From Nitrosomonadales bacterium (GTDB taxonomy: Bacteria > Pseudomonadota > Gammaproteobacteria > Burkholderiales > Gallionellaceae): a DNA stretch of 44,571 bases. This document shows, piece after piece, positions 1 to 44,571 of the stretch; the first letter of the stretch is position 1, and every line of letters starts with the position of its first letter. Under the pieces are notes generated by a model. It was not told where the DNA came from, did not search any database, and saw only the letters and a list, made by a program, of their open reading frames with translations. A program made the position numbers and the translations under genes. Location of the stretch: NCBI GenBank assembly GCA_016183575.1, contig JACPEI010000051.1:1-44571 (forward strand), given 5' to 3'.

Positions 1-893
1 CGCTCGATCAGGCGCGAGGTGAATTCCAGCGTGTCGGCGGACCCCGCATCGACCTGCTGCGTTGACGGATCCAACAAATGCAACGGCGGCAGCGGCGAAT
101 CCGGCATTTCAGCAAACAGCGGGACTTGTTTTTCTTCGGCCACCCGCGCCGACCTGGCCACCTCCATCAGCGGCATTTCGATATGAATAGGCTGATGCTC
201 CTCGACGCGTTTTTTTTTTTTTTCGACAACGGCGACACGCTCGGTCATCGCCTGCGCGCCGATGCGCCGATCCTGCCAGGTCTGCCAGGCCAGGCGCGCG
301 CGCTGCCAGGCGTTATCCAGCAGCGCGCCCAGCCAGTCGACGAAACGCAGCCAGGACAATCCGCTGAATATGCTGAAGCCGGTGGCGATCAGCGCCAGCA
401 GCAGCAGCGTCGCGCCGGTAAAGCCGAGCAGGCGCGTCAGCGTATCGCCGATCAGCACGCCGAGCATCCCGCCGGGAACCAGCGGAAGCGCGGCTTTCAG
501 CGTGTACAGACGAACCGCTTCGAGCGCGCTGCTGGCCAGCAACAGCACCGCAAATCCCGCGACCGAAACCCACCATGTCCGCCTGTCAAAGATGCTGTCG
601 GAGCGCAACTCGTGATAGCCCGCCCATACGCGTTGCAGCATGAACAGCACCCACCACCACGCGGAAAAACCGAACAGGTAAAACAGCAGATCGGAGAGGT
701 ACGCGCCCAGCGCCCCGCCGGGATTGCCGGTCAGCGCGCCGCTGGCGCTATGCGACCACGCCGGATCGGCGCGATCATAGCCATACAACGCCACGGTGAA
801 ATACAGCGCGCAGGCAATCAGCAACAGCCAGCGCGATTCGCGCAGCAGGCTGAACAATTTGCCGCCGGGCAGGGCGCTATCCGCTTCAGCCAT
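1..893 (-). CDS. ftsK: DNA translocase FtsK, N-terminal part (runs off the window)
   Basis: FtsK couples septation to chromosome segregation; its N-terminal membrane domain anchors it at the divisome. The frame opens with ATG at 893 and stays open to the window edge (about 297 residues). It has several hydrophobic segments in the first 180 residues (for example LLLIACALYFTVALYGY and LLFYLFGFSAWWWVLFML), then a charged linker, and ends with PPLHLLDP, which matches the conserved pre-motor PPL-x-LL motif of FtsK. The motor domain lies outside the window. The ATG overlaps the end of the response-regulator gene by 8 bases, so the two are probably co-transcribed. The linker contains a run of 14 A (positions 210-223 on the plus strand as T), read in frame as E-K-K-K-K-R; slippage there would frameshift the gene. 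The identification is firm; the C-terminal part is unseen. Confidence 0.9.
   Translation of the reverse strand, partial: MAEADSALPGGKLFSLLRESRWLLLIACALYFTVALYGYDRADPAWSHSASGALTGNPGGALGAYLSDLLFYLFGFSAWWWVLFMLQRVWAGYHELRSDSIFDRRTWWVSVAGFAVLLLASSALEAVRLYTLKAALPLVPGGMLGVLIGDTLTRLLGFTGATLLLLALIATGFSIFSGLSWLRFVDWLGALLDNAWQRARLAWQTWQDRRIGAQAMTERVAVVEKKKKRVEEHQPIHIEMPLMEVARSARVAEEKQVPLFAEMPDSPLPPLHLLDPSTQQVDAGSADTLEFTSRLIE
210..223. repeat. 14-base T/A homopolymer inside ftsK
   Basis: An uninterrupted run of 14 T on the plus strand (14 A in the ftsK message) in the linker between the membrane and motor domains. The frame is intact as given: the residues before and after both read as sensible FtsK sequence. 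It is far longer than any other homopolymer in this GC-rich window. Confidence 0.95.
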
Positions 894-1551
894 GAGGCGC
901 ACCGACCAGCCCGAGCTTCTCGGCCATGCGCACCGCCTCCATACGGTTGTTCACGCGCAATGTTTGATAGACTGCCGCCACGTGAATCTTGACGGTTCCT
1001 TCGGCGAGATGGATCGCCTCGGCGATCTCCTTGTTGGACAACCCTGCCGCCAGATGCGTCAACACCTCCATCTGGCGCTGGGTCAAGCCATACTCGTTGG
1101 TATGCAAACTGCGCCGGTCGGCAACATCCGGTTCTTTTCCGGCCATCTCGCCATACTGGCGCAACAATTGCGGCGGGATATACACTCCGCCGGAAAGCAC
1201 CAGATTCAGCGCACTCAGCATCACGGCAGCGGTAGAACTCTTGCTGATAAAACCCATTGCGCCGTAATTCATCACCTTTTCCATGCAGCCGCGGCCTTCT
1301 TCGCCGGAGACCACCACCACCGGAATATGCGGATAACGCTGATGGAAAAACCGGATGGAGACGGGGCCTTCGCTGCCGGGCATGTTCAGGTCGAGCAATG
1401 CCAGATCGAGTTCGGGGTGTTGCATGGCGAGCTTCAGGCCGTCGGGGAAATTTCCCGCCTCCAATATCTCGACTTCTTCAGGCAACTGCTGAAGCACATA
1501 ACGCATCCCGTCGCGAAACAATGCGTGATCATCCACCAGCAGAATTTTCAT
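886..1551 (-). CDS. NarL/LuxR-family two-component response regulator
   Basis: A 221-residue response regulator. Receiver domain residues 1-120: acidic pair D7-D8, phospho-acceptor D54 in LLDLNMPG, and a conserved Lys in GFISKSS. Output domain residues about 150-215: a LuxR-type helix-turn-helix with LTQRQMEVL and GLSNKEIAEAIHLAEGTVKIHV. It should bind DNA as a phosphorylated dimer. No histidine kinase gene is adjacent, so it is an orphan here and its signal cannot be inferred. It lies upstream of ftsK with overlapping ends (8 bases) and downstream of the broken SCO1 gene. Target genes are unknown. Confidence 0.9.
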   Translation of the reverse strand: MKILLVDDHALFRDGMRYVLQQLPEEVEILEAGNFPDGLKLAMQHPELDLALLDLNMPGSEGPVSIRFFHQRYPHIPVVVVSGEEGRGCMEKVMNYGAMGFISKSSTAAVMLSALNLVLSGGVYIPPQLLRQYGEMAGKEPDVADRRSLHTNEYGLTQRQMEVLTHLAAGLSNKEIAEAIHLAEGTVKIHVAAVYQTLRVNNRMEAVRMAEKLGLVGAPHG

Positions 1552-1573
1552 TTACGTCCTCCCTGTTCAGCAT

Positions 1574-1601
1574 GTAGGGGCACGGCGCGCCGTGCCCCTA
1601 C
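1574..1601. repeat. 28-bp perfect palindrome, copy 1
   Basis: Perfect palindrome with half-site GTAGGGGCACGGCG, lying between the SCO1-like gene and the response regulator. An identical 28-bp copy is at 8244-8271. It could form a very stable hairpin in RNA. It is a dispersed repeat of this genome; a terminator role is possible but no T-run follows. Confidence 0.95.
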
Positions 1602-1614
1602 CGAATCATATAAA

Positions 1615-2180
1615 TCATGCTCCACCGAGCAGCAAGCGGATATCGTCAACCAGCCAGTCGGTGCGCTGCGCAAGCGGCGCACGCAAGCGCACCTTGCCGT
1701 TGGGATCCACCAAAAATGCGCCCACGGTGTGATCCATATTGTAGCCGGATGCGGTCGGCCGCTTCTCGTATGCCACATAAAACGCCTTGGCAGCCTGCGC
1801 CGTGGCTTGTGCATCGCCATACAGCCCGAGGAACGACGGATGGAAAGCGGGAACATATTGCATCAGCATCTCCGGTTTATCGCGTTCCGGGTCGACGGTG
1901 ATGAACAGCACCTGCACCTTATCGGCATCACTTCCGAGCAGTTGCATCATCTGCGCCAGGTCGGCCAGCGTGGTGACGCACACATCCGGGCATTGAGTGT
2001 AACCGAAGAACAGCACCACCGCCTTGCCGCGAAAATCCGCCAGCGTGCGCGTTTTGCCGTTATGGTCGGTCAGGCGTTGCGCCGATATCGCTGGCGTGGA
2101 ACGGCGAAGGCAATTTTGGTTTTTCGCAACCGGCCAACAACGCGACCAACAACAAGATAAATAAATTACGCAGCCACATG
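1615..2180 (-). pseudogene. SCO1/SenC copper-chaperone lipoprotein, frameshifted
   Basis: SCO1/SenC proteins are periplasmic, membrane-anchored thioredoxin-fold proteins that help assemble the CuA site of cytochrome c oxidase. From ATG at 2180 the reading frame gives a lipoprotein signal, MWLRNLFILLLVALLAGC, then EKPKLPSPFHASDIGA, and reaches a stop soon after. The SCO domain continues in another frame from about position 2075: RLTDHNGKTRTLADFRGK, the copper motif CPDVC, the distal His in MDHTVGAFLVDPNG, ending at 1615. The two frames meet at the start of the domain, where homologues usually have several more residues between DI and LTDHNGK; a small deletion would explain both the shortening and the frameshift. 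A translation starting at 2196 keeps the domain but has no credible signal peptide. It is a real lesion or a sequencing/assembly error. Confidence 0.8.
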
Positions 2181-2327
2181 ACAACTTCCTGTCCATCCAT
2201 ATAAATAAAAGATATAGCCCACTTTAGTCAGGCCATACACGCCGACAATGCTACCGCACATGCCGAGGCAATGCACGCCGCCGAGCAGCCCGACAAAAAA
2301 TACCGCGGCGATGCTGAATTCAGTCAT
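2166..2327 (-). pseudogene. TauE/SafE-like (sulfite exporter/urease accessory-like) gene, N-terminal stump
   Basis: A 53-codon frame starting at ATG 2327, which overlaps the bioD stop by 8 bases as in an operon. The first 37 residues contain FFVGLLGGVHCLGMCG, the typical first helix of the TauE/SafE and UreH-like integral membrane family (normally 200-plus residues). After TKVGYIF the similarity stops and the frame closes at 2166, inside the start of the SCO1-like gene. About three quarters of the gene is missing. This looks like a deletion that joined the bioD-proximal half of the gene to the SCO1 gene. Confidence 0.65.
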
Positions 2328-3048
2328 GCAGATCCGCCTGCTCGAGCAATGCCAAATTCAAAAATGTTGCAGCCTCACGGGCATCCGGCTGCGCCTGACA
2401 GGGCACCACGCCCAGCAGCGGCGCGCTGATGCGCTGCCGCAACGCGGCGATATTTTCATTCAGCATCGCCATGCCCGCCTCCGGCACATTCGCGACCCAG
2501 CCCGCCAGCGTCAAACCGCGCGCGGCAATTGCCTCTGCCGTGAGCAACGCATGGTTCTGGCAACCCAGCCGCATCCCGACCACCAGAATAACCGGCAGCC
2601 CCAACTGCTCTGCCAGATCCGCGCTGTCCTGCTCTTCGTTCAATGGCACGCGGAAGCCGCCCACGCCCTCCACAATCACCACATCGGCCTGCGCGTTCAG
2701 CTCCGAAAACGATTCCGCAATGCGCGCAAAGTCAATGCTGACGCCGACGAATTGCGCGGCCAGTTGGGGTGCGACGGCTGGTGCGAAACAATACGGGTTG
2801 ATCTGCCCGCCGCTGGCCAGCACATTGCTGGCGGCGCGCAATTGCCTGACATCGTCATGCTGGCCGCCGTCGGCGCAACCCGCAAGAGGTACGCCGGCGG
2901 GCTCCCCGTTGCTGCGCGACGACCCTCCCGCAGCCACCGGCTTCATGCCGACCACGCTTTTGCCCTGCGCGGCAAAGCCGTGCAGCAACGCGCAACTGAC
3001 CAGCGTCTTGCCGACTCCGGTGTCGGTGCCTGTAATAAAATAGTTCAT
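2320..3048 (-). CDS. bioD: ATP-dependent dethiobiotin synthetase BioD
   Basis: BioD makes dethiobiotin from 7,8-diaminopelargonic acid, CO2 and ATP in the cytoplasm. The sequence begins MNYFITGTDTGVGKT with the P-loop at residues 7-14, has the KPVAAG motif, VVIVEGVGGFRVPL and LPVILVVGMRLGC, and ends FLNLALL like other BioD proteins. Start chosen at 3048 because the P-loop is at the usual distance from it; an in-frame upstream ATG at 3117 would add 23 residues with no family match and overlap bioC. After KPVAAG it carries about 14 extra residues (with SNGEPAGVPLAG) compared with my memory of the E. coli protein; the origin is unknown. It is the last intact gene of the bioB-F-H-C-D run. Confidence 0.92.
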   Translation of the reverse strand: MNYFITGTDTGVGKTLVSCALLHGFAAQGKSVVGMKPVAAGGSSRSNGEPAGVPLAGCADGGQHDDVRQLRAASNVLASGGQINPYCFAPAVAPQLAAQFVGVSIDFARIAESFSELNAQADVVIVEGVGGFRVPLNEEQDSADLAEQLGLPVILVVGMRLGCQNHALLTAEAIAARGLTLAGWVANVPEAGMAMLNENIAALRQRISAPLLGVVPCQAQPDAREAATFLNLALLEQADLHD

Positions 3049-3076
3049 ACGATCAAAAGCAGTTGCCGTTTTTGGT

Positions 3077-3949
3077 TCATTTGAGCTTGAAAGAAGTCTG
3101 GATGATCGCCGCGCCATCCGCAGTCACGCGCGGCTGCGGCTTCCACGCGTGGCCGTACACCACCTCGTAGGTGGCAGGCAGCTTGCCGTCGCGGCGCAGC
3201 CGCTCGTAATTCTCCAGCAGACGCGCCCAGGCATTTTTTCCCATCAGCCCCTGGCCGCGCCCCGCCGTGGCGTTGTGCGCGCCGATGCGCTTCAGGTCAT
3301 ATAACAAACCGCGCATATCGTCGTAAGTCAGCGTCAGGTATTCCATGTCCATCACCGGCTCGGCAAACCCGGCATGCATCAGCATGTCGCCGATGTCGTG
3401 CATATCGGCAAAGCGGTTCAGGTGATTGTGGTTGTCCACGCCGCCGAAAGCCTGGCGCAATTCCTTCAGCGTATCCGGCCCGAAGGTGCTGAACATCAGC
3501 AGCCCGTCCGCCTTCAGCACGCGATGCAACCCGACGAAAGCCGCCGGCAGGTCGTTGCACCACTGCAGCGCCAGGTTCGACCACACCATTTCGACACTGC
3601 CGGCGGCCAATGGCAAGGCTTCGATGTCGCCGCATACCTGCATCGGCTGCGCGCCGCTGAACAGTTTGCGCCACCAACCGGAACGGTTGCGCGCAGCCTG
3701 CAACATGCCGATGGCGATATCCAGCGAGGCGATTTGCGTCGCCGGATATTTTTCCGCCAGCTGGCGCGTACCCCAGCCGGTGCCGCTGCCCGCATCGAGG
3801 ATGCGCACGGGCTGCAGCTTGACGTAGTCCAGCCGCTCCAGCATGCGCGCGCACACCTCGCGCTGCAACACCGCCGCCGCATCGTAGTCTGCCGCCGCGC
3901 GGTTGAAGGCGCGGCGCATCCGGCGTTTATCAATTAAAAAATCATTCAT
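3077..3949 (-). CDS. bioC: Malonyl-ACP O-methyltransferase BioC
   Basis: BioC methylates malonyl-ACP using S-adenosylmethionine, so that fatty acid synthesis can build the pimeloyl chain of biotin. The 290-residue protein starts with the typical DKRRMRRAFNRAAADYD helix, followed by the methyltransferase motif I LDAGSGTGWGTRQLA (residues about 51-65), an acidic residue in SLDIAIGML, and WSNLALQWCNDL, a hallmark of BioC. The start overlaps the bioH stop by 8 bases, indicating translational coupling. With bioH it forms the BioC/BioH pimelate route. No damage is seen. Confidence 0.95.
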   Translation of the reverse strand: MNDFLIDKRRMRRAFNRAAADYDAAAVLQREVCARMLERLDYVKLQPVRILDAGSGTGWGTRQLAEKYPATQIASLDIAIGMLQAARNRSGWWRKLFSGAQPMQVCGDIEALPLAAGSVEMVWSNLALQWCNDLPAAFVGLHRVLKADGLLMFSTFGPDTLKELRQAFGGVDNHNHLNRFADMHDIGDMLMHAGFAEPVMDMEYLTLTYDDMRGLLYDLKRIGAHNATAGRGQGLMGKNAWARLLENYERLRRDGKLPATYEVVYGHAWKPQPRVTADGAAIIQTSFKLK

Positions 3950-4781
3950 GCAAGAAACTCATCAGGTGTTTCATAAATTCATCCGGGTGCGACAGGAACG
4001 GCGCATGCGCCGCGCCCTCGATCATTGCCAGCCGCGCATCCGGCAGTTGCGCCGCCAGATAATGCGCTGCCTGCGGCGGCGTGAGCGTATCACGTTCGCC
4101 GCAAACCACCAGTGCGGGTTGCCGGATGCCCGGCAATTCGCCGCGCAGATCGCAGTCGCGCAAAATTTCCAGCCCGGCTTGCAATGCGCCCAGATCCGGC
4201 TCGCCACGGCTCATTAACGCGCCGCGCAACGCCGCCAGCAGCTCGCGCTCCCGCTCGCTGCCGCGCACCTGCAGCGCGAGGAAGCGCCGCAATGTCAGCG
4301 CATAATCCTGTCGCAGCGCGGCGGCAAATTCCGCCAGCGTCTCTTGCGCCATGCCATATTCCCAGCCCGGCCTGCGCACGAAGCACGGCGTGCTCGCCAC
4401 CAGCGTCAGGCGGCTTATCTGCTGCGGATGGCGCAGCGCCCAGCGCAGCGCGATTTGCCCGCCCAGCGACCAGCCGCATACGCTGAGCGGCTCGTCGAAC
4501 TGTGCAGATAGCTGGTCGACGAGGGAATCCAATAGCAAGTGGGGAGTGGTAGGTGGGGAGTGGGAAAACCTGCCCCCACTTCCCACTTCCCACTCCCTAC
4601 TCCCTACTCCCCACTTCCCACTCCCCGCACTAAACCCATGCCCCGGCAAATCCACCGCCAGCACGCGGAAATGTTCCGCCAATCGTTCCGCGACTCCGCC
4701 CCACATCCCGCCGTGCATGCCCCAGCCGTGAATCAGCAGCAGCGGCGCACCGCTGCCGTAACTGTCAACGTGCAAGCTCAT
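3942..4781 (-). CDS. bioH: Pimeloyl-ACP methyl ester carboxylesterase BioH, with an in-frame repeat insertion
   Basis: BioH is an alpha/beta hydrolase that removes the methyl group from pimeloyl-ACP methyl ester, ending the BioC-started chain. Visible features: LLLIHGWGMHGGMW (oxyanion-hole region), nucleophile Ser105 in GWSLGG, acid Asp in CGERDTLTP, and catalytic His in GAAHAPFLSHP. The protein has 279 residues against 256 in E. coli. The excess lies between DLPGHGFS and LLDSLVDQL (residues about 52-83), where a G/W/S-rich stretch (GKWGVGSREWEVGSGG) is encoded by a tandem heptamer repeat at 4537-4628. The insertion keeps the frame and falls in a loop before the nucleophile, so activity may survive. 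The start overlaps the bioF end by 17 bases. Confidence 0.92.
   Translation of the reverse strand: MSLHVDSYGSGAPLLLIHGWGMHGGMWGGVAERLAEHFRVLAVDLPGHGFSAGSGKWGVGSREWEVGSGGRFSHSPPTTPHLLLDSLVDQLSAQFDEPLSVCGWSLGGQIALRWALRHPQQISRLTLVASTPCFVRRPGWEYGMAQETLAEFAAALRQDYALTLRRFLALQVRGSERERELLAALRGALMSRGEPDLGALQAGLEILRDCDLRGELPGIRQPALVVCGERDTLTPPQAAHYLAAQLPDARLAMIEGAAHAPFLSHPDEFMKHLMSFLHE
4537..4628. repeat. Degenerate heptamer repeat block inside bioH
   Basis: Inverted halves built from 7-base units of the type GTGGGGA/GTGGGAA: plus-strand units first (4537-4563), then their complement (4571-4628), around the core AGTGGGAAAACC. The same core recurs at about 28899 and 30032. Seven bases is not a codon multiple, but the total insertion is in frame with bioH. 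Confidence 0.85.
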
Positions 4782-6057
4782 GCAACGCCCCGATTAGCTG
4801 TGCCACATCGCTTTCGCTGTGCGCTGCCGACAGGGTGATGCGCAGGCGCGCCGTGCCCTGCGGCACGGTGGGCGGGCGGATCGCCGCGACCTGGATGCCG
4901 CGCTCGCGCAGTCCCTCGCTCAACGCCAGCGCCGCCTGGTTATCGCCGACCAGCAACGGCTGGATCGCCGTGTCCGATGGCATCAAGTCCCAAGGCAAGC
5001 CGGCCAGCCCGCTGCGCAGTTGCGCGATCAATCTATGCAGATGTTCGCGCAACGCGTCGCCCTGCCCGATGAGTTGCAGGCTCTCCAGCACCGCACAGGC
5101 CAAGGCAGGCGGCGTGGCCGTCGTGTAGACATAACTGCGCGCATGGTTGACCAGCGTATCGATCACGACCTGCTCCGCCGCGACAAACGCGCCGAATACC
5201 CCGGCGGCCTTGCCCAGCGTCGCCATGTAAATGATGCGCGACGAATCAACCCTCTCCCTAGCCCTCTCCCGTAAACGGGAGAGGGGACTTTCCCTCTCTC
5301 CCCGTTTGGGGAGATAACCAGCGGCTTGGCTGCTGTTTTTTGGCAGCCTAGTCGAATGGCTAGTTGTTTCATCAGAGTTGGAGAGAGGGGAGACGTGATA
5401 AAGCGAGCCGCGCCCCTGTTTGCCCAGCACGCCGAAGCCGTGCGCATCATCGACCAGCAGCCACGCATCATGCCGTTCGCATAACGCCAGCAATTCCGGC
5501 AGCGGCGCAAGATCGCCGTCCATGCTGAACACCGCATCGGTGATGATGAGCTTGCGCCCGGTTTTTGGTTGTTCCAGCAATTGCGCCAGTTGCGCGATGT
5601 CGTTATGGCGATAGCGTTTGACTGCGGCACGCGACAGCAGCATCGCATCGTTCAATGACGCGTGATTGAGCCTGTCGGCAAATACCGTATCACCCTTGCC
5701 GACCAGAGCCTGAACCGCGCCGAGATTGGCCATGTAGCCGGTGGAGAACAGCAGCGCGGCAGGCTTGCCGACAAATGCCGCAAGTTCCTGTTCGAGCCGG
5801 TGATGCGGCTCGAAATGCCCGCTCACCAGATGCGCCGCGCCCGCACCGACACCCCATTGCTGCGCACCCTGCTGCAGCGCGGCGATGAGCCGCGGATGGT
5901 TCGCCAGGCCGAGGTAATCGTTGCTGCAAAACGAAAGATAAGCGCTCCCATCGACAACGATATGCGGCGACTGCGGGCTGTCGAGCGTGCGCCGCCGGCG
6001 CAGCAGGCCTTGCGCGGCGCGGGCTTCGAGTTCTTGCTGGAGTTCAAGGAAAGGCAT
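4765..6057 (-). CDS. bioF: 8-amino-7-oxononanoate synthase BioF, with an in-frame repeat insertion
   Basis: BioF is a PLP enzyme that condenses pimeloyl-ACP with L-alanine in the first ring-forming step of biotin synthesis. Seen: SFCSNDYLGLANHP near the N terminus, LNHASLNDAMLLS, the PLP-region DDAHGFGVLG, and the PLP-binding lysine in MATLGKAAG (Lys283). The protein has 430 residues; E. coli BioF has 384 with the lysine at 236, so about 46 residues are extra just before the lysine. They are encoded by repeat DNA at about 5249-5398 (residues about 220-270, including DETTSHSTRLPK and LSRLRERARERV). No stop or frameshift results. The insertion sits between GRGSLYH and IIYMATLGK, near the active site, so folding could be affected. 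It lies downstream of bioB and overlaps bioH. Confidence 0.93.
   Translation of the reverse strand: MPFLELQQELEARAAQGLLRRRRTLDSPQSPHIVVDGSAYLSFCSNDYLGLANHPRLIAALQQGAQQWGVGAGAAHLVSGHFEPHHRLEQELAAFVGKPAALLFSTGYMANLGAVQALVGKGDTVFADRLNHASLNDAMLLSRAAVKRYRHNDIAQLAQLLEQPKTGRKLIITDAVFSMDGDLAPLPELLALCERHDAWLLVDDAHGFGVLGKQGRGSLYHVSPLSNSDETTSHSTRLPKNSSQAAGYLPKRGERESPLSRLRERARERVDSSRIIYMATLGKAAGVFGAFVAAEQVVIDTLVNHARSYVYTTATPPALACAVLESLQLIGQGDALREHLHRLIAQLRSGLAGLPWDLMPSDTAIQPLLVGDNQAALALSEGLRERGIQVAAIRPPTVPQGTARLRITLSAAHSESDVAQLIGALHELAR
5249..5398. repeat. Composite repeat inserted in bioF
   Basis: Two modules. Left: a hairpin-rich CT/GA block (arms CTCTCCCGT and ACGGGAGAG at 5263-5285, then CCCTCTCTCCCC). 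Middle (5314-5375): a 62-bp module that recurs with a modest number of mismatches at 6078-6139 downstream of bioB (shared core GCCTAGTCGAATGGCTAG). Right: another GA-rich block. The CT/GA hairpin module is related to the one inside gpsA near 29660-29700. It is translated as part of BioF. Confidence 0.85.
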
Positions 6058-6065
6058 AGGTGGTT

Positions 6066-6203
6066 GTAGGTTGGGTTATAACCAGCGACTTGGTTAGCGT
6101 CTTTTGCCAGCCTAGTCGAATGGCTAGTTGTTTCATCAGGCGCGGTTTTGCGCCGTAACCCAACGATATGCATGTCGGGTTACGCTGCGCTAACCCGACC
6201 TAC
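6066..6203. repeat. Composite repeat between bioB and bioF
   Basis: Contains a second copy (6078-6139) of the 62-bp module found inside bioF, flanked by GTAGGTTGGGTTA on the left and a GGGTTACGCTGCGCTAACCCGACCTAC hairpin element (6178-6203) on the right. The right edge overlaps the bioB stop codon: TAG at 6202-6200 is made from the repeat's GTAGGTCGGGTTAG end on the minus strand. The whole bioB-bioF gap consists of this element. Confidence 0.85.
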
Positions 6204-7195
6204 GATTTTTCGGCCAGCGGATACATCCCCAGCTTGTCGAGCAACGCTCTATCCTTCTCGACATCCGGGTTGCCGGTGGTGAGCAATTGCTCGCCATAGA
6301 AAATGGAGTTCGCGCCGGCGAGAAAACACAAGGCCTGCACCGCATCGGACATCTGCTGCCGCCCGGCGGAAAGGCGCACAAGCGCCGTCGGCATCGTGAT
6401 GCGCGCCACCGCGACGGTGCGCACGAAATCCAGCGGGTCGAGTTCTTCCGCCTGCGCCAGCGGCGTGCCTTCGACCCTGACCAGGTTATTGATCGGCACG
6501 CTTTCCGGATAAGGGTTCATGTTGGCCAGTTGCGCGACCAGCCCAGCGCGCTGCGTGAGGCTCTCGCCCATGCCGACGATGCCGCCGCTGCAGACACTCA
6601 TCCCCGCGTTGCGCACCCGCTCCAGCGTATCCAGCCGGTCCTGATAGTCGCGCGTGCTGATGATGTTGCCGTAAAACTCCGGCGAGGTATCCAGGTTATG
6701 GTTGTAGTAATCCAGCCCGGCATCACGCAATTGCCCGGTCTGCTCGTCGTTCAGCATGCCCAGTGTCGCGCAGGTTTCCATGCCCAGATCGCGCACCGCC
6801 TTGACCATTTCCACCACGCTCGCCATGTCCTCGTCGCTCGGTTCGCGCCACGCCGCTCCCATGCAGAAACGCCCGGCGCCTTTTTGCTGCGCGGCGCGCG
6901 CGGCCGCGACCACCTCCTCCACCTCCAGCATCTTCCTTTCTTCCACACCGGCGGAATTAAACGCCGATTGCGGGCAATAGCCGCAGTCCTCGGTGCAACC
7001 GCCGGTCTTGATCGACAGCAGGGTGGAAAGCTGCACCGCATTCGGGTCGAAATGCTCGCGGTGTATCTGTTGCGCGCGATACAGCAGGTCGGCAAACGGC
7101 AGCTTGAACAGGGCTTCCACATCGGCCACATTCCAGCGTTGCGGTGCGGTGGTTTTTTTGATGGGGCGGATGAATTCTATAGTTTGAGTGTTCAT
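6200..7195 (-). CDS. bioB: Biotin synthase BioB
   Basis: BioB is a radical-SAM enzyme that inserts sulfur into dethiobiotin, the last step of biotin synthesis. The 331-residue protein has the radical-SAM cluster motif CTEDCGYC (preceded by SIKTGG), the second-cluster region with MGAAWREP and [23 protein letters not shown], and the Arg ligand region VRLSAGRQ. It is the first gene of the bio operon and starts 329 bases from the divergent comF. Its stop codon is provided by a repeat element directly downstream, so the natural C terminus may have been slightly trimmed; E. coli BioB is 346 residues. No strong ribosome site is seen before ATG 7195. Confidence 0.96.
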
Positions 7196-7237
7196 GGCGG
7201 ATTAATTCAAATTTGCGTTATAAACAATAATGATTTG

Positions 7238-7289
7238 GTAGGGTGCGTTCTACGCACCATTATCATCTGGTGCGTAGAACGCACCCTAC
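7238..7289. repeat. Inverted repeat with 21-bp perfect arms in the bioB-comF gap
   Basis: Arms GTAGGGTGCGTTCTACGCACC at 7238-7258 and its exact complement at 7269-7289 with a 10-base loop. It belongs to a GTAGGGTGC family seen also at 22823-22866, 24226-24249 (partial) and 41320 onward. It sits in the divergent promoter region of bioB and comF. Confidence 0.95.
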
Positions 7290-7314
7290 GTATGATCCTT
7301 AAAACCTCTTTTCA

Positions 7315-7444
7315 TCCACGAAAAACACGAAAGTCACGAAATCAATCAATTGGTTACCATAGTGTGGCGAGTCACCCGATAGGTGTAACTATTTATTGCG
7401 GCATCTATTTGAATATGTTCGTGCTTTTTCGTGCTTTTCGTGGA
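7315..7444. repeat. 130-bp element with imperfect inverted ends in the bioB-comF gap
   Basis: Left end TCCACGAAAAACACGAAAG at 7315, right end with CTTTTTCGTGCTTTTCGTGGA up to 7444: imperfect inverted termini about 26 bp long enclosing about 77 bp. With the preceding hairpin, this fills most of the 329-base gap 7196-7524, where I see no gene. Confidence 0.8.
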
Positions 7445-7524
7445 CAACTGGGTTTTCTAGGATGGTTCGGGCGTATGATTCAGGTTGAACGAAAACGGCG
7501 CATCATCCTTGAAAGGATAATGGT

Positions 7525-8247
7525 TTGTCAATTTTACGCAATGTTATTCTGAACATCCGCGCAGGAATTGGGCAAATTCTACCCGCGCAGCCTTGCGTGC
7601 TGTGCGGCTGCATGAGCCATGACGGGCTGTGGTGTGCGGCCTGCGACCGCGCCTTACCCTATCTTGCAGCGGCACATTGCCCAAGCTGCGCCCTGCCGGC
7701 CCCGTCCGGCGAAGTATGCGGGCAGTGCCTGAAACACCCGCCGTTATTCGCCCGCACCACCGCCGTATTCGGCTATGCATTTCCGCTCGACAAGCTGATC
7801 CAGGCAATGAAATACGGCGAACAACTCGCCCTGGCGTATGCCTTTGCAGAAAAACTGGCGTGCCGCATCGACAAAACCAGATTGCCCGACTGCATCATCC
7901 CGATGCCGCTGCATCCGGCAAAATTGCGCGAACGCGGCTTCAATCAATCGCAACTGCTCGCCGCCAAAATCGCCCGCGAGCTTGACCTCGAACTGCGTCC
8001 GCGTGCCTGCCGGCGCGTGCGCAATACCCCGCCGCCATCCACCCTGCCGTGGAAAGAACGCAAGAAAAACATGCGCGATGCGCTCTGCTGCGATGCCGAT
8101 TTGACCGGCAAGCGCGTCGCGTTGGTGGATGATGTGCTGACCACCGGAGCCAGCCTGAACGCGCTCGCCGACGCGGTGCAGAAACGCGGTGCGGCTGAAA
8201 TCAGCGCGTGGGTAGTGGCGCGAACATTGTCACACCGCCGCACGTAG
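7525..8247 (+). CDS. comF: ComF family phosphoribosyltransferase-like protein
   Basis: ComF-type protein linked in competent bacteria to DNA uptake and handling of the incoming strand; the exact reaction is not established. The 240-residue protein has an N-terminal zinc-finger-like Cys set (CVLCGC, CAACD, CPSC, CGQC; residues about 24-72) and a C-terminal PRPP-binding loop VALVDDVLTTGAS (residues about 193-205). Other family motifs are AMKYGEQLALA and PLHPAKLRERGFNQSQ. The start is TTG at 7525, supported by AAAGGA seven bases upstream. The stop TAG (8245-8247) lies inside the 28-bp palindrome at 8244-8271. It diverges from the bio operon, an arrangement I recall from other betaproteobacteria. 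Confidence 0.92.
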   Translation: MSILRNVILNIRAGIGQILPAQPCVLCGCMSHDGLWCAACDRALPYLAAAHCPSCALPAPSGEVCGQCLKHPPLFARTTAVFGYAFPLDKLIQAMKYGEQLALAYAFAEKLACRIDKTRLPDCIIPMPLHPAKLRERGFNQSQLLAAKIARELDLELRPRACRRVRNTPPPSTLPWKERKKNMRDALCCDADLTGKRVALVDDVLTTGASLNALADAVQKRGAAEISAWVVARTLSHRRT

Positions 8248-8271
8248 GGGCACGGCGCGCCGTGCCCCTAC
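8244..8271. repeat. 28-bp perfect palindrome, copy 2, between convergent comF and mshN
   Basis: Identical to the copy at 1574-1601. Its left end encodes the TAG stop of comF; its right end overlaps the TAG (8273-8271) that would close mshN in its undamaged frame. The palindrome may also work as a bidirectional terminator between the convergent genes, although T-runs are absent. Confidence 0.95.
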
Positions 8272-8392
8272 TACAATCCCCTGAGTTTCTGCTGCACAAA
8301 CGCCTGCAATTCGGGATTAAGCGTCCTCGACTCGAGCGCGCGCTTGAACGCATCCCTGGCATCATCGGTGCGCTGCGCCGCCTGCAGGGAGA

Positions 8393-8551
8393 TGCCGTAG
8401 CCCATCAGCCAGATGCCGTTATCCGGGGCGAGTTGCAGCGCAATCTGGTAATGAGTGATCGCCTCCTTGTGCCGTAGCCCATCAGCCAGATGCCGTTATC
8501 CGGGGCGAGTTGCAGCGCAATCTGGTAATGAGTGATCGCCTCCTTGTGCCG
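8393..8551. repeat. 77-bp direct tandem duplication inside mshN
   Basis: The sequence starting at 8398 repeats exactly from 8475 (period 77) and ends at a shared TGCCG, which also precedes the first copy at 8393. The 5-bp TGCCG at both boundaries is what slippage or microhomology-mediated duplication would leave. The unit is not a multiple of three. Confidence 0.97.
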
Positions 8552-9514
8552 GTTCTGGCGTTGCAGCAATGCGGCAAAAAACGCCTGATAGTCGGCCTGC
8601 CGGTCCGCATAAGACAGGGCCTTTTCCAGTGTCGCCGTTGCCTGCTCAACCGCCCCTCGCCCGACTTGCAAACGCGCCAGCAGCATCGCAAACCCGGTAT
8701 GTTCCGGTTTGCTTTTCAAGCCGCCCTGCAACACGCGCTCGGCATCCGCGCCGCGGCCACCCTCCAGCAGCAAAGCCACCAATGCCTGACGCGCCGCTTC
8801 ATGGCCCGCATCCAGACGCAACACCGCTTCATATCCCGCTATCGCGTCGGCGACATGACCCTGCTGCATCGACGCGACCGCTTGGCGGAATGTCGCATCG
8901 GCGCGTTGCTCGGGGCTGACCTGCTTCAGCGGCGATACACTTTCTGGCGGCTGAACAGCGGCTCGCGCATTTGGCGAGGCGGCCTGGATTGGCTGCGGCT
9001 TGGCAGATCGCGCCGGCGGCGCTGCATTGGCCGACCGCTTTGCGCCCCCGCCCGGGATGGAGCTGTTTTTCGCGTCAGGCAAGGCTGCGTCTTGCCGGAG
9101 GGAGGAAGGCAGCGGTATCGCGCTTAGCTCAAAACTCAGGCGCGAGGCGGGTGGAGGCATTTCTGCCGGCGGGGTTTCTCCTGCGTCAACGGCATCAGCG
9201 ACACCAATAACACCGGCAACAACCGAAACAGCGGGAACCGGGGCGGGGGCCGGCGCCGGTACCGCTACGACCGGCTGGTGTTGCATGGTGCTCACCGCAA
9301 CAACCTGCGGCCCTCCGGCCAAGCTCAGGACAGGCTTGCGCGCTTGCATCCATTGCCATGCGGCGATCCCGCCTGCCAGCGCCAACCCCAATGCCAGCAA
9401 GGGCATGACGAAGCTGCGTTTGCCGTGCGGCACGGCGCGCACCAAGGTCTGTTCCGGTGCGGTATGCGCGCCGCGCTGTTCGAGCTGATTGAGCACCTGG
9501 TTGATGACACTCAT
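8405..9514 (-). CDS. mshN: MshN-like TPR protein of the MSHA pilus, C terminus frameshifted by a duplication
   Basis: MshN-like proteins are inner-membrane TPR proteins of MSHA pilus assembly. From ATG 9514: MSVINQVLNQLEQRG (family start), a membrane segment MPLLALGLALAGGIAAW at about residues 37-53, a Pro/Ala-rich linker, then TPR helices (for example DAIAGYEAVLRLDAGHEAAR and EAITHYQIALQLAPDNG). The start overlaps the mshM stop (ATGA). After WLMGYG the frame enters the second copy of a 77-bp tandem duplication and ends 20 residues later. Without the duplication the frame would continue through ISLQAAQRTDDARDAFKRAL to a TAG at 8273-8271. So about 40 native C-terminal residues are lost. It is the last gene of the pilus cluster. 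Confidence 0.85.
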   Translation of the reverse strand: MSVINQVLNQLEQRGAHTAPEQTLVRAVPHGKRSFVMPLLALGLALAGGIAAWQWMQARKPVLSLAGGPQVVAVSTMQHQPVVAVPAPAPAPVPAVSVVAGVIGVADAVDAGETPPAEMPPPASRLSFELSAIPLPSSLRQDAALPDAKNSSIPGGGAKRSANAAPPARSAKPQPIQAASPNARAAVQPPESVSPLKQVSPEQRADATFRQAVASMQQGHVADAIAGYEAVLRLDAGHEAARQALVALLLEGGRGADAERVLQGGLKSKPEHTGFAMLLARLQVGRGAVEQATATLEKALSYADRQADYQAFFAALLQRQNRHKEAITHYQIALQLAPDNGIWLMGYGTRRRSLITRLRCNSPRITASG

Positions 9515-10485
9515 TGCAGTGCCATCCACGCAATTCCCAATGAGGCGATTATCGCGACCCCGGTCAATGCCAGCGCCCAGGGCAGCCAATCGCGGCGCGC
9601 TTCCGGCGTATCGGCTGCCGCACCGCGGATGTGCCTGGATGATACCTGCTGCCTGCCCTCGCTGAACGCCAGCATCAAGGCCTTGTGCGCAATGATGTTG
9701 ATCAGCCTCGGAGTACCACCGCTGATGCGATACAACTTGCCCACCGCACCCTTGCCGAACAGGGTTTCACCGGGAAATTTGGCCACTGCCAGACGATGGC
9801 GCAGATAGCGTTCCATTTCATCCTTGTGCAACCCTTTCAGCTCATGCTGAAAACTGATGCGCTGGCGCAATTGGCGTATTGAGCGATTCCGCAGCCGTTC
9901 GTTCAACTCCGGCTGCCCGAACAACACCACCTGCAACAACTTGCGCTTCTCGGTTTCGAGATTGGTGAGCAGGCGCAGCACTTCCAGGCTTTCCAGCGGC
10001 ATCGCCTGCGCCTCGTCCAGGCACACCAGCGCGCGCTGGCCGTTGCGCGCGCATTCCAGCAGCGCGCGCGTCAACCCTTTCAGCAACTGGTGCTGATCGG
10101 TGTCCTTGTCCAGCGACACGCGGAATTCTTCCGCCAATGCCAGCAACAGGCTACGCGGCTCGAGATAGGGGTTAAGAATGTAGGCGGTGATGAAACGCGG
10201 CGGGGGCGACGCATCGGATGCAGACAGTGCGGGCGGCGCTTGATCCGGCACGCCGTTCAGCGTGGTGGATTGCCGCCCCTGATTCAACGTGGCAAGGAAT
10301 TTGCGGCACAGCAACGTTTTGCCATTACCCACCTCCCCGACAATCTTGACAAAACCCTCACCGTTGCGCGCCGCCACCAGCAGGGTGTTGAGCGCCTCCT
10401 GATAACTGGATCCGGCGAAAAAGAAGCTGGTGTCAGGAGTCAGGCTGAAAGGCTGTTCGCGCAGGCCAAAGTGCTGTAAATACAT
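9511..10485 (-). CDS. mshM: MshM-like AAA+ ATPase of the MSHA pilus (ExeA/GspA type)
   Basis: ExeA/GspA-type ATPases sit at the inner membrane and are thought to help assemble or localise the secretin through peptidoglycan. The 324-residue protein begins MYLQHFGLREQPFSLTPD, a family signature, has Walker A GEVGNGKT (about residues 51-58), Walker B ALVCLDEAQ, and a C-terminal membrane segment LPWALALTGVAIIASLGIAW. ATG 10485 is preferred over 10509 because it matches the family start and follows the mshL stop by one base. The stop overlaps the mshN start. Confidence 0.9.
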   Translation of the reverse strand: MYLQHFGLREQPFSLTPDTSFFFAGSSYQEALNTLLVAARNGEGFVKIVGEVGNGKTLLCRKFLATLNQGRQSTTLNGVPDQAPPALSASDASPPPRFITAYILNPYLEPRSLLLALAEEFRVSLDKDTDQHQLLKGLTRALLECARNGQRALVCLDEAQAMPLESLEVLRLLTNLETEKRKLLQVVLFGQPELNERLRNRSIRQLRQRISFQHELKGLHKDEMERYLRHRLAVAKFPGETLFGKGAVGKLYRISGGTPRLINIIAHKALMLAFSEGRQQVSSRHIRGAAADTPEARRDWLPWALALTGVAIIASLGIAWMALQ

Positions 10486-10486
10486 A

Positions 10487-12148
10487 CTAAGGTCTTGTGT
10501 CCTGCCCATTCAACCTGTTAAACCGGTTGCGGCTTTGCGTGATGTCATCCGACCAGTCCTTGTCGTTATCCACCACGGTGGGTTTCAACAGGATAACCAG
10601 TTCGCGTTTTTCGCTGCGCTTGCTGGTCTGCCCGAATATCGCCTTCGGCAACCCCGGCAGGCCGGACTGGTCGTCGAAGGTTGCCTGGCGCATCAGCCCG
10701 CCGATGGCGACAATCTGCCCATCCTTGGCGCGCACGATGCTGTCGGTTTCGGAAACGGAACTGGAAGCCAGCGGCAAATTAAGTGTGCCACCTGTACCGG
10801 TATTTACCGTTTTATTCACCGTGCTGACCAGGCTCACCGAAGGATGGATGTGCAATATAATTTCATTGTTCTGGTCGATGCGCGGCGTCACGTCCAGCGC
10901 GATGCCGGAAAAGAACGGCTGCAGCGTAACGCTCGGCGTGGAAGTGGTGGCTGTGCCGGTGGTCGTGGTCGTGGAAATATTGGTCACGAAGAACTCGTCC
11001 GTGCCCACCTTGAGCACCGCCTTCTGATTGTTCAGCGTGGCGATGCGCGGGCTGGACAGCACATGCACGTTGCCCTGCGACTCCAGAAAACTCAGCAAGG
11101 CCGCAAAATTGTTGGTTTGAAACGCCAGGCCAAATAACGAACCTGCCATACCGGATGCCAATGCCGCAGTCGTGCCTGCGGCGGCGCCGACACCCGCAGC
11201 GGTCTGAGGCAATATCGTTCCAGCATTGACTTGCCCCGCCGCCAGCGAGCTATTCGGTATATTTCCCAATGCAGGGCTCTTGAACGCAGCCCAATTCACC
11301 CCACTCTGGAAGCCGTCATTGAGTTGCACCTCGATAATTTTCGCCTCGAGTATCACCTGCCGCTCGATGGAAATCTGCGAAGCCTTGAGATAAGCCGCGA
11401 CATTCCTCAGTTCATCCGGCAGCGCGCGCACCACGATCACGCCCGACATCGGGCTCACCACCACGCTGCGCCCTTTTTCGTTGCCGACAATCGCTTGCAG
11501 CGATTTACCCAGTTCATCCCAGAAGTCGGCGCTGCTGGTCATGCTTACGTTGCTGCCGTCCTGCCCTCCCGTGGTGGCAGTGGTGGTAGTGGCGGCCGCA
11601 CCTGTCGTGCCGCCCGTGGAACTGCCCGACACCGAAGTGGAGGTGACGCGCAACGAAGAAGTTCCCGTCCGCAACCCGGTCAGATAATTCACCTGGAAAA
11701 TCCGCATCTGCAGCGTCACCGGCTGGATATAAATGCGCGCGCCATCCATTCTGTATTCGTAGCCGTATATCTCACGGATCGCCTCCAGCGCCTCGAGCAC
11801 CGTCACGTCTTTCAGGTTCAGCGAGATATTGCCGCTGACTTCGGGATGCAGCAGCATGCTGTAGCGCGTGCCGGAAACGATGGCCATGAATACCTGGTTG
11901 ACCGGCGTATTGTTCACCGTCAAATCGAATTTGGTCTCCAGCGGCTTACTGTCCACCCTGGGCAGCCCCATCGTGAGAGGAGGCAGCAAGGCATTGCTCA
12001 CCGCATCGGGCTTGCCCGGCTGCGCGCTGTCCTGCACCGCCTGGTTCATTTCGCGCTGAATGGCCTCTGTGGTTTGATTTTTGCTGCCTGGAGTCGCACA
12101 GCCTGTCAAAACCAACAGACCTGCGCACAGCCATAACGAAATTTTCAC
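10487..12148 (-). CDS. mshL: MshL secretin, outer-membrane channel of the MSHA pilus
   Basis: The secretin multimer forms the outer-membrane pore through which the pilus leaves the cell. The 553-residue protein has a lipoprotein signal with lipobox LVLTGC (Cys near residue 17), an N0/secretin-TonB domain (FDLTVNNTPVNQVFMAI, about 75-150), a Ser/Thr/Gly-rich linker (SGSSTGGTTGAAATTTT, about 185-210), an N1-like domain with VVSPMSGVIVVRALPDEL, and the secretin core with VILEAKIIEVQLND, VHVLSSPRIATLNNQKA and a C-terminal GLMRQATFDDQSGLPGLP. The start overlaps the mshK stop by 4 bases. All core motifs are intact. Confidence 0.94.
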   Translation of the reverse strand: MKISLWLCAGLLVLTGCATPGSKNQTTEAIQREMNQAVQDSAQPGKPDAVSNALLPPLTMGLPRVDSKPLETKFDLTVNNTPVNQVFMAIVSGTRYSMLLHPEVSGNISLNLKDVTVLEALEAIREIYGYEYRMDGARIYIQPVTLQMRIFQVNYLTGLRTGTSSLRVTSTSVSGSSTGGTTGAAATTTTATTGGQDGSNVSMTSSADFWDELGKSLQAIVGNEKGRSVVVSPMSGVIVVRALPDELRNVAAYLKASQISIERQVILEAKIIEVQLNDGFQSGVNWAAFKSPALGNIPNSSLAAGQVNAGTILPQTAAGVGAAAGTTAALASGMAGSLFGLAFQTNNFAALLSFLESQGNVHVLSSPRIATLNNQKAVLKVGTDEFFVTNISTTTTTGTATTSTPSVTLQPFFSGIALDVTPRIDQNNEIILHIHPSVSLVSTVNKTVNTGTGGTLNLPLASSSVSETDSIVRAKDGQIVAIGGLMRQATFDDQSGLPGLPKAIFGQTSKRSEKRELVILLKPTVVDNDKDWSDDITQSRNRFNRLNGQDTRP

Positions 12149-12588
12149 TTTTTCTCCTTGTGTGCGACCGGCCCGCTTTTTTGCTTGCCTGATCGCACCT
12201 CGCCCGCTGGCAACTGCGGCTTTATTTTTGTTTCCTGCTTGCCGGTAATTTTTACATCGGGAAACAGCGTCATTACCTGCCGCCCCTGCGCTCCTCGCAA
12301 TATTACACTACCTTCATTCACTTCAATCAGTTTTGCATCACCATGCTTGCCGCCCAATTCGACGGTTTCCCCGTCAATAATCGCAGCCCGGCGGGTTTTT
12401 GAAATGATGATGGATTGCAGGCCTGCGGGGGCCGCTTCCACACTGCTTGCAGCGACCGGTGCGGCAATCGAGGCGGGCGGACGAGTCGGGTCGGGCAACT
12501 CCTCGGCACAACAGAAGACAGAAGGCAACAGACAACAGGCCAAATGTAGGGCGGATGAGCGCAGCGTTATCCGCCGCATGAATCCCAT
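12145..12588 (-). CDS. mshK: MshK-like pilus protein with a repeat-derived N terminus
   Basis: MshK-like proteins are small periplasmic pilotin/PilP-like components next to the secretin. The 147-residue protein has the typical DPTRPP motif after a signal peptide, then a compact C domain (LQSIIISKTRRAAIIDGETVELG, VILRGAQGRQVMTLFPDVKI). Residues 1-15 (MGFMRRITLRSSALH) are encoded entirely by the dispersed repeat at 12545-12602; the hydrophobic part LACCLLPSVFCCA follows from unique DNA. ATG at 12588 or 12579 can start it, both inside the repeat. The native start seems to have been replaced. The stop overlaps mshL. Confidence 0.8.
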   Translation of the reverse strand: MGFMRRITLRSSALHLACCLLPSVFCCAEELPDPTRPPASIAAPVAASSVEAAPAGLQSIIISKTRRAAIIDGETVELGGKHGDAKLIEVNEGSVILRGAQGRQVMTLFPDVKITGKQETKIKPQLPAGEVRSGKQKSGPVAHKEKK

Positions 12589-13258
12589 ACGGCGGATAAC
12601 GGGTCAGCGTCAGCACCGCATCGGGATATTTATCCACGCTGAAGCTGACCTCGCCCCAAAACATCTGCGCCGGCATTTTTTCCAGCGCGTCGAGATAGCG
12701 CAACATGTCCAGATAACCGCCGCGCACGGTAATCTGTATGCCATGCTTGAAGATTTGTTTTTGCGCATCCGGCTGCTGTTGCCCGGCCGGCAAATCCGCG
12801 GCAGGCGGCTGCGCGGCTGCCTGGGGCTTTTCAACCAGCGGGCTCGCCGGCAGGGTTTTCAATTCAATCAGCTGCAGCTTGTCGTTCTTGCTCAGCACAT
12901 GCTCCAGCAAATTGGCCATTTTATCCGGCTCGACCAGCCGGTCGCTACGGCTTTGCAAATAACCGTTCTGCTCTTGCAACTGCTGCTTGAGCTGCGCCAG
13001 CCGGGCGCGCAACGGCGAATGTTCATCGGCGCGCCTGGCTTGCAACTGCACCTGCAACTGCGACTGCAACTCCTTCATTTTTTCCTGCTGCTGCACCACC
13101 TGCGCCGACAACGCCTTTTGCTTCACCAGCAAAGGATCCAGCAACGCCGCATTGAGCGCCGCGACCAGCACAAATGCCGCGGCCAGAAAAATCATTGCGC
13201 GCTCGCGCAGCGGCAGGCCGTCTATCTTGCCGCGCGCCAATTCCCAGTAACGCTTCAT
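12374..13258 (-). CDS. mshJ: MshJ (PilO-like) pilus protein, read-through at the C terminus
   Basis: MshJ is the PilO-type inner-membrane alignment protein: short cytoplasmic tail, one membrane helix (MIFLAAAFVLVAALNAAL, about residues 22-40), a coiled coil rich in Gln/Leu (about 45-115) and a periplasmic domain (IQITVRGGYLDMLRYLDALEKMP, FSVDKYPDAVLTLT). The native fold ends near residue 218. From there a repeat element (12545-12602) removes the stop, and translation goes on as RYPPYGIHAADN and then about 60 residues in a wrong frame through mshK, ending at 12374. So the tail of about 75 residues is probably non-native. The start overlaps the PilN-like gene by 4 bases. Confidence 0.85.
   Translation of the reverse strand: MKRYWELARGKIDGLPLRERAMIFLAAAFVLVAALNAALLDPLLVKQKALSAQVVQQQEKMKELQSQLQVQLQARRADEHSPLRARLAQLKQQLQEQNGYLQSRSDRLVEPDKMANLLEHVLSKNDKLQLIELKTLPASPLVEKPQAAAQPPAADLPAGQQQPDAQKQIFKHGIQITVRGGYLDMLRYLDALEKMPAQMFWGEVSFSVDKYPDAVLTLTRYPPYGIHAADNAALIRPTFGLLSVAFCLLLCRGVARPDSSARLDCRTGRCKQCGSGPRRPAIHHHFKNPPGCDY
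12545..12602. repeat. Dispersed inverted repeat at the mshJ/mshK junction
   Basis: Stem arms CGTTATCCGCCG (12565-12576) and CGGCGGATAACG (12590-12601) with a 13-base loop, preceded by TGTAGGGCGGATGAGCGCAG. On the minus strand it carries the ATG codons used by mshK and replaces the mshJ stop. The end module (GCCCTACATTT on the minus strand) is shared with the repeat in front of envC near 41415-41425. Confidence 0.9.
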
Positions 13259-13887
13259 TTCTTGGCCTCGCTGTCCGGACCGGAATGCAAGGTAAATTCC
13301 ACATAGCGGGGGGTTGCGTCAACCCCCTGGCTTGCCACCTTGGGCTGCCGCATTTGCAGGGTGGCAAAAGTCTTGCCGCGCATGACGCTCTCCTTGCTCA
13401 AGCGCTGAATGTAGGCAGGCAACAGCTCCGGATTTATTACCGCGCCGCTCAGGCTGATTTGCGCCGCGTCGCCGGTCACCCTGAAGCCCGTCAACCACAG
13501 CCCCTGCGCCACCTGGCGCGAGAAGGCGCGCATGTATTCCGAATAACCGCTGGTATTGCCCACCGCGCCGGACTTGATGACTTCAATCAATTCGGCCTGC
13601 TCGGCAACCCGTTTTTCCAGCCGCCGCACCTCGTCCTGCAATGCCTGATTGGCCTGTTGCGGGGAAAATTCTGCGGCATAGCGCGCCAGGTTCGCCTGCT
13701 CCGCGTTATAGCGTTTGCCGCTTTCTGCCGATTGTTTGCCCATCTGCTCGACCTGATAAAGCGCATAGCCATAGAAAAGCAGTGAACCGGCGACAATCAT
13801 GACCAACGCCTGCAACATCGTCAGCAGCGAAAAATGTTTGCGCTGCGTCACGAAAGCCGGATTGAACAGGTTGATCTGCTGGCTCAT
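13255..13887 (-). CDS. PilN-like pilus assembly protein (second MshI-type gene)
   Basis: A 210-residue PilN-type protein: short N-terminal peptide MSQQINLFNPAF (the INLFNP motif that PilN uses to contact PilM), a membrane helix at about residues 24-44 (LQALVMIVAGSLLFYGYAL), a coiled coil (about 50-105), then a periplasmic domain with LWLTGFRVTG and LSGAVINPELLPAYIQRLS. It should dock the PilM-like MshI to the PilO-like MshJ. It overlaps both mshI and mshJ by 4 bases, so the three are translationally coupled. Confidence 0.88.
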   Translation of the reverse strand: MSQQINLFNPAFVTQRKHFSLLTMLQALVMIVAGSLLFYGYALYQVEQMGKQSAESGKRYNAEQANLARYAAEFSPQQANQALQDEVRRLEKRVAEQAELIEVIKSGAVGNTSGYSEYMRAFSRQVAQGLWLTGFRVTGDAAQISLSGAVINPELLPAYIQRLSKESVMRGKTFATLQMRQPKVASQGVDATPRYVEFTLHSGPDSEAKK

Positions 13888-14840
13888 GGCGCATGCCCAT
13901 TCCGGCGCAGCGCCGCGCCCAGCGCCGGCAATGCGTATGCGGCAAATTCGCTATCGGCCAGCGCCGGGACTGCACTGATGTCCATCACCTGCGACAGGTC
14001 CAGCTTCTCCACTTTCGCGCCCATCATTGCAGCCAGAAACTCCACCAGGCCGGTGCTATCGGGCGCGCTCACCAGGATACGGCTCACTGGCAGATAGTTA
14101 AACTGGCGGTCGAAATAATCCAGCGAACGCTGCAATTCCAGTTCGACGCGGTCGCGGGATTGTTCACGCAGATTCTCGTTGGCATCCTGCAACTGCCCCG
14201 CGCTGATTTCGATATGCCGCGCCACATACAACTCGCCGCCCGAAGTAAACGTCAGCAAGCCGCCGTTATCGTCGAAAGCCAACAGGGCCAAGGCGCGGCC
14301 TTCCTGCTCGAACAGCGCGGCGATGTTGCGCTGCGCCATTTCGGGAATATCGATCACCTCCAGCTTGAATTTCGCCTGCTCGAATAACACCATGTGCTTC
14401 TGGATAATGTCGTTGGCCGCGGCAACCGCATACAGGGATCGCACACGCTCCGGGCCGGATTGGCTGGCGGGAATCTGCAATATATCCACCGTGGCATTAT
14501 CGATGGAGTAACTCAAACTATCCTTGATTTTCCAGCGAATCGCCGTCTTCAGCTCATTGGCAGGAACATTGGGCGCCTCGACCAGCAATATCTGATATTC
14601 GCGCGGAGCCAGCAGCATGTTGAAATGGCATCGGCCAAGATCCGCGTCGCGGCGCAACCTCTCCAGCACAGCCGCCGATATGGTGCCCGTCTCGTGATAT
14701 TCGCAACGCTTCACCTGCGGCATCTCCCCGGCAAATTTAACCTCCGCCAGATAAACGCCATGCGCGCCAAAACTGATGGCGAGCCGGCCGCCGCCAAGGC
14801 TTTTTGACTCCAATAGCGAAGAGATAAACGGGATTTGCAT
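13884..14840 (-). CDS. mshI: MshI (PilM-like) pilus assembly protein
   Basis: A 318-residue cytoplasmic PilM-type protein of the actin-like ATPase fold, expected to bind the N-terminal peptide of the PilN-like protein encoded next. Seen: LAISFGAHGVYLAEVKF near the N terminus, LAPREYQILLVEAPNVPANELKTAIRW (typical of PilM/MshI), IDIPEMAQRN, and a C-terminal YALPALGAALRR. It is the first gene of the tightly overlapping I-N-J-K-L-M-N run. The 209-base gap upstream, toward mshQ, holds a dispersed inverted repeat (14933-15017). Confidence 0.9.
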   Translation of the reverse strand: MQIPFISSLLESKSLGGGRLAISFGAHGVYLAEVKFAGEMPQVKRCEYHETGTISAAVLERLRRDADLGRCHFNMLLAPREYQILLVEAPNVPANELKTAIRWKIKDSLSYSIDNATVDILQIPASQSGPERVRSLYAVAAANDIIQKHMVLFEQAKFKLEVIDIPEMAQRNIAALFEQEGRALALLAFDDNGGLLTFTSGGELYVARHIEISAGQLQDANENLREQSRDRVELELQRSLDYFDRQFNYLPVSRILVSAPDSTGLVEFLAAMMGAKVEKLDLSQVMDISAVPALADSEFAAYALPALGAALRRNGHAP

Positions 14841-14932
14841 AATTGACGCGAACTTAATTCAATAACCCATTGTTGTCAATAAATTTTCGCCTGCGGGCGC
14901 AGGATGACACAGAGGCATGCCCACATTCGGCT

Positions 14933-15017
14933 GTAGCCCGGATGAAGCGAAGCGGAATCCGGGGCAGTGGGGTATATTAAGAGCGCCCCGGATTCCATTG
15001 CATTTCATCCGGGCTAC
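14933..15017. repeat. 85-bp inverted repeat between mshQ and mshI
   Basis: Ends GTAGCCCGGATGAA and TTCATCCGGGCTAC, with inner arms CGGAATCCGGGGC and GCCCCGGATTCC. A long near-palindromic hairpin of a type widespread between genes of betaproteobacteria. It lies between two same-direction pilus genes and could partially attenuate transcription. Confidence 0.9.
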
Positions 15018-15049
15018 GCTCGCTGAAATTACTAACCTGCTTTCACAGA

Positions 15050-18000
15050 TCAATACATTTCGCGCAGGTAGATGAACTGGTTGTTGCCCTTGTACACGCC
15101 GAAGGTGGCGCGTCCGGGCTTGCTTGGATCAACAGCCGCAACATTGCTGCCCGTTAGCAGATAATCCGGGGCGCTGATGCTCACATCCACGCTACCCGTT
15201 CCGCCGCCGGCGGGCTTCGACAGCTTGAACGACAGAACGCCCGCAATGACCTGACCGCTTACCGGTGCTGGTGTGGTTGTCCATGGGCAACCGGACTTGC
15301 ACTGTGGGGAGACGCTGGTCGGCACACTCAGAACCAAGTTCGTTACGCTATCAGTGAGGCTGGTCAACCAGTTCGTGCCGTCGTAGTACTGCACCGTCGC
15401 ACTCATCGGCAGATCAAGCAACTCCGATCCATATGCATTGCCGATCTTGACGCGCCCGCTCACCACCTTGACTCCGCCCTCAACAGAATTTTCCGGAATT
15501 GCGCGCAACGACGTAACGCTATCCGTATCCACCGCCCGCACATAAATATCGGTCGGCACCGTCGGTGAAGTGCCAAATGTATAGGTTGGCGTGTCGGTAA
15601 GCGTCGCCACCCCGGAGATGAACGCAGCGGAAGCGACGGCATTGCTGCCCAGCACGCCGCTTCCCGGATTCTGCGTTGCGCCGCCCTTCGCATCCCATGC
15701 AGTCAATGTCACGGCCTTGGCAAAGGCACCCTGGTAATTCTGCGTGGTGCATACGTCCGGCTCAATACCGCTACAGGTACTGGTGTTACGCGCCGATACT
15801 TTGATGCTGAACGGTTGCCCCGAATAGACGAAACCGTCATACGAAGCCGGACATGTCAAACCGGTCGGGCAAGGCATGGGTAAGATAGCCGTTGGAACCA
15901 CAGCCGTATCGAAGTGATCCGGCACAAAGCGCCCGACGGGTGTCGCTGCCGAGCACACATAATAGCCCGCACAACTTGCCGCAGTATCGACGGCATCGAC
16001 CGACGCGAAGTCCGTATCCTGCAACGTAAGGTTAAACGCGCCCACCTCGCTGTAGCTCGCCACACTCGAAGACAGCGTGCCTGACGCGAAGCTGGTGATG
16101 CCGGGGGCGAAGGTACCGAAGCTCGAGGTACAAGCCGTTCCGGAACAGGCGCTCAGCGTCATCGAGGGGTGGCCCACATTGTTCACATAGTTGATTGTTG
16201 GCGCGGGACTTCCGGCAGCATTGTAAGCGGTCGCAGTGAAGGTAAAAGGCCGACCGGCCTTATGCACAGGCCCGTTGCTTACGTCGACAGTATTTAGTGT
16301 CCGCGCTGTTCCCGCCGTCTGGGCATCGGTATCCTGCGCAATCAGGGTGAAGGTTGCCGGCCGGATCGCGAAATTATCCGTCGAGCAGCCTATCCTGGTC
16401 GCTCCGCCGACGTTCGTCACCCGCACCCGCACATCGCGATAGGCCTCAGGAACAGGAAACGGCCCCACGGTAATCAGGCCGTTGTCGGGATTCGAAAACT
16501 TGGGGCTCAATGTCGCGATGACGGTCCAGCTGCCGCGGCAGTTGTAGGCGTCGGGCGCGCCGCCGTTGTCGCTGGCATCGAGCAGTTCGACGAGGACGTC
16601 GTTTTTGTAATTGGTGTTGCGGGTGCCGTCGGTATTCAGCGCGACAATATCCAGATAGAACGCGGAGCCGGCAATCTTGGTGGTGATGCGGCTGTTGGTA
16701 ACGGTGGTGGTACTCGTGCAAGTTGTGTTGGGATCAGGGGCGTCATCGCAGACATTGAAAGCGCCAAATACCGCGACATTGACCGTCAGCGTCGCCGAGG
16801 CCGAGCCGAGGGAACCGGGCAAAAAGGACACCGAGTTGATGTAGTTGTTCGCGGTCGCACTGGTGACATACACCGACACGGTGCAACTGCCCGACGCCGG
16901 AATCGTTCCACCGGAAAATGTGAGCCCGCCGGCGATTGCCGTTACCGTTCCGCCGCAGGTGGTGCTCACATTCGGGCTGGCCGCGTTAACCAGGCCGGAC
17001 GGATAGGTGTCGAGAAACGACACGCCGGTGACATCGAAAGCGGTGGGGTTGGTGAAGGTGATGGTCATCAGCGAATTGTTGCCCTCGGTGATCGTGGCCG
17101 GGGCGAACGACTTCGAACCCGAGGCGTAACCCAGCGTAACGCTGTCGGTGGACGGGTTGGTGTGGCTGCCGATGGTGATGCTGGCCGTGTTGCTGATCGT
17201 TTGGCCGATGCCGCCGGACAGGGTGCCGGTGACGGTGAAGATGAGGCTGCTGCTGTTGGGCAGGTTGGCGGAGGGGATGCTGATGCCCGCAAGCAGATCG
17301 CCTACCGTAACGGTCGGGCAAGTTGACCCGCTGGAAGTCGCGCAAGAGACATCGGTGACCGTGAGGCCGCTACCGGGGGAATCTTTGAGGGTCGACTGCT
17401 GCAGCGTGCCGCCCGAGTCGTTGAACACGGTAATGGTGTAGGTAATAGGGTCGCCGGAGTTGAACGAGGCGCCGCTGTGGGTCTTGATGATCTTGGGCAG
17501 CACCACGACTTCGATGGCCACGGAGCTCAGCGGGGCATTGCATTTTGACGTCGTATTGGGCACCGGGTGTTGATTGGATGTGCATAAACCGCCGATCGGA
17601 CTTTTCTGGTTGTCCCAGGACACGACGAACGGAACGAATAACTTTCCGCCGCTATCGGCGTTCGCATAACAGGGCAGGGTGACGCCGGTCATGCGCTTGA
17701 CGCCGCTGCCGCTGCCCCCGTTGATTGCGCTGTTGCCGTCGCCGCAGGTGTCGGACGTTCCCATCGGTGCACCGTCCAGATCCGGGAAGGTGTAGCCATA
17801 GGTTGGAGGCGTTATCGGCAGGATATCCACGGAACAACTGCTCGCCCCGCCATTGGCCGGCAGCAGTGTCGGCAATTTGCCGTCGTTGGCGATGAAAATG
17901 CCGACGTCCCAGCGATCGGGCGCGGCAAAATTCACCGTCATGTCGATATCCAGGGTTACCGGCGTACCGCTCACGCAGGAGGAGACGCTGCCCGGCGCAA

Positions 18001-19165
18001 CGGTAATGCCGGTAAGATTAACGTCGTTGGCGGTACAGCCCAAATCTTTGCCAAAGCGCGTGGCGGCGCAATCGGTCGCGGCAAATGGCGCAGAAGGGCA
18101 ACTCCCTGTGGTGAACGTGCCGTCGAGACCGTAGCTGGTTCCGGCACTGTTCGTGGCCTTGACCCGGTAGTGGAACAAAGTGTTGCAATTCAGGCCAATC
18201 AGGTCGGCCGAAACCGCCGCGTTGACTGCGTTAGCGGCCAGCGGACTCTGCCCGGCGGCAATCGAATAGCCGTAGGCAGTGTCCAGCCCATACTCGAAAC
18301 TGACAGTGGAACTCGTGCCGTTGCTGCTGACTATGCCATTCAGCGTCGCCGCCCAGGACGCTCCACTATTCTCCGTCGTCATGCCGCTGGCGGCATTGGT
18401 GGTGGCCGCGGGGAAGGCGGCGGTCACCGTGAAGGTCTGCGCATTGGAGGTGCCGCCGCCCGGCGCCGGGTTGAAGACGGTGATATTGAACGTGCCCACC
18501 GTCGCCAGATCGGAAGCGGGAATCGTCGCCGTCAGTTGCGTCGCGCTGACATAGGTGGTGGTGCGGGGCGATCCGGCAAAATTCACCACCGAGCCGGGCA
18601 CGAAATTGCTGCCGTTCACCGTCAGGGTAAAAGCGCCGTCGCCTTCATTCTTGCTGGCTGGAGAAATGCTGGTGGTGGTGGGGACGGGATTTGTTACCGT
18701 GACGATGACGGCGCCCGCCATGGTGCGGGTTGCGCTGGCACCCGAAGAGCACGTGTCGTTGTTATAGGCGATGAAATACGCGTTATAGGTGCCGGACGTG
18801 GCCGGGGCGGTAATGCTGAAGGTCTCGCTGTAACTCCCGGCGCCGTCGTGGTTGAGATGATCGACGCAGGTGACCGTGCCGGGTGCTGTCGTGCTGATGA
18901 GCCAACCGGTTGACCGCCATCTTGCGGCAGCGCCGGTTCCATCGGTAGTTACGTTCACCGCCGCAGTAATGGCCGCGCTAGGGGCTACCGTGACGCTGGA
19001 TCCGCCATTGAGTGTCGCGGAGGTAATTGTTCGAGCGGCGTGAGCCTGTGCAGGGAACAAGAAAAGGCCGACGAAGACAGCCGCGACCAGCCCGGCCCGA
19101 GCCACAATACCAGAGAAAGGCCAGATTTTTTTCACCAAATAGGGGACAGACCACGGTTTTTTCAT
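15050..19165 (-). CDS. mshQ: MshQ-like large surface protein (DUF6701 C-terminal domain)
   Basis: A 1371-residue secreted protein. After a signal peptide (membrane part [18 protein letters not shown], cleavage near residue 43) come beta-sandwich domains: an Ig-like domain, an IPT/TIG-like domain ([24 protein letters not shown], about 160-245), a fibronectin-like domain ([24 protein letters not shown]), a DUF11-type domain ([24 protein letters not shown]), then a long Cys-containing DUF6701 region ending [21 protein letters not shown], the usual end of MshQ proteins. It probably acts as a pilus-associated adhesin or tip protein. Many paired Cys suggest disulfides. It follows mshP with a 178-base gap in which I see nothing. 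Confidence 0.88.
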
Positions 19166-19343
19166 ACGACATTTTCCATCAGATAAATAACGAGGCGGAT
19201 CTCGCTGGTCAATTCACCTTGCAGATATTCTTGTTCGCTCAATCTCGACAACATGGGGTTGCTTATTATGCCTCCATCATTCGCTGAAAAAATCTTGTGC
19301 GGCCATTCAGTTAAAGCACGCGCCCAGTGTAAACCAAGTCAGG

Positions 19344-19802
19344 TCACTTCCCCATCTTCGCGCTGACGACGCGCTCGACGTAATCCGTGCCGCCCGGAGT
19401 GCCGGTCTTCGCCACCGCGCTCACGTCGTAGATCCAGATTGTATTTGTAGGACTTGCACCAACCTCCGACACTGCCATACGCGTGCAATACACATCGACC
19501 GCAAAGGGAGATAGTGTGCCGCCCAAGCCATTAACCGCGAATTGTGCAGCCGGCGAAGTTGCAGTGCAGCCGCCCCATTCCACACCCGGGTCTTTTGTGG
19601 AAACATGATACGCCGCCCATTCGATTCCCGCCCGCGCCGCCTGGTAGGCGCGCGAACCCATCACGTCCATCGCCGCGCTCTGGTGTTGCGTGGTGGAAAG
19701 CGTCACCGCAAAGGTGCCCAGAGCCGCAATCACCACCAGCAGGAAGATCGCGGAAACCAGGCTGAAACCGCGCTGCACTTTATACATTATCGCCATCATC
19801 AT
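19344..19802 (-). CDS. mshP: MshP minor prepilin-like protein
   Basis: A 152-residue minor pilin-like protein with a short leader and prepilin peptidase site RG/FSLVSAIFLLVVIAALGTFAV. As in other MshP/PilX-type proteins, the position-5 Glu of the mature pilin is absent (Ser here), which fits an initiation-complex or tip subunit. The rest (RAYQAARAGIEWAAYHV) is the typical PilX-like helix. Start 19802 is used because its ATGA overlaps the end of the original ORF6N frame; ATG 19787 gives a more usual leader (MYKVQRG). It lies between the ORF6N pseudogene and mshQ. Confidence 0.85.
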   Translation of the reverse strand: MMMAIMYKVQRGFSLVSAIFLLVVIAALGTFAVTLSTTQHQSAAMDVMGSRAYQAARAGIEWAAYHVSTKDPGVEWGGCTATSPAAQFAVNGLGGTLSPFAVDVYCTRMAVSEVGASPTNTIWIYDVSAVAKTGTPGGTDYVERVVSAKMGK

Positions 19803-19961
19803 TTTCTTTTTGTCTCAATGTCCGCCGTGAAACCGATTGGGCGGCTCTTTCCTGTTGCGGGCATCATCAACTGCCGGCTCGCGTCAATCAATCCGGCAAT
19901 CGCTTGGTCGTGACCGGATACCTTATGCTCCAATTCCAGCAGCTTCGCCGCCAGTGCCGTT

Positions 19962-19995
19962 GTAGGTCGGAAAAGCGCAGCGCCTTCCGACCTAC
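19962..19995. repeat. 34-bp inverted repeat inside the ORF6N gene
   Basis: GTAGGTCGGAAAAGCGCAGC followed by GCCTTCCGACCTAC; arms GTAGGTCGGAA and TTCCGACCTAC. It replaces the helix-coding part of the ORF6N gene and marks the frameshift point. Confidence 0.9.
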
Positions 19996-20115
19996 GAAAA
20001 CCGCTACCTTTTTAGGTTCCGGCTTGTCCGGCTTAGGAGAATTCAAGATCGTCGCCGCCATGATCGCGCCGTGTTCGGTAAAAACATAAGGAAGGTAACG
20101 CCGCCCGCCACGCAC

Positions 20116-20150
20116 AGTCTTTGAGGTCACAATTTGTGACCTCAAAGACT
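20116..20150. promoter_or_regulatory. 35-base perfect palindrome in the ORF6N coding region (candidate operator)
   Basis: 17-base perfect arms around a single central T; centre core GGTCACAATTTGTGACC. It encodes the conserved SLRSQIVTSK stretch. The same core with A to G and T to C changes, GGTCGCAATTTGCGACC, occurs 170 bp upstream of the gene (20505-20521). Use as a binding site for the encoded DNA-binding protein is an inference. Confidence 0.5.
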
Positions 20151-20409
20151 CATGTTCATCTTCAGTGAGTTGGGACATGAAATCTGCAGGAAACCGCTCA
20201 AGATTGCGCCTGATCGCCTGATTGAACACCTTGGTCGGCACCCCAAACAACTCGGCGAGATCGGCATCCAGCATCACCTTCTGACCACGGATCAGCAAGA
20301 TACGCTGGGCAACCGCGATCAGGTTTGTCGGCATCTCATTCTCCCACCCGTAATGAAACAGCGGCCTGTTTTGTTTAACCCGGATTGTCCAATAGAACTT
20401 TCTTCAATT

Positions 20410-20468
20410 GTAGGAGCACGCCCTGCGTGCGATTGTTCTTTCCATTCGCGAGCAGGGCTCGCTCCTAC
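20410..20468. repeat. 59-bp inverted repeat between mshO and the ORF6N gene
   Basis: Ends GTAGGAGC and GCTCCTAC; inner arms include AGCACGCCCTGCGTGC and GCGAGCAGGGCTCG. A hairpin of the dispersed GTAGGAGC type. The 238-base gap 20335-20572 holds this repeat, the palindrome at 20505-20521 and a tandem CCTCGCACCTCA motif (20534-20559), and no gene. Confidence 0.9.
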
Positions 20469-20504
20469 ATGGGATTTTCCGGCTAATGGATTTTTTGGGT
20501 TTAA

Positions 20505-20521
20505 GGTCGCAATTTGCGACC
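20505..20521. promoter_or_regulatory. 17-base palindrome upstream of the ORF6N gene (candidate operator)
   Basis: GGTCGCAATTTGCGACC, perfect about a central T. It matches the core of the 35-base palindrome at 20116-20150 (GGTCACAATTTGTGACC) in 15 of 17 positions with compensating changes, which suggests selection for the palindrome rather than chance. Confidence 0.45.
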
Positions 20522-20572
20522 ACCCCACGCACACCTCGCACCTCAGTCCTCGCACCTCAACCCTATTTCTCA

Positions 20573-21487
20573 TCATGGCGCGTTGTTCACATGGATTTCG
20601 TTGTACAGGGTCACGCTCTCGTTGTTGCTGGTCAGGGTCAGCCGCACCGCGAGCAGGCCGAAGCGCTGATTGGGCACCTCGTAGGTAATTTCGCAAGCCC
20701 TTACCTTGTCGGCGAGGATGGCACTACTCGGTGTAAGAGCACCTATACCATCGCTACCACCCACCACAGTTGGGGGCGCTACTTGAGTCGACTGGAATCC
20801 ATAGCCCCAATAACGCATGAGCTTGCCCTGCCCGTTCTGGTTCGCATCCAGAGCTCCCCCCTGCATCCCAACACAAGCATAAGTCACCGCCTGCTGCGTT
20901 CCGTCCACCACCTGAAAACGCTGACTATCCAATTGGGCAAAAGCCGGGAGCACCCCCGAGCTTGCCAACAAGATGCCTGCAACACCAGACGCTCCGGTAA
21001 TTTGGCGCAATACCCCATTCGAATTACCCCTGTATGGCGGGTCTGCATCTGATTGAGTGCTTCCCACCACAAGGTAATGGCCAGCAACTCCTGACATCGC
21101 AGGGCCAATGACTTCAAAACAAGTATCGGCCACAGTCACATCTGGCGCAAAACTTAACGCATCCCCCGCCCCGCCACAGTTTGATGTCCCGGGGGCATTT
21201 GCACGATACCGTCCGCCATCCCTGGTCGGCAGAAATTCAACATAGGTCGACTGTCCCTGCGGGCGCACACTGTTCGGCACGGCGGTGCGCACATCGCGCG
21301 CCATGCGGCGGACGGCGGTATCGGCGATGTCGGTGAGTTCGGCGCGGCGCGCAACATCCATGTATTGCTGGATCGGCGCCTTGAGAAACACCGCGACGAT
21401 GCCGCCGATGATGCCGGTAATCACGATCACCATGATCATCTCGACCAGGGTGAAACCGGTCTGCTGTTTAGTCAGGTTTCGCATCAT
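20573..21487 (-). CDS. mshO: MshO minor prepilin
   Basis: A 304-residue PilW-type minor pilin: leader MMRNLTKQQTG, cleavage before FTLVEMIMVIVITGIIGGIVAVFL with the conserved Glu5, then RMARDVRTAVPNSVR, typical of MshO. The C-terminal globular domain holds paired Cys residues. It overlaps the mshD stop by 4 bases, so the two are coupled. It should form part of the minor-pilin initiation complex at the inner membrane. Confidence 0.9.
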   Translation of the reverse strand: MMRNLTKQQTGFTLVEMIMVIVITGIIGGIVAVFLKAPIQQYMDVARRAELTDIADTAVRRMARDVRTAVPNSVRPQGQSTYVEFLPTRDGGRYRANAPGTSNCGGAGDALSFAPDVTVADTCFEVIGPAMSGVAGHYLVVGSTQSDADPPYRGNSNGVLRQITGASGVAGILLASSGVLPAFAQLDSQRFQVVDGTQQAVTYACVGMQGGALDANQNGQGKLMRYWGYGFQSTQVAPPTVVGGSDGIGALTPSSAILADKVRACEITYEVPNQRFGLLAVRLTLTSNNESVTLYNEIHVNNAP

Positions 21488-21990
21488 TCAACCTTGCTGC
21501 AACAGTAATCCGTCCTGTAACCGGAAATTTCAATCGGAGTGCCTTGCGGAACAGTCACGGTTACAGTGATGAGTACCGCGCTGGCTGCCAAAACGCCATT
21601 CCAGTCGGCTGCAAGTGGCTCAACAGTAGCTTTGATCCTGTAATTTTCCAATCCGGTGATAGGTGTTCCTCCGTTGAGTGGATAAATACCCATCCCATCG
21701 TCCAAGGGGAATTGGTGATAATCCAAAACGGTGTGATAAACAGCGGCCCGGTCGGCAAACACATCATTCATCGTTCCAGCCGAAGACACACCGGAAGGCG
21801 GGCTGAAATCCTGCAACTGGATCTCTTCCAGCAACGATTCCGCCGCCGCCAGCGCCTGTTTGTGGACAAGCGGATCGGCGCTGCCCTTGGTGGTGACGTT
21901 GAACACCAGCAGAATCCCCGCCAGCGCGACGCTGACGATGACGATGAACATGATCAGCTCGACCAGGCTGACGCCGCGCTGCTTCGTCAT
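21484..21990 (-). CDS. mshD: MshD minor prepilin, start codon inside a repeat
   Basis: A PilV-type minor pilin of 168 residues: short leader MTKQRG, cleavage before VSLVELIMFIVIVSVALAGILL (Glu5 present), then DPLVHKQALAAAESLLEEIQL, typical of this class. Start chosen at 21990 because it gives a normal 6-residue leader. That ATG lies in the dispersed repeat CGTCATTCCCGCGCAGGCGG (plus strand). The same frame is open upstream to 22200 through repeat DNA only, which would add 70 residues that do not look like a leader. It overlaps mshO. Confidence 0.85.
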   Translation of the reverse strand: MTKQRGVSLVELIMFIVIVSVALAGILLVFNVTTKGSADPLVHKQALAAAESLLEEIQLQDFSPPSGVSSAGTMNDVFADRAAVYHTVLDYHQFPLDDGMGIYPLNGGTPITGLENYRIKATVEPLAADWNGVLAASAVLITVTVTVPQGTPIEISGYRTDYCCSKVE

Positions 21991-22161
21991 TCCCGCGCAG
22001 GCGGGAATCCAGTCGGCCAAACATTCCCCGCGAAGCGAGACAACACCTTGGCATTGTCCGCTTCGCGGCGCCTTTATCTTGCTGGATTCCCGCTCAAGGC
22101 CGGAATGGCGGCACCTCACAACAAAGCGGCTGTCATTCCGGCCTTGAGCCGGAATCCATTG
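21986..22161. repeat. Cluster of CGTCATTCC-type repeats between mshC and mshD
   Basis: Three related hairpin modules: 21986-22013 (CGTCATTCCCGCGCAGGCGG), 22081-22109 (CTGGATTCCCGCTCAAGGCC) and 22130-22161 (GTCATTCCGGCCTTGAGCCG). The second and third are inverted copies of each other and could pair, enclosing about 20 bases. A CCGCGAAGCGAG / CGCTTCGCGG pair at about 22028-22072 forms a further hairpin. The whole gap between mshC and mshD is made of these. Confidence 0.88.
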
Positions 22162-22183
22162 GTCTTTGTTAAAGCTGTGGCAA

Positions 22184-22684
22184 TTATGGCGAGTGAACAT
22201 AGCCCGTTTCAGCCTCTACAATAATGCTGTTCGTTGCGCCGCTTATGGTAATTGTATTTTGAGCAACACTGGGCTTGCCCACGGTATCAAAAGGTTTGCC
22301 CAATGCGTCAAAACCAAAGGTAGCAGCGGGATCAAGCGTAATCGCAGTAGATGGCGTACATATTTTGTATGTTGCGGACGGACAATCAGACGGCTGCCCT
22401 GCGGGTGAAATCAGATCTGTTGTATTACAATTACTCGTCGCACCGCTGGTGCTGGCGATTTTCAAGGTAATATCGCTGGCAGTCACTACCACACAAACAT
22501 TCCGGTGCTGTGCAATCGCACTCTTCTGTGCGTAACGCAAGGTGGCCTGCACCTGATCGGCAAAACCTTTCGATTTGAATACATCCGTGTCAAAAAAACG
22601 CGGAATGGCCACGGCAGAGATGATGCCGATGATGATCATCGTCATGATCAGCTCGACCAGGGTGAAACCAGCAGAACGATTCAT
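22184..22684 (-). CDS. mshC: MshC minor prepilin (GspH/FimT type)
   Basis: A 166-residue pseudopilin: leader MNRSAG, cleavage before FTLVELIMTMIIIGIISAVAIPRFF with Glu5, then FADQVQATLRYAQKSAIAQHRNV, the conserved helix of GspH/FimT proteins. The C-terminal domain is Thr/Ser-rich with paired Cys (NVCVVV, SNCNT, SDCPS, YKICTP). Expected to be a minor subunit in the pilus tip complex. The stop lies next to the repeat cluster that precedes mshD. Confidence 0.9.
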   Translation of the reverse strand: MNRSAGFTLVELIMTMIIIGIISAVAIPRFFDTDVFKSKGFADQVQATLRYAQKSAIAQHRNVCVVVTASDITLKIASTSGATSNCNTTDLISPAGQPSDCPSATYKICTPSTAITLDPAATFGFDALGKPFDTVGKPSVAQNTITISGATNSIIVEAETGYVHSP

Positions 22685-22776
22685 TTGTTTTCAATAAAAT
22701 CAAAGCAAGCAGGATAGACAACGTGCCGGAATATTTGTTTACGTTGGCAGTGTAACAAAAACCGCAAACCGCGGAC

Positions 22777-22804
22777 AAAAAACAGGGGAGGCCGAAGCCT
22801 CCCC
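22777..22804 (-). terminator. Rho-independent terminator downstream of mshA
   Basis: Read on the minus strand: stem GGGGAGGC, tetraloop TTCG, stem GCCTCCCC (22804-22785), then TGTTTTTTGT. The UUCG loop and T-rich tail are classic. It lies about 118 bases after the mshA stop, so it may limit read-through from the abundant major pilin into the minor pilin genes. Confidence 0.85.
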
Positions 22805-22822
22805 ATGTTTTGTTTTACCTGT

Positions 22823-22866
22823 GTAGGGTGCGTTTCACGCACCATGGTGCATGGAATGCACCCTAC
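22823..22866. repeat. 44-bp inverted repeat of the GTAGGGTGC family
   Basis: Ends GTAGGGTGCGTTTCACGCACC and GGTGCATGGAATGCACCCTAC; imperfect arms. Same family as 7238-7289. It lies between mshA and its terminator. Confidence 0.92.
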
Positions 22867-22921
22867 GCGGGCTCAAGAAGACAAGCCCGAATTTAATTCG
22901 AGCCTGACCCCTTTAATTTGA

Positions 22922-23365
22922 TTAACAGCCGGTTGTAGTCGTAGTGTATTGCGGTGATGATGCTGCGGTTGTTGGAGCAGTATAAGTCACGCCACAACTT
23001 GCGGGAGTCGCTGCGCCTGCATGAAAAATCGTGTTAGTAGAAACTGTAAAGTCGCTAGCTGGTGACAAGTCCATGAGCGGGCGAATGCCGGAAGCAACGT
23101 CAGCGGCGTAACCATAAGCGGTATAAACGGTTTGACCATCAATTACAGCGCTGCTTGGTGCGGGGCCCATCTTATTGTTAACGTTGGACTTGGCATAGAT
23201 GATCGCATTGGTCGAGCGCATCGAGCCTTCCAGAGCCTTGACTGCGGCAGTGCGCGCATCCGCACCCAGATTGACAAACCTCGGCAGCGCGACCGCCGCC
23301 AAAATCCCCAGAATCACGATCACCATGATCAGTTCGATCAGGGTAAAACCTTGCTGTCGTTTCAT
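22922..23365 (-). CDS. mshA: MshA-like major pilin
   Basis: A 147-residue type IV pilin: leader MKRQQG, cleavage before FTLIELIMVIVILGILAAVALPRF with Glu5, then LGADARTAAVKALEGSMRSTNAIIYAKS. The C-terminal domain has a Cys pair (ASCGVTY and the last residue Cys147) that would form the usual disulfide loop; the end is Thr-rich. Ribosome site AGGAG seven bases before ATG 23365, stronger than those of neighbouring genes, and a terminator follows, both fitting high expression. This is the likely structural subunit of the pilus. Confidence 0.92.
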   Translation of the reverse strand: MKRQQGFTLIELIMVIVILGILAAVALPRFVNLGADARTAAVKALEGSMRSTNAIIYAKSNVNNKMGPAPSSAVIDGQTVYTAYGYAADVASGIRPLMDLSPASDFTVSTNTIFHAGAATPASCGVTYTAPTTAASSPQYTTTTTGC

Positions 23366-23384
23366 TTTATTTCTCCTAAGTTTC

Positions 23385-23423
23385 GGGGCCTGTCCTGAGC
23401 CTCGTCGAAGGGCCGCGGCCCCG
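23385..23423. repeat. Repeat with CCTGTCCTGAGC / TCGAAGGG in the mshA leader
   Basis: GGGGCC and GGCCCC ends flank CTGTCCTGAGCCTCGTCGAAGG. The core (CCTGTCCTGAGC, then GTCGAAGGG) recurs at 41335-41359 in the end of gpmI. It lies in the 5' untranslated region of mshA, about 20 bases before the ATG. Confidence 0.85.
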
Positions 23424-23576
23424 TTAAGTTAAACCTTCACTGTGCCCGCTAAGTCCTTGCCGCAGCAAGAATTTAACAAGTCGCGCGCACTCTAAAAGAA
23501 AACCCTCGGGCATGCAAGCGTTTTATGCGCATTTTTTGCGCAGGCGGGTTGCAAGGTACATCCGCACCTGCAGCCG

Positions 23577-24188
23577 CTATACCCACCAGCGCAGCACGGC
23601 GAAAAACAAGTAGATGCTGCCCAGCAACAGCAGCCAGCCGGCTTGCCGCGCATGGCCCGCCACAAAGCGTTCCATCTGGTCATGCGTCGCATCCAGCACT
23701 TTGGAGGCATGACGTGCCGTTATCCATTGGTCGACCTGCTTTTCGACACCGCGCAGCAGGCTGGGGCGCAACCAGTAAAACAAGCCGACGACCAGCGCAA
23801 CCACCGCACCGACCAGTGCGGCAAGCACCATGGCATCCAGCAGTCCGCCCAGCAGACTGGCAGGCAGGGAGCCGGTCCAGTGTTGCAGCGCGGCGGCCTT
23901 GTCGAACAGCAGGCCAAAGTACACGAGCATGTAGCCCGCTCCGAGCACGGCCAATATACCGAGCGGCCGATGGCGCTGGAAGAGCCAGCCCTCGATATCA
24001 ATGCTGCGGTCTATTAGCCGGCTCATCCGGCGCGTGGAAATCCAGCGGCTGGCAATGCGGTTGACATGCTGCATAAGACGCGGCCTGAAGATCAGCAGCA
24101 GCCCCAGCACCGCGCCCGCCAGTGCGCCAACCAGCAAGAAAATCGCCAGCGACTGCCATAAAATAACGTCGATCATATTTGTGCGCAC
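23577..24188 (-). CDS. Uncharacterised integral membrane protein within the pilus cluster
   Basis: I do not recognise this 203-residue protein. It has about four hydrophobic segments: residues 9-33 (LAIFLLVGALAGAVLGLLLIF), about 74-94 (LGILAVLGAGYMLVYFGLLF), about 110-142 (LLDAMVLAALVGAVVALVVG) and 183-202 (GWLLLLGSIYLFFAVLRWW). Two similar cytoplasmic-type stretches follow helices 1 and 3 (RPRLMQHVNRIASRWISTRR and RPSLLRGVEKQVDQWITARH), suggesting an internal duplication. The GTG start at 24188 is supported by GGAGAGG a few bases upstream; ATG 24176 is an alternative. It lies between the prepilin and mshA, so a pilus-related role is possible but unproven. Confidence 0.75.
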   Translation of the reverse strand: MRTNMIDVILWQSLAIFLLVGALAGAVLGLLLIFRPRLMQHVNRIASRWISTRRMSRLIDRSIDIEGWLFQRHRPLGILAVLGAGYMLVYFGLLFDKAAALQHWTGSLPASLLGGLLDAMVLAALVGAVVALVVGLFYWLRPSLLRGVEKQVDQWITARHASKVLDATHDQMERFVAGHARQAGWLLLLGSIYLFFAVLRWWV

Positions 24189-24225
24189 GGCACCCTCTCC
24201 ACAGTAAATCCCTCAGTGAAATGTC

Positions 24226-24249
24226 GTAGAGTGCATTCCATGCACCCTG
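24226..24249. repeat. Partial GTAGGGTGC-family repeat
   Basis: GTAGAGTGCATTCCATGCACCCTGC, a shortened relative of the hairpins at 7238 and 22823, in the 116-base gap between the prepilin gene and the unknown membrane protein gene. Confidence 0.7.
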
Positions 24250-24304
24250 CATGGTTATTGCTGTTTTGAAAGCCAAATGGAATAACACATTTACCGTTGC
24301 ATGC

Positions 24305-24904
24305 TCAGAACCACGCATAGGGTTCGACCGGCACGAACAGTATGCCGGTCAATTCGGGAGCGGTGTTTTGCAACGAGGGCAGGCGCGAGGCTTCGTGGTT
24401 GACGGCAACATGAAAACGTATCCATTTCTTGCCGTCTTTGCCCGGCTTGAAATGATTGGCATTGCGCACGACATAAATCAGATTGCGTGTCTTGAGATCG
24501 AACATCCAGTTGCCGGACTCCACCGACAGCGGGGTGGGGTCGTAAAACTCCCCGGCGTAATTGCGCGGCTTTTTCTGCAGCCAGTTCATCGGGTTGTCCT
24601 GCGCCAATGCCGGTAGATCGGACGGTTTGCCACGCGTCAGGATCTGCCCGTATTGCATGGTCAATGCACTTTGTATCGCGTTGCTCACTTCCACCATCGC
24701 GGTTTTTTCGGCCTGCTCTATGTAAAACAGCATACGATTGAGGAACAGGCCCGCCATCACCACGACGATGGTGATCACCACGATCAGTTCGATCAGGGTG
24801 AAGCCCTTTGAGGATTCAGGATTAAGAATTCGGGATCCAGGATTCAAGCACCGCCCCCCGCCAATCCCTCCCTGAATCCTGATTCCTGAATCCTGAATTC
24901 TCAT
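24305..24904 (-). CDS. Type IV prepilin-like protein (MshB/MshF position) with a repeat-derived leader
   Basis: A prepilin-like protein after mshG, where MSHA loci carry mshF/mshB. The mature part begins after KG/FTLIELIVVITIVVVMAGLFL with Glu5 and continues MLFYIEQAEKTAMVEVSNAIQSAL and a C domain with NWMFDLKTRNLIYVV. The only ATG near the operon junction, 24904, overlaps the mshG stop (ATGA) and gives a leader of about 35 residues (MRIQDSGIRIQGGIGG ... ILNPESSKG), far longer than normal; it is encoded by the repeat at 24811-24901. A TTG within the repeat could give a shorter leader. The mature pilin seems intact; leader processing is uncertain. Confidence 0.78.
   Translation of the reverse strand: MRIQDSGIRIQGGIGGGRCLNPGSRILNPESSKGFTLIELIVVITIVVVMAGLFLNRMLFYIEQAEKTAMVEVSNAIQSALTMQYGQILTRGKPSDLPALAQDNPMNWLQKKPRNYAGEFYDPTPLSVESGNWMFDLKTRNLIYVVRNANHFKPGKDGKKWIRFHVAVNHEASRLPSLQNTAPELTGILFVPVEPYAWF
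24811..24901. repeat. GAATCCTGAATC-type repeat encoding the leader of a prepilin
   Basis: Left half AGGATTCAGGATTAAGAATT, right half with CCTGAATCCTGATTCCTGAA: inverted halves of the short unit AGGATTCAGGATT about a GC-rich centre (CACCGCCCCCCGCC). The unit recurs at 30066-30086 after the SH3 gene. Confidence 0.85.
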
Positions 24905-26139
24905 CTGTTCATCGCCGCCTTGCCAAGGTCCCACATCGGCAGGAATACGCCGAGCGCCAGGATCAGCACCAGGATGCCGAGTGCCACGATCAGGATCGGT
25001 TCGATTTTCGAGCTGAGGGTGGCGACTTCATACTTGACTTCGCGCTCGTACATTTCCGCGACCTCCAGCATAATGCCGTCCATGTCGCCGGTTTCTTCGC
25101 CGACGGCAATCATCTGCAACACCACCGGATTAAATACATCGGCAGCAGTGGCAGTGTGCAGGATGCTTTCGCCGCGCTCCACCCCTTCGCGCATCTGCCC
25201 GATGCGGCTGCGCATGAATTCGTTATCCACCACCATCCCGACCACGTTCATGCCTTGCAGGATCGGCATGCCGCTCTTGAAGGAAAGCGCCAGGCTGCGC
25301 GCAAAACGCGACAATGTGGCCTTTAGAATGATGGACCCGACAACCGGGAGCTTGAATTTGTATCTGTCCCAGTTGTAGCGCCCGTCCACGGTGTTGATGT
25401 AGAAGCGAAAGCCCATCACTGCAGCGATCAATAGCGCCAGCATCAGCAGCCAGTAATCCACCATGAAGCCGGAAAAGCCCATCAGCATTTTGGTGATGAG
25501 CGGCAGCTCGGCATGGAAACCCGCATACACCTTGGCGAAAGCGGGGATCACGAACAGATTGATGATGACGATGGCAATCGCCATGGCGATGATCACAAAG
25601 CCGGGGTAGCGCATCGCGGTTTTGATGCGTTCGCGCATGTCGCGCTCAAATTCCAGGTAGCCGAACAGGCGGATGAAAGTTTCATCCAGCATGCCGGTCA
25701 TTTCACCGACCTGCACCATGCTGACGTAGAACGGCGAAAAAACCTTGGGGTGGCTGCGCATCGCGGTGCTGAGTTCGCGCCCGCTGTCCAGGCTCTCGCG
25801 CAAGTCCTGGATCATTGCCGCAAAGACCGGGTTTTTCGTGGATTCCTGCAGACCTGCCAGCGCGCGCATGATCGGCACGCCGGCCTTGAGCAGGGTGTAC
25901 ATCTGGCGGCTGAACAGCAGCAAATCAAACGGGGTGACCGGTTTCTCGGTGAGCAACCGCTTGAGCCAGTCCGGCTTGCGCATCGCGCTGCCGATGGTGC
26001 CGCGGAACGGCGTAATGGCGATCGGCGTAATGCCGGTTTTCACAAGCTGGTCGGCGATCGCGCCGCTGTCTTCGCCGTCCAGTGTGCCTTCCACCAGATC
26101 GCCGCGGCCATTGCGACCCTTGTAGGCGAAAACGGGCAT
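24901..26139 (-). CDS. mshG: MshG inner-membrane platform protein (GspF/PilC family)
   Basis: The platform protein couples the cytoplasmic ATPase to pilin insertion. The 412-residue protein starts MPVFAYKGRNGRGDLVEGTLDG and has two GspF domains (about 70-193 and 273-396), each followed by a hydrophobic segment (FVIIAMAIAIVIINLFVIPAF and PILIVALGILVLILALGVFLPM). The motifs LLKAGVPIMRAL and SFKSGMPILQGM mark the two repeats, with VGEMTGMLDE and VGEETGDMD at their ends. It lies between mshE and the prepilin gene, overlapping the latter's start. Confidence 0.93.
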   Translation of the reverse strand: MPVFAYKGRNGRGDLVEGTLDGEDSGAIADQLVKTGITPIAITPFRGTIGSAMRKPDWLKRLLTEKPVTPFDLLLFSRQMYTLLKAGVPIMRALAGLQESTKNPVFAAMIQDLRESLDSGRELSTAMRSHPKVFSPFYVSMVQVGEMTGMLDETFIRLFGYLEFERDMRERIKTAMRYPGFVIIAMAIAIVIINLFVIPAFAKVYAGFHAELPLITKMLMGFSGFMVDYWLLMLALLIAAVMGFRFYINTVDGRYNWDRYKFKLPVVGSIILKATLSRFARSLALSFKSGMPILQGMNVVGMVVDNEFMRSRIGQMREGVERGESILHTATAADVFNPVVLQMIAVGEETGDMDGIMLEVAEMYEREVKYEVATLSSKIEPILIVALGILVLILALGVFLPMWDLGKAAMNR

Positions 26140-26167
26140 TATCCCGGAAACCTTGGCAGAAGCCGTT

Positions 26168-26226
26168 GTAGGGGCGAATTCATTCGCCCGTGGGCGGATA
26201 AATCCGTCTTTACAGATTCACTGCCC
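26168..26226. repeat. Repeat between mshE and mshG
   Basis: GTAGGGGCGAATTCATTCGCCC hairpin followed by GGGCGGATAAATCCG and a distal GGGCAGT-type complement. It occupies the mshE-mshG gap (26140-26269). Confidence 0.82.
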
Positions 26227-26269
26227 ATGGATCGAGCAGTTCCGGCTATTCCAAAGTAAACCGCCATGA

Positions 26270-27973
26270 TCAGTCTTCCAACTGGTTGCTGATGCGCATC
26301 ACCTCGGCGACCGTGGTTTTGCCTTGCTTCAATTGCTCCAGCGCGCGATCGAGGATACTTTCGCCGTGCATGTGCTGGCGCGCCATCTGCATGAAGTGGG
26401 CGGGGCTCTCATGCGCGGCGGCCTCGACCATCTCGTGCCCCATTTCCAGCATTTCATACACGCCCATGCGGCCGCGATAGCCGGTGCCGTTGCAATTCGA
26501 GCAGCCCCGCCCCTGCAGCAAGCCGCCCCATTGATCAGGCGGCACGCCTTTGGTTTTCAACCACTCGCCTTCCTGCGGCGTGGGAAGATGCACTTCGCTA
26601 CAGCTTCCGCAGATGCGCCGCAACAGGCGCTGCGCGATGATGACCTGTAACGATGAGGCCACGATGGCGCGCGGCATGCCCATGTCCACGAGGCGGAACA
26701 GCGTGCCGGCGGCGTCGCGCGTATGCAGCGTGGAAAACACCAGGTGGCCGGTCATCGCGGCGCGCAGGCCGATTTGCGCGGTTTCCGCATCGCGCATTTC
26801 GCCGACCAGGATCACGTCCGGATCCTGGCGCAACGTGGAACGCAATATGCGCGAAAAGGTCAGGTCGATCTTTTCGTTGACCTGCACCTGATTGATGCCC
26901 GGCAGGCGGTATTCCACCGGATCTTCCACGGTGATGATCTTCTGCTCGATGGTGTTGATCTCGGCCAGCGCGGCATACAGCGTGGTGGTCTTGCCGCTGC
27001 CGGTCGGGCCGGTCACCAGCACCATGCCGTTGCTGCGCCGGATGATCTCGCGGAAGCGCTTCAGCATTTCGGCCGGCATCCCCAGCTTGTCCAGGCCGAT
27101 CATGCCGCCCCCCTGGCGCAGCAAACGCATCACCACCGCCTCGCCGTATTGCATCGGACAGGTGGCGATACGCACATCCACGCCCTGGTCGCGCACCCGC
27201 ACATGGAAGCGCCCGTCCTGCGGCAGGCGCTTTTCGGAAATATCCAGGCCGGACATCAGCTTGAGGCGCAACACCAGCGCGGGAGCGATCTTGTTATCGG
27301 CTTCCATTTGCAAATGCAGCAAGCCGTCGATGCGGAAGCGGATCATCAGCTTCCCTTCCTGCGGCTCGATATGAATGTCCGACGCGCGGATCTGCGTGGC
27401 ATCGTCAAACATGGTCTGCAGCAGCTTCACCACCGGCGCCTCTTCGAGGCCGGCGGTAGCGGTCAGCCTGCCAAAATCCACATAGGTGTCGCCCAGGTCT
27501 TCGCTGAGCTCGCGCGCCAGCCCGGTGATTTCCTCGGTGCGCCGGTAGCCGCGATCGATGCTTTCCAGCAACTGCCCTTCGGTGACCACCGCCACGTCGA
27601 TGTCACGCCTGACGATGCGCGCTATTTCATCGAAAGCAAACAAATCGGTTGGATCTACCATGCCGACCAGCAACATGCCATTGCGCTCCTCCAGCGCAAT
27701 CGCGCGGAAACGCCGCGCCTGATTTTCCGGCAGCAGCCGGACCTGCTCAGGATGGATGTTGTAGTGCTTGAGATTGATATAGGAAATGTTGAGTTGCTTG
27801 GCGAGCGTCTCGGAAATCTGCTCTTCGGTGACGAAGGCATTGTCCGCCAGCACGCGTCCCAGCTTGCGCCCGCTGCGCTTTTGCTGCTCAAGCGCGAATT
27901 TGAGCTGGTCTTGCGATATGAGATTCTGCTGCACCAGCAAATCGCCCAAGCGAACTTTCTCCGGACGCGCCAT
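26270..27973 (-). CDS. mshE: MshE pilus extension ATPase (GspE/PilB family) with MshEN c-di-GMP-type domain
   Basis: MshE powers pilus polymerisation. The 567-residue protein has the N-terminal MshEN motif RLGDLLVQQNLISQDQLKFALEQQ (residues 8-31), which in characterised MshE and related ATPases binds cyclic-di-GMP, then a second similar stretch at NISYINLKHYNIHPEQVRLLP. The motor has Walker A GPTGSGKTTT (about 326-335), Asp box, Walker B ILVGEMRDAETA, His box STLHTRDAAGTLFRL and a tetracysteine zinc site (CGSC ... CSNC). Ribosome site GGGAG seven bases before ATG 27973. It starts the pilus cluster. Confidence 0.95.
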   Translation of the reverse strand: MARPEKVRLGDLLVQQNLISQDQLKFALEQQKRSGRKLGRVLADNAFVTEEQISETLAKQLNISYINLKHYNIHPEQVRLLPENQARRFRAIALEERNGMLLVGMVDPTDLFAFDEIARIVRRDIDVAVVTEGQLLESIDRGYRRTEEITGLARELSEDLGDTYVDFGRLTATAGLEEAPVVKLLQTMFDDATQIRASDIHIEPQEGKLMIRFRIDGLLHLQMEADNKIAPALVLRLKLMSGLDISEKRLPQDGRFHVRVRDQGVDVRIATCPMQYGEAVVMRLLRQGGGMIGLDKLGMPAEMLKRFREIIRRSNGMVLVTGPTGSGKTTTLYAALAEINTIEQKIITVEDPVEYRLPGINQVQVNEKIDLTFSRILRSTLRQDPDVILVGEMRDAETAQIGLRAAMTGHLVFSTLHTRDAAGTLFRLVDMGMPRAIVASSLQVIIAQRLLRRICGSCSEVHLPTPQEGEWLKTKGVPPDQWGGLLQGRGCSNCNGTGYRGRMGVYEMLEMGHEMVEAAAHESPAHFMQMARQHMHGESILDRALEQLKQGKTTVAEVMRISNQLED

Positions 27974-28055
27974 AATTCTTCTCCCAGAATATTTTTATTG
28001 CGAGCTGACCTCAACGAGTCAGGAAATTAGCCGTTTTTCCCGACACTGACAAGCC

Positions 28056-28259
28056 TTACATGCGCTTCTTGTTCTTGTTGCTCTTGTTGCTCCTGGCATG
28101 TTCACATGATGCGATATTATCCGTTTCATGCAAGTCGAGGGTCTGCGTGCAAACGACCTTCCGCGAGGTGTGCCTTACGGGTATGCCATGTTCGCATGTC
28201 CCGCAAGTGAGTGCCTCCTTCGATTTGTTATTATCGGGGGGAGTTTTGATTCTGTTCAT
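28056..28259 (-). CDS. Small Cys-rich protein, unknown
   Basis: A 67-residue frame starting at ATG 28259, with GGAG eight bases upstream. It contains four Cys and neighbouring His (CGTCEHG at about 19-25, VVC at 37, SCEHA at about 51-55) followed by a Lys/Asn-rich tail. The pattern suggests a metal-binding or redox protein. I know no family. The opposite strand gives a lipoprotein-like frame (positions 28060-28266) without a ribosome site, which I reject. The frame continues upstream but only without RBS. It lies upstream of mshE and divergent from trmL. Confidence 0.5.
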   Translation of the reverse strand: MNRIKTPPDNNKSKEALTCGTCEHGIPVRHTSRKVVCTQTLDLHETDNIASCEHARSNKSNKNKKRM

Positions 28260-28379
28260 TCCTTGATCTCCGCGCTGTTTCGGGGGCCGCTTAACTCCGG
28301 GAAAATCCGGCCACATGACGTTAATTTTTAGCTCGCGAACATTATAAGTGCCTATATTGTACTTTTGTAGAGATTCCTT

Positions 28380-28844
28380 ATGTTTCATGTGATCCTGTAT
28401 CAACCGGAAATTCCGCCAAATACCGGCAATATCATTCGCCTGTGCGCCAATACCGGCTGCCAGTTGCATCTGGTCAAGCCGCTCGGCTTCACGCTGGAGG
28501 ACAAGCAGCTCGTTCGCGCCGGGCTGGATTATCACGAGTTTGCGACATTGCGCGTGCATGATAGTTTGCCGGATTGTTTGTCGGCATTTGACCCGGCGCG
28601 CGTTTTTGCGCTGACCACCAAGGGCTCACAAGCCTTCCATCAAGTTTTCTATCAAACCGGGGATGCGTTCTTGTTCGGGCCGGAAAGCCGCGGCCTGCCC
28701 GCCGAGGTGCTGGATCAATTCGACGCCGGGCATCGGGTGCGCCTGCCGATGCTGCCGCACAGCCGCAGCCTGAATTTGTCGAATACGGTGGCCGTGGCGG
28801 TGTTCGAGGCGTGGCGGCAATGCGGGTTTGACGGAGGAAAATAG
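28380..28844 (+). CDS. trmL: tRNA (cytidine(34)-2'-O)-methyltransferase TrmL
   Basis: TrmL is a SPOUT methyltransferase that adds a 2'-O-methyl group to the wobble base of tRNA-Leu. The 154-residue protein has the family start MFHVILYQPEIPPNTGNIIRLCANTG, the knot-region LFGPESRGLP and the C-terminal LPMLPHSRSLNLSNTVAVAVFEAWRQ. It is one of only two plus-strand genes in the left 39 kb. It is followed by a repeat (28842-28930) that fills the gap to the convergent gpsA. Confidence 0.96.
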   Translation: MFHVILYQPEIPPNTGNIIRLCANTGCQLHLVKPLGFTLEDKQLVRAGLDYHEFATLRVHDSLPDCLSAFDPARVFALTTKGSQAFHQVFYQTGDAFLFGPESRGLPAEVLDQFDAGHRVRLPMLPHSRSLNLSNTVAVAVFEAWRQCGFDGGK

Positions 28845-28930
28845 GGAGTGGATCGGCACTGCGTGCCTCAGTGGTGAGTGGAGCGGAACTACGTGCCTCA
28901 GTGGGAAAACCCTCTCCCCACTCCCCACTT
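28842..28930. repeat. GTGGGGA-type repeat between trmL and gpsA
   Basis: TAGGGAGTGGATCGGCACTG, then two copies of GTGCCTCAGTGG (28863-28874 and 28892-28903), the core AGTGGGAAAACC, and an inverted CTCCCCACTCCCCACTTA end. The right end runs into the gpsA stop (TAA at 28931-28929). Same core as the block inside bioH. Confidence 0.85.
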
Positions 28931-29975
28931 ACTGGAACTCATTGTTCGGCGTGCGGTTCAATAGCTCGGCGACGACTTCCGCAACGGGAATATGCTCGTA
29001 AAGAATGCGATAGACGGCCTCGCAAATCGGCATCGCTACGCCCAGACGTTGCGCCAGGCGATGCACTTCGCGCACCGTGTAAACGCCTTCGGCAACATGC
29101 CCGAGTCTGCGCAATATCTCCGTCAAATCGTGCTGTTGCGCCAGCAGCAGGCCGACCTGGCGATTGCGCGACAAATCGCCGGTGCAGGTGAGGATCAAGT
29201 CGCCCGCGCCGGACAAGCCGCCCAGTGTTTCGGGACGCCCGCCAAGCTTCAGTCCGAGCCGGGTAATCTCGGCCAGGCCGCGCGTCAGCAATGCGGCGCG
29301 CGCGTTATAGCCAAGCCCCATGCCGTCGCAAATGCCGGCGGCGATCGCCATCACATTTTTCACCGCGCCGCCGACTTCCACGCCGATCACATCATTGCTG
29401 GCATAGATGCGCAAACACGCGTGATGCAGGGCCTGTGCCGTGCGCTGCGCAAACTCCTCGTCAGCGGAAGCGAGCGTCAATGCGGCCGGCAGGCCGCGCG
29501 CGACTTCTTGCGCGAAACTGGGACCGGACAACACGCCGCGACGAAATCCTTCCGGCAGTATTTCGGCGGCCACCTGATGCGGCAACAGCGAAGTTTCCGC
29601 TTCGAAACCCTTGCATACCCACACCACACCCGGGAATTTTACAACGCCTTTCTCGTTCGTCCTTTCTCCCGCTTGCGGGAGAGAGTTAGAGAGAGGGAAG
29701 CAACTGGCAATCTGTTGCAGCGTCGCCCGCAGCGCAGCGGAGGGCACGGCGATGATCGCCAATTCGACCTCGCCCAATGCAGCGGAAAAATCCGCGCTCA
29801 GCTCGAGATTGTCAGGCAGCGGAATATCCGGGAGGTAGCGCTGATTGCGGCGCGTGGCGCGCATCGCTTCGATTTGCGCGGCATCGCGCGCCCACAGCGT
29901 AACGCGGTGGCTGGCAGCCAGGCTGATGGCGAGCGCGGTTCCCCATGCCCCCGCACCGATGACGGTAATGTTCAT
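28929..29975 (-). CDS. gpsA: NAD(P)-dependent glycerol-3-phosphate dehydrogenase GpsA, with an in-frame repeat insertion
   Basis: GpsA makes sn-glycerol 3-phosphate for phospholipids from dihydroxyacetone phosphate. The 348-residue protein has VIGAGAWGTALA (NAD-binding loop, residues 4-15), VLSGPSFAQEVARGLP, the catalytic Lys in GGAVKNVMAIAAGICDGMG, and LTCTGDLSRNRQVG. Between IAVPSAALRATLQQI and VVWVCKGFEAET there are about 18 more residues than in E. coli GpsA (PLSNSLPQAGERTNEKG); these are encoded by a CT/GA hairpin repeat near 29654-29698. Frame is kept. It is followed downstream by repeat DNA and preceded by secB-SH3 genes. Confidence 0.94.
   Translation of the reverse strand: MNITVIGAGAWGTALAISLAASHRVTLWARDAAQIEAMRATRRNQRYLPDIPLPDNLELSADFSAALGEVELAIIAVPSAALRATLQQIASCFPLSNSLPQAGERTNEKGVVKFPGVVWVCKGFEAETSLLPHQVAAEILPEGFRRGVLSGPSFAQEVARGLPAALTLASADEEFAQRTAQALHHACLRIYASNDVIGVEVGGAVKNVMAIAAGICDGMGLGYNARAALLTRGLAEITRLGLKLGGRPETLGGLSGAGDLILTCTGDLSRNRQVGLLLAQQHDLTEILRRLGHVAEGVYTVREVHRLAQRLGVAMPICEAVYRILYEHIPVAEVVAELLNRTPNNEFQ
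29654..29698. repeat. CT/GA hairpin repeat inside gpsA
   Basis: CTTTCTCCCGCTTGCGGGAG with arms TCTCCCGC and GCGGGAGA, then AGAGTTAGAGAGAGGG. It resembles the CTCTCCCGT...ACGGGAGAG module in bioF (5263-5285). It is translated as part of GpsA. Confidence 0.8.
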
Positions 29976-29990
29976 TTATTCAATCTGAAT

Positions 29991-30088
29991 ATGGGAGTGG
30001 AAAATGGTAAGTGGTAAGTGGTAAGTGGTAAGTGGGAAAACCACTGCCTCGGTTTTTACTCGATCCCCGATCCTGAATCCTGATTCTA
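29991..30088. repeat. Composite repeat between the SH3 gene and gpsA
   Basis: Contains four tandem 7-bp units GGTAAGT (30006-30034), the core AAGTGGGAAAACC (30032-30044) and a GATCCTGAATCCTGATTCTA end (30069-30088) whose complement begins directly at the SH3-gene stop codon. It combines the two repeat families found in bioH and after mshG. Confidence 0.88.
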
Positions 30089-30556
30089 CTCGCCCCATAC
30101 CTCGGTGCTGCGCACATAGCCGACATCGGTGTCTTGATGGCGCACCTTGACCCAGCCGGCGCCGGTTGATTCAAGGTGCTCCAATGCCACCTGCTGGCGC
30201 ACCTGAAACAAGCGCGCCGCGCCTGAATCAGGCGCGGCGCGCACATCCAGCAGCAGCGGCAGCGCGAACACATAGCGCTTGCTGCTCAATACACGCTTTT
30301 CCACCCAGTACAGCCCGCCGGAACGGTCGCGCACCTTGACCCAATTATCCAGCGTGACAACCTGCTCGAAAGGCATGTAGCGATTCACCACGAACAGTTT
30401 TTTCGCCTTGAGCGAGGGCGCGTCGTAGAGTACCGCACTGCTCTCGCCGACCGACACATAATCCACCGCATAGGCTGCGTTCGCGCCGCACAGCAACCCG
30501 GCCACAATAACAAAACGGGCCAGCGCCAGCAGATGCGGGGGGTTATGCAGTTTCAT
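30086..30556 (-). CDS. SH3-domain protein, secreted
   Basis: A 156-residue protein with a signal peptide (FVIVAGLLCGANAAYA, cleavage near residue 30) and two SH3b-like motifs: SAVLYDAPSLKAKKLFVVNRYMP ... NWVKVRDRSGGLYWVEKR and RAAPDSGAARLFQVRQQVAL ... GWVKVRHQDTDVGYVR. Proteins of this type bind peptidoglycan or act as periplasmic adaptors. It overlaps secB by 1 base (ATGA), a fixed neighbour arrangement with secB and gpsA. Substrate unknown. Confidence 0.85.
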   Translation of the reverse strand: MKLHNPPHLLALARFVIVAGLLCGANAAYAVDYVSVGESSAVLYDAPSLKAKKLFVVNRYMPFEQVVTLDNWVKVRDRSGGLYWVEKRVLSSKRYVFALPLLLDVRAAPDSGAARLFQVRQQVALEHLESTGAGWVKVRHQDTDVGYVRSTEVWGE

Positions 30557-31023
30557 CAGTGGGTAGTGGTCACCGCAGCCTGCGCCTGCTCCTGCTTATG
30601 TTGCTGGTAGAGCATATCGAAGTTGACCGGGTTGAGCATCACCGGCGCAAAACCGGCGCGCACGGCGGTATTGGAAATGAGTTCGCGCAAATACGGGAAC
30701 AGGATGTTCGGGCACATCACCGCCAGCACCGGCTCCACGTCTTCGCTGGGCAGGTTGCTCAGGCGGAAGATGCCGGCCTGTTTGGCCTCGATCAGGAACA
30801 TCACCTTTTCGCCGACCTTGGCCGTTACGGTATTGGTGATCATCACTTCGTACACGTCCCCCTCGATCACTGCGGTTTGAGTGTTCAATTGCACATCGAT
30901 TTGCGGGCTTTCACGTTCCAGAAAAATATTCGGCGCGTGCGGAATCTCCAGCGAGAGATCCTTCACGTAGATTTTTTCGATGTTGAATGCGGGTTGATTG
31001 TTTTCTTGAGCTGCTGCAGTCAT
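30556..31023 (-). CDS. secB: Protein-export chaperone SecB
   Basis: SecB keeps exported proteins unfolded and delivers them to SecA. The 155-residue protein has FNIEKIYVKDLSLEIPHAPNIF, VIEGDVYEVMITNTVTAKV, AKQAGIFRLSNLP and CPNILFPYLRELISNTAVRAGF, all strongly typical. ATG 31023 has GAGGAAG upstream. Located between grxC and the SH3 gene, as in many proteobacteria. Confidence 0.97.
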   Translation of the reverse strand: MTAAAQENNQPAFNIEKIYVKDLSLEIPHAPNIFLERESPQIDVQLNTQTAVIEGDVYEVMITNTVTAKVGEKVMFLIEAKQAGIFRLSNLPSEDVEPVLAVMCPNILFPYLRELISNTAVRAGFAPVMLNPVNFDMLYQQHKQEQAQAAVTTTH

Positions 31024-31056
31024 GTTTCTTCCTCTAAGGTTAAGTTGCTAAAAGTG

Positions 31057-31317
31057 TCATCTTGCTAAAAGTTTATCCAATCCTCCGGCACGATCGAGCG
31101 CTGCAAGCTCGTCATAGCCGCCGACATATTCACCGCCGATATAAATTTGCGGCACGGTACGCCGCCCGGTTTTTTCCATCATCGCCACACGCAATTCCGG
31201 CTGCAAATCGACGCGTATCTTTTCAATCTCCTGCACGCCCTTGCGCTGCAACAACTGTTCGGCGCGGACGCAGTACGGACAGACTGCGGTGCAGTACATC
31301 AACGCCTTTGCCATCAT
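31057..31317 (-). CDS. grxC: Glutaredoxin 3
   Basis: An 86-residue glutaredoxin with active site CPYC (MYCTAVCPYCVRAEQLL), TVPQIYIGGEYVGGYDEL (cis-Pro and glutathione-binding region) and DKLLAR end. It reduces protein disulfides or glutathione mixed disulfides in the cytoplasm. ATG 31317 is chosen because it overlaps the rhodanese gene's stop; ATG 31314 is almost equivalent. A longer upstream frame is only the shadow of the rhodanese gene. Confidence 0.94.
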   Translation of the reverse strand: MMAKALMYCTAVCPYCVRAEQLLQRKGVQEIEKIRVDLQPELRVAMMEKTGRRTVPQIYIGGEYVGGYDELAALDRAGGLDKLLAR

Positions 31318-31739
31318 TTTTTCCCGGTTGCTTTTTCCAGGGGCAAATTGGCCTTCTGCCAGGCTATTATGCCGCCTGTCAGATTGTAGACCTGGCCAAA
31401 GCCGCTCTTGCCCAGCATCGTGCAGGCCGAGACGGAACGGTTGCCGCTGCGGCATATCACCACGATGGGCTGCTCCTTGTATTTTTCCAGCTCGCCGATG
31501 CGCTCCTTGAGCTTGCCGAGTTGAATCGGCGTGGAATTCAGGATATGCCCTGCCTTGTATTCGCCCTCATCGCGCACGTCCAGCACCAGCGCGTTCTTAT
31601 GGTTGATGAGCTGCAGGGCTGCGGTGCAATCCACCTCCTTGATGCCGCGAATGCGGTTGCCGAACATCGACCAGAACAGCATGGCACCGCTGAACAACGC
31701 GATGGAAATCGGAAGAATGTTATTGCTGACGAACTGCAC
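31314..31739 (-). CDS. Membrane-anchored rhodanese-like protein
   Basis: A 141-residue protein: an N-terminal membrane helix (ILPISIALFSGAMLFW) and a single rhodanese domain with LVLDVRDEGEYKAGHI and the active-site loop VVICRSGNRS, holding the catalytic Cys. Typical of the YibN-type neighbours of grxC and secB. It could carry sulfane sulfur. It overlaps the stop of the O-antigen-ligase-like gene by 20 bases and the start of grxC. Confidence 0.92.
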   Translation of the reverse strand: MQFVSNNILPISIALFSGAMLFWSMFGNRIRGIKEVDCTAALQLINHKNALVLDVRDEGEYKAGHILNSTPIQLGKLKERIGELEKYKEQPIVVICRSGNRSVSACTMLGKSGFGQVYNLTGGIIAWQKANLPLEKATGKK

Positions 31740-33546
31740 GTCGATACTCCTGTTCTTTTTGGAGGGCGAATTCTAGCAGAGCTGAAAAATGTGCGGGGTC
31801 TTTCTCGGCCAATTGGGCTAACTGCCTATACTCATTGACATGGGCCGGGTATGACCATATTGCCTGCTCCAAAAGTTGCCTGGCCTGCTCTATCTGGCCA
31901 TTCTGGGCCAGCAAAAATGCCTGCCTATAGACCACCGGTTGCGTCGGAACAAAGCGCATTGCGCGATCGTTCAATTCAAGCTTTGCCCCGAGATTATCGG
32001 CACTGATATCGGTGAACGCGCCCATGAACATCTCGGCATAGGGTGACAGAAGCGACTCGCCATGCACCGCAATCAGGCCATCGCGGGTGCGCTGGAAGGC
32101 TTCGGCGGCATTAACAACACCGGAAACCGGACGTATCGCCAGCGTGTCTTTTAATTGCTGATAACCCATGCGCAACTGTATTAGCGCCATCAAGCCAAGC
32201 AACAAAATGGCCACCAGCGACATACGCCCCACGTTGCGCAATTCCAGCCGGTAGTGCGTTTCATCCAATACGCCCAGCAGAATCGCCGCAACCGCGACGA
32301 AATAGGTGTACCACAGCGGATATTCGAGCAGGCTGTGGATCGCCAGCACGCCCAATGCGGCATAACCCCACCAGTGCGCGGCACTCAGCGTTGTGCGACG
32401 CAGGCCATTCAGCCAAACGCCCAGCGCGGCAAACAACACCAGCAACCCTGCCAGACCCGCCTCGGCAGCGATCTGGAAAATCAGATTGTGGGCGTTGTTG
32501 TAAAGGCCGCTGATATAGTTTGGATGCAATACCGGCAACAGCTGGAAGTGATGCCAAGCAAACTGTCCGAAGCCCACCCCCAGCCACGGCGACTGAGCGA
32601 ATATCAGCCACGACTCGTGCCACAGATACAGACGGACAGATCCGCTGGCATCATCGCCGAATAACCGCTGCAGGGTATCCACGCTGCTCGCAGCCCCTGC
32701 CAGGAAGGGCAACTTCACAATCAAGTGCATTAGCCCAAAGCCTACCAGCAGCAACAGGCTGTAGCGCAACAGCGGCCGCTGTGCGGCATCGCGCCGCGAC
32801 CACCACCATGCCAGGCCGGCCATCATCAGCAGATACAGCCAGGTGCTGCGCGAGCCGCTCAGCGTCATCACAAACAACAACGGCACGGCCAGCAGCGCCA
32901 CATAGCCGAGCTTCAGCCTGCGCAGCTGCAACAGCAAGCCGAGCGAGATTAGCCCAAGCGCGATGTAATTGGCAAAATGGTTGGGTTGCGCGAGGTTGCC
33001 GAACACGCCGGAGGAGACCTTCATCACGATCACCGGGTCCAGCGGGGTATGCCAGCGGTAATGCTGCAGCACGCCGATCAGCGCGCTGAGTTCCGCACCG
33101 ATCAAAAGGAAAATTGCCAATACGGTTGCCACTTTTTCAAGGCCAAAGCAAGCGCGCAGCCTTGCCCCGAGCAACATCAACAACGCGGCGAACAGCAGGT
33201 ACAGGATGTACAACAAACCCTGATCGATATAGACAACCTTGTGCAATGCCATTTGCAACAACAGGATAGCGATCAATCCGGCGGGCAGTTGCGCGATGCG
33301 CGGGATTTCCGGCTGTTTCCAGAAGTCTTTTGTCGCCAGCAAAGTGAGGGCGAATACCCCCAGCAACGCGCTCCACCACTCCTGATCAAACGTGGTCAGC
33401 GGATATTGATGGCGATAATGCAGAAAAGGCAAAACCCACATCAGCCCGACCAGGGCCAGGCTGATATGGGTTAAGCGTAATCCCTGAAACGAGCTTCTCA
33501 GCCCCGCTGGATTCAGGTCCTGCAAGTTCCGTCCTTGATGCCGCAT
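31720..33546 (-). CDS. O-antigen ligase/pilin O-oligosaccharyltransferase-like membrane protein (PglL/Wzy_C type)
   Basis: A 608-residue multi-pass membrane protein with about a dozen hydrophobic segments up to residue ~430, followed by a soluble C-terminal TPR-like tail. The signatures GNLAQPNHFANYIALG and LYNNAHNLIFQIAAEAGLAG (with the catalytic-type His) are those of PglL/Wzy_C proteins that attach lipid-linked glycans to pilins or lipid A. Given a complete MSHA pilus nearby, pilin glycosylation is a reasonable guess. ATG 33546 overlaps the DUF2892 gene by 34 bases; TTG 33525 with AAGGA upstream is an alternative start. Confidence 0.85.
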   Translation of the reverse strand: MRHQGRNLQDLNPAGLRSSFQGLRLTHISLALVGLMWVLPFLHYRHQYPLTTFDQEWWSALLGVFALTLLATKDFWKQPEIPRIAQLPAGLIAILLLQMALHKVVYIDQGLLYILYLLFAALLMLLGARLRACFGLEKVATVLAIFLLIGAELSALIGVLQHYRWHTPLDPVIVMKVSSGVFGNLAQPNHFANYIALGLISLGLLLQLRRLKLGYVALLAVPLLFVMTLSGSRSTWLYLLMMAGLAWWWSRRDAAQRPLLRYSLLLLVGFGLMHLIVKLPFLAGAASSVDTLQRLFGDDASGSVRLYLWHESWLIFAQSPWLGVGFGQFAWHHFQLLPVLHPNYISGLYNNAHNLIFQIAAEAGLAGLLVLFAALGVWLNGLRRTTLSAAHWWGYAALGVLAIHSLLEYPLWYTYFVAVAAILLGVLDETHYRLELRNVGRMSLVAILLLGLMALIQLRMGYQQLKDTLAIRPVSGVVNAAEAFQRTRDGLIAVHGESLLSPYAEMFMGAFTDISADNLGAKLELNDRAMRFVPTQPVVYRQAFLLAQNGQIEQARQLLEQAIWSYPAHVNEYRQLAQLAEKDPAHFSALLEFALQKEQEYRRAVRQQ

Positions 33547-33731
33547 TTATTGAGCATACGCGTCAGCGGGCAGAATGAAGTGAAACCGCTCTGAAACAGA
33601 TTGAAGCCGACGAAGGCGGTAAGCCATAAAAAATTCTTGCTTACAAACAGCGGGCTGTCTTCCACACCCAATAACAGGGACAGCAGGATGAATGTCCCGG
33701 CGACGATATGGGTAATGCGTTCTGCGTTCAT
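33513..33731 (-). CDS. DUF2892 (YgaP-like) inner-membrane protein
   Basis: A 72-residue protein with two hydrophobic stretches (IVAGTFILLSLLLGV and LWLTAFVGFNLFQSGF) followed by the DUF2892 motif FTSFCPLTRMLNKCG. DUF2892 proteins are often coded with rhodanese, BigR-type regulators and sulfide genes. Ribosome site AGGAG six bases before ATG 33731. Last clear member of the ArsR-RND-SQR operon. Confidence 0.9.
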   Translation of the reverse strand: MNAERITHIVAGTFILLSLLLGVEDSPLFVSKNFLWLTAFVGFNLFQSGFTSFCPLTRMLNKCGIKDGTCRT

Positions 33732-33759
33732 GAAACTCTCCTGAAAGATGAAATAGATT

Positions 33760-36700
33760 TTACTGGAACTTTTTGTACAGCGTGGCGTAATACAACACCG
33801 GGATGACCACCAATGTCAGCAAGGTGGAGACGAGAATGCCGAAAATCAGGGAGATCGCCAGCCCGTTGAAAATCGGATCGTCGAGGATGAACAGCGCGCC
33901 CAGCATCGCCGCCAGCCCGGTCAATACGATCGGCTTGGCGCGCGCCCCGGCGGCGGCGATTACCGCCTGCTGCAACGCTACGCCATCCCGCAATTGCAGG
34001 TTGACGAAATCCACCAGCAGGATCGAGTTGCGCACGATGATGCCGGCCAGCGCGATCATGCCGATCATCGAGGTCGCGGTGTACTGCGCGCCGAGCAGCG
34101 CGTGACCCGGCATCACGCCGATGAGGGTGAGCGGGATCGGCGCCATGATGACCAGCGGCACGAGGTAGGATTTGAACTGCGCGACCACCAGCAGGTAAAT
34201 CAGGATCAGCCCCACGCCGTAAGCGATGCCCATGTCGCGGAAGGTCTCGAAGGTCACCTGCCATTCGCCGTCCCATTTCAGCGCGTAGCCGGCGTAGGGA
34301 TCGCTCGGCTGCCTGAAATAGTAGCTCTCCAGCTTGCCGCCCTGTTCCAGCGCCATGCCGCCGACCTTGTTGTCGACGCCGAACATGCCGTACAGCGGGC
34401 TATCCAGCTTGCCCGCCATGTCGCCGAACACATACACCACCGGCAGCAAATCCTTGTGATAGATCGGGTAGTCGCGCGGCTCCTGGATCACCTGCACCAC
34501 TTCCGCGAGCGGCACCAGCACTCCGTCACTTGCGCGCACCTTGAGCTTGAGCACCTCGTCGATGCGGCTGCGCCGCTCCGGAGGCAAACCGATGCGCAAC
34601 GGCGGCGCGTATTTCGCATTGGCATCGTGCAGCGACGCGACATCCTGGCCGGCCAGCGCGACGCCAATCGTGTCCACGATGTCGCGCGGCGCGACGCCGA
34701 GCAATGCGGCCTTGCTCTGCAATACATGCAGCAGCAGCTTGGGAGCAGGCTCCGTGACGGTGTCGTCGATGCCGACGATGCCTTCGGTGCCGCCGAACTG
34801 TTCGCGCACCTTGCCGGCCACCTTGCGCGCACCCTCGTAGTCCGGCCCGTAGATTTCCGCGACGATCGGCGACATCACCGGCGGGCCGGGCGGCACCTCG
34901 ACGATTTTGACCTTCGCTCCCCACGCCTGGGCGATTTTCTGCACCGGTTCCAGCACGGCGGTGGCGATCTCGTGGCTGCTGCGGCTGCGCTGATGCTTGT
35001 CGCGCAAATTGACCTGGATATCGCCCTGCGCGGCGGCGCTGCGCAGATAATACTGGCGCACCAGGCCGTTGAAATTGATCGGTGATGCGGTGCCCGCATA
35101 GGCCTGGTAATCGGTCACTTCCGGCACGGTCGCCAGATAGCCGCCAATCTCGTGCAGCACCGCGCTGGTCTGCTCCAGTGCGGTGCCGCTGGGCATGTCC
35201 ACCACGATCTGGAATTCCGACTTGTGGTCGAACGGCAGCATTTTCAGGATCACCAGTTTCACCACACCCAGCGACACCGCCAGCAGCAGGCCGCCAAGGA
35301 TCGCCAGCCACAGCTTGCGGCGCGCCGGCTTGCCTTGCGCACCGTTCAGGAACGGGCTCAAACGATTGCTGAAGAAACGGCTGATCGCCGCGCTGCGCTC
35401 ATCCCCAGCCGCTCCATGAGGGGCCGCTGCATGATGCGCCCCGGCAAAACGCAGTACCAGCCACGGCGTGATGACGAATGCCACCGCCAGCGAGATCAGC
35501 ATGCCCATGCTCGCGTTGATCGGGATCGGGCTCATGTACGGCCCCATCAGGCCGCTGACGAACGCCATCGGTAGCAATGCGGCGATCACCGTGAAAGTCG
35601 CCAGGATGGTCGGGCTGCCGACTTCATCCACCGCTTCCGGAATGATTTCCGCCAGCGATTGGTGCGGCGCCAACGCACGACGGCGATGGATGTTTTCCAC
35701 CACGACAATCGCGTCGTCGACCAATATTCCGATCGAGAAGATCAGCGCGAACAGCGACACGCGATTCAGCGTGAAACCCCATGCCCACGACGCAAACAGC
35801 GTCGCCGCCAGCGTCAGCAGCACCGCGATGCCGACCACCAGCGCCTCGCGCCGTCCCATCGCAAACCACACCAGCGCGACCACGGCGAGGGTGGCGAACA
35901 GCAGTTTCTGGATCAGCTTCATCGCCTTGTCGTTGGCGGTCTCGCCGTAGTTGCGCGTGATGCTGACCTGCACATCGGCGGGAATCACGCTGCCTTTCAA
36001 CTCTTGCACACGCTGCAACAGTTTATCGGCGATCTCCACCGCGTTTGCGCCGGGCTTCTTGGTGACCGCCAGCGTGACGGCGGGGAATTCGCCGCTGGCC
36101 GTGATCTGCTTGTCCGCGGCGGCCATCCCGGTCCCCAGCCACACATAGCTGCCCGGCTGGTCCGCGCCATCCTGCACGTCGGCGATATCGCGCAGAAATA
36201 CCGGTTTGCCATTGGCCACGCCGACTACCAGTTGCCTGACTTCATTGGCATCGCGCAGGAAATTGCCGGTTTGCACCAGCACTTCGCGGTTGTTTTGCAC
36301 CAGCGTCCCGGAGTTCTGCGAAACATTGGCGGACTGCAATGCCGCGCGGATATCCTGCATGGTGAGCTGATGGGCGTTCAGGCTTTCCGGCCTGAGCAAT
36401 ACCCGCACCATGCGCTGCGTCGCCCCCAGCGTATTCACTTCGCGTGTGCCCGGCACGCGCTTCAGCTCCGCCTCGATGGCATGCGCCACCTGCGTCAATT
36501 CGATGCCGCCGCCCGCCGCCTGCTCGCGCCACGGGGTCAGCGCGACGACCGGCACATCATCGATGCCCCTGGCCTTGATGATGGGTGGCGCGACCCCCAG
36601 CGTGGGCGGCAGCCAGTCGGCGTGGGAATGCACCACGTCGTAGAGCTTCACCAGCGACGCAATATGCTCCTCGCCGACCTTGAATTGCACCGTGATGACC

Positions 36701-36975
36701 GCCATGCCGGGTTGCGCCACCGAATACACGTGATCCACGCCGGCGATTTGCGACAGCACCTGCTCGGCGGGAGTCGCCACGGTTTGCGCGACATCCCTGG
36801 CCGAGGCGCCCGGAAAGGCGATCATCACGTTCGCCATGGTCACGCTGATCTGCGGTTCTTCCTCGCGCGGCGTCACCAGCACGGCAAACAACCCCAGCAG
36901 CACGGCAACCAGTGCCAGCAGCGGAGTCATCTGCGAGTGCAGAAAGTATTTGGCGATACGCCCTGAAATGCCCAT
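33760..36975 (-). CDS. RND family efflux permease
   Basis: A 1071-residue AcrB-type inner-membrane pump: N-terminal membrane helix (PLLALVAVLLGLFAVLV), two large periplasmic loops, and 12 predicted membrane segments. GILVDDAIVVVENIHRR holds the conserved Asp pair of the proton relay in helix 4; GIIVRNSILLVDFVNLQ is the matching region of the second half. TPREEEPQI after helix 1 is typical of the subgroup that exports small or metal/organic substrates; the substrate is unknown. Its adaptor gene lies two genes upstream, separated by the SQR gene. No outer-membrane factor gene is present in the window. Confidence 0.93.
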   Translation of the reverse strand: MGISGRIAKYFLHSQMTPLLALVAVLLGLFAVLVTPREEEPQISVTMANVMIAFPGASARDVAQTVATPAEQVLSQIAGVDHVYSVAQPGMAVITVQFKVGEEHIASLVKLYDVVHSHADWLPPTLGVAPPIIKARGIDDVPVVALTPWREQAAGGGIELTQVAHAIEAELKRVPGTREVNTLGATQRMVRVLLRPESLNAHQLTMQDIRAALQSANVSQNSGTLVQNNREVLVQTGNFLRDANEVRQLVVGVANGKPVFLRDIADVQDGADQPGSYVWLGTGMAAADKQITASGEFPAVTLAVTKKPGANAVEIADKLLQRVQELKGSVIPADVQVSITRNYGETANDKAMKLIQKLLFATLAVVALVWFAMGRREALVVGIAVLLTLAATLFASWAWGFTLNRVSLFALIFSIGILVDDAIVVVENIHRRRALAPHQSLAEIIPEAVDEVGSPTILATFTVIAALLPMAFVSGLMGPYMSPIPINASMGMLISLAVAFVITPWLVLRFAGAHHAAAPHGAAGDERSAAISRFFSNRLSPFLNGAQGKPARRKLWLAILGGLLLAVSLGVVKLVILKMLPFDHKSEFQIVVDMPSGTALEQTSAVLHEIGGYLATVPEVTDYQAYAGTASPINFNGLVRQYYLRSAAAQGDIQVNLRDKHQRSRSSHEIATAVLEPVQKIAQAWGAKVKIVEVPPGPPVMSPIVAEIYGPDYEGARKVAGKVREQFGGTEGIVGIDDTVTEPAPKLLLHVLQSKAALLGVAPRDIVDTIGVALAGQDVASLHDANAKYAPPLRIGLPPERRSRIDEVLKLKVRASDGVLVPLAEVVQVIQEPRDYPIYHKDLLPVVYVFGDMAGKLDSPLYGMFGVDNKVGGMALEQGGKLESYYFRQPSDPYAGYALKWDGEWQVTFETFRDMGIAYGVGLILIYLLVVAQFKSYLVPLVIMAPIPLTLIGVMPGHALLGAQYTATSMIGMIALAGIIVRNSILLVDFVNLQLRDGVALQQAVIAAAGARAKPIVLTGLAAMLGALFILDDPIFNGLAISLIFGILVSTLLTLVVIPVLYYATLYKKFQ

Positions 36976-37003
36976 GCGATTTTTCCTGGTGACTATAGGT
37001 AGC

Positions 37004-38275
37004 CTATTTCAGTTTTTCTATGCCCATCGCTTTCAGCACGACTTTTTCGTAGATGGGTTCGGAGGTGCCCTTCTTCATCTTGCGGATGAAATATTTTTCA
37101 AAGGCAATCTTGGCAAGATGCACCCACTTGCCCTCCGAAAACCAGTTCACGTTGCGCGGAGGAATCTGCGGCATCGCCACGAACGCAATCCCGCCCTCGC
37201 CGAAATCCGCCAGGCAAACCGCATTCCACGTCGCCTTGCTGGTCGGCGGGTTGCCGGTCAGTTCGGCATGGATGTTATGCGCCGTTGCGGTCACCATCGA
37301 TTCGATCATGTACCCCGTCTTGGGTGTGCCGGTCGGCACGGGAGTGACTTCCACCGGCGGGATCGCTACGCACACGCCGACCGCATAAATGTTCTTGTAT
37401 TTCGGATTGCGCTGATGCTCGTCTATCAGGATAAACCCGCGCGGATTGGTCAGCCCCTCGATGCCATACACCGCGTCGATACCCTTGAAGGCGGGCAGCA
37501 TCATGCTGTAGGCAAACGGCAACTCGTGCTGGCGCTTTTCATTGCCCGCCTCGTCATATTCCGTGACATACATCTTGCCCGCTTCGACTTTGGTGGTTTT
37601 GGCATTGCATATCCACTTGATGCTCCGTTCGCGCATCGCCGACTCGAGCATCCCCTTGGAGTCGCCCACCCCGCCCAGACCCAGATGGCCGATATAGGGC
37701 TCGGAGGTCACGAAAGTCATCGGCACCTTGTTGCGAATCTTGCGGCGGCGCAGGTCGGTTTCCATGATGAACGCATACTCATACGCCGGGCCGAAGCAGG
37801 ATGCGCCTTGCACCGCACCCACCACGATCGGACCGGGATTCTGGGCGAAACGCTCCCACTCATCGTGCGACTTCATCGCGTGATCGACGTGGCAAACCGA
37901 GTGGGTGTATCCGCCATGCGGGCCCAGACCCTCGATTTCTTCAAAAGCCAGTTTGGGGCCGGTGGCAATCACCAGAAAATCGTAGATCACCGATTGTCCG
38001 TCATTCAATTCGAGACGGTTCTGCTCGGGAAGCACCCGCTTTACGCCGGTGGAGATAAAGTCGATGCCTTTGCGCTCCAGATAGGGACGGATCGGAAACT
38101 CGATGTCTTCGCGGTCGCGCCATTTCACGCCCACCCACGGGTTGGACGGCACAAAGTGGAAATTCTCGCTGTTCGAGACCACCGTCACCTTGTCGCCGTT
38201 GCGTATTTTTTCCTGCATTTCATAAGCCATCGGCACTCCGCCGATACCCGCACCCATGATTACGATATGCGCCAT
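37004..38275 (-). CDS. Sulfide:quinone oxidoreductase-like flavoprotein
   Basis: SQR oxidises sulfide to polysulfide or sulfur and reduces quinone at the membrane. The 423-residue protein has the FAD loop IVIMGAGIGGVPMAYEM, a second nucleotide motif VIATGPKLAF, and Cys residues in HSVCHVDHA, GASCFGPAYEY and YAVGVCVAI, which fit the three redox-active Cys positions of SQR enzymes. The tail has amphipathic helices (KWVHLAKIAFEKYFIRK). ATG 38275 is chosen because GGAGG sits eight bases upstream. It lies between the adaptor and permease of an RND pump, unusual, and downstream of an ArsR-type regulator. Confidence 0.9.
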   Translation of the reverse strand: MAHIVIMGAGIGGVPMAYEMQEKIRNGDKVTVVSNSENFHFVPSNPWVGVKWRDREDIEFPIRPYLERKGIDFISTGVKRVLPEQNRLELNDGQSVIYDFLVIATGPKLAFEEIEGLGPHGGYTHSVCHVDHAMKSHDEWERFAQNPGPIVVGAVQGASCFGPAYEYAFIMETDLRRRKIRNKVPMTFVTSEPYIGHLGLGGVGDSKGMLESAMRERSIKWICNAKTTKVEAGKMYVTEYDEAGNEKRQHELPFAYSMMLPAFKGIDAVYGIEGLTNPRGFILIDEHQRNPKYKNIYAVGVCVAIPPVEVTPVPTGTPKTGYMIESMVTATAHNIHAELTGNPPTSKATWNAVCLADFGEGGIAFVAMPQIPPRNVNWFSEGKWVHLAKIAFEKYFIRKMKKGTSEPIYEKVVLKAMGIEKLK

Positions 38276-38297
38276 GATTCTATCCTCCGTAAGTTGA

Positions 38298-39341
38298 TTA
38301 CTTCTGCTTCGCACCCGACATCCCGGCCTTGACCGGATCCAACGCCACCTTCTCGCCCGGGTTCAGTCCCGCCAGCACCTCCATCGCACCATCGGATGTC
38401 GCTTCGCCGAGCCGCACCTGGCGCAATTTCACGCCCCCTGTTTCATCCACCACATACACGGCAACCACTTCGCTGCGGCGCAACACGGCGCTCGCGGGAA
38501 TCACCAGCTTGCTGGCCTTGCCCACCACAAAATGCGCGCGCACGAACATGCCCGGATAGATGCCTGCCTCGTTGGCCGGGAGATACACGCGCACTTGCGT
38601 GCTGTGAGTGCGAGCATCGGCAACCGGCTGTATGGTCACCGAGGCAGGCTTGATCCAGCGATTCAGCGACGGCGCTTCCACCAGCGCCTCGGGGCGCGCA
38701 CCGATAGCCACCAGCTTGTCTTGCGGCACGCTTACCACGACGCGCATTTCGGCAGGATCAAACCCGGTCATCAACGGCTTGCCGGGCATCACCAGTTCGC
38801 CGACCTCCACATGGCGCGCCGCCACGATCCCGCTGTAGGGCGCAATCACCGCCGTGTAGCCATGCGCAAGGCTGGCCTGCCCGGTGGATGCCTCGCTGGC
38901 TGCGGCTTGCGCCAATGCCACTTTGTAGTCGGCCTGCGCCTTGTCGAGCGCCGCCTGGCTGATGAACTTTTGCGCGAATAACTGCCGGGCACGTTCGTAG
39001 GCCGACTTGGCGTTGTGCAGATTGGCCTGCGCCTGCAACACCTGCGCCTGGCTGCCCGCCAGGGCCTGCACCGCTTCGCGCTCATCAATGCGCAGAATCA
39101 CCTGCCCCTTGTTGACGCGATCCCCGACATCGAAGTTGATTTCCTTGACGCGCCCGCCGATTTGCGCGGACACGGTGGACTGGCGTGTCGCCTCCACCAA
39201 TCCGTCTGCACTGTAAGTCTGCTCCACCTCGCGAAACTGCACGGTCGCAACCGCAAGCGGCTCGGCGGCCTGAACCGTCGCGGCACCCAGTAACAATACG
39301 CCAAAAATCCATGGTTTCTTCACTGCGCTTACCCCATTCAT
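38298..39341 (-). CDS. RND efflux membrane fusion (periplasmic adaptor) protein
   Basis: A 347-residue HlyD/AcrA-type adaptor: signal peptide (FGVLLLGAATVQA), the lipoyl half-motif VSAQIGGRVKEINFDVGDRVNKGQVILRI, a coiled-coil hairpin (AQVLQAQANLHNAKSAYERARQLF ... LDKAQADYKVALAQ), the second lipoyl half AVIAPYSGIVAARHVEVGELV and a barrel domain ending PGEKVAL. ATG 39341 has a weak ribosome site; the GTG at 39323 (before KKPWIFG) is a possible start. A candidate operator lies directly upstream. Confidence 0.92.
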   Translation of the reverse strand: MNGVSAVKKPWIFGVLLLGAATVQAAEPLAVATVQFREVEQTYSADGLVEATRQSTVSAQIGGRVKEINFDVGDRVNKGQVILRIDEREAVQALAGSQAQVLQAQANLHNAKSAYERARQLFAQKFISQAALDKAQADYKVALAQAAASEASTGQASLAHGYTAVIAPYSGIVAARHVEVGELVMPGKPLMTGFDPAEMRVVVSVPQDKLVAIGARPEALVEAPSLNRWIKPASVTIQPVADARTHSTQVRVYLPANEAGIYPGMFVRAHFVVGKASKLVIPASAVLRRSEVVAVYVVDETGGVKLRQVRLGEATSDGAMEVLAGLNPGEKVALDPVKAGMSGAKQK

Positions 39342-39346
39342 TTCGT

Positions 39347-39369
39347 TATATTAGAATATACTGATATTC
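39347..39369. promoter_or_regulatory. Candidate operator between the ArsR-type regulator and the RND adaptor
   Basis: Two overlapping inverted repeats in the 45-base gap: TATATT-AG-AATATA (39347-39360) and GAATAT-ACTG-ATATTC (39354-39369). Short AT-rich dyads of this form are usual ArsR-family sites. Binding is inferred from position and symmetry only. Confidence 0.5.
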
Positions 39370-39386
39370 AAATTGAAAAGCAACCC

Positions 39387-39689
39387 CTACATCGTACAAA
39401 ATACATCGCGCATCATCCCGACCAGTTTCAGCGTGCGCAAATCGCCGATGCGGTAATACACCCGGTTCGCATCCTTGCGCGTCGCCAATACGCCCTTGTC
39501 GCGCAAAATTGCCAGATGCTGCGAGATGTTGCTCTGCGACGTGCCGACCTGCTCCACGATGTCCTGCACGCTGATTTCCTGATCGCCGAGCACGCACAAA
39601 ATTTTCAGACGCAATGGGTGCGCTATGGCTTTTATGGCCTGTGCGGCCTGTTGAATATCCTCTTCCCTGTCAATCAGCCTGCTTGCCAT
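39387..39689 (-). CDS. ArsR-family repressor with BigR/SqrR-type Cys pair
   Basis: A 100-residue winged-helix regulator: ISVQDIVEQVGTSQSNISQHLAILRDKGVLATRK (DNA-binding helices) and RVYYRIGD wing. It has just two Cys: Cys32 in LRLKILCVLGD and Cys98 in DVFCTM. These correspond in position to the two thiols of BigR and SqrR, which form a polysulfide bridge in response to persulfide and release DNA. A metal-binding ELCVCDL-type motif is absent. AGGAG lies five bases before ATG 39689. It heads an operon with SQR, so it is probably its sulfide-responsive repressor. Confidence 0.88.
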   Translation of the reverse strand: MASRLIDREEDIQQAAQAIKAIAHPLRLKILCVLGDQEISVQDIVEQVGTSQSNISQHLAILRDKGVLATRKDANRVYYRIGDLRTLKLVGMMRDVFCTM

Positions 39690-39789
39690 ACCTGCTCCTT
39701 AAGTTACCCTGCCGGGCCACGCGCGAAGCGCGTTGAAATCGGCTAAAATGTGTTTTCGTAAAATCATCATACGCTTATATTCTACATCA

Positions 39790-41379
39790 ATGGACGTCAC
39801 CCCTGTTTTGCTGCTCATTCTGGATGGCTTCGGCTACCGCGAGAGCGCCGATTTCAACGCGATTCTGGCGGCTCGCAAGCCCAATTGGGACAAGCTGTGG
39901 CGCGATTATCCGCATACCCTGATCAACACCTCGGAAAAATTTGTCGGCCTGCCGTCCGGACAGATGGGCAATTCCGAAGTGGGCCATCTCAATATCGGCG
40001 CCGGGCGTGTGGTGTATCAGGATTTGAGCCGCGTCGATGTTGCCATCGAGGATGGCAGTTTCTTCACCAACCCCGCTCTGCGCGAGGCGGTGGACATGGC
40101 CAGACAAAACGACAGCACACTGCATATCATGGGACTGCTCTCTCCGGGCGGCGTGCATAGCCACGAGAGTCACATTTTCGCGATGCTGGAAATGGCGGCG
40201 CGCGCCGGCTTGAAAAAAATCTGTCTGCACGCATTTCTGGATGGGCGCGATACCCCGCCCAGAAGCGCCGCGCAATCGCTGCAACTGCTGCAGGATAAAT
40301 GTACTGCATTGGGAACCGGGCAAATCGCCAGCATCGTCGGCCGCTTTTACGCAATGGACCGGGATAACCGCTGGGAACGCGTGCAGCCCGCTTATGAATT
40401 GCTCACGCAAGGCCGCGGCGAATTTACCGCAACCGATGCGTTGTCCGCGTTGGAACAAGCCTACGCACGCGGCGAATCGGATGAATTCGTCAAGCCCACT
40501 GCGATTGTTTCCGGCCGCGCGGAAAACACCATGCAGGACGGCGATGTGGTGATATTCATGAACTTCCGCGCCGACCGCGCCCGCGAAATCACGCGCGCTT
40601 TGACAGACGAGACGTTCGGCGGATTCAATCGTGCCTATGTGCCCAAGCTTGCCAGCTTCGTTATGCTGAGCAGTTATGGCGAGGACTTTCATTTGCCTTG
40701 CGCCTACACCCAGAATGCCATTCATAATGGCTTCGGCGAATATATCTCGAATCTGGGGCTCAGGCAGTTGCGCATCGCCGAGACTGAGAAATACGCGCAT
40801 GTCACCTACTTTTTCAACGGCGGCAGGGAACAACCCTACCCCGGCGAAGACCGCATCCTCGTTCCCTCGCCCAAAGTCGCGACCTATGACCTCAAACCGG
40901 AAATGAGCGCGTTTGAGGTGACCGACAAGCTCGAAGCCGCGATCCTGAGCCGCCAATACCATGCCATCATCTGCAATTACGCCAACGGCGACATGGTGGG
41001 GCACAGCGGCAACATGGAGGCAGCCACCCAGGCCATCGAGGCGCTGGATATTTGCATCGGCCGCGTGGTCAAGGCGATGCAGGCCATCGGCGGCGAAGTC
41101 ATCATCACCGCCGATCACGGCAACGCCGAACAAATGCTCGATCGCACCACGCAGCAGGCGCATACCGCGCACACCCTGAATCCGGTGCCGTTCCTGTATA
41201 TCGGGCGCAAAGCCAGGCTGGCCGAAGGCGGCGCGCTGCGCGATCTCGCCCCCAGCCTGCTGACCATGATGGGGCTGCCGCAACCGGCAGAAATGACTGG
41301 GCACAGCCTGATCCAATTCGTAGGGTGCAATAAGCCTGTCCTGAGCGCAGTCGAAGGGCGTAGCGCATTGCACCAATGA
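39790..41379 (+). CDS. gpmI: 2,3-bisphosphoglycerate-independent phosphoglycerate mutase
   Basis: GpmI interconverts 3- and 2-phosphoglycerate using two metal ions and a phosphoserine. The 529-residue protein begins [18 protein letters not shown] and has [17 protein letters not shown] (nucleophile Ser region), [29 protein letters not shown] and [14 protein letters not shown] 39790 gives the family start; an upstream in-frame ATG (39733) adds 19 unrelated residues. The natural end (MTGHSLIQF) is followed by about 17 residues ([19 protein letters not shown]) coded by a repeat at 41320-41422, so its own stop was probably lost. It overlaps envC by 4 bases. Confidence 0.95.
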
Positions 41380-41422
41380 GACGGCAATTCGGCGCAATGT
41401 CCGTTGGTTATTGCGCCCTACA
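41320..41422. repeat. Composite repeat across the gpmI/envC junction
   Basis: First part: GTAGGGTGCAATAAGCC ... GCGCATTGCACC (41320-41374), interrupted by CTGTCCTGAGCGCAGTCGAAGGG, which also occurs as a variant at 23391-23412. Second part: GGCGCAATGTCCGTTGGTTA to TTGCGCCCTACA (41391-41422). On translation it supplies the C terminus of GpmI and the N terminus of EnvC. Confidence 0.88.
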
Positions 41423-42578
41423 TTTACTTTCACTGGTTATATGCGGCCTAACCCTGCTCGGCACAGCCTACGCCAGCCAACAGGAAGAGCTGGGAAACCT
41501 GCGCAAACGCATCGCCGCGATGCAGCGCGAGATGGACAAGACCAGCGAATCGAAGTCCGAGGCTGCCGACGCGCTACGCGATTCGGAACGGGCGATCAGC
41601 GACAGCAACCGCAAACTCGCCGAACTCGCCGAACAGCAACGCGCAGCCGATAAAAAACTTGGCGAACTGCAACAACAAGAGCGGCAGCTGACTGGCAGCA
41701 TGGCGGAACAACAGGTCCTGCTGGGCAGACTGCTGTATCAGCAATACCTCGGCGGCGAACAGGAATACCTGAAGCTGCTGCTGAGCAGCCAGGATCCCAA
41801 TCAGGTTTCCCGCGATTTGCAGTATTACAAATACATCGCACGCAGCCGCGCAACCTGGCTTACCGCGCTGCATGACAATTTCGCCGCGCTGAGCGCAGTC
41901 AGCACGGCCACACGCGAGCAACGTGCGGAGCTAAAATCGTTGCGCGCGGAACAATCGGCACAGAAAAAAGCACTGGAAAAAGAACAGCATGCCCGACAAC
42001 GGGTATTGGGCAAAATCTCGCAGCAGCTGCGCCAGCAGCGCCGCGAAATCAACCGGTTGCAACACGACGAAAACCGCCTTGCGAAACTGGTCGACAGGCT
42101 GACGAAAATGCTCGCGCAGCCGAAAACCACCTCACTGTTCCGCAACGACAACTTGCCGGACAACCGCTTTGACGGCAGCCCGTTCGATCAGCTCAAAGGC
42201 AAGCTGATATTGCCGGTAAAAGGCGAAGTCACCAACCAGTTCGGTGCGCCGCGACCCGATAGCACGGTGCTATGGAAAGGTCTGTTCCTGAGAACTTCCG
42301 CAGGACAAGCTGTCAAAGCTATCGCCACAGGACGGGTAGTGTTCGCGGATTGGCTGCGCGGCTTTGGCAACTTGCTGATCATCGATCACGGCAAGGGTTA
42401 TATGAGCCTGTATGGCAACAATGAGACATTGTACAAACAGGTCGGAGATATGCTGCAAGGCGGTGATATTGTTGCGGCAGTCGGGAACAGCGGCGGCAAT
42501 GAGGATTCCGGTTTATACTTTGAACTGCGTCATGAAAGCAAGCCGCTCGATCCGATGAAGTGGCTGGCGGCAAAATAA
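41376..42578 (+). CDS. EnvC-like murein hydrolase activator (LytM/M23 domain)
   Basis: EnvC-type proteins activate cell-wall amidases at division. The 400-residue protein has a signal peptide ([17 protein letters not shown], cleavage near residue 33), a long coiled coil (about 35-245) and a C-terminal LytM domain (about 285-395). The zinc-binding residues are not all present: the first His position reads WKGLFLR and the last HxH motif reads FELRHES, so it is probably a non-catalytic activator like EnvC. The first residues ([16 protein letters not shown]) come from a repeat; ATG 41397 is an alternative start. ATGA overlap with gpmI. Confidence 0.9.
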
Positions 42579-42591
42579 TACTGAGGAAATT

Positions 42592-43986
42592 ATGCGTATT
42601 CTGGAAAAAGCAGGTTTGGTAAGTTTGGGTCTGGTTGCGGGCGTGTCGATCAGCCTGCATTTTGCCGCGATGGCCGACAAGGAAACGCTCGCCACGCCTT
42701 TGCCCATCGAGGAATTGCGTGCCTTCTCCGAAGTATTCCGCCGCATCAAGAGCGACTACGTCGAACCCGTCACCGACAAAAAGCTGATCAATGAAGCCAT
42801 CAACGGCATGTTGAGCGGCCTCGACCCCCACTCTGCCTATCTCGACACGGAAGCCTTCAAGGAACTGCAGGTCGGCACGCAGGGTGAATTCGGCGGACTC
42901 GGCATCGAAGTCAGCATGGAAGACGGCCTGGTGAAAGTCATTTCGCCGATAGAAGACACCCCGGCCTATCACGCCGGCATCAAGAGCGGCGACCTGATCG
43001 TCAAACTGGATGACACCCTGGTCAAGGGCCTGACACTGAACGATGCGGTGAAGCGTATGCGCGGCAAACCGGGCAGCAAGATTGTCCTGACCATCATCCG
43101 CAAGGATGAGCCCAAACCGCTTACGATTACCCTGGTACGGGCAATCATCAAGGTGCAGAGCGTGAAATCCAAGCTACTGGAGTCCGGCTATGGGTTTATC
43201 CGTATCACGCAGTTTCAGGAACATACCGGCGAAAACCTCGCCACCGCTCTGGAAACCATCATCAAGCAAAATCAGGGTCCGCTAAAAGGATTGGTGCTTG
43301 ATTTGCGCAATGACCCGGGTGGGTTGCTGACCGGCGCCGTCGGCGTTTCTGCCGCTTTTCTGGCCAAGGATGCACTGGTGGTTTATACCGAGGGGCGCAC
43401 CGAAGACGCAAAAATGCACCTGACTGCCAGTCCGGATAATTATCTGCGCGGCAACGGCAAGAGCGATTACCTGAAAAACCTGCCCGACTCCGTCAAGAGC
43501 GTGCCGCTGGTTGTGCTGGTTAACGGCGGATCTGCATCCGCATCTGAAATTGTCGCCGGCGCATTGCAGGATCACAAACGCGCGGTCATCATGGGCACAC
43601 AGACTTTCGGCAAAGGCTCCGTGCAAACTGTTTTGCCGTTGGGCAACAATACCGCAATCAAACTGACTACGGCGCGCTATTACACCCCGGGAGGGCGCTC
43701 TATCCAGGCCAAAGGCATCGTGCCGGATATTCTGGTGGAAGATCCCGCCACCGCCGGGCAGGACAGCACATTCCGCTTGCGTGAAGTGGACCTGAATAAG
43801 CACTTGATCAATGACAAACCGTCGAACGAAAAACCGGACGATACCGGCAAAAAAACGCCTGCAACTCCAAATATCAAAGAAGATACTACAAAATCCGTAC
43901 CCGCTGAATTTGGCGCCAAGAACGACTATCAACTTAATCAGGCATTGAACCTTCTCAAAGGAATGCAAATATTGCAAGGGAAATAA
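42592..43986 (+). CDS. ctpA: S41 family carboxy-terminal processing protease
   Basis: A 464-residue periplasmic CtpA-type protease: N-terminal membrane/signal segment (LVSLGLVAGVSISLHFAAMA), YVEPVTDKKLINEAINGMLSGLDPHSAYL, a PDZ domain (FGGLGIEVSMEDGLVKVISPIEDTPA; about 100-190), and the catalytic core with nucleophile Ser in VNGGSASASEIVAGAL and general base Lys in GTQTFGKGSVQT. GAGGA precedes ATG 42592. It lies 13 bases after envC, so gpmI-envC-ctpA form one operon; such proteases trim cell-wall-enzyme regulators. Confidence 0.95.
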   Translation: MRILEKAGLVSLGLVAGVSISLHFAAMADKETLATPLPIEELRAFSEVFRRIKSDYVEPVTDKKLINEAINGMLSGLDPHSAYLDTEAFKELQVGTQGEFGGLGIEVSMEDGLVKVISPIEDTPAYHAGIKSGDLIVKLDDTLVKGLTLNDAVKRMRGKPGSKIVLTIIRKDEPKPLTITLVRAIIKVQSVKSKLLESGYGFIRITQFQEHTGENLATALETIIKQNQGPLKGLVLDLRNDPGGLLTGAVGVSAAFLAKDALVVYTEGRTEDAKMHLTASPDNYLRGNGKSDYLKNLPDSVKSVPLVVLVNGGSASASEIVAGALQDHKRAVIMGTQTFGKGSVQTVLPLGNNTAIKLTTARYYTPGGRSIQAKGIVPDILVEDPATAGQDSTFRLREVDLNKHLINDKPSNEKPDDTGKKTPATPNIKEDTTKSVPAEFGAKNDYQLNQALNLLKGMQILQGK

Positions 43987-44167
43987 TCTGCCCCCAGCAA
44001 GATCGGTTCGATCTGATGCTTCCGAACTGAACAAAAAGCGCGATGCCGTATTCAGCGCGGAATCGCCCGGACAGATTGAGCGCGCCTATCAACTGTTGCC
44101 TGGCCAACCCGGCTGCAAGGTAAAGTATGGCAATACCGCAAACACGCCACGCGTTTCCTGCACGACT
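43987..44167. other. Gap after ctpA without a supported gene
   Basis: The 181 bases between the ctpA stop and the hairpin at 44168 hold no gene I can support. One frame continues without an ATG through DASELNKKRDAVFSA and PGQIERAYQLLPGQPG to a stop after the hairpin; this could be a remnant of a small coding region. The section 44194-44441 has terminators and a 5S fragment and no gene. Confidence 0.5.
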
Positions 44168-44193
44168 AGCCCAACCTGTTGTTGGGCTTTTTA
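44168..44193 (+). terminator. Rho-independent terminator after ctpA
   Basis: Stem AGCCCAAC, loop CTGTT, stem GTTGGGCT, then TTTTTATT. Eight perfect pairs and a T-run on the plus strand; the likely end of the gpmI-envC-ctpA transcript. Confidence 0.85.
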
Positions 44194-44245
44194 TTGAGAG
44201 AAGTCTGGAAAGCCTGTCCTGGGTTTGTTCAAAGACCCGAAAAGC

Positions 44246-44277
44246 AAAACGCCCCACCATTTCTGGTGGGGCGTTTT
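44246..44277. terminator. Bidirectional rho-independent terminator
   Basis: AAAACGCCCCACC, loop ATTTCT, GGTGGGGCGTTTTG. Nine GC-rich pairs with A/T flanks on both sides, so it can stop transcription from both directions, between ctpA and the rRNA operon. Confidence 0.88.
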
Positions 44278-44279
44278 GT

Positions 44280-44307
44280 TTATAAGGAGTCGACGATGAC
44301 CTACTTT
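44280..44307 (-). pseudogene. Relic of a 5S rRNA 3' end
   Basis: TTATAAGGAGTCGACGATGA and CCTACTTT match, with two bases missing, the segment around the 3' end of the 5S gene (44432-44460). Like the intact end, it is preceded on the left by a terminator hairpin. A 10-base inverted copy, AAGTAGGTCA, lies at 44369-44378. Confidence 0.75.
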
Positions 44308-44396
44308 GGTTCCGACATCACATCGATGAAGCTGTGGTGAGTTTCCGCCGCGTGCTGTCACTTCGTTCAAGTAGGTCACAAACCAAACCCACAAAG

Positions 44397-44430
44397 CAAA
44401 AACCCCCAGGTTTTCACCTGAGGGTTTTTA
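44397..44430 (-). terminator. Rho-independent terminator of the rRNA operon
   Basis: Minus strand: AAAAACCCTCAGGT, loop GAAA, ACCTGGGGGTTTTTGC; one internal mismatch, T-run at the end. It lies 12 bases beyond the 5S 3' end. Confidence 0.88.
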
Positions 44431-44441
44431 CTTTATAAGGA

Positions 44442-44556
44442 GTCTGACGATGACCTACTTTCACATGGGTAATCCACACTATCATCGGCGCGGAGTCGTT
44501 TCACTGTCCTGTTCGGGATGGGAAGGAGTGGGACCAACTCGCTATGGTCGTCAGAC
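44442..44556 (-). rRNA. rrf: 5S ribosomal RNA
   Basis: About 115 nt. Minus strand begins GTCTGACGACCATAGCGAG, contains GGTCCCACTCCTTCCCATCC, CGAACAGGACAGTGAAACG, CCGATGATAGTGTGG and CCCATGTGAAAGTAGGTCAT, and closes with GTCAGAC pairing to the 5' GTCTGAC (helix I). These are conserved loop and helix sequences of bacterial 5S rRNA. The 23S gene should lie to the right of the window on the same strand. Confidence 0.93.
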
Positions 44557-44571
44557 AAACTGTTCGGTCAG

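Follow-up and report, generated by a model that had tools for sequence, protein, structure and literature searches.

The window, the whole stretch of 44,571 nucleotides analysed here, comes from a Gallionellaceae MAG (assembly 79% complete) and carries genes of the bio operon (bioD, bioH, bioF, bioB), comF, a TPR gene, msh genes, a DUF6701 gene, trmL, gpsA and gpmI, the names trmL and msh* being our own reading. Short repeats lie both within and between these genes (Table 1). Only 5S rRNA scored over the Rfam gathering score in the window; between 4400 and 7400 all matches were below gathering scores, and the miRNA-like ones on the heptamer hairpin were taken as chance.

Table 1. Repeats and repeat-derived features of the window, in order of position
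Feature	Position	Strand	Context
GTAGGGGCACGGCG palindrome	1574-1601	.	intergenic
16-codon bioD insert (AGGSSRSNGEPAGVPL)	2884-2931	-	in frame
Inverted AGTGGGA heptamer insert in bioH loop	4527-4625	-	in frame, no stops
46-codon bioF insert: CCCTCTCCC hairpins and nested 60-nt element	5251-5388	-	before the strand leading to the invariant lysine
60-nt element, copy 1	5315-5374	+	20 codons, antisense to bioF, within a CCCTCTC hairpin of that gene
GTAGGTTGGG REP, divided by element copy 2	6066-6164	.	
60-nt element, copy 2	6079-6138	+	nested in GTAGGTTGGGTTA REP between bioF and bioB
GTAGGTCGGG REP	6174-6203	-	source of bioB TAG stop (6200-6202)
GTAGGGTGC hairpin pair	7238-7289	.	intergenic
GTAGGGGCACGGCG palindrome	8244-8271	.	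supplies comF TAG stop (8245-8247)
CCTGTCCTGAGC unit	9307-9335	-	in frame within TPR gene
Empty site	12129-12130	.	L008 has the 60-nt element here, in frame, in mshL signal peptide
GTAGGGCGGAT/TATCCGCC REP dimer	12546-12598	.	contains mshK start codon; resembles REPs around C10 RAYT
GTAGCCCGGATG REP dimer (GTAGCCCGG dimer)	14933-15017	.	family of REPs flanking C65 RAYT
AGGGGACAGACCA, end repeat of C68 Y1 gene	19141-19153	+	start of DUF6701 gene 15050-19165
CGTC-type hairpin	21985-22010	-	likely ATG of msh pilin gene (mshD)
Inverted pair of GTCATTCC-type hairpin arms	22083-22158	.	
GTAGGGTGC hairpin pair	22823-22866	.	intergenic
CCTGTCCTGAGC..GTCGAAGGG unit	23389-23412	+	intergenic
AGGATTCAGG units	24811-24894	.	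encode leader of pilin-like (msh) protein
AGTGG heptamers	28842-28931	.	stops of trmL (28842-28844) and gpsA (28929-28931)
CTCTCCCGC hairpin in gpsA	29661-29700	-	in frame; host family shared with a filled site in L052
GTAGGGTGCAAT hairpin with nested CCTGTCCTGAGC unit	41320-41374	+	encodes C-terminal ~20 residues of gpmI

Measured against a third-order Markov null, in the window and in 313,493 bases of its own genome (window included), the majority of the repeat families listed in the initial annotation exceed chance. Observed and expected counts, window first, are 5 vs 0.83 and 30 vs 6.2 for GTAGGGGC, 5 vs 0.30 and 27 vs 1.3 for GTAGGGTGC, 3 vs 0.27 and 10 vs 1.2 for GTAGGTCGG, 2 vs 0.20 and 8 vs 2.8 for GTAGCCCGG, 8 vs 0.03 and 12 vs 0.0 for AGTGG heptamer pairs, 4 vs 0.10 and 7 vs 0.3 for CCCTCTCCC, 2 vs 0.00 and 8 vs 0.0 for TAGTCGAATGGCTAG, 3 vs 0.00 and 9 vs 0.2 for CCTGTCCTGAGC, and 4 vs 0.03 and 4 vs 0.5 for AGGATTCAGG, all four copies of which lie within the window. 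Weak as bare motifs are CGTCATTCC (1 vs 0.33; 5 vs 2.7), GTCATTCC (2 vs 1.30; 9 vs 7.3), GTAGGAGC (2 vs 0.93; 10 vs 6.2), TATCCGCCG (2 vs 0.70; 14 vs 5.0), GTCGAAGGG (2 vs 0.57; 11 vs 3.3) and TTGTAGG (7 vs 2.83; 43 vs 22.2). The bioD insert, the transposase end repeat at 19141-19153 and the GTAGCCCGG dimer at 14933-15017 are additions to the earlier list. Heptamer tracts can also grow by slippage.

The repeats at 1574, 7238, 8244, 14933 and 22823 are short hairpins with GTAG at one end, and the CGTCATTCC hairpin at 21985 and the arm pair at 22083-22158 are candidate CGTC REPs, the CGTCATTCC motif by itself lying little above expectation (5 vs 2.7). The stop codons of comF, bioB, gpsA and trmL are TAG or TAA taken from repeats, and the start codon of mshK, and as read here that of mshD, lies within one, which gives no fewer than four stops and two starts donated at gene junctions. 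Most of the window's repeats are of a known kind. GTAG/CGTC REPs with hairpins, dimers and RAYTs flanked by GTAG REPs were described by Di Nocera et al. 2013 (PMC3733652), together with REP ends that donate TAG stops, intragenic REPs, and the finding that two Xanthomonas species have REPs at roughly the same position in recB; hairpins with a GTAG end, dimers, donated TAG stops and intragenic copies are common to both data sets, as are RAYT flanking for some of the GTAG families and, putatively, the CGTC end. What exceeds previously known REP biology is the recurrence of inserts in one loop of BioH, and a 60-nt hairpin element.

No transposase gene had been noted nearby, and searches of the own genome for Y1 and IS110 placed none of their matches on the contig of the window. 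Two REP-associated transposases (RAYTs) are encoded elsewhere in the genome, on C65 (NF047646, 192.4 bits, E 3.6e-57) and C10 (195.5 bits, E 3.8e-58; cut-off 80 bits). Each has GTAG-type dimers on both sides, those of C65 matching the window's 14933-15017 dimer and those of C10 being close relatives of the dimer at 12546-12598; a RAYT flanked by its own family is thereby seen for GTAGCCCGG and, through a close relative, for GTAGGGCGGAT. A third Y1 gene, on C68, encodes a protein below the cut-off (63.5 bits), and its end repeat recurs at the opening of a window gene. The proposal of non-autonomous insertion driven in trans is supported for part of the families, those of the type flanking the two RAYTs. 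Neither GTAGGGGC nor GTAGGGTGC flanks any of the three Y1 genes of this 79% complete assembly, and no transposase was linked to the CTCTCCC, heptamer, CCTGTCC and AGGATTCAGG families.

Repeats do sit in frame and without stops in bioF, bioH and gpsA, as first described, and also in bioD. The nearest relative, L008, whose DNA blocks are 80-93% identical to the window genome, lacks the bioF insert (its bioF is 1152 nt). BioF inserts of at least 11 aa occur in 17 of 81, and 12 of these share a single loop. The 80 bioF loci, taken as the best of 487 candidates, are dominated by near relatives and include one cut gene (L087). The bioF insert of L078 is not repeat-like. The BioF model, at a pLDDT of 70.8, is so weak that all it shows is a poorly modelled insert. 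For gpsA, read in 30 loci with 59 genomes matched, the match breaks at the same loop in 10 genomes without a locus. Internal inserts of at least 8 aa were found in none of 71 bioC and 70 comF homologues, under a rule that counts only columns filled by under half of the rows and that also picked short N-terminal extras (bioD of L041 and L076, bioH of L051 and L076, and 4 of 42 SCO homologues). Selection for in-frame events, which had been suggested, is unnecessary, as loss of broken genes suffices.

The BioH loop that holds the heptamer insert is 26-59 aa long in 53 of 78 Gallionellaceae and 21-23 aa in 25; it has 22 residues in all 24 out-family loci read (Fisher p 5e-10), these being the best-scoring of 92, a choice that could disfavour inserts. 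Across the 92 out-family matches the matched stretch exceeds the query by a net 4 aa or more in 7, and by at least 10 aa in 1. The loop inserts fall into at least four unrelated classes, assigned by eye, and parsimony requires at least 33 changes of class over 78 labelled rows (24 without the 14 'other' rows); in L015, L030 and L055 the locus ends shortly after the loop. Of 41 bioH inserts of at least 54 nt, 31 fold better than shuffles at z < -2. In a structure model of mean pLDDT 87, insert residues 56-78 are below 50. Judged from these sequences, unrelated short repeats of several kinds, most of them hairpin-forming, have repeatedly landed in the BioH loop of these iron-oxidising bacteria without breaking the enzyme. 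Unlike the REPs of PMC3733652, the inserts here fill a single loop in two thirds of the family members examined, and REPs are not the only kind among their four or more unrelated classes. The initial annotation would have taken the same segments in distant relatives as ancient protein features; what distant relatives carry at these sites is additional sequence of other kinds. The segments are therefore neither ancient features nor randomly scattered, and the sites are hit recurrently.

The earlier 'GCCTAGTCGAATGGCTAG module' is the core of an apparently undescribed element of about 60 nt with a covarying hairpin, laid out as TAACCAGCGACTTGG, stem-loop, CCTAGTCGAATGGCTAGTnGTTTCATCA; its 15-16-mers are not printed in the openly licensed papers searched by letters. 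It was rejected as a GTAG REP, the bases beside its stem being CTAG with no GTAG tag. Standard pairs fill 96.6% of pair cells in 39 distinct copies (alignment A1, from 44 distinct 60-nt copies with five omitted as apparently shifted), and 43 cells show double changes vs 13.5 after shuffling, a value reached in 0 of 500 shuffles. Type A copies with full flanks have A at -1 in 62/62, the one independent A since the end-placing rule demands a final A, and 44/62 are 60 nt long, a lower bound; the rule cuts some copies early (e.g. L098), and the +1 base count is noisy. This set skips loci that duplicate earlier ones (L005-L007, L172 and L237-L250) and leaves out 8 copies with an unplaced 3' end. 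In the 12 type B copies the fixed A is absent. Folding of the joined flanks is only moderately stronger than at random A^G sites (mean -11.3 vs -9.1 kcal/mol, p 0.003), 14/62 lying below the 5th percentile.

Element copies often sit inside other repeats, and some lie in frame in genes. In the window's genome, 10 of 21 element sites have an empty-like copy vs 22 of 300 control sites (p 4e-6, two of the 21 rows being one nested pair, L095); 11 have none in the searched fifth of the genome. Orthologous filled/empty pairs are provided by mshL (L008/window) and bioH (L033/L019). The aligned pairs, looked at for the target-site duplications that an insertion process might leave, show none beyond the one-base ambiguity of a shared A for the element. 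Since no hairpin repeat can be recognised at the mshL site, the hairpin hosts may be a survival effect. Copies within longer repeats (7 of 8 read in G185, 6 of 6 in G145) are probably carried along by these; in G249 tandem type B copies occur at two of four places read. Among 398 Pseudomonadota genomes the exact 17-mer was found in 2, each from the Gallionellaceae. Restriction to this family was dropped, since among 200 genomes of the order a covariance model matches 18, and 12 of these belong to other families (four only with E between 1e-8 and 3e-4); the search scored at most 27 candidates per genome, and the window's genome has at least 27 copies. Searches of plasmids and phages gave no match. 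One viral contig (L250) contains the 17-mer.

We consider it probable that these observations reflect a layered community of non-autonomous repeats, mostly hairpins, with tolerant landing loops. In a first layer, GTAG-type (and CGTC-like) REPs, CTCTCCC hairpins and inverted heptamer tracts would be dispersed in the genome, the GTAG families most likely owing their copying to RAYT (HUH Y1) enzymes that act in trans from other parts of the genome. In a second, the ~60-nt element would insert 3' of A (usually A^G) with no visible duplication, and its sites recur above chance as empty repeats in other places of the genome; the covarying hairpin suggests that what is recognised is a folded single strand of DNA or RNA. 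Purifying selection would then leave copies at gene ends, where they supply stops or starts, and in a few disorder-tolerant loops. Once the BioH loop, and less so the BioF loop, had received a first insert, nested or replacing inserts would be tolerated and the contents would turn over fast.

Elements of the IS200/IS605 type and their short derivatives have hairpin ends, make no target duplication and insert 3' of fixed bases, with a target of 4-5 bases. That the 60-nt element is a non-autonomous IS200/IS605/RAYT (HUH Y1) member, whose transposase was lost from many genomes, is a serious possibility, though short of probable. Its single imperfect hairpin, the lack of visible target-site duplication and insertion 3' of a fixed A (type A) agree with this, and its two 3'-end subtypes, the second without the fixed A, resemble single-strand Y1 logic. 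Against it, the target is one or two bases, no autonomous form was seen (placed copies have both ends within about 60-80 nt, with no longer gene-bearing form) and there is no correlation with Y1 genes (PF01797; Spearman -0.05 over 60 genomes), which speaks against Y1 as the mover but is compatible with loss of the transposase. Of 13 genomes in which no Y1 match was found, 7 carry the element; G044, a single-contig genome with 15 left ends, has no Y1 match. IS110 was rejected as mover, with a match in 27 of 60 genomes and, by eye, none in several element-rich ones. Tentatively, the element may instead represent minimal mobile DNA of a new class, a single covarying hairpin that as a rule measures exactly 20 codons and that would live on other repeats and on itself and enter genes frame-neutrally, through an enzyme recognising folded single strands with A at or near hairpins, the BioH loop being a natural insertion record. 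Small dispersed repeats of cyanobacteria are likewise very small, mobile and able to lie inside other repeats; the nesting is alike, while sequence and hosts differ. With its near-fixed length, covarying hairpin and clean filled/empty pairs, the element is a concrete substrate for finding the mobilising enzyme, and it helps explain the abundance of nested hairpins in such genomes.

For the loops, it is unlikely that the BioH and BioF inserts were positively selected as mid-operon mRNA hairpins that slow translation or set stability, unrelated hairpins being interchangeable. Such a role would fit the stable folding shared by unrelated bioH inserts (31 of 41) and the distribution of inserts in the operon, common in bioF and bioH, fewer in bioD, and absent from bioC and from inside bioB. 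However, 25 of 78 family members have no BioH insert, those of L019, L057, L076 and L047 fold poorly, gpsA outside the operon also has one in the window, and the available repeats are hairpins already, so that selection is not required to explain the hairpins. Accounts of in-frame repeat insertion usually treat one gene at a time. Rickettsia palindromic elements are described as palindromic repeats that are likewise tolerated in frame in conserved proteins (PMC2229807); here many unrelated families turn over rapidly at one loop. Because the BioH loop has taken up many independent inserts, and 25 relatives naturally have none, it makes the frequency and aftermath of random-peptide uptake measurable.

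That the extra segments are ancient, fast-evolving protein linkers in merely repeat-like low-complexity DNA is very improbable. The long BioH loop is indeed shared by most members of a single large clade, and parsimony counts just 10 changes between presence and absence, but the inserts are recognisable as dispersed families: the REP core of L017 has 30 exact copies in its own genome and 7 in that of L029, with weaker cases in L046 (2) and L030 (1). The sisters L025/L028 and L017/L041 carry BioH inserts of unrelated families, the ground on which ancient conserved inserts were rejected; the tree shows no single insert retained by descent over deep branches, and the bioF insert is absent from the nearest relative. 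Errors of MAG assembly or binning were rejected as the main cause, their probability being negligible given that dozens of separate assemblies, including a single-contig genome, show the same features, and the inserts seem to be present in finished genomes from cultured strains as well. A possible case of such an error is the perfect 77-bp tandem copy at 8393-8546, by which the TPR gene is frameshifted.

The window, contig C87 of a 1.55 Mb assembly that is 79% complete, carries bioB-bioF-bioH-bioC-bioD, gpsA and a pilus locus that we read as MSHA-type; its nearest bioF relatives lie in Gallionella/Sideroxydans assemblies. The repeat families named in the initial annotation are present, most of them far above chance when counted in 313,493 bases of the same genome, window included, against a third-order Markov null. 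CGTCATTCC and GTAGGAGC give weak counts as bare motifs, and all four copies of AGGATTCAGG in this sample fall within the window. The in-frame inserts described there were borne out, with 46 codons in bioF, about 25-33 in bioH and about 20 in gpsA, and bioD carries another of 16 codons, also in frame. With their inserts, BioF, BioH and BioD each score above their own NCBIfam equivalog cut-off, and GpsA above two NCBIfam subfamily cut-offs. Repeats also supply junction codons, as had been claimed: the stops of comF, bioB, gpsA and trmL, the start of mshK and, as read, that of mshD. The concept and most of the families are already known, and both stop donation and intragenic repeats match the GTAG REPs (short hairpin repeats) of other species in Di Nocera et al. 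(2013, PMC3733652). In-frame inserts presumably persist since broken genes were lost.

Comparison of insert positions in 80 Gallionellaceae bio loci and the window identifies a landing site in BioH. The segment LPGHGxS...LDxIVDxL spans 21-23 aa in 25 of 78 cases in the family and 26-59 aa in 53. In genomes of the order but outside the family, all 24 loci compared, the best-scoring 24 of 92 matches, have a 22-aa segment; the matched stretch is net at least 4 aa longer than the insert-free query in seven of the 92 and at least 10 aa longer in one, counted over the whole stretch wherever the extra residues lie. The family's inserts include GTAG REP dimers, CTCTCCC hairpins, inverted AGTGG heptamers, GAAGGG tracts and others. 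By parsimony on a quick tree of bioB, bioF and bioC, insert presence or absence changes 10 times and insert class, assigned by eye, 33 times, or 24 once 14 “other” rows are dropped. Close sister loci carry unrelated inserts (L025 and L028, L017 and L041), or only one of them has an insert (L010 and L016). Most inserts of at least 54 nt (31/41) fold more stably than dinucleotide shuffles (z < -2), and a structural model of BioH predicts a disordered insert (56-78) with the remaining fold confident. Exact copies of the REP core in the genome of origin number 30 for L017, 7 for L029, 2 for L046 and 1 for L030.

BioF inserts of at least 11 aa, from at least four families, lie at one loop in 12/81 and at a second in five others; that of L078 is not repeat-like. 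Under a rule that counts only alignment columns filled in fewer than half of the rows, internal bioD inserts occur in the window and 3/62 homologues and short inserts near the BioB N-terminus in 3/72, whereas internal inserts of at least 8 aa are absent from bioC (71 homologues) and comF (70). At the gpsA site, 3/30 loci, all three of the window's genus, have at least six extra residues.

The GCCTAGTCGAATGGCTAG module is the core of a discrete 60-nt element. Across 39 distinct copies its covarying stem has 16 pairs with 96.6% of cells paired, against 13-39% for slid structures. Double-change cells number 43 versus 13.5 in shuffles, 0/500 of which reach 43; the number of stem pairs with a double change, five, is not unusual (130/500). 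The covarying stem suggests that the element is recognised in folded form. Type A copies with full flanks have A at -1 in 62/62 and G at +1 in 44/62, and are exactly 60 nt long in 44/62 and a multiple of three in 54/62. The 12 type B copies, which end in ...GGCTATGCARRGC, are without the fixed A and often lie inside GTAGGTCGGGCT-like REPs; type B copies in L295 and L296 (genome G249) stand in tandem, head-to-tail.

The element's hosts include CTCTCCC hairpins, CCTGTCCTGAGC units, which are entered in either orientation, REPs of the GTAG and CGTC-like types, and its own copies. An empty-like 22-mer exists elsewhere in the sample for 10/21 own-genome element sites, versus 22/300 random [GC]A^G sites. 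Three filled/empty pairs were found: the mshL signal peptide, with 60 nt in frame in L008 and empty in the orthologous window gene; bioH, with 20 codons inside the heptamer insert of L033 and that insert unfilled in L019; and a pair sharing the host repeat in different genes (L050 bioD filled, L072 bioF empty). The L253 copies look as if the element had entered a larger inverted-repeat unit at each end, and in two out-family genomes (L281-L287, L289-L294) it lies within longer repeats that are themselves spread.

Left ends occur in 38/60 family genomes (18 in the window's), and a covariance model finds the element in 18/200 genomes of the order; 12 of these 18 belong to other families, and the genome of the window holds 27 copies or more. 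Plasmid and phage records gave no match, none of five of its 15-16-mers is printed in the openly licensed papers searched, and searches of these papers, made without the name BioH and in one case with the element's letters, gave no description of it or of repeated BioH-loop use. Element number does not correlate with Y1 gene number (Spearman -0.05, n = 60), and IS110 has no match in the element-rich genomes G044, G027, G022, G004 and G056.

A Y1 match is present in 47/60 family genomes. Three Y1 genes lie in the genome of the window, and NCBIfam classes two of them as REP-associated transposases (RAYTs), at 192 and 195 bits against a cut-off of 80. The RAYT on contig C65 has GTAGCCCGGATG/GTAGCCCGCATG dimers at both sides, that on C10 has GTAGGGTGGAT dimers alongside and stands between genes resembling gatA and gatB, and the third gene, on C68 (63.5 bits, under the cut-off), has AGGGGACAGACCACGG ends at its flanks. 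Since RAYTs are flanked by window-like repeats, the proposal that insertion is driven in trans gains a source gene for part of the families; RAYTs probably move the GTAG families.

Coordinates of repeats and associated features
Sequence	Position	Strand	Feature
Window	5261-5317	minus	CCCTCTCCC hairpin; Rfam whalefall-1 RNA, 20.6 bits, sub-threshold (cut-off 37)
Window	8393-8546		77-bp perfect tandem duplication in TPR (mshN-like) gene
Window	12546-12598		Repeat resembling the C10 RAYT dimers
Window	14933-15017		Repeat of the C65 RAYT dimer family
Window	19141-19153		C68 Y1-type end making first codons of DUF6701 gene; AGGGGACAGACCA end repeat, further copies at L089 and L107
L090	9971-10516		RAYT and its REPs, between genes resembling gatA and gatB
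L253 (G044)	468-527; 3649-3708	opposite orientations	Two 60-nt element copies, near-identical flanks, ~3.2 kb apart

Because the duplicated length in the TPR gene is not a multiple of three, the frame shifts and the gene ends early; the duplication is either a real mutation or an assembly error.
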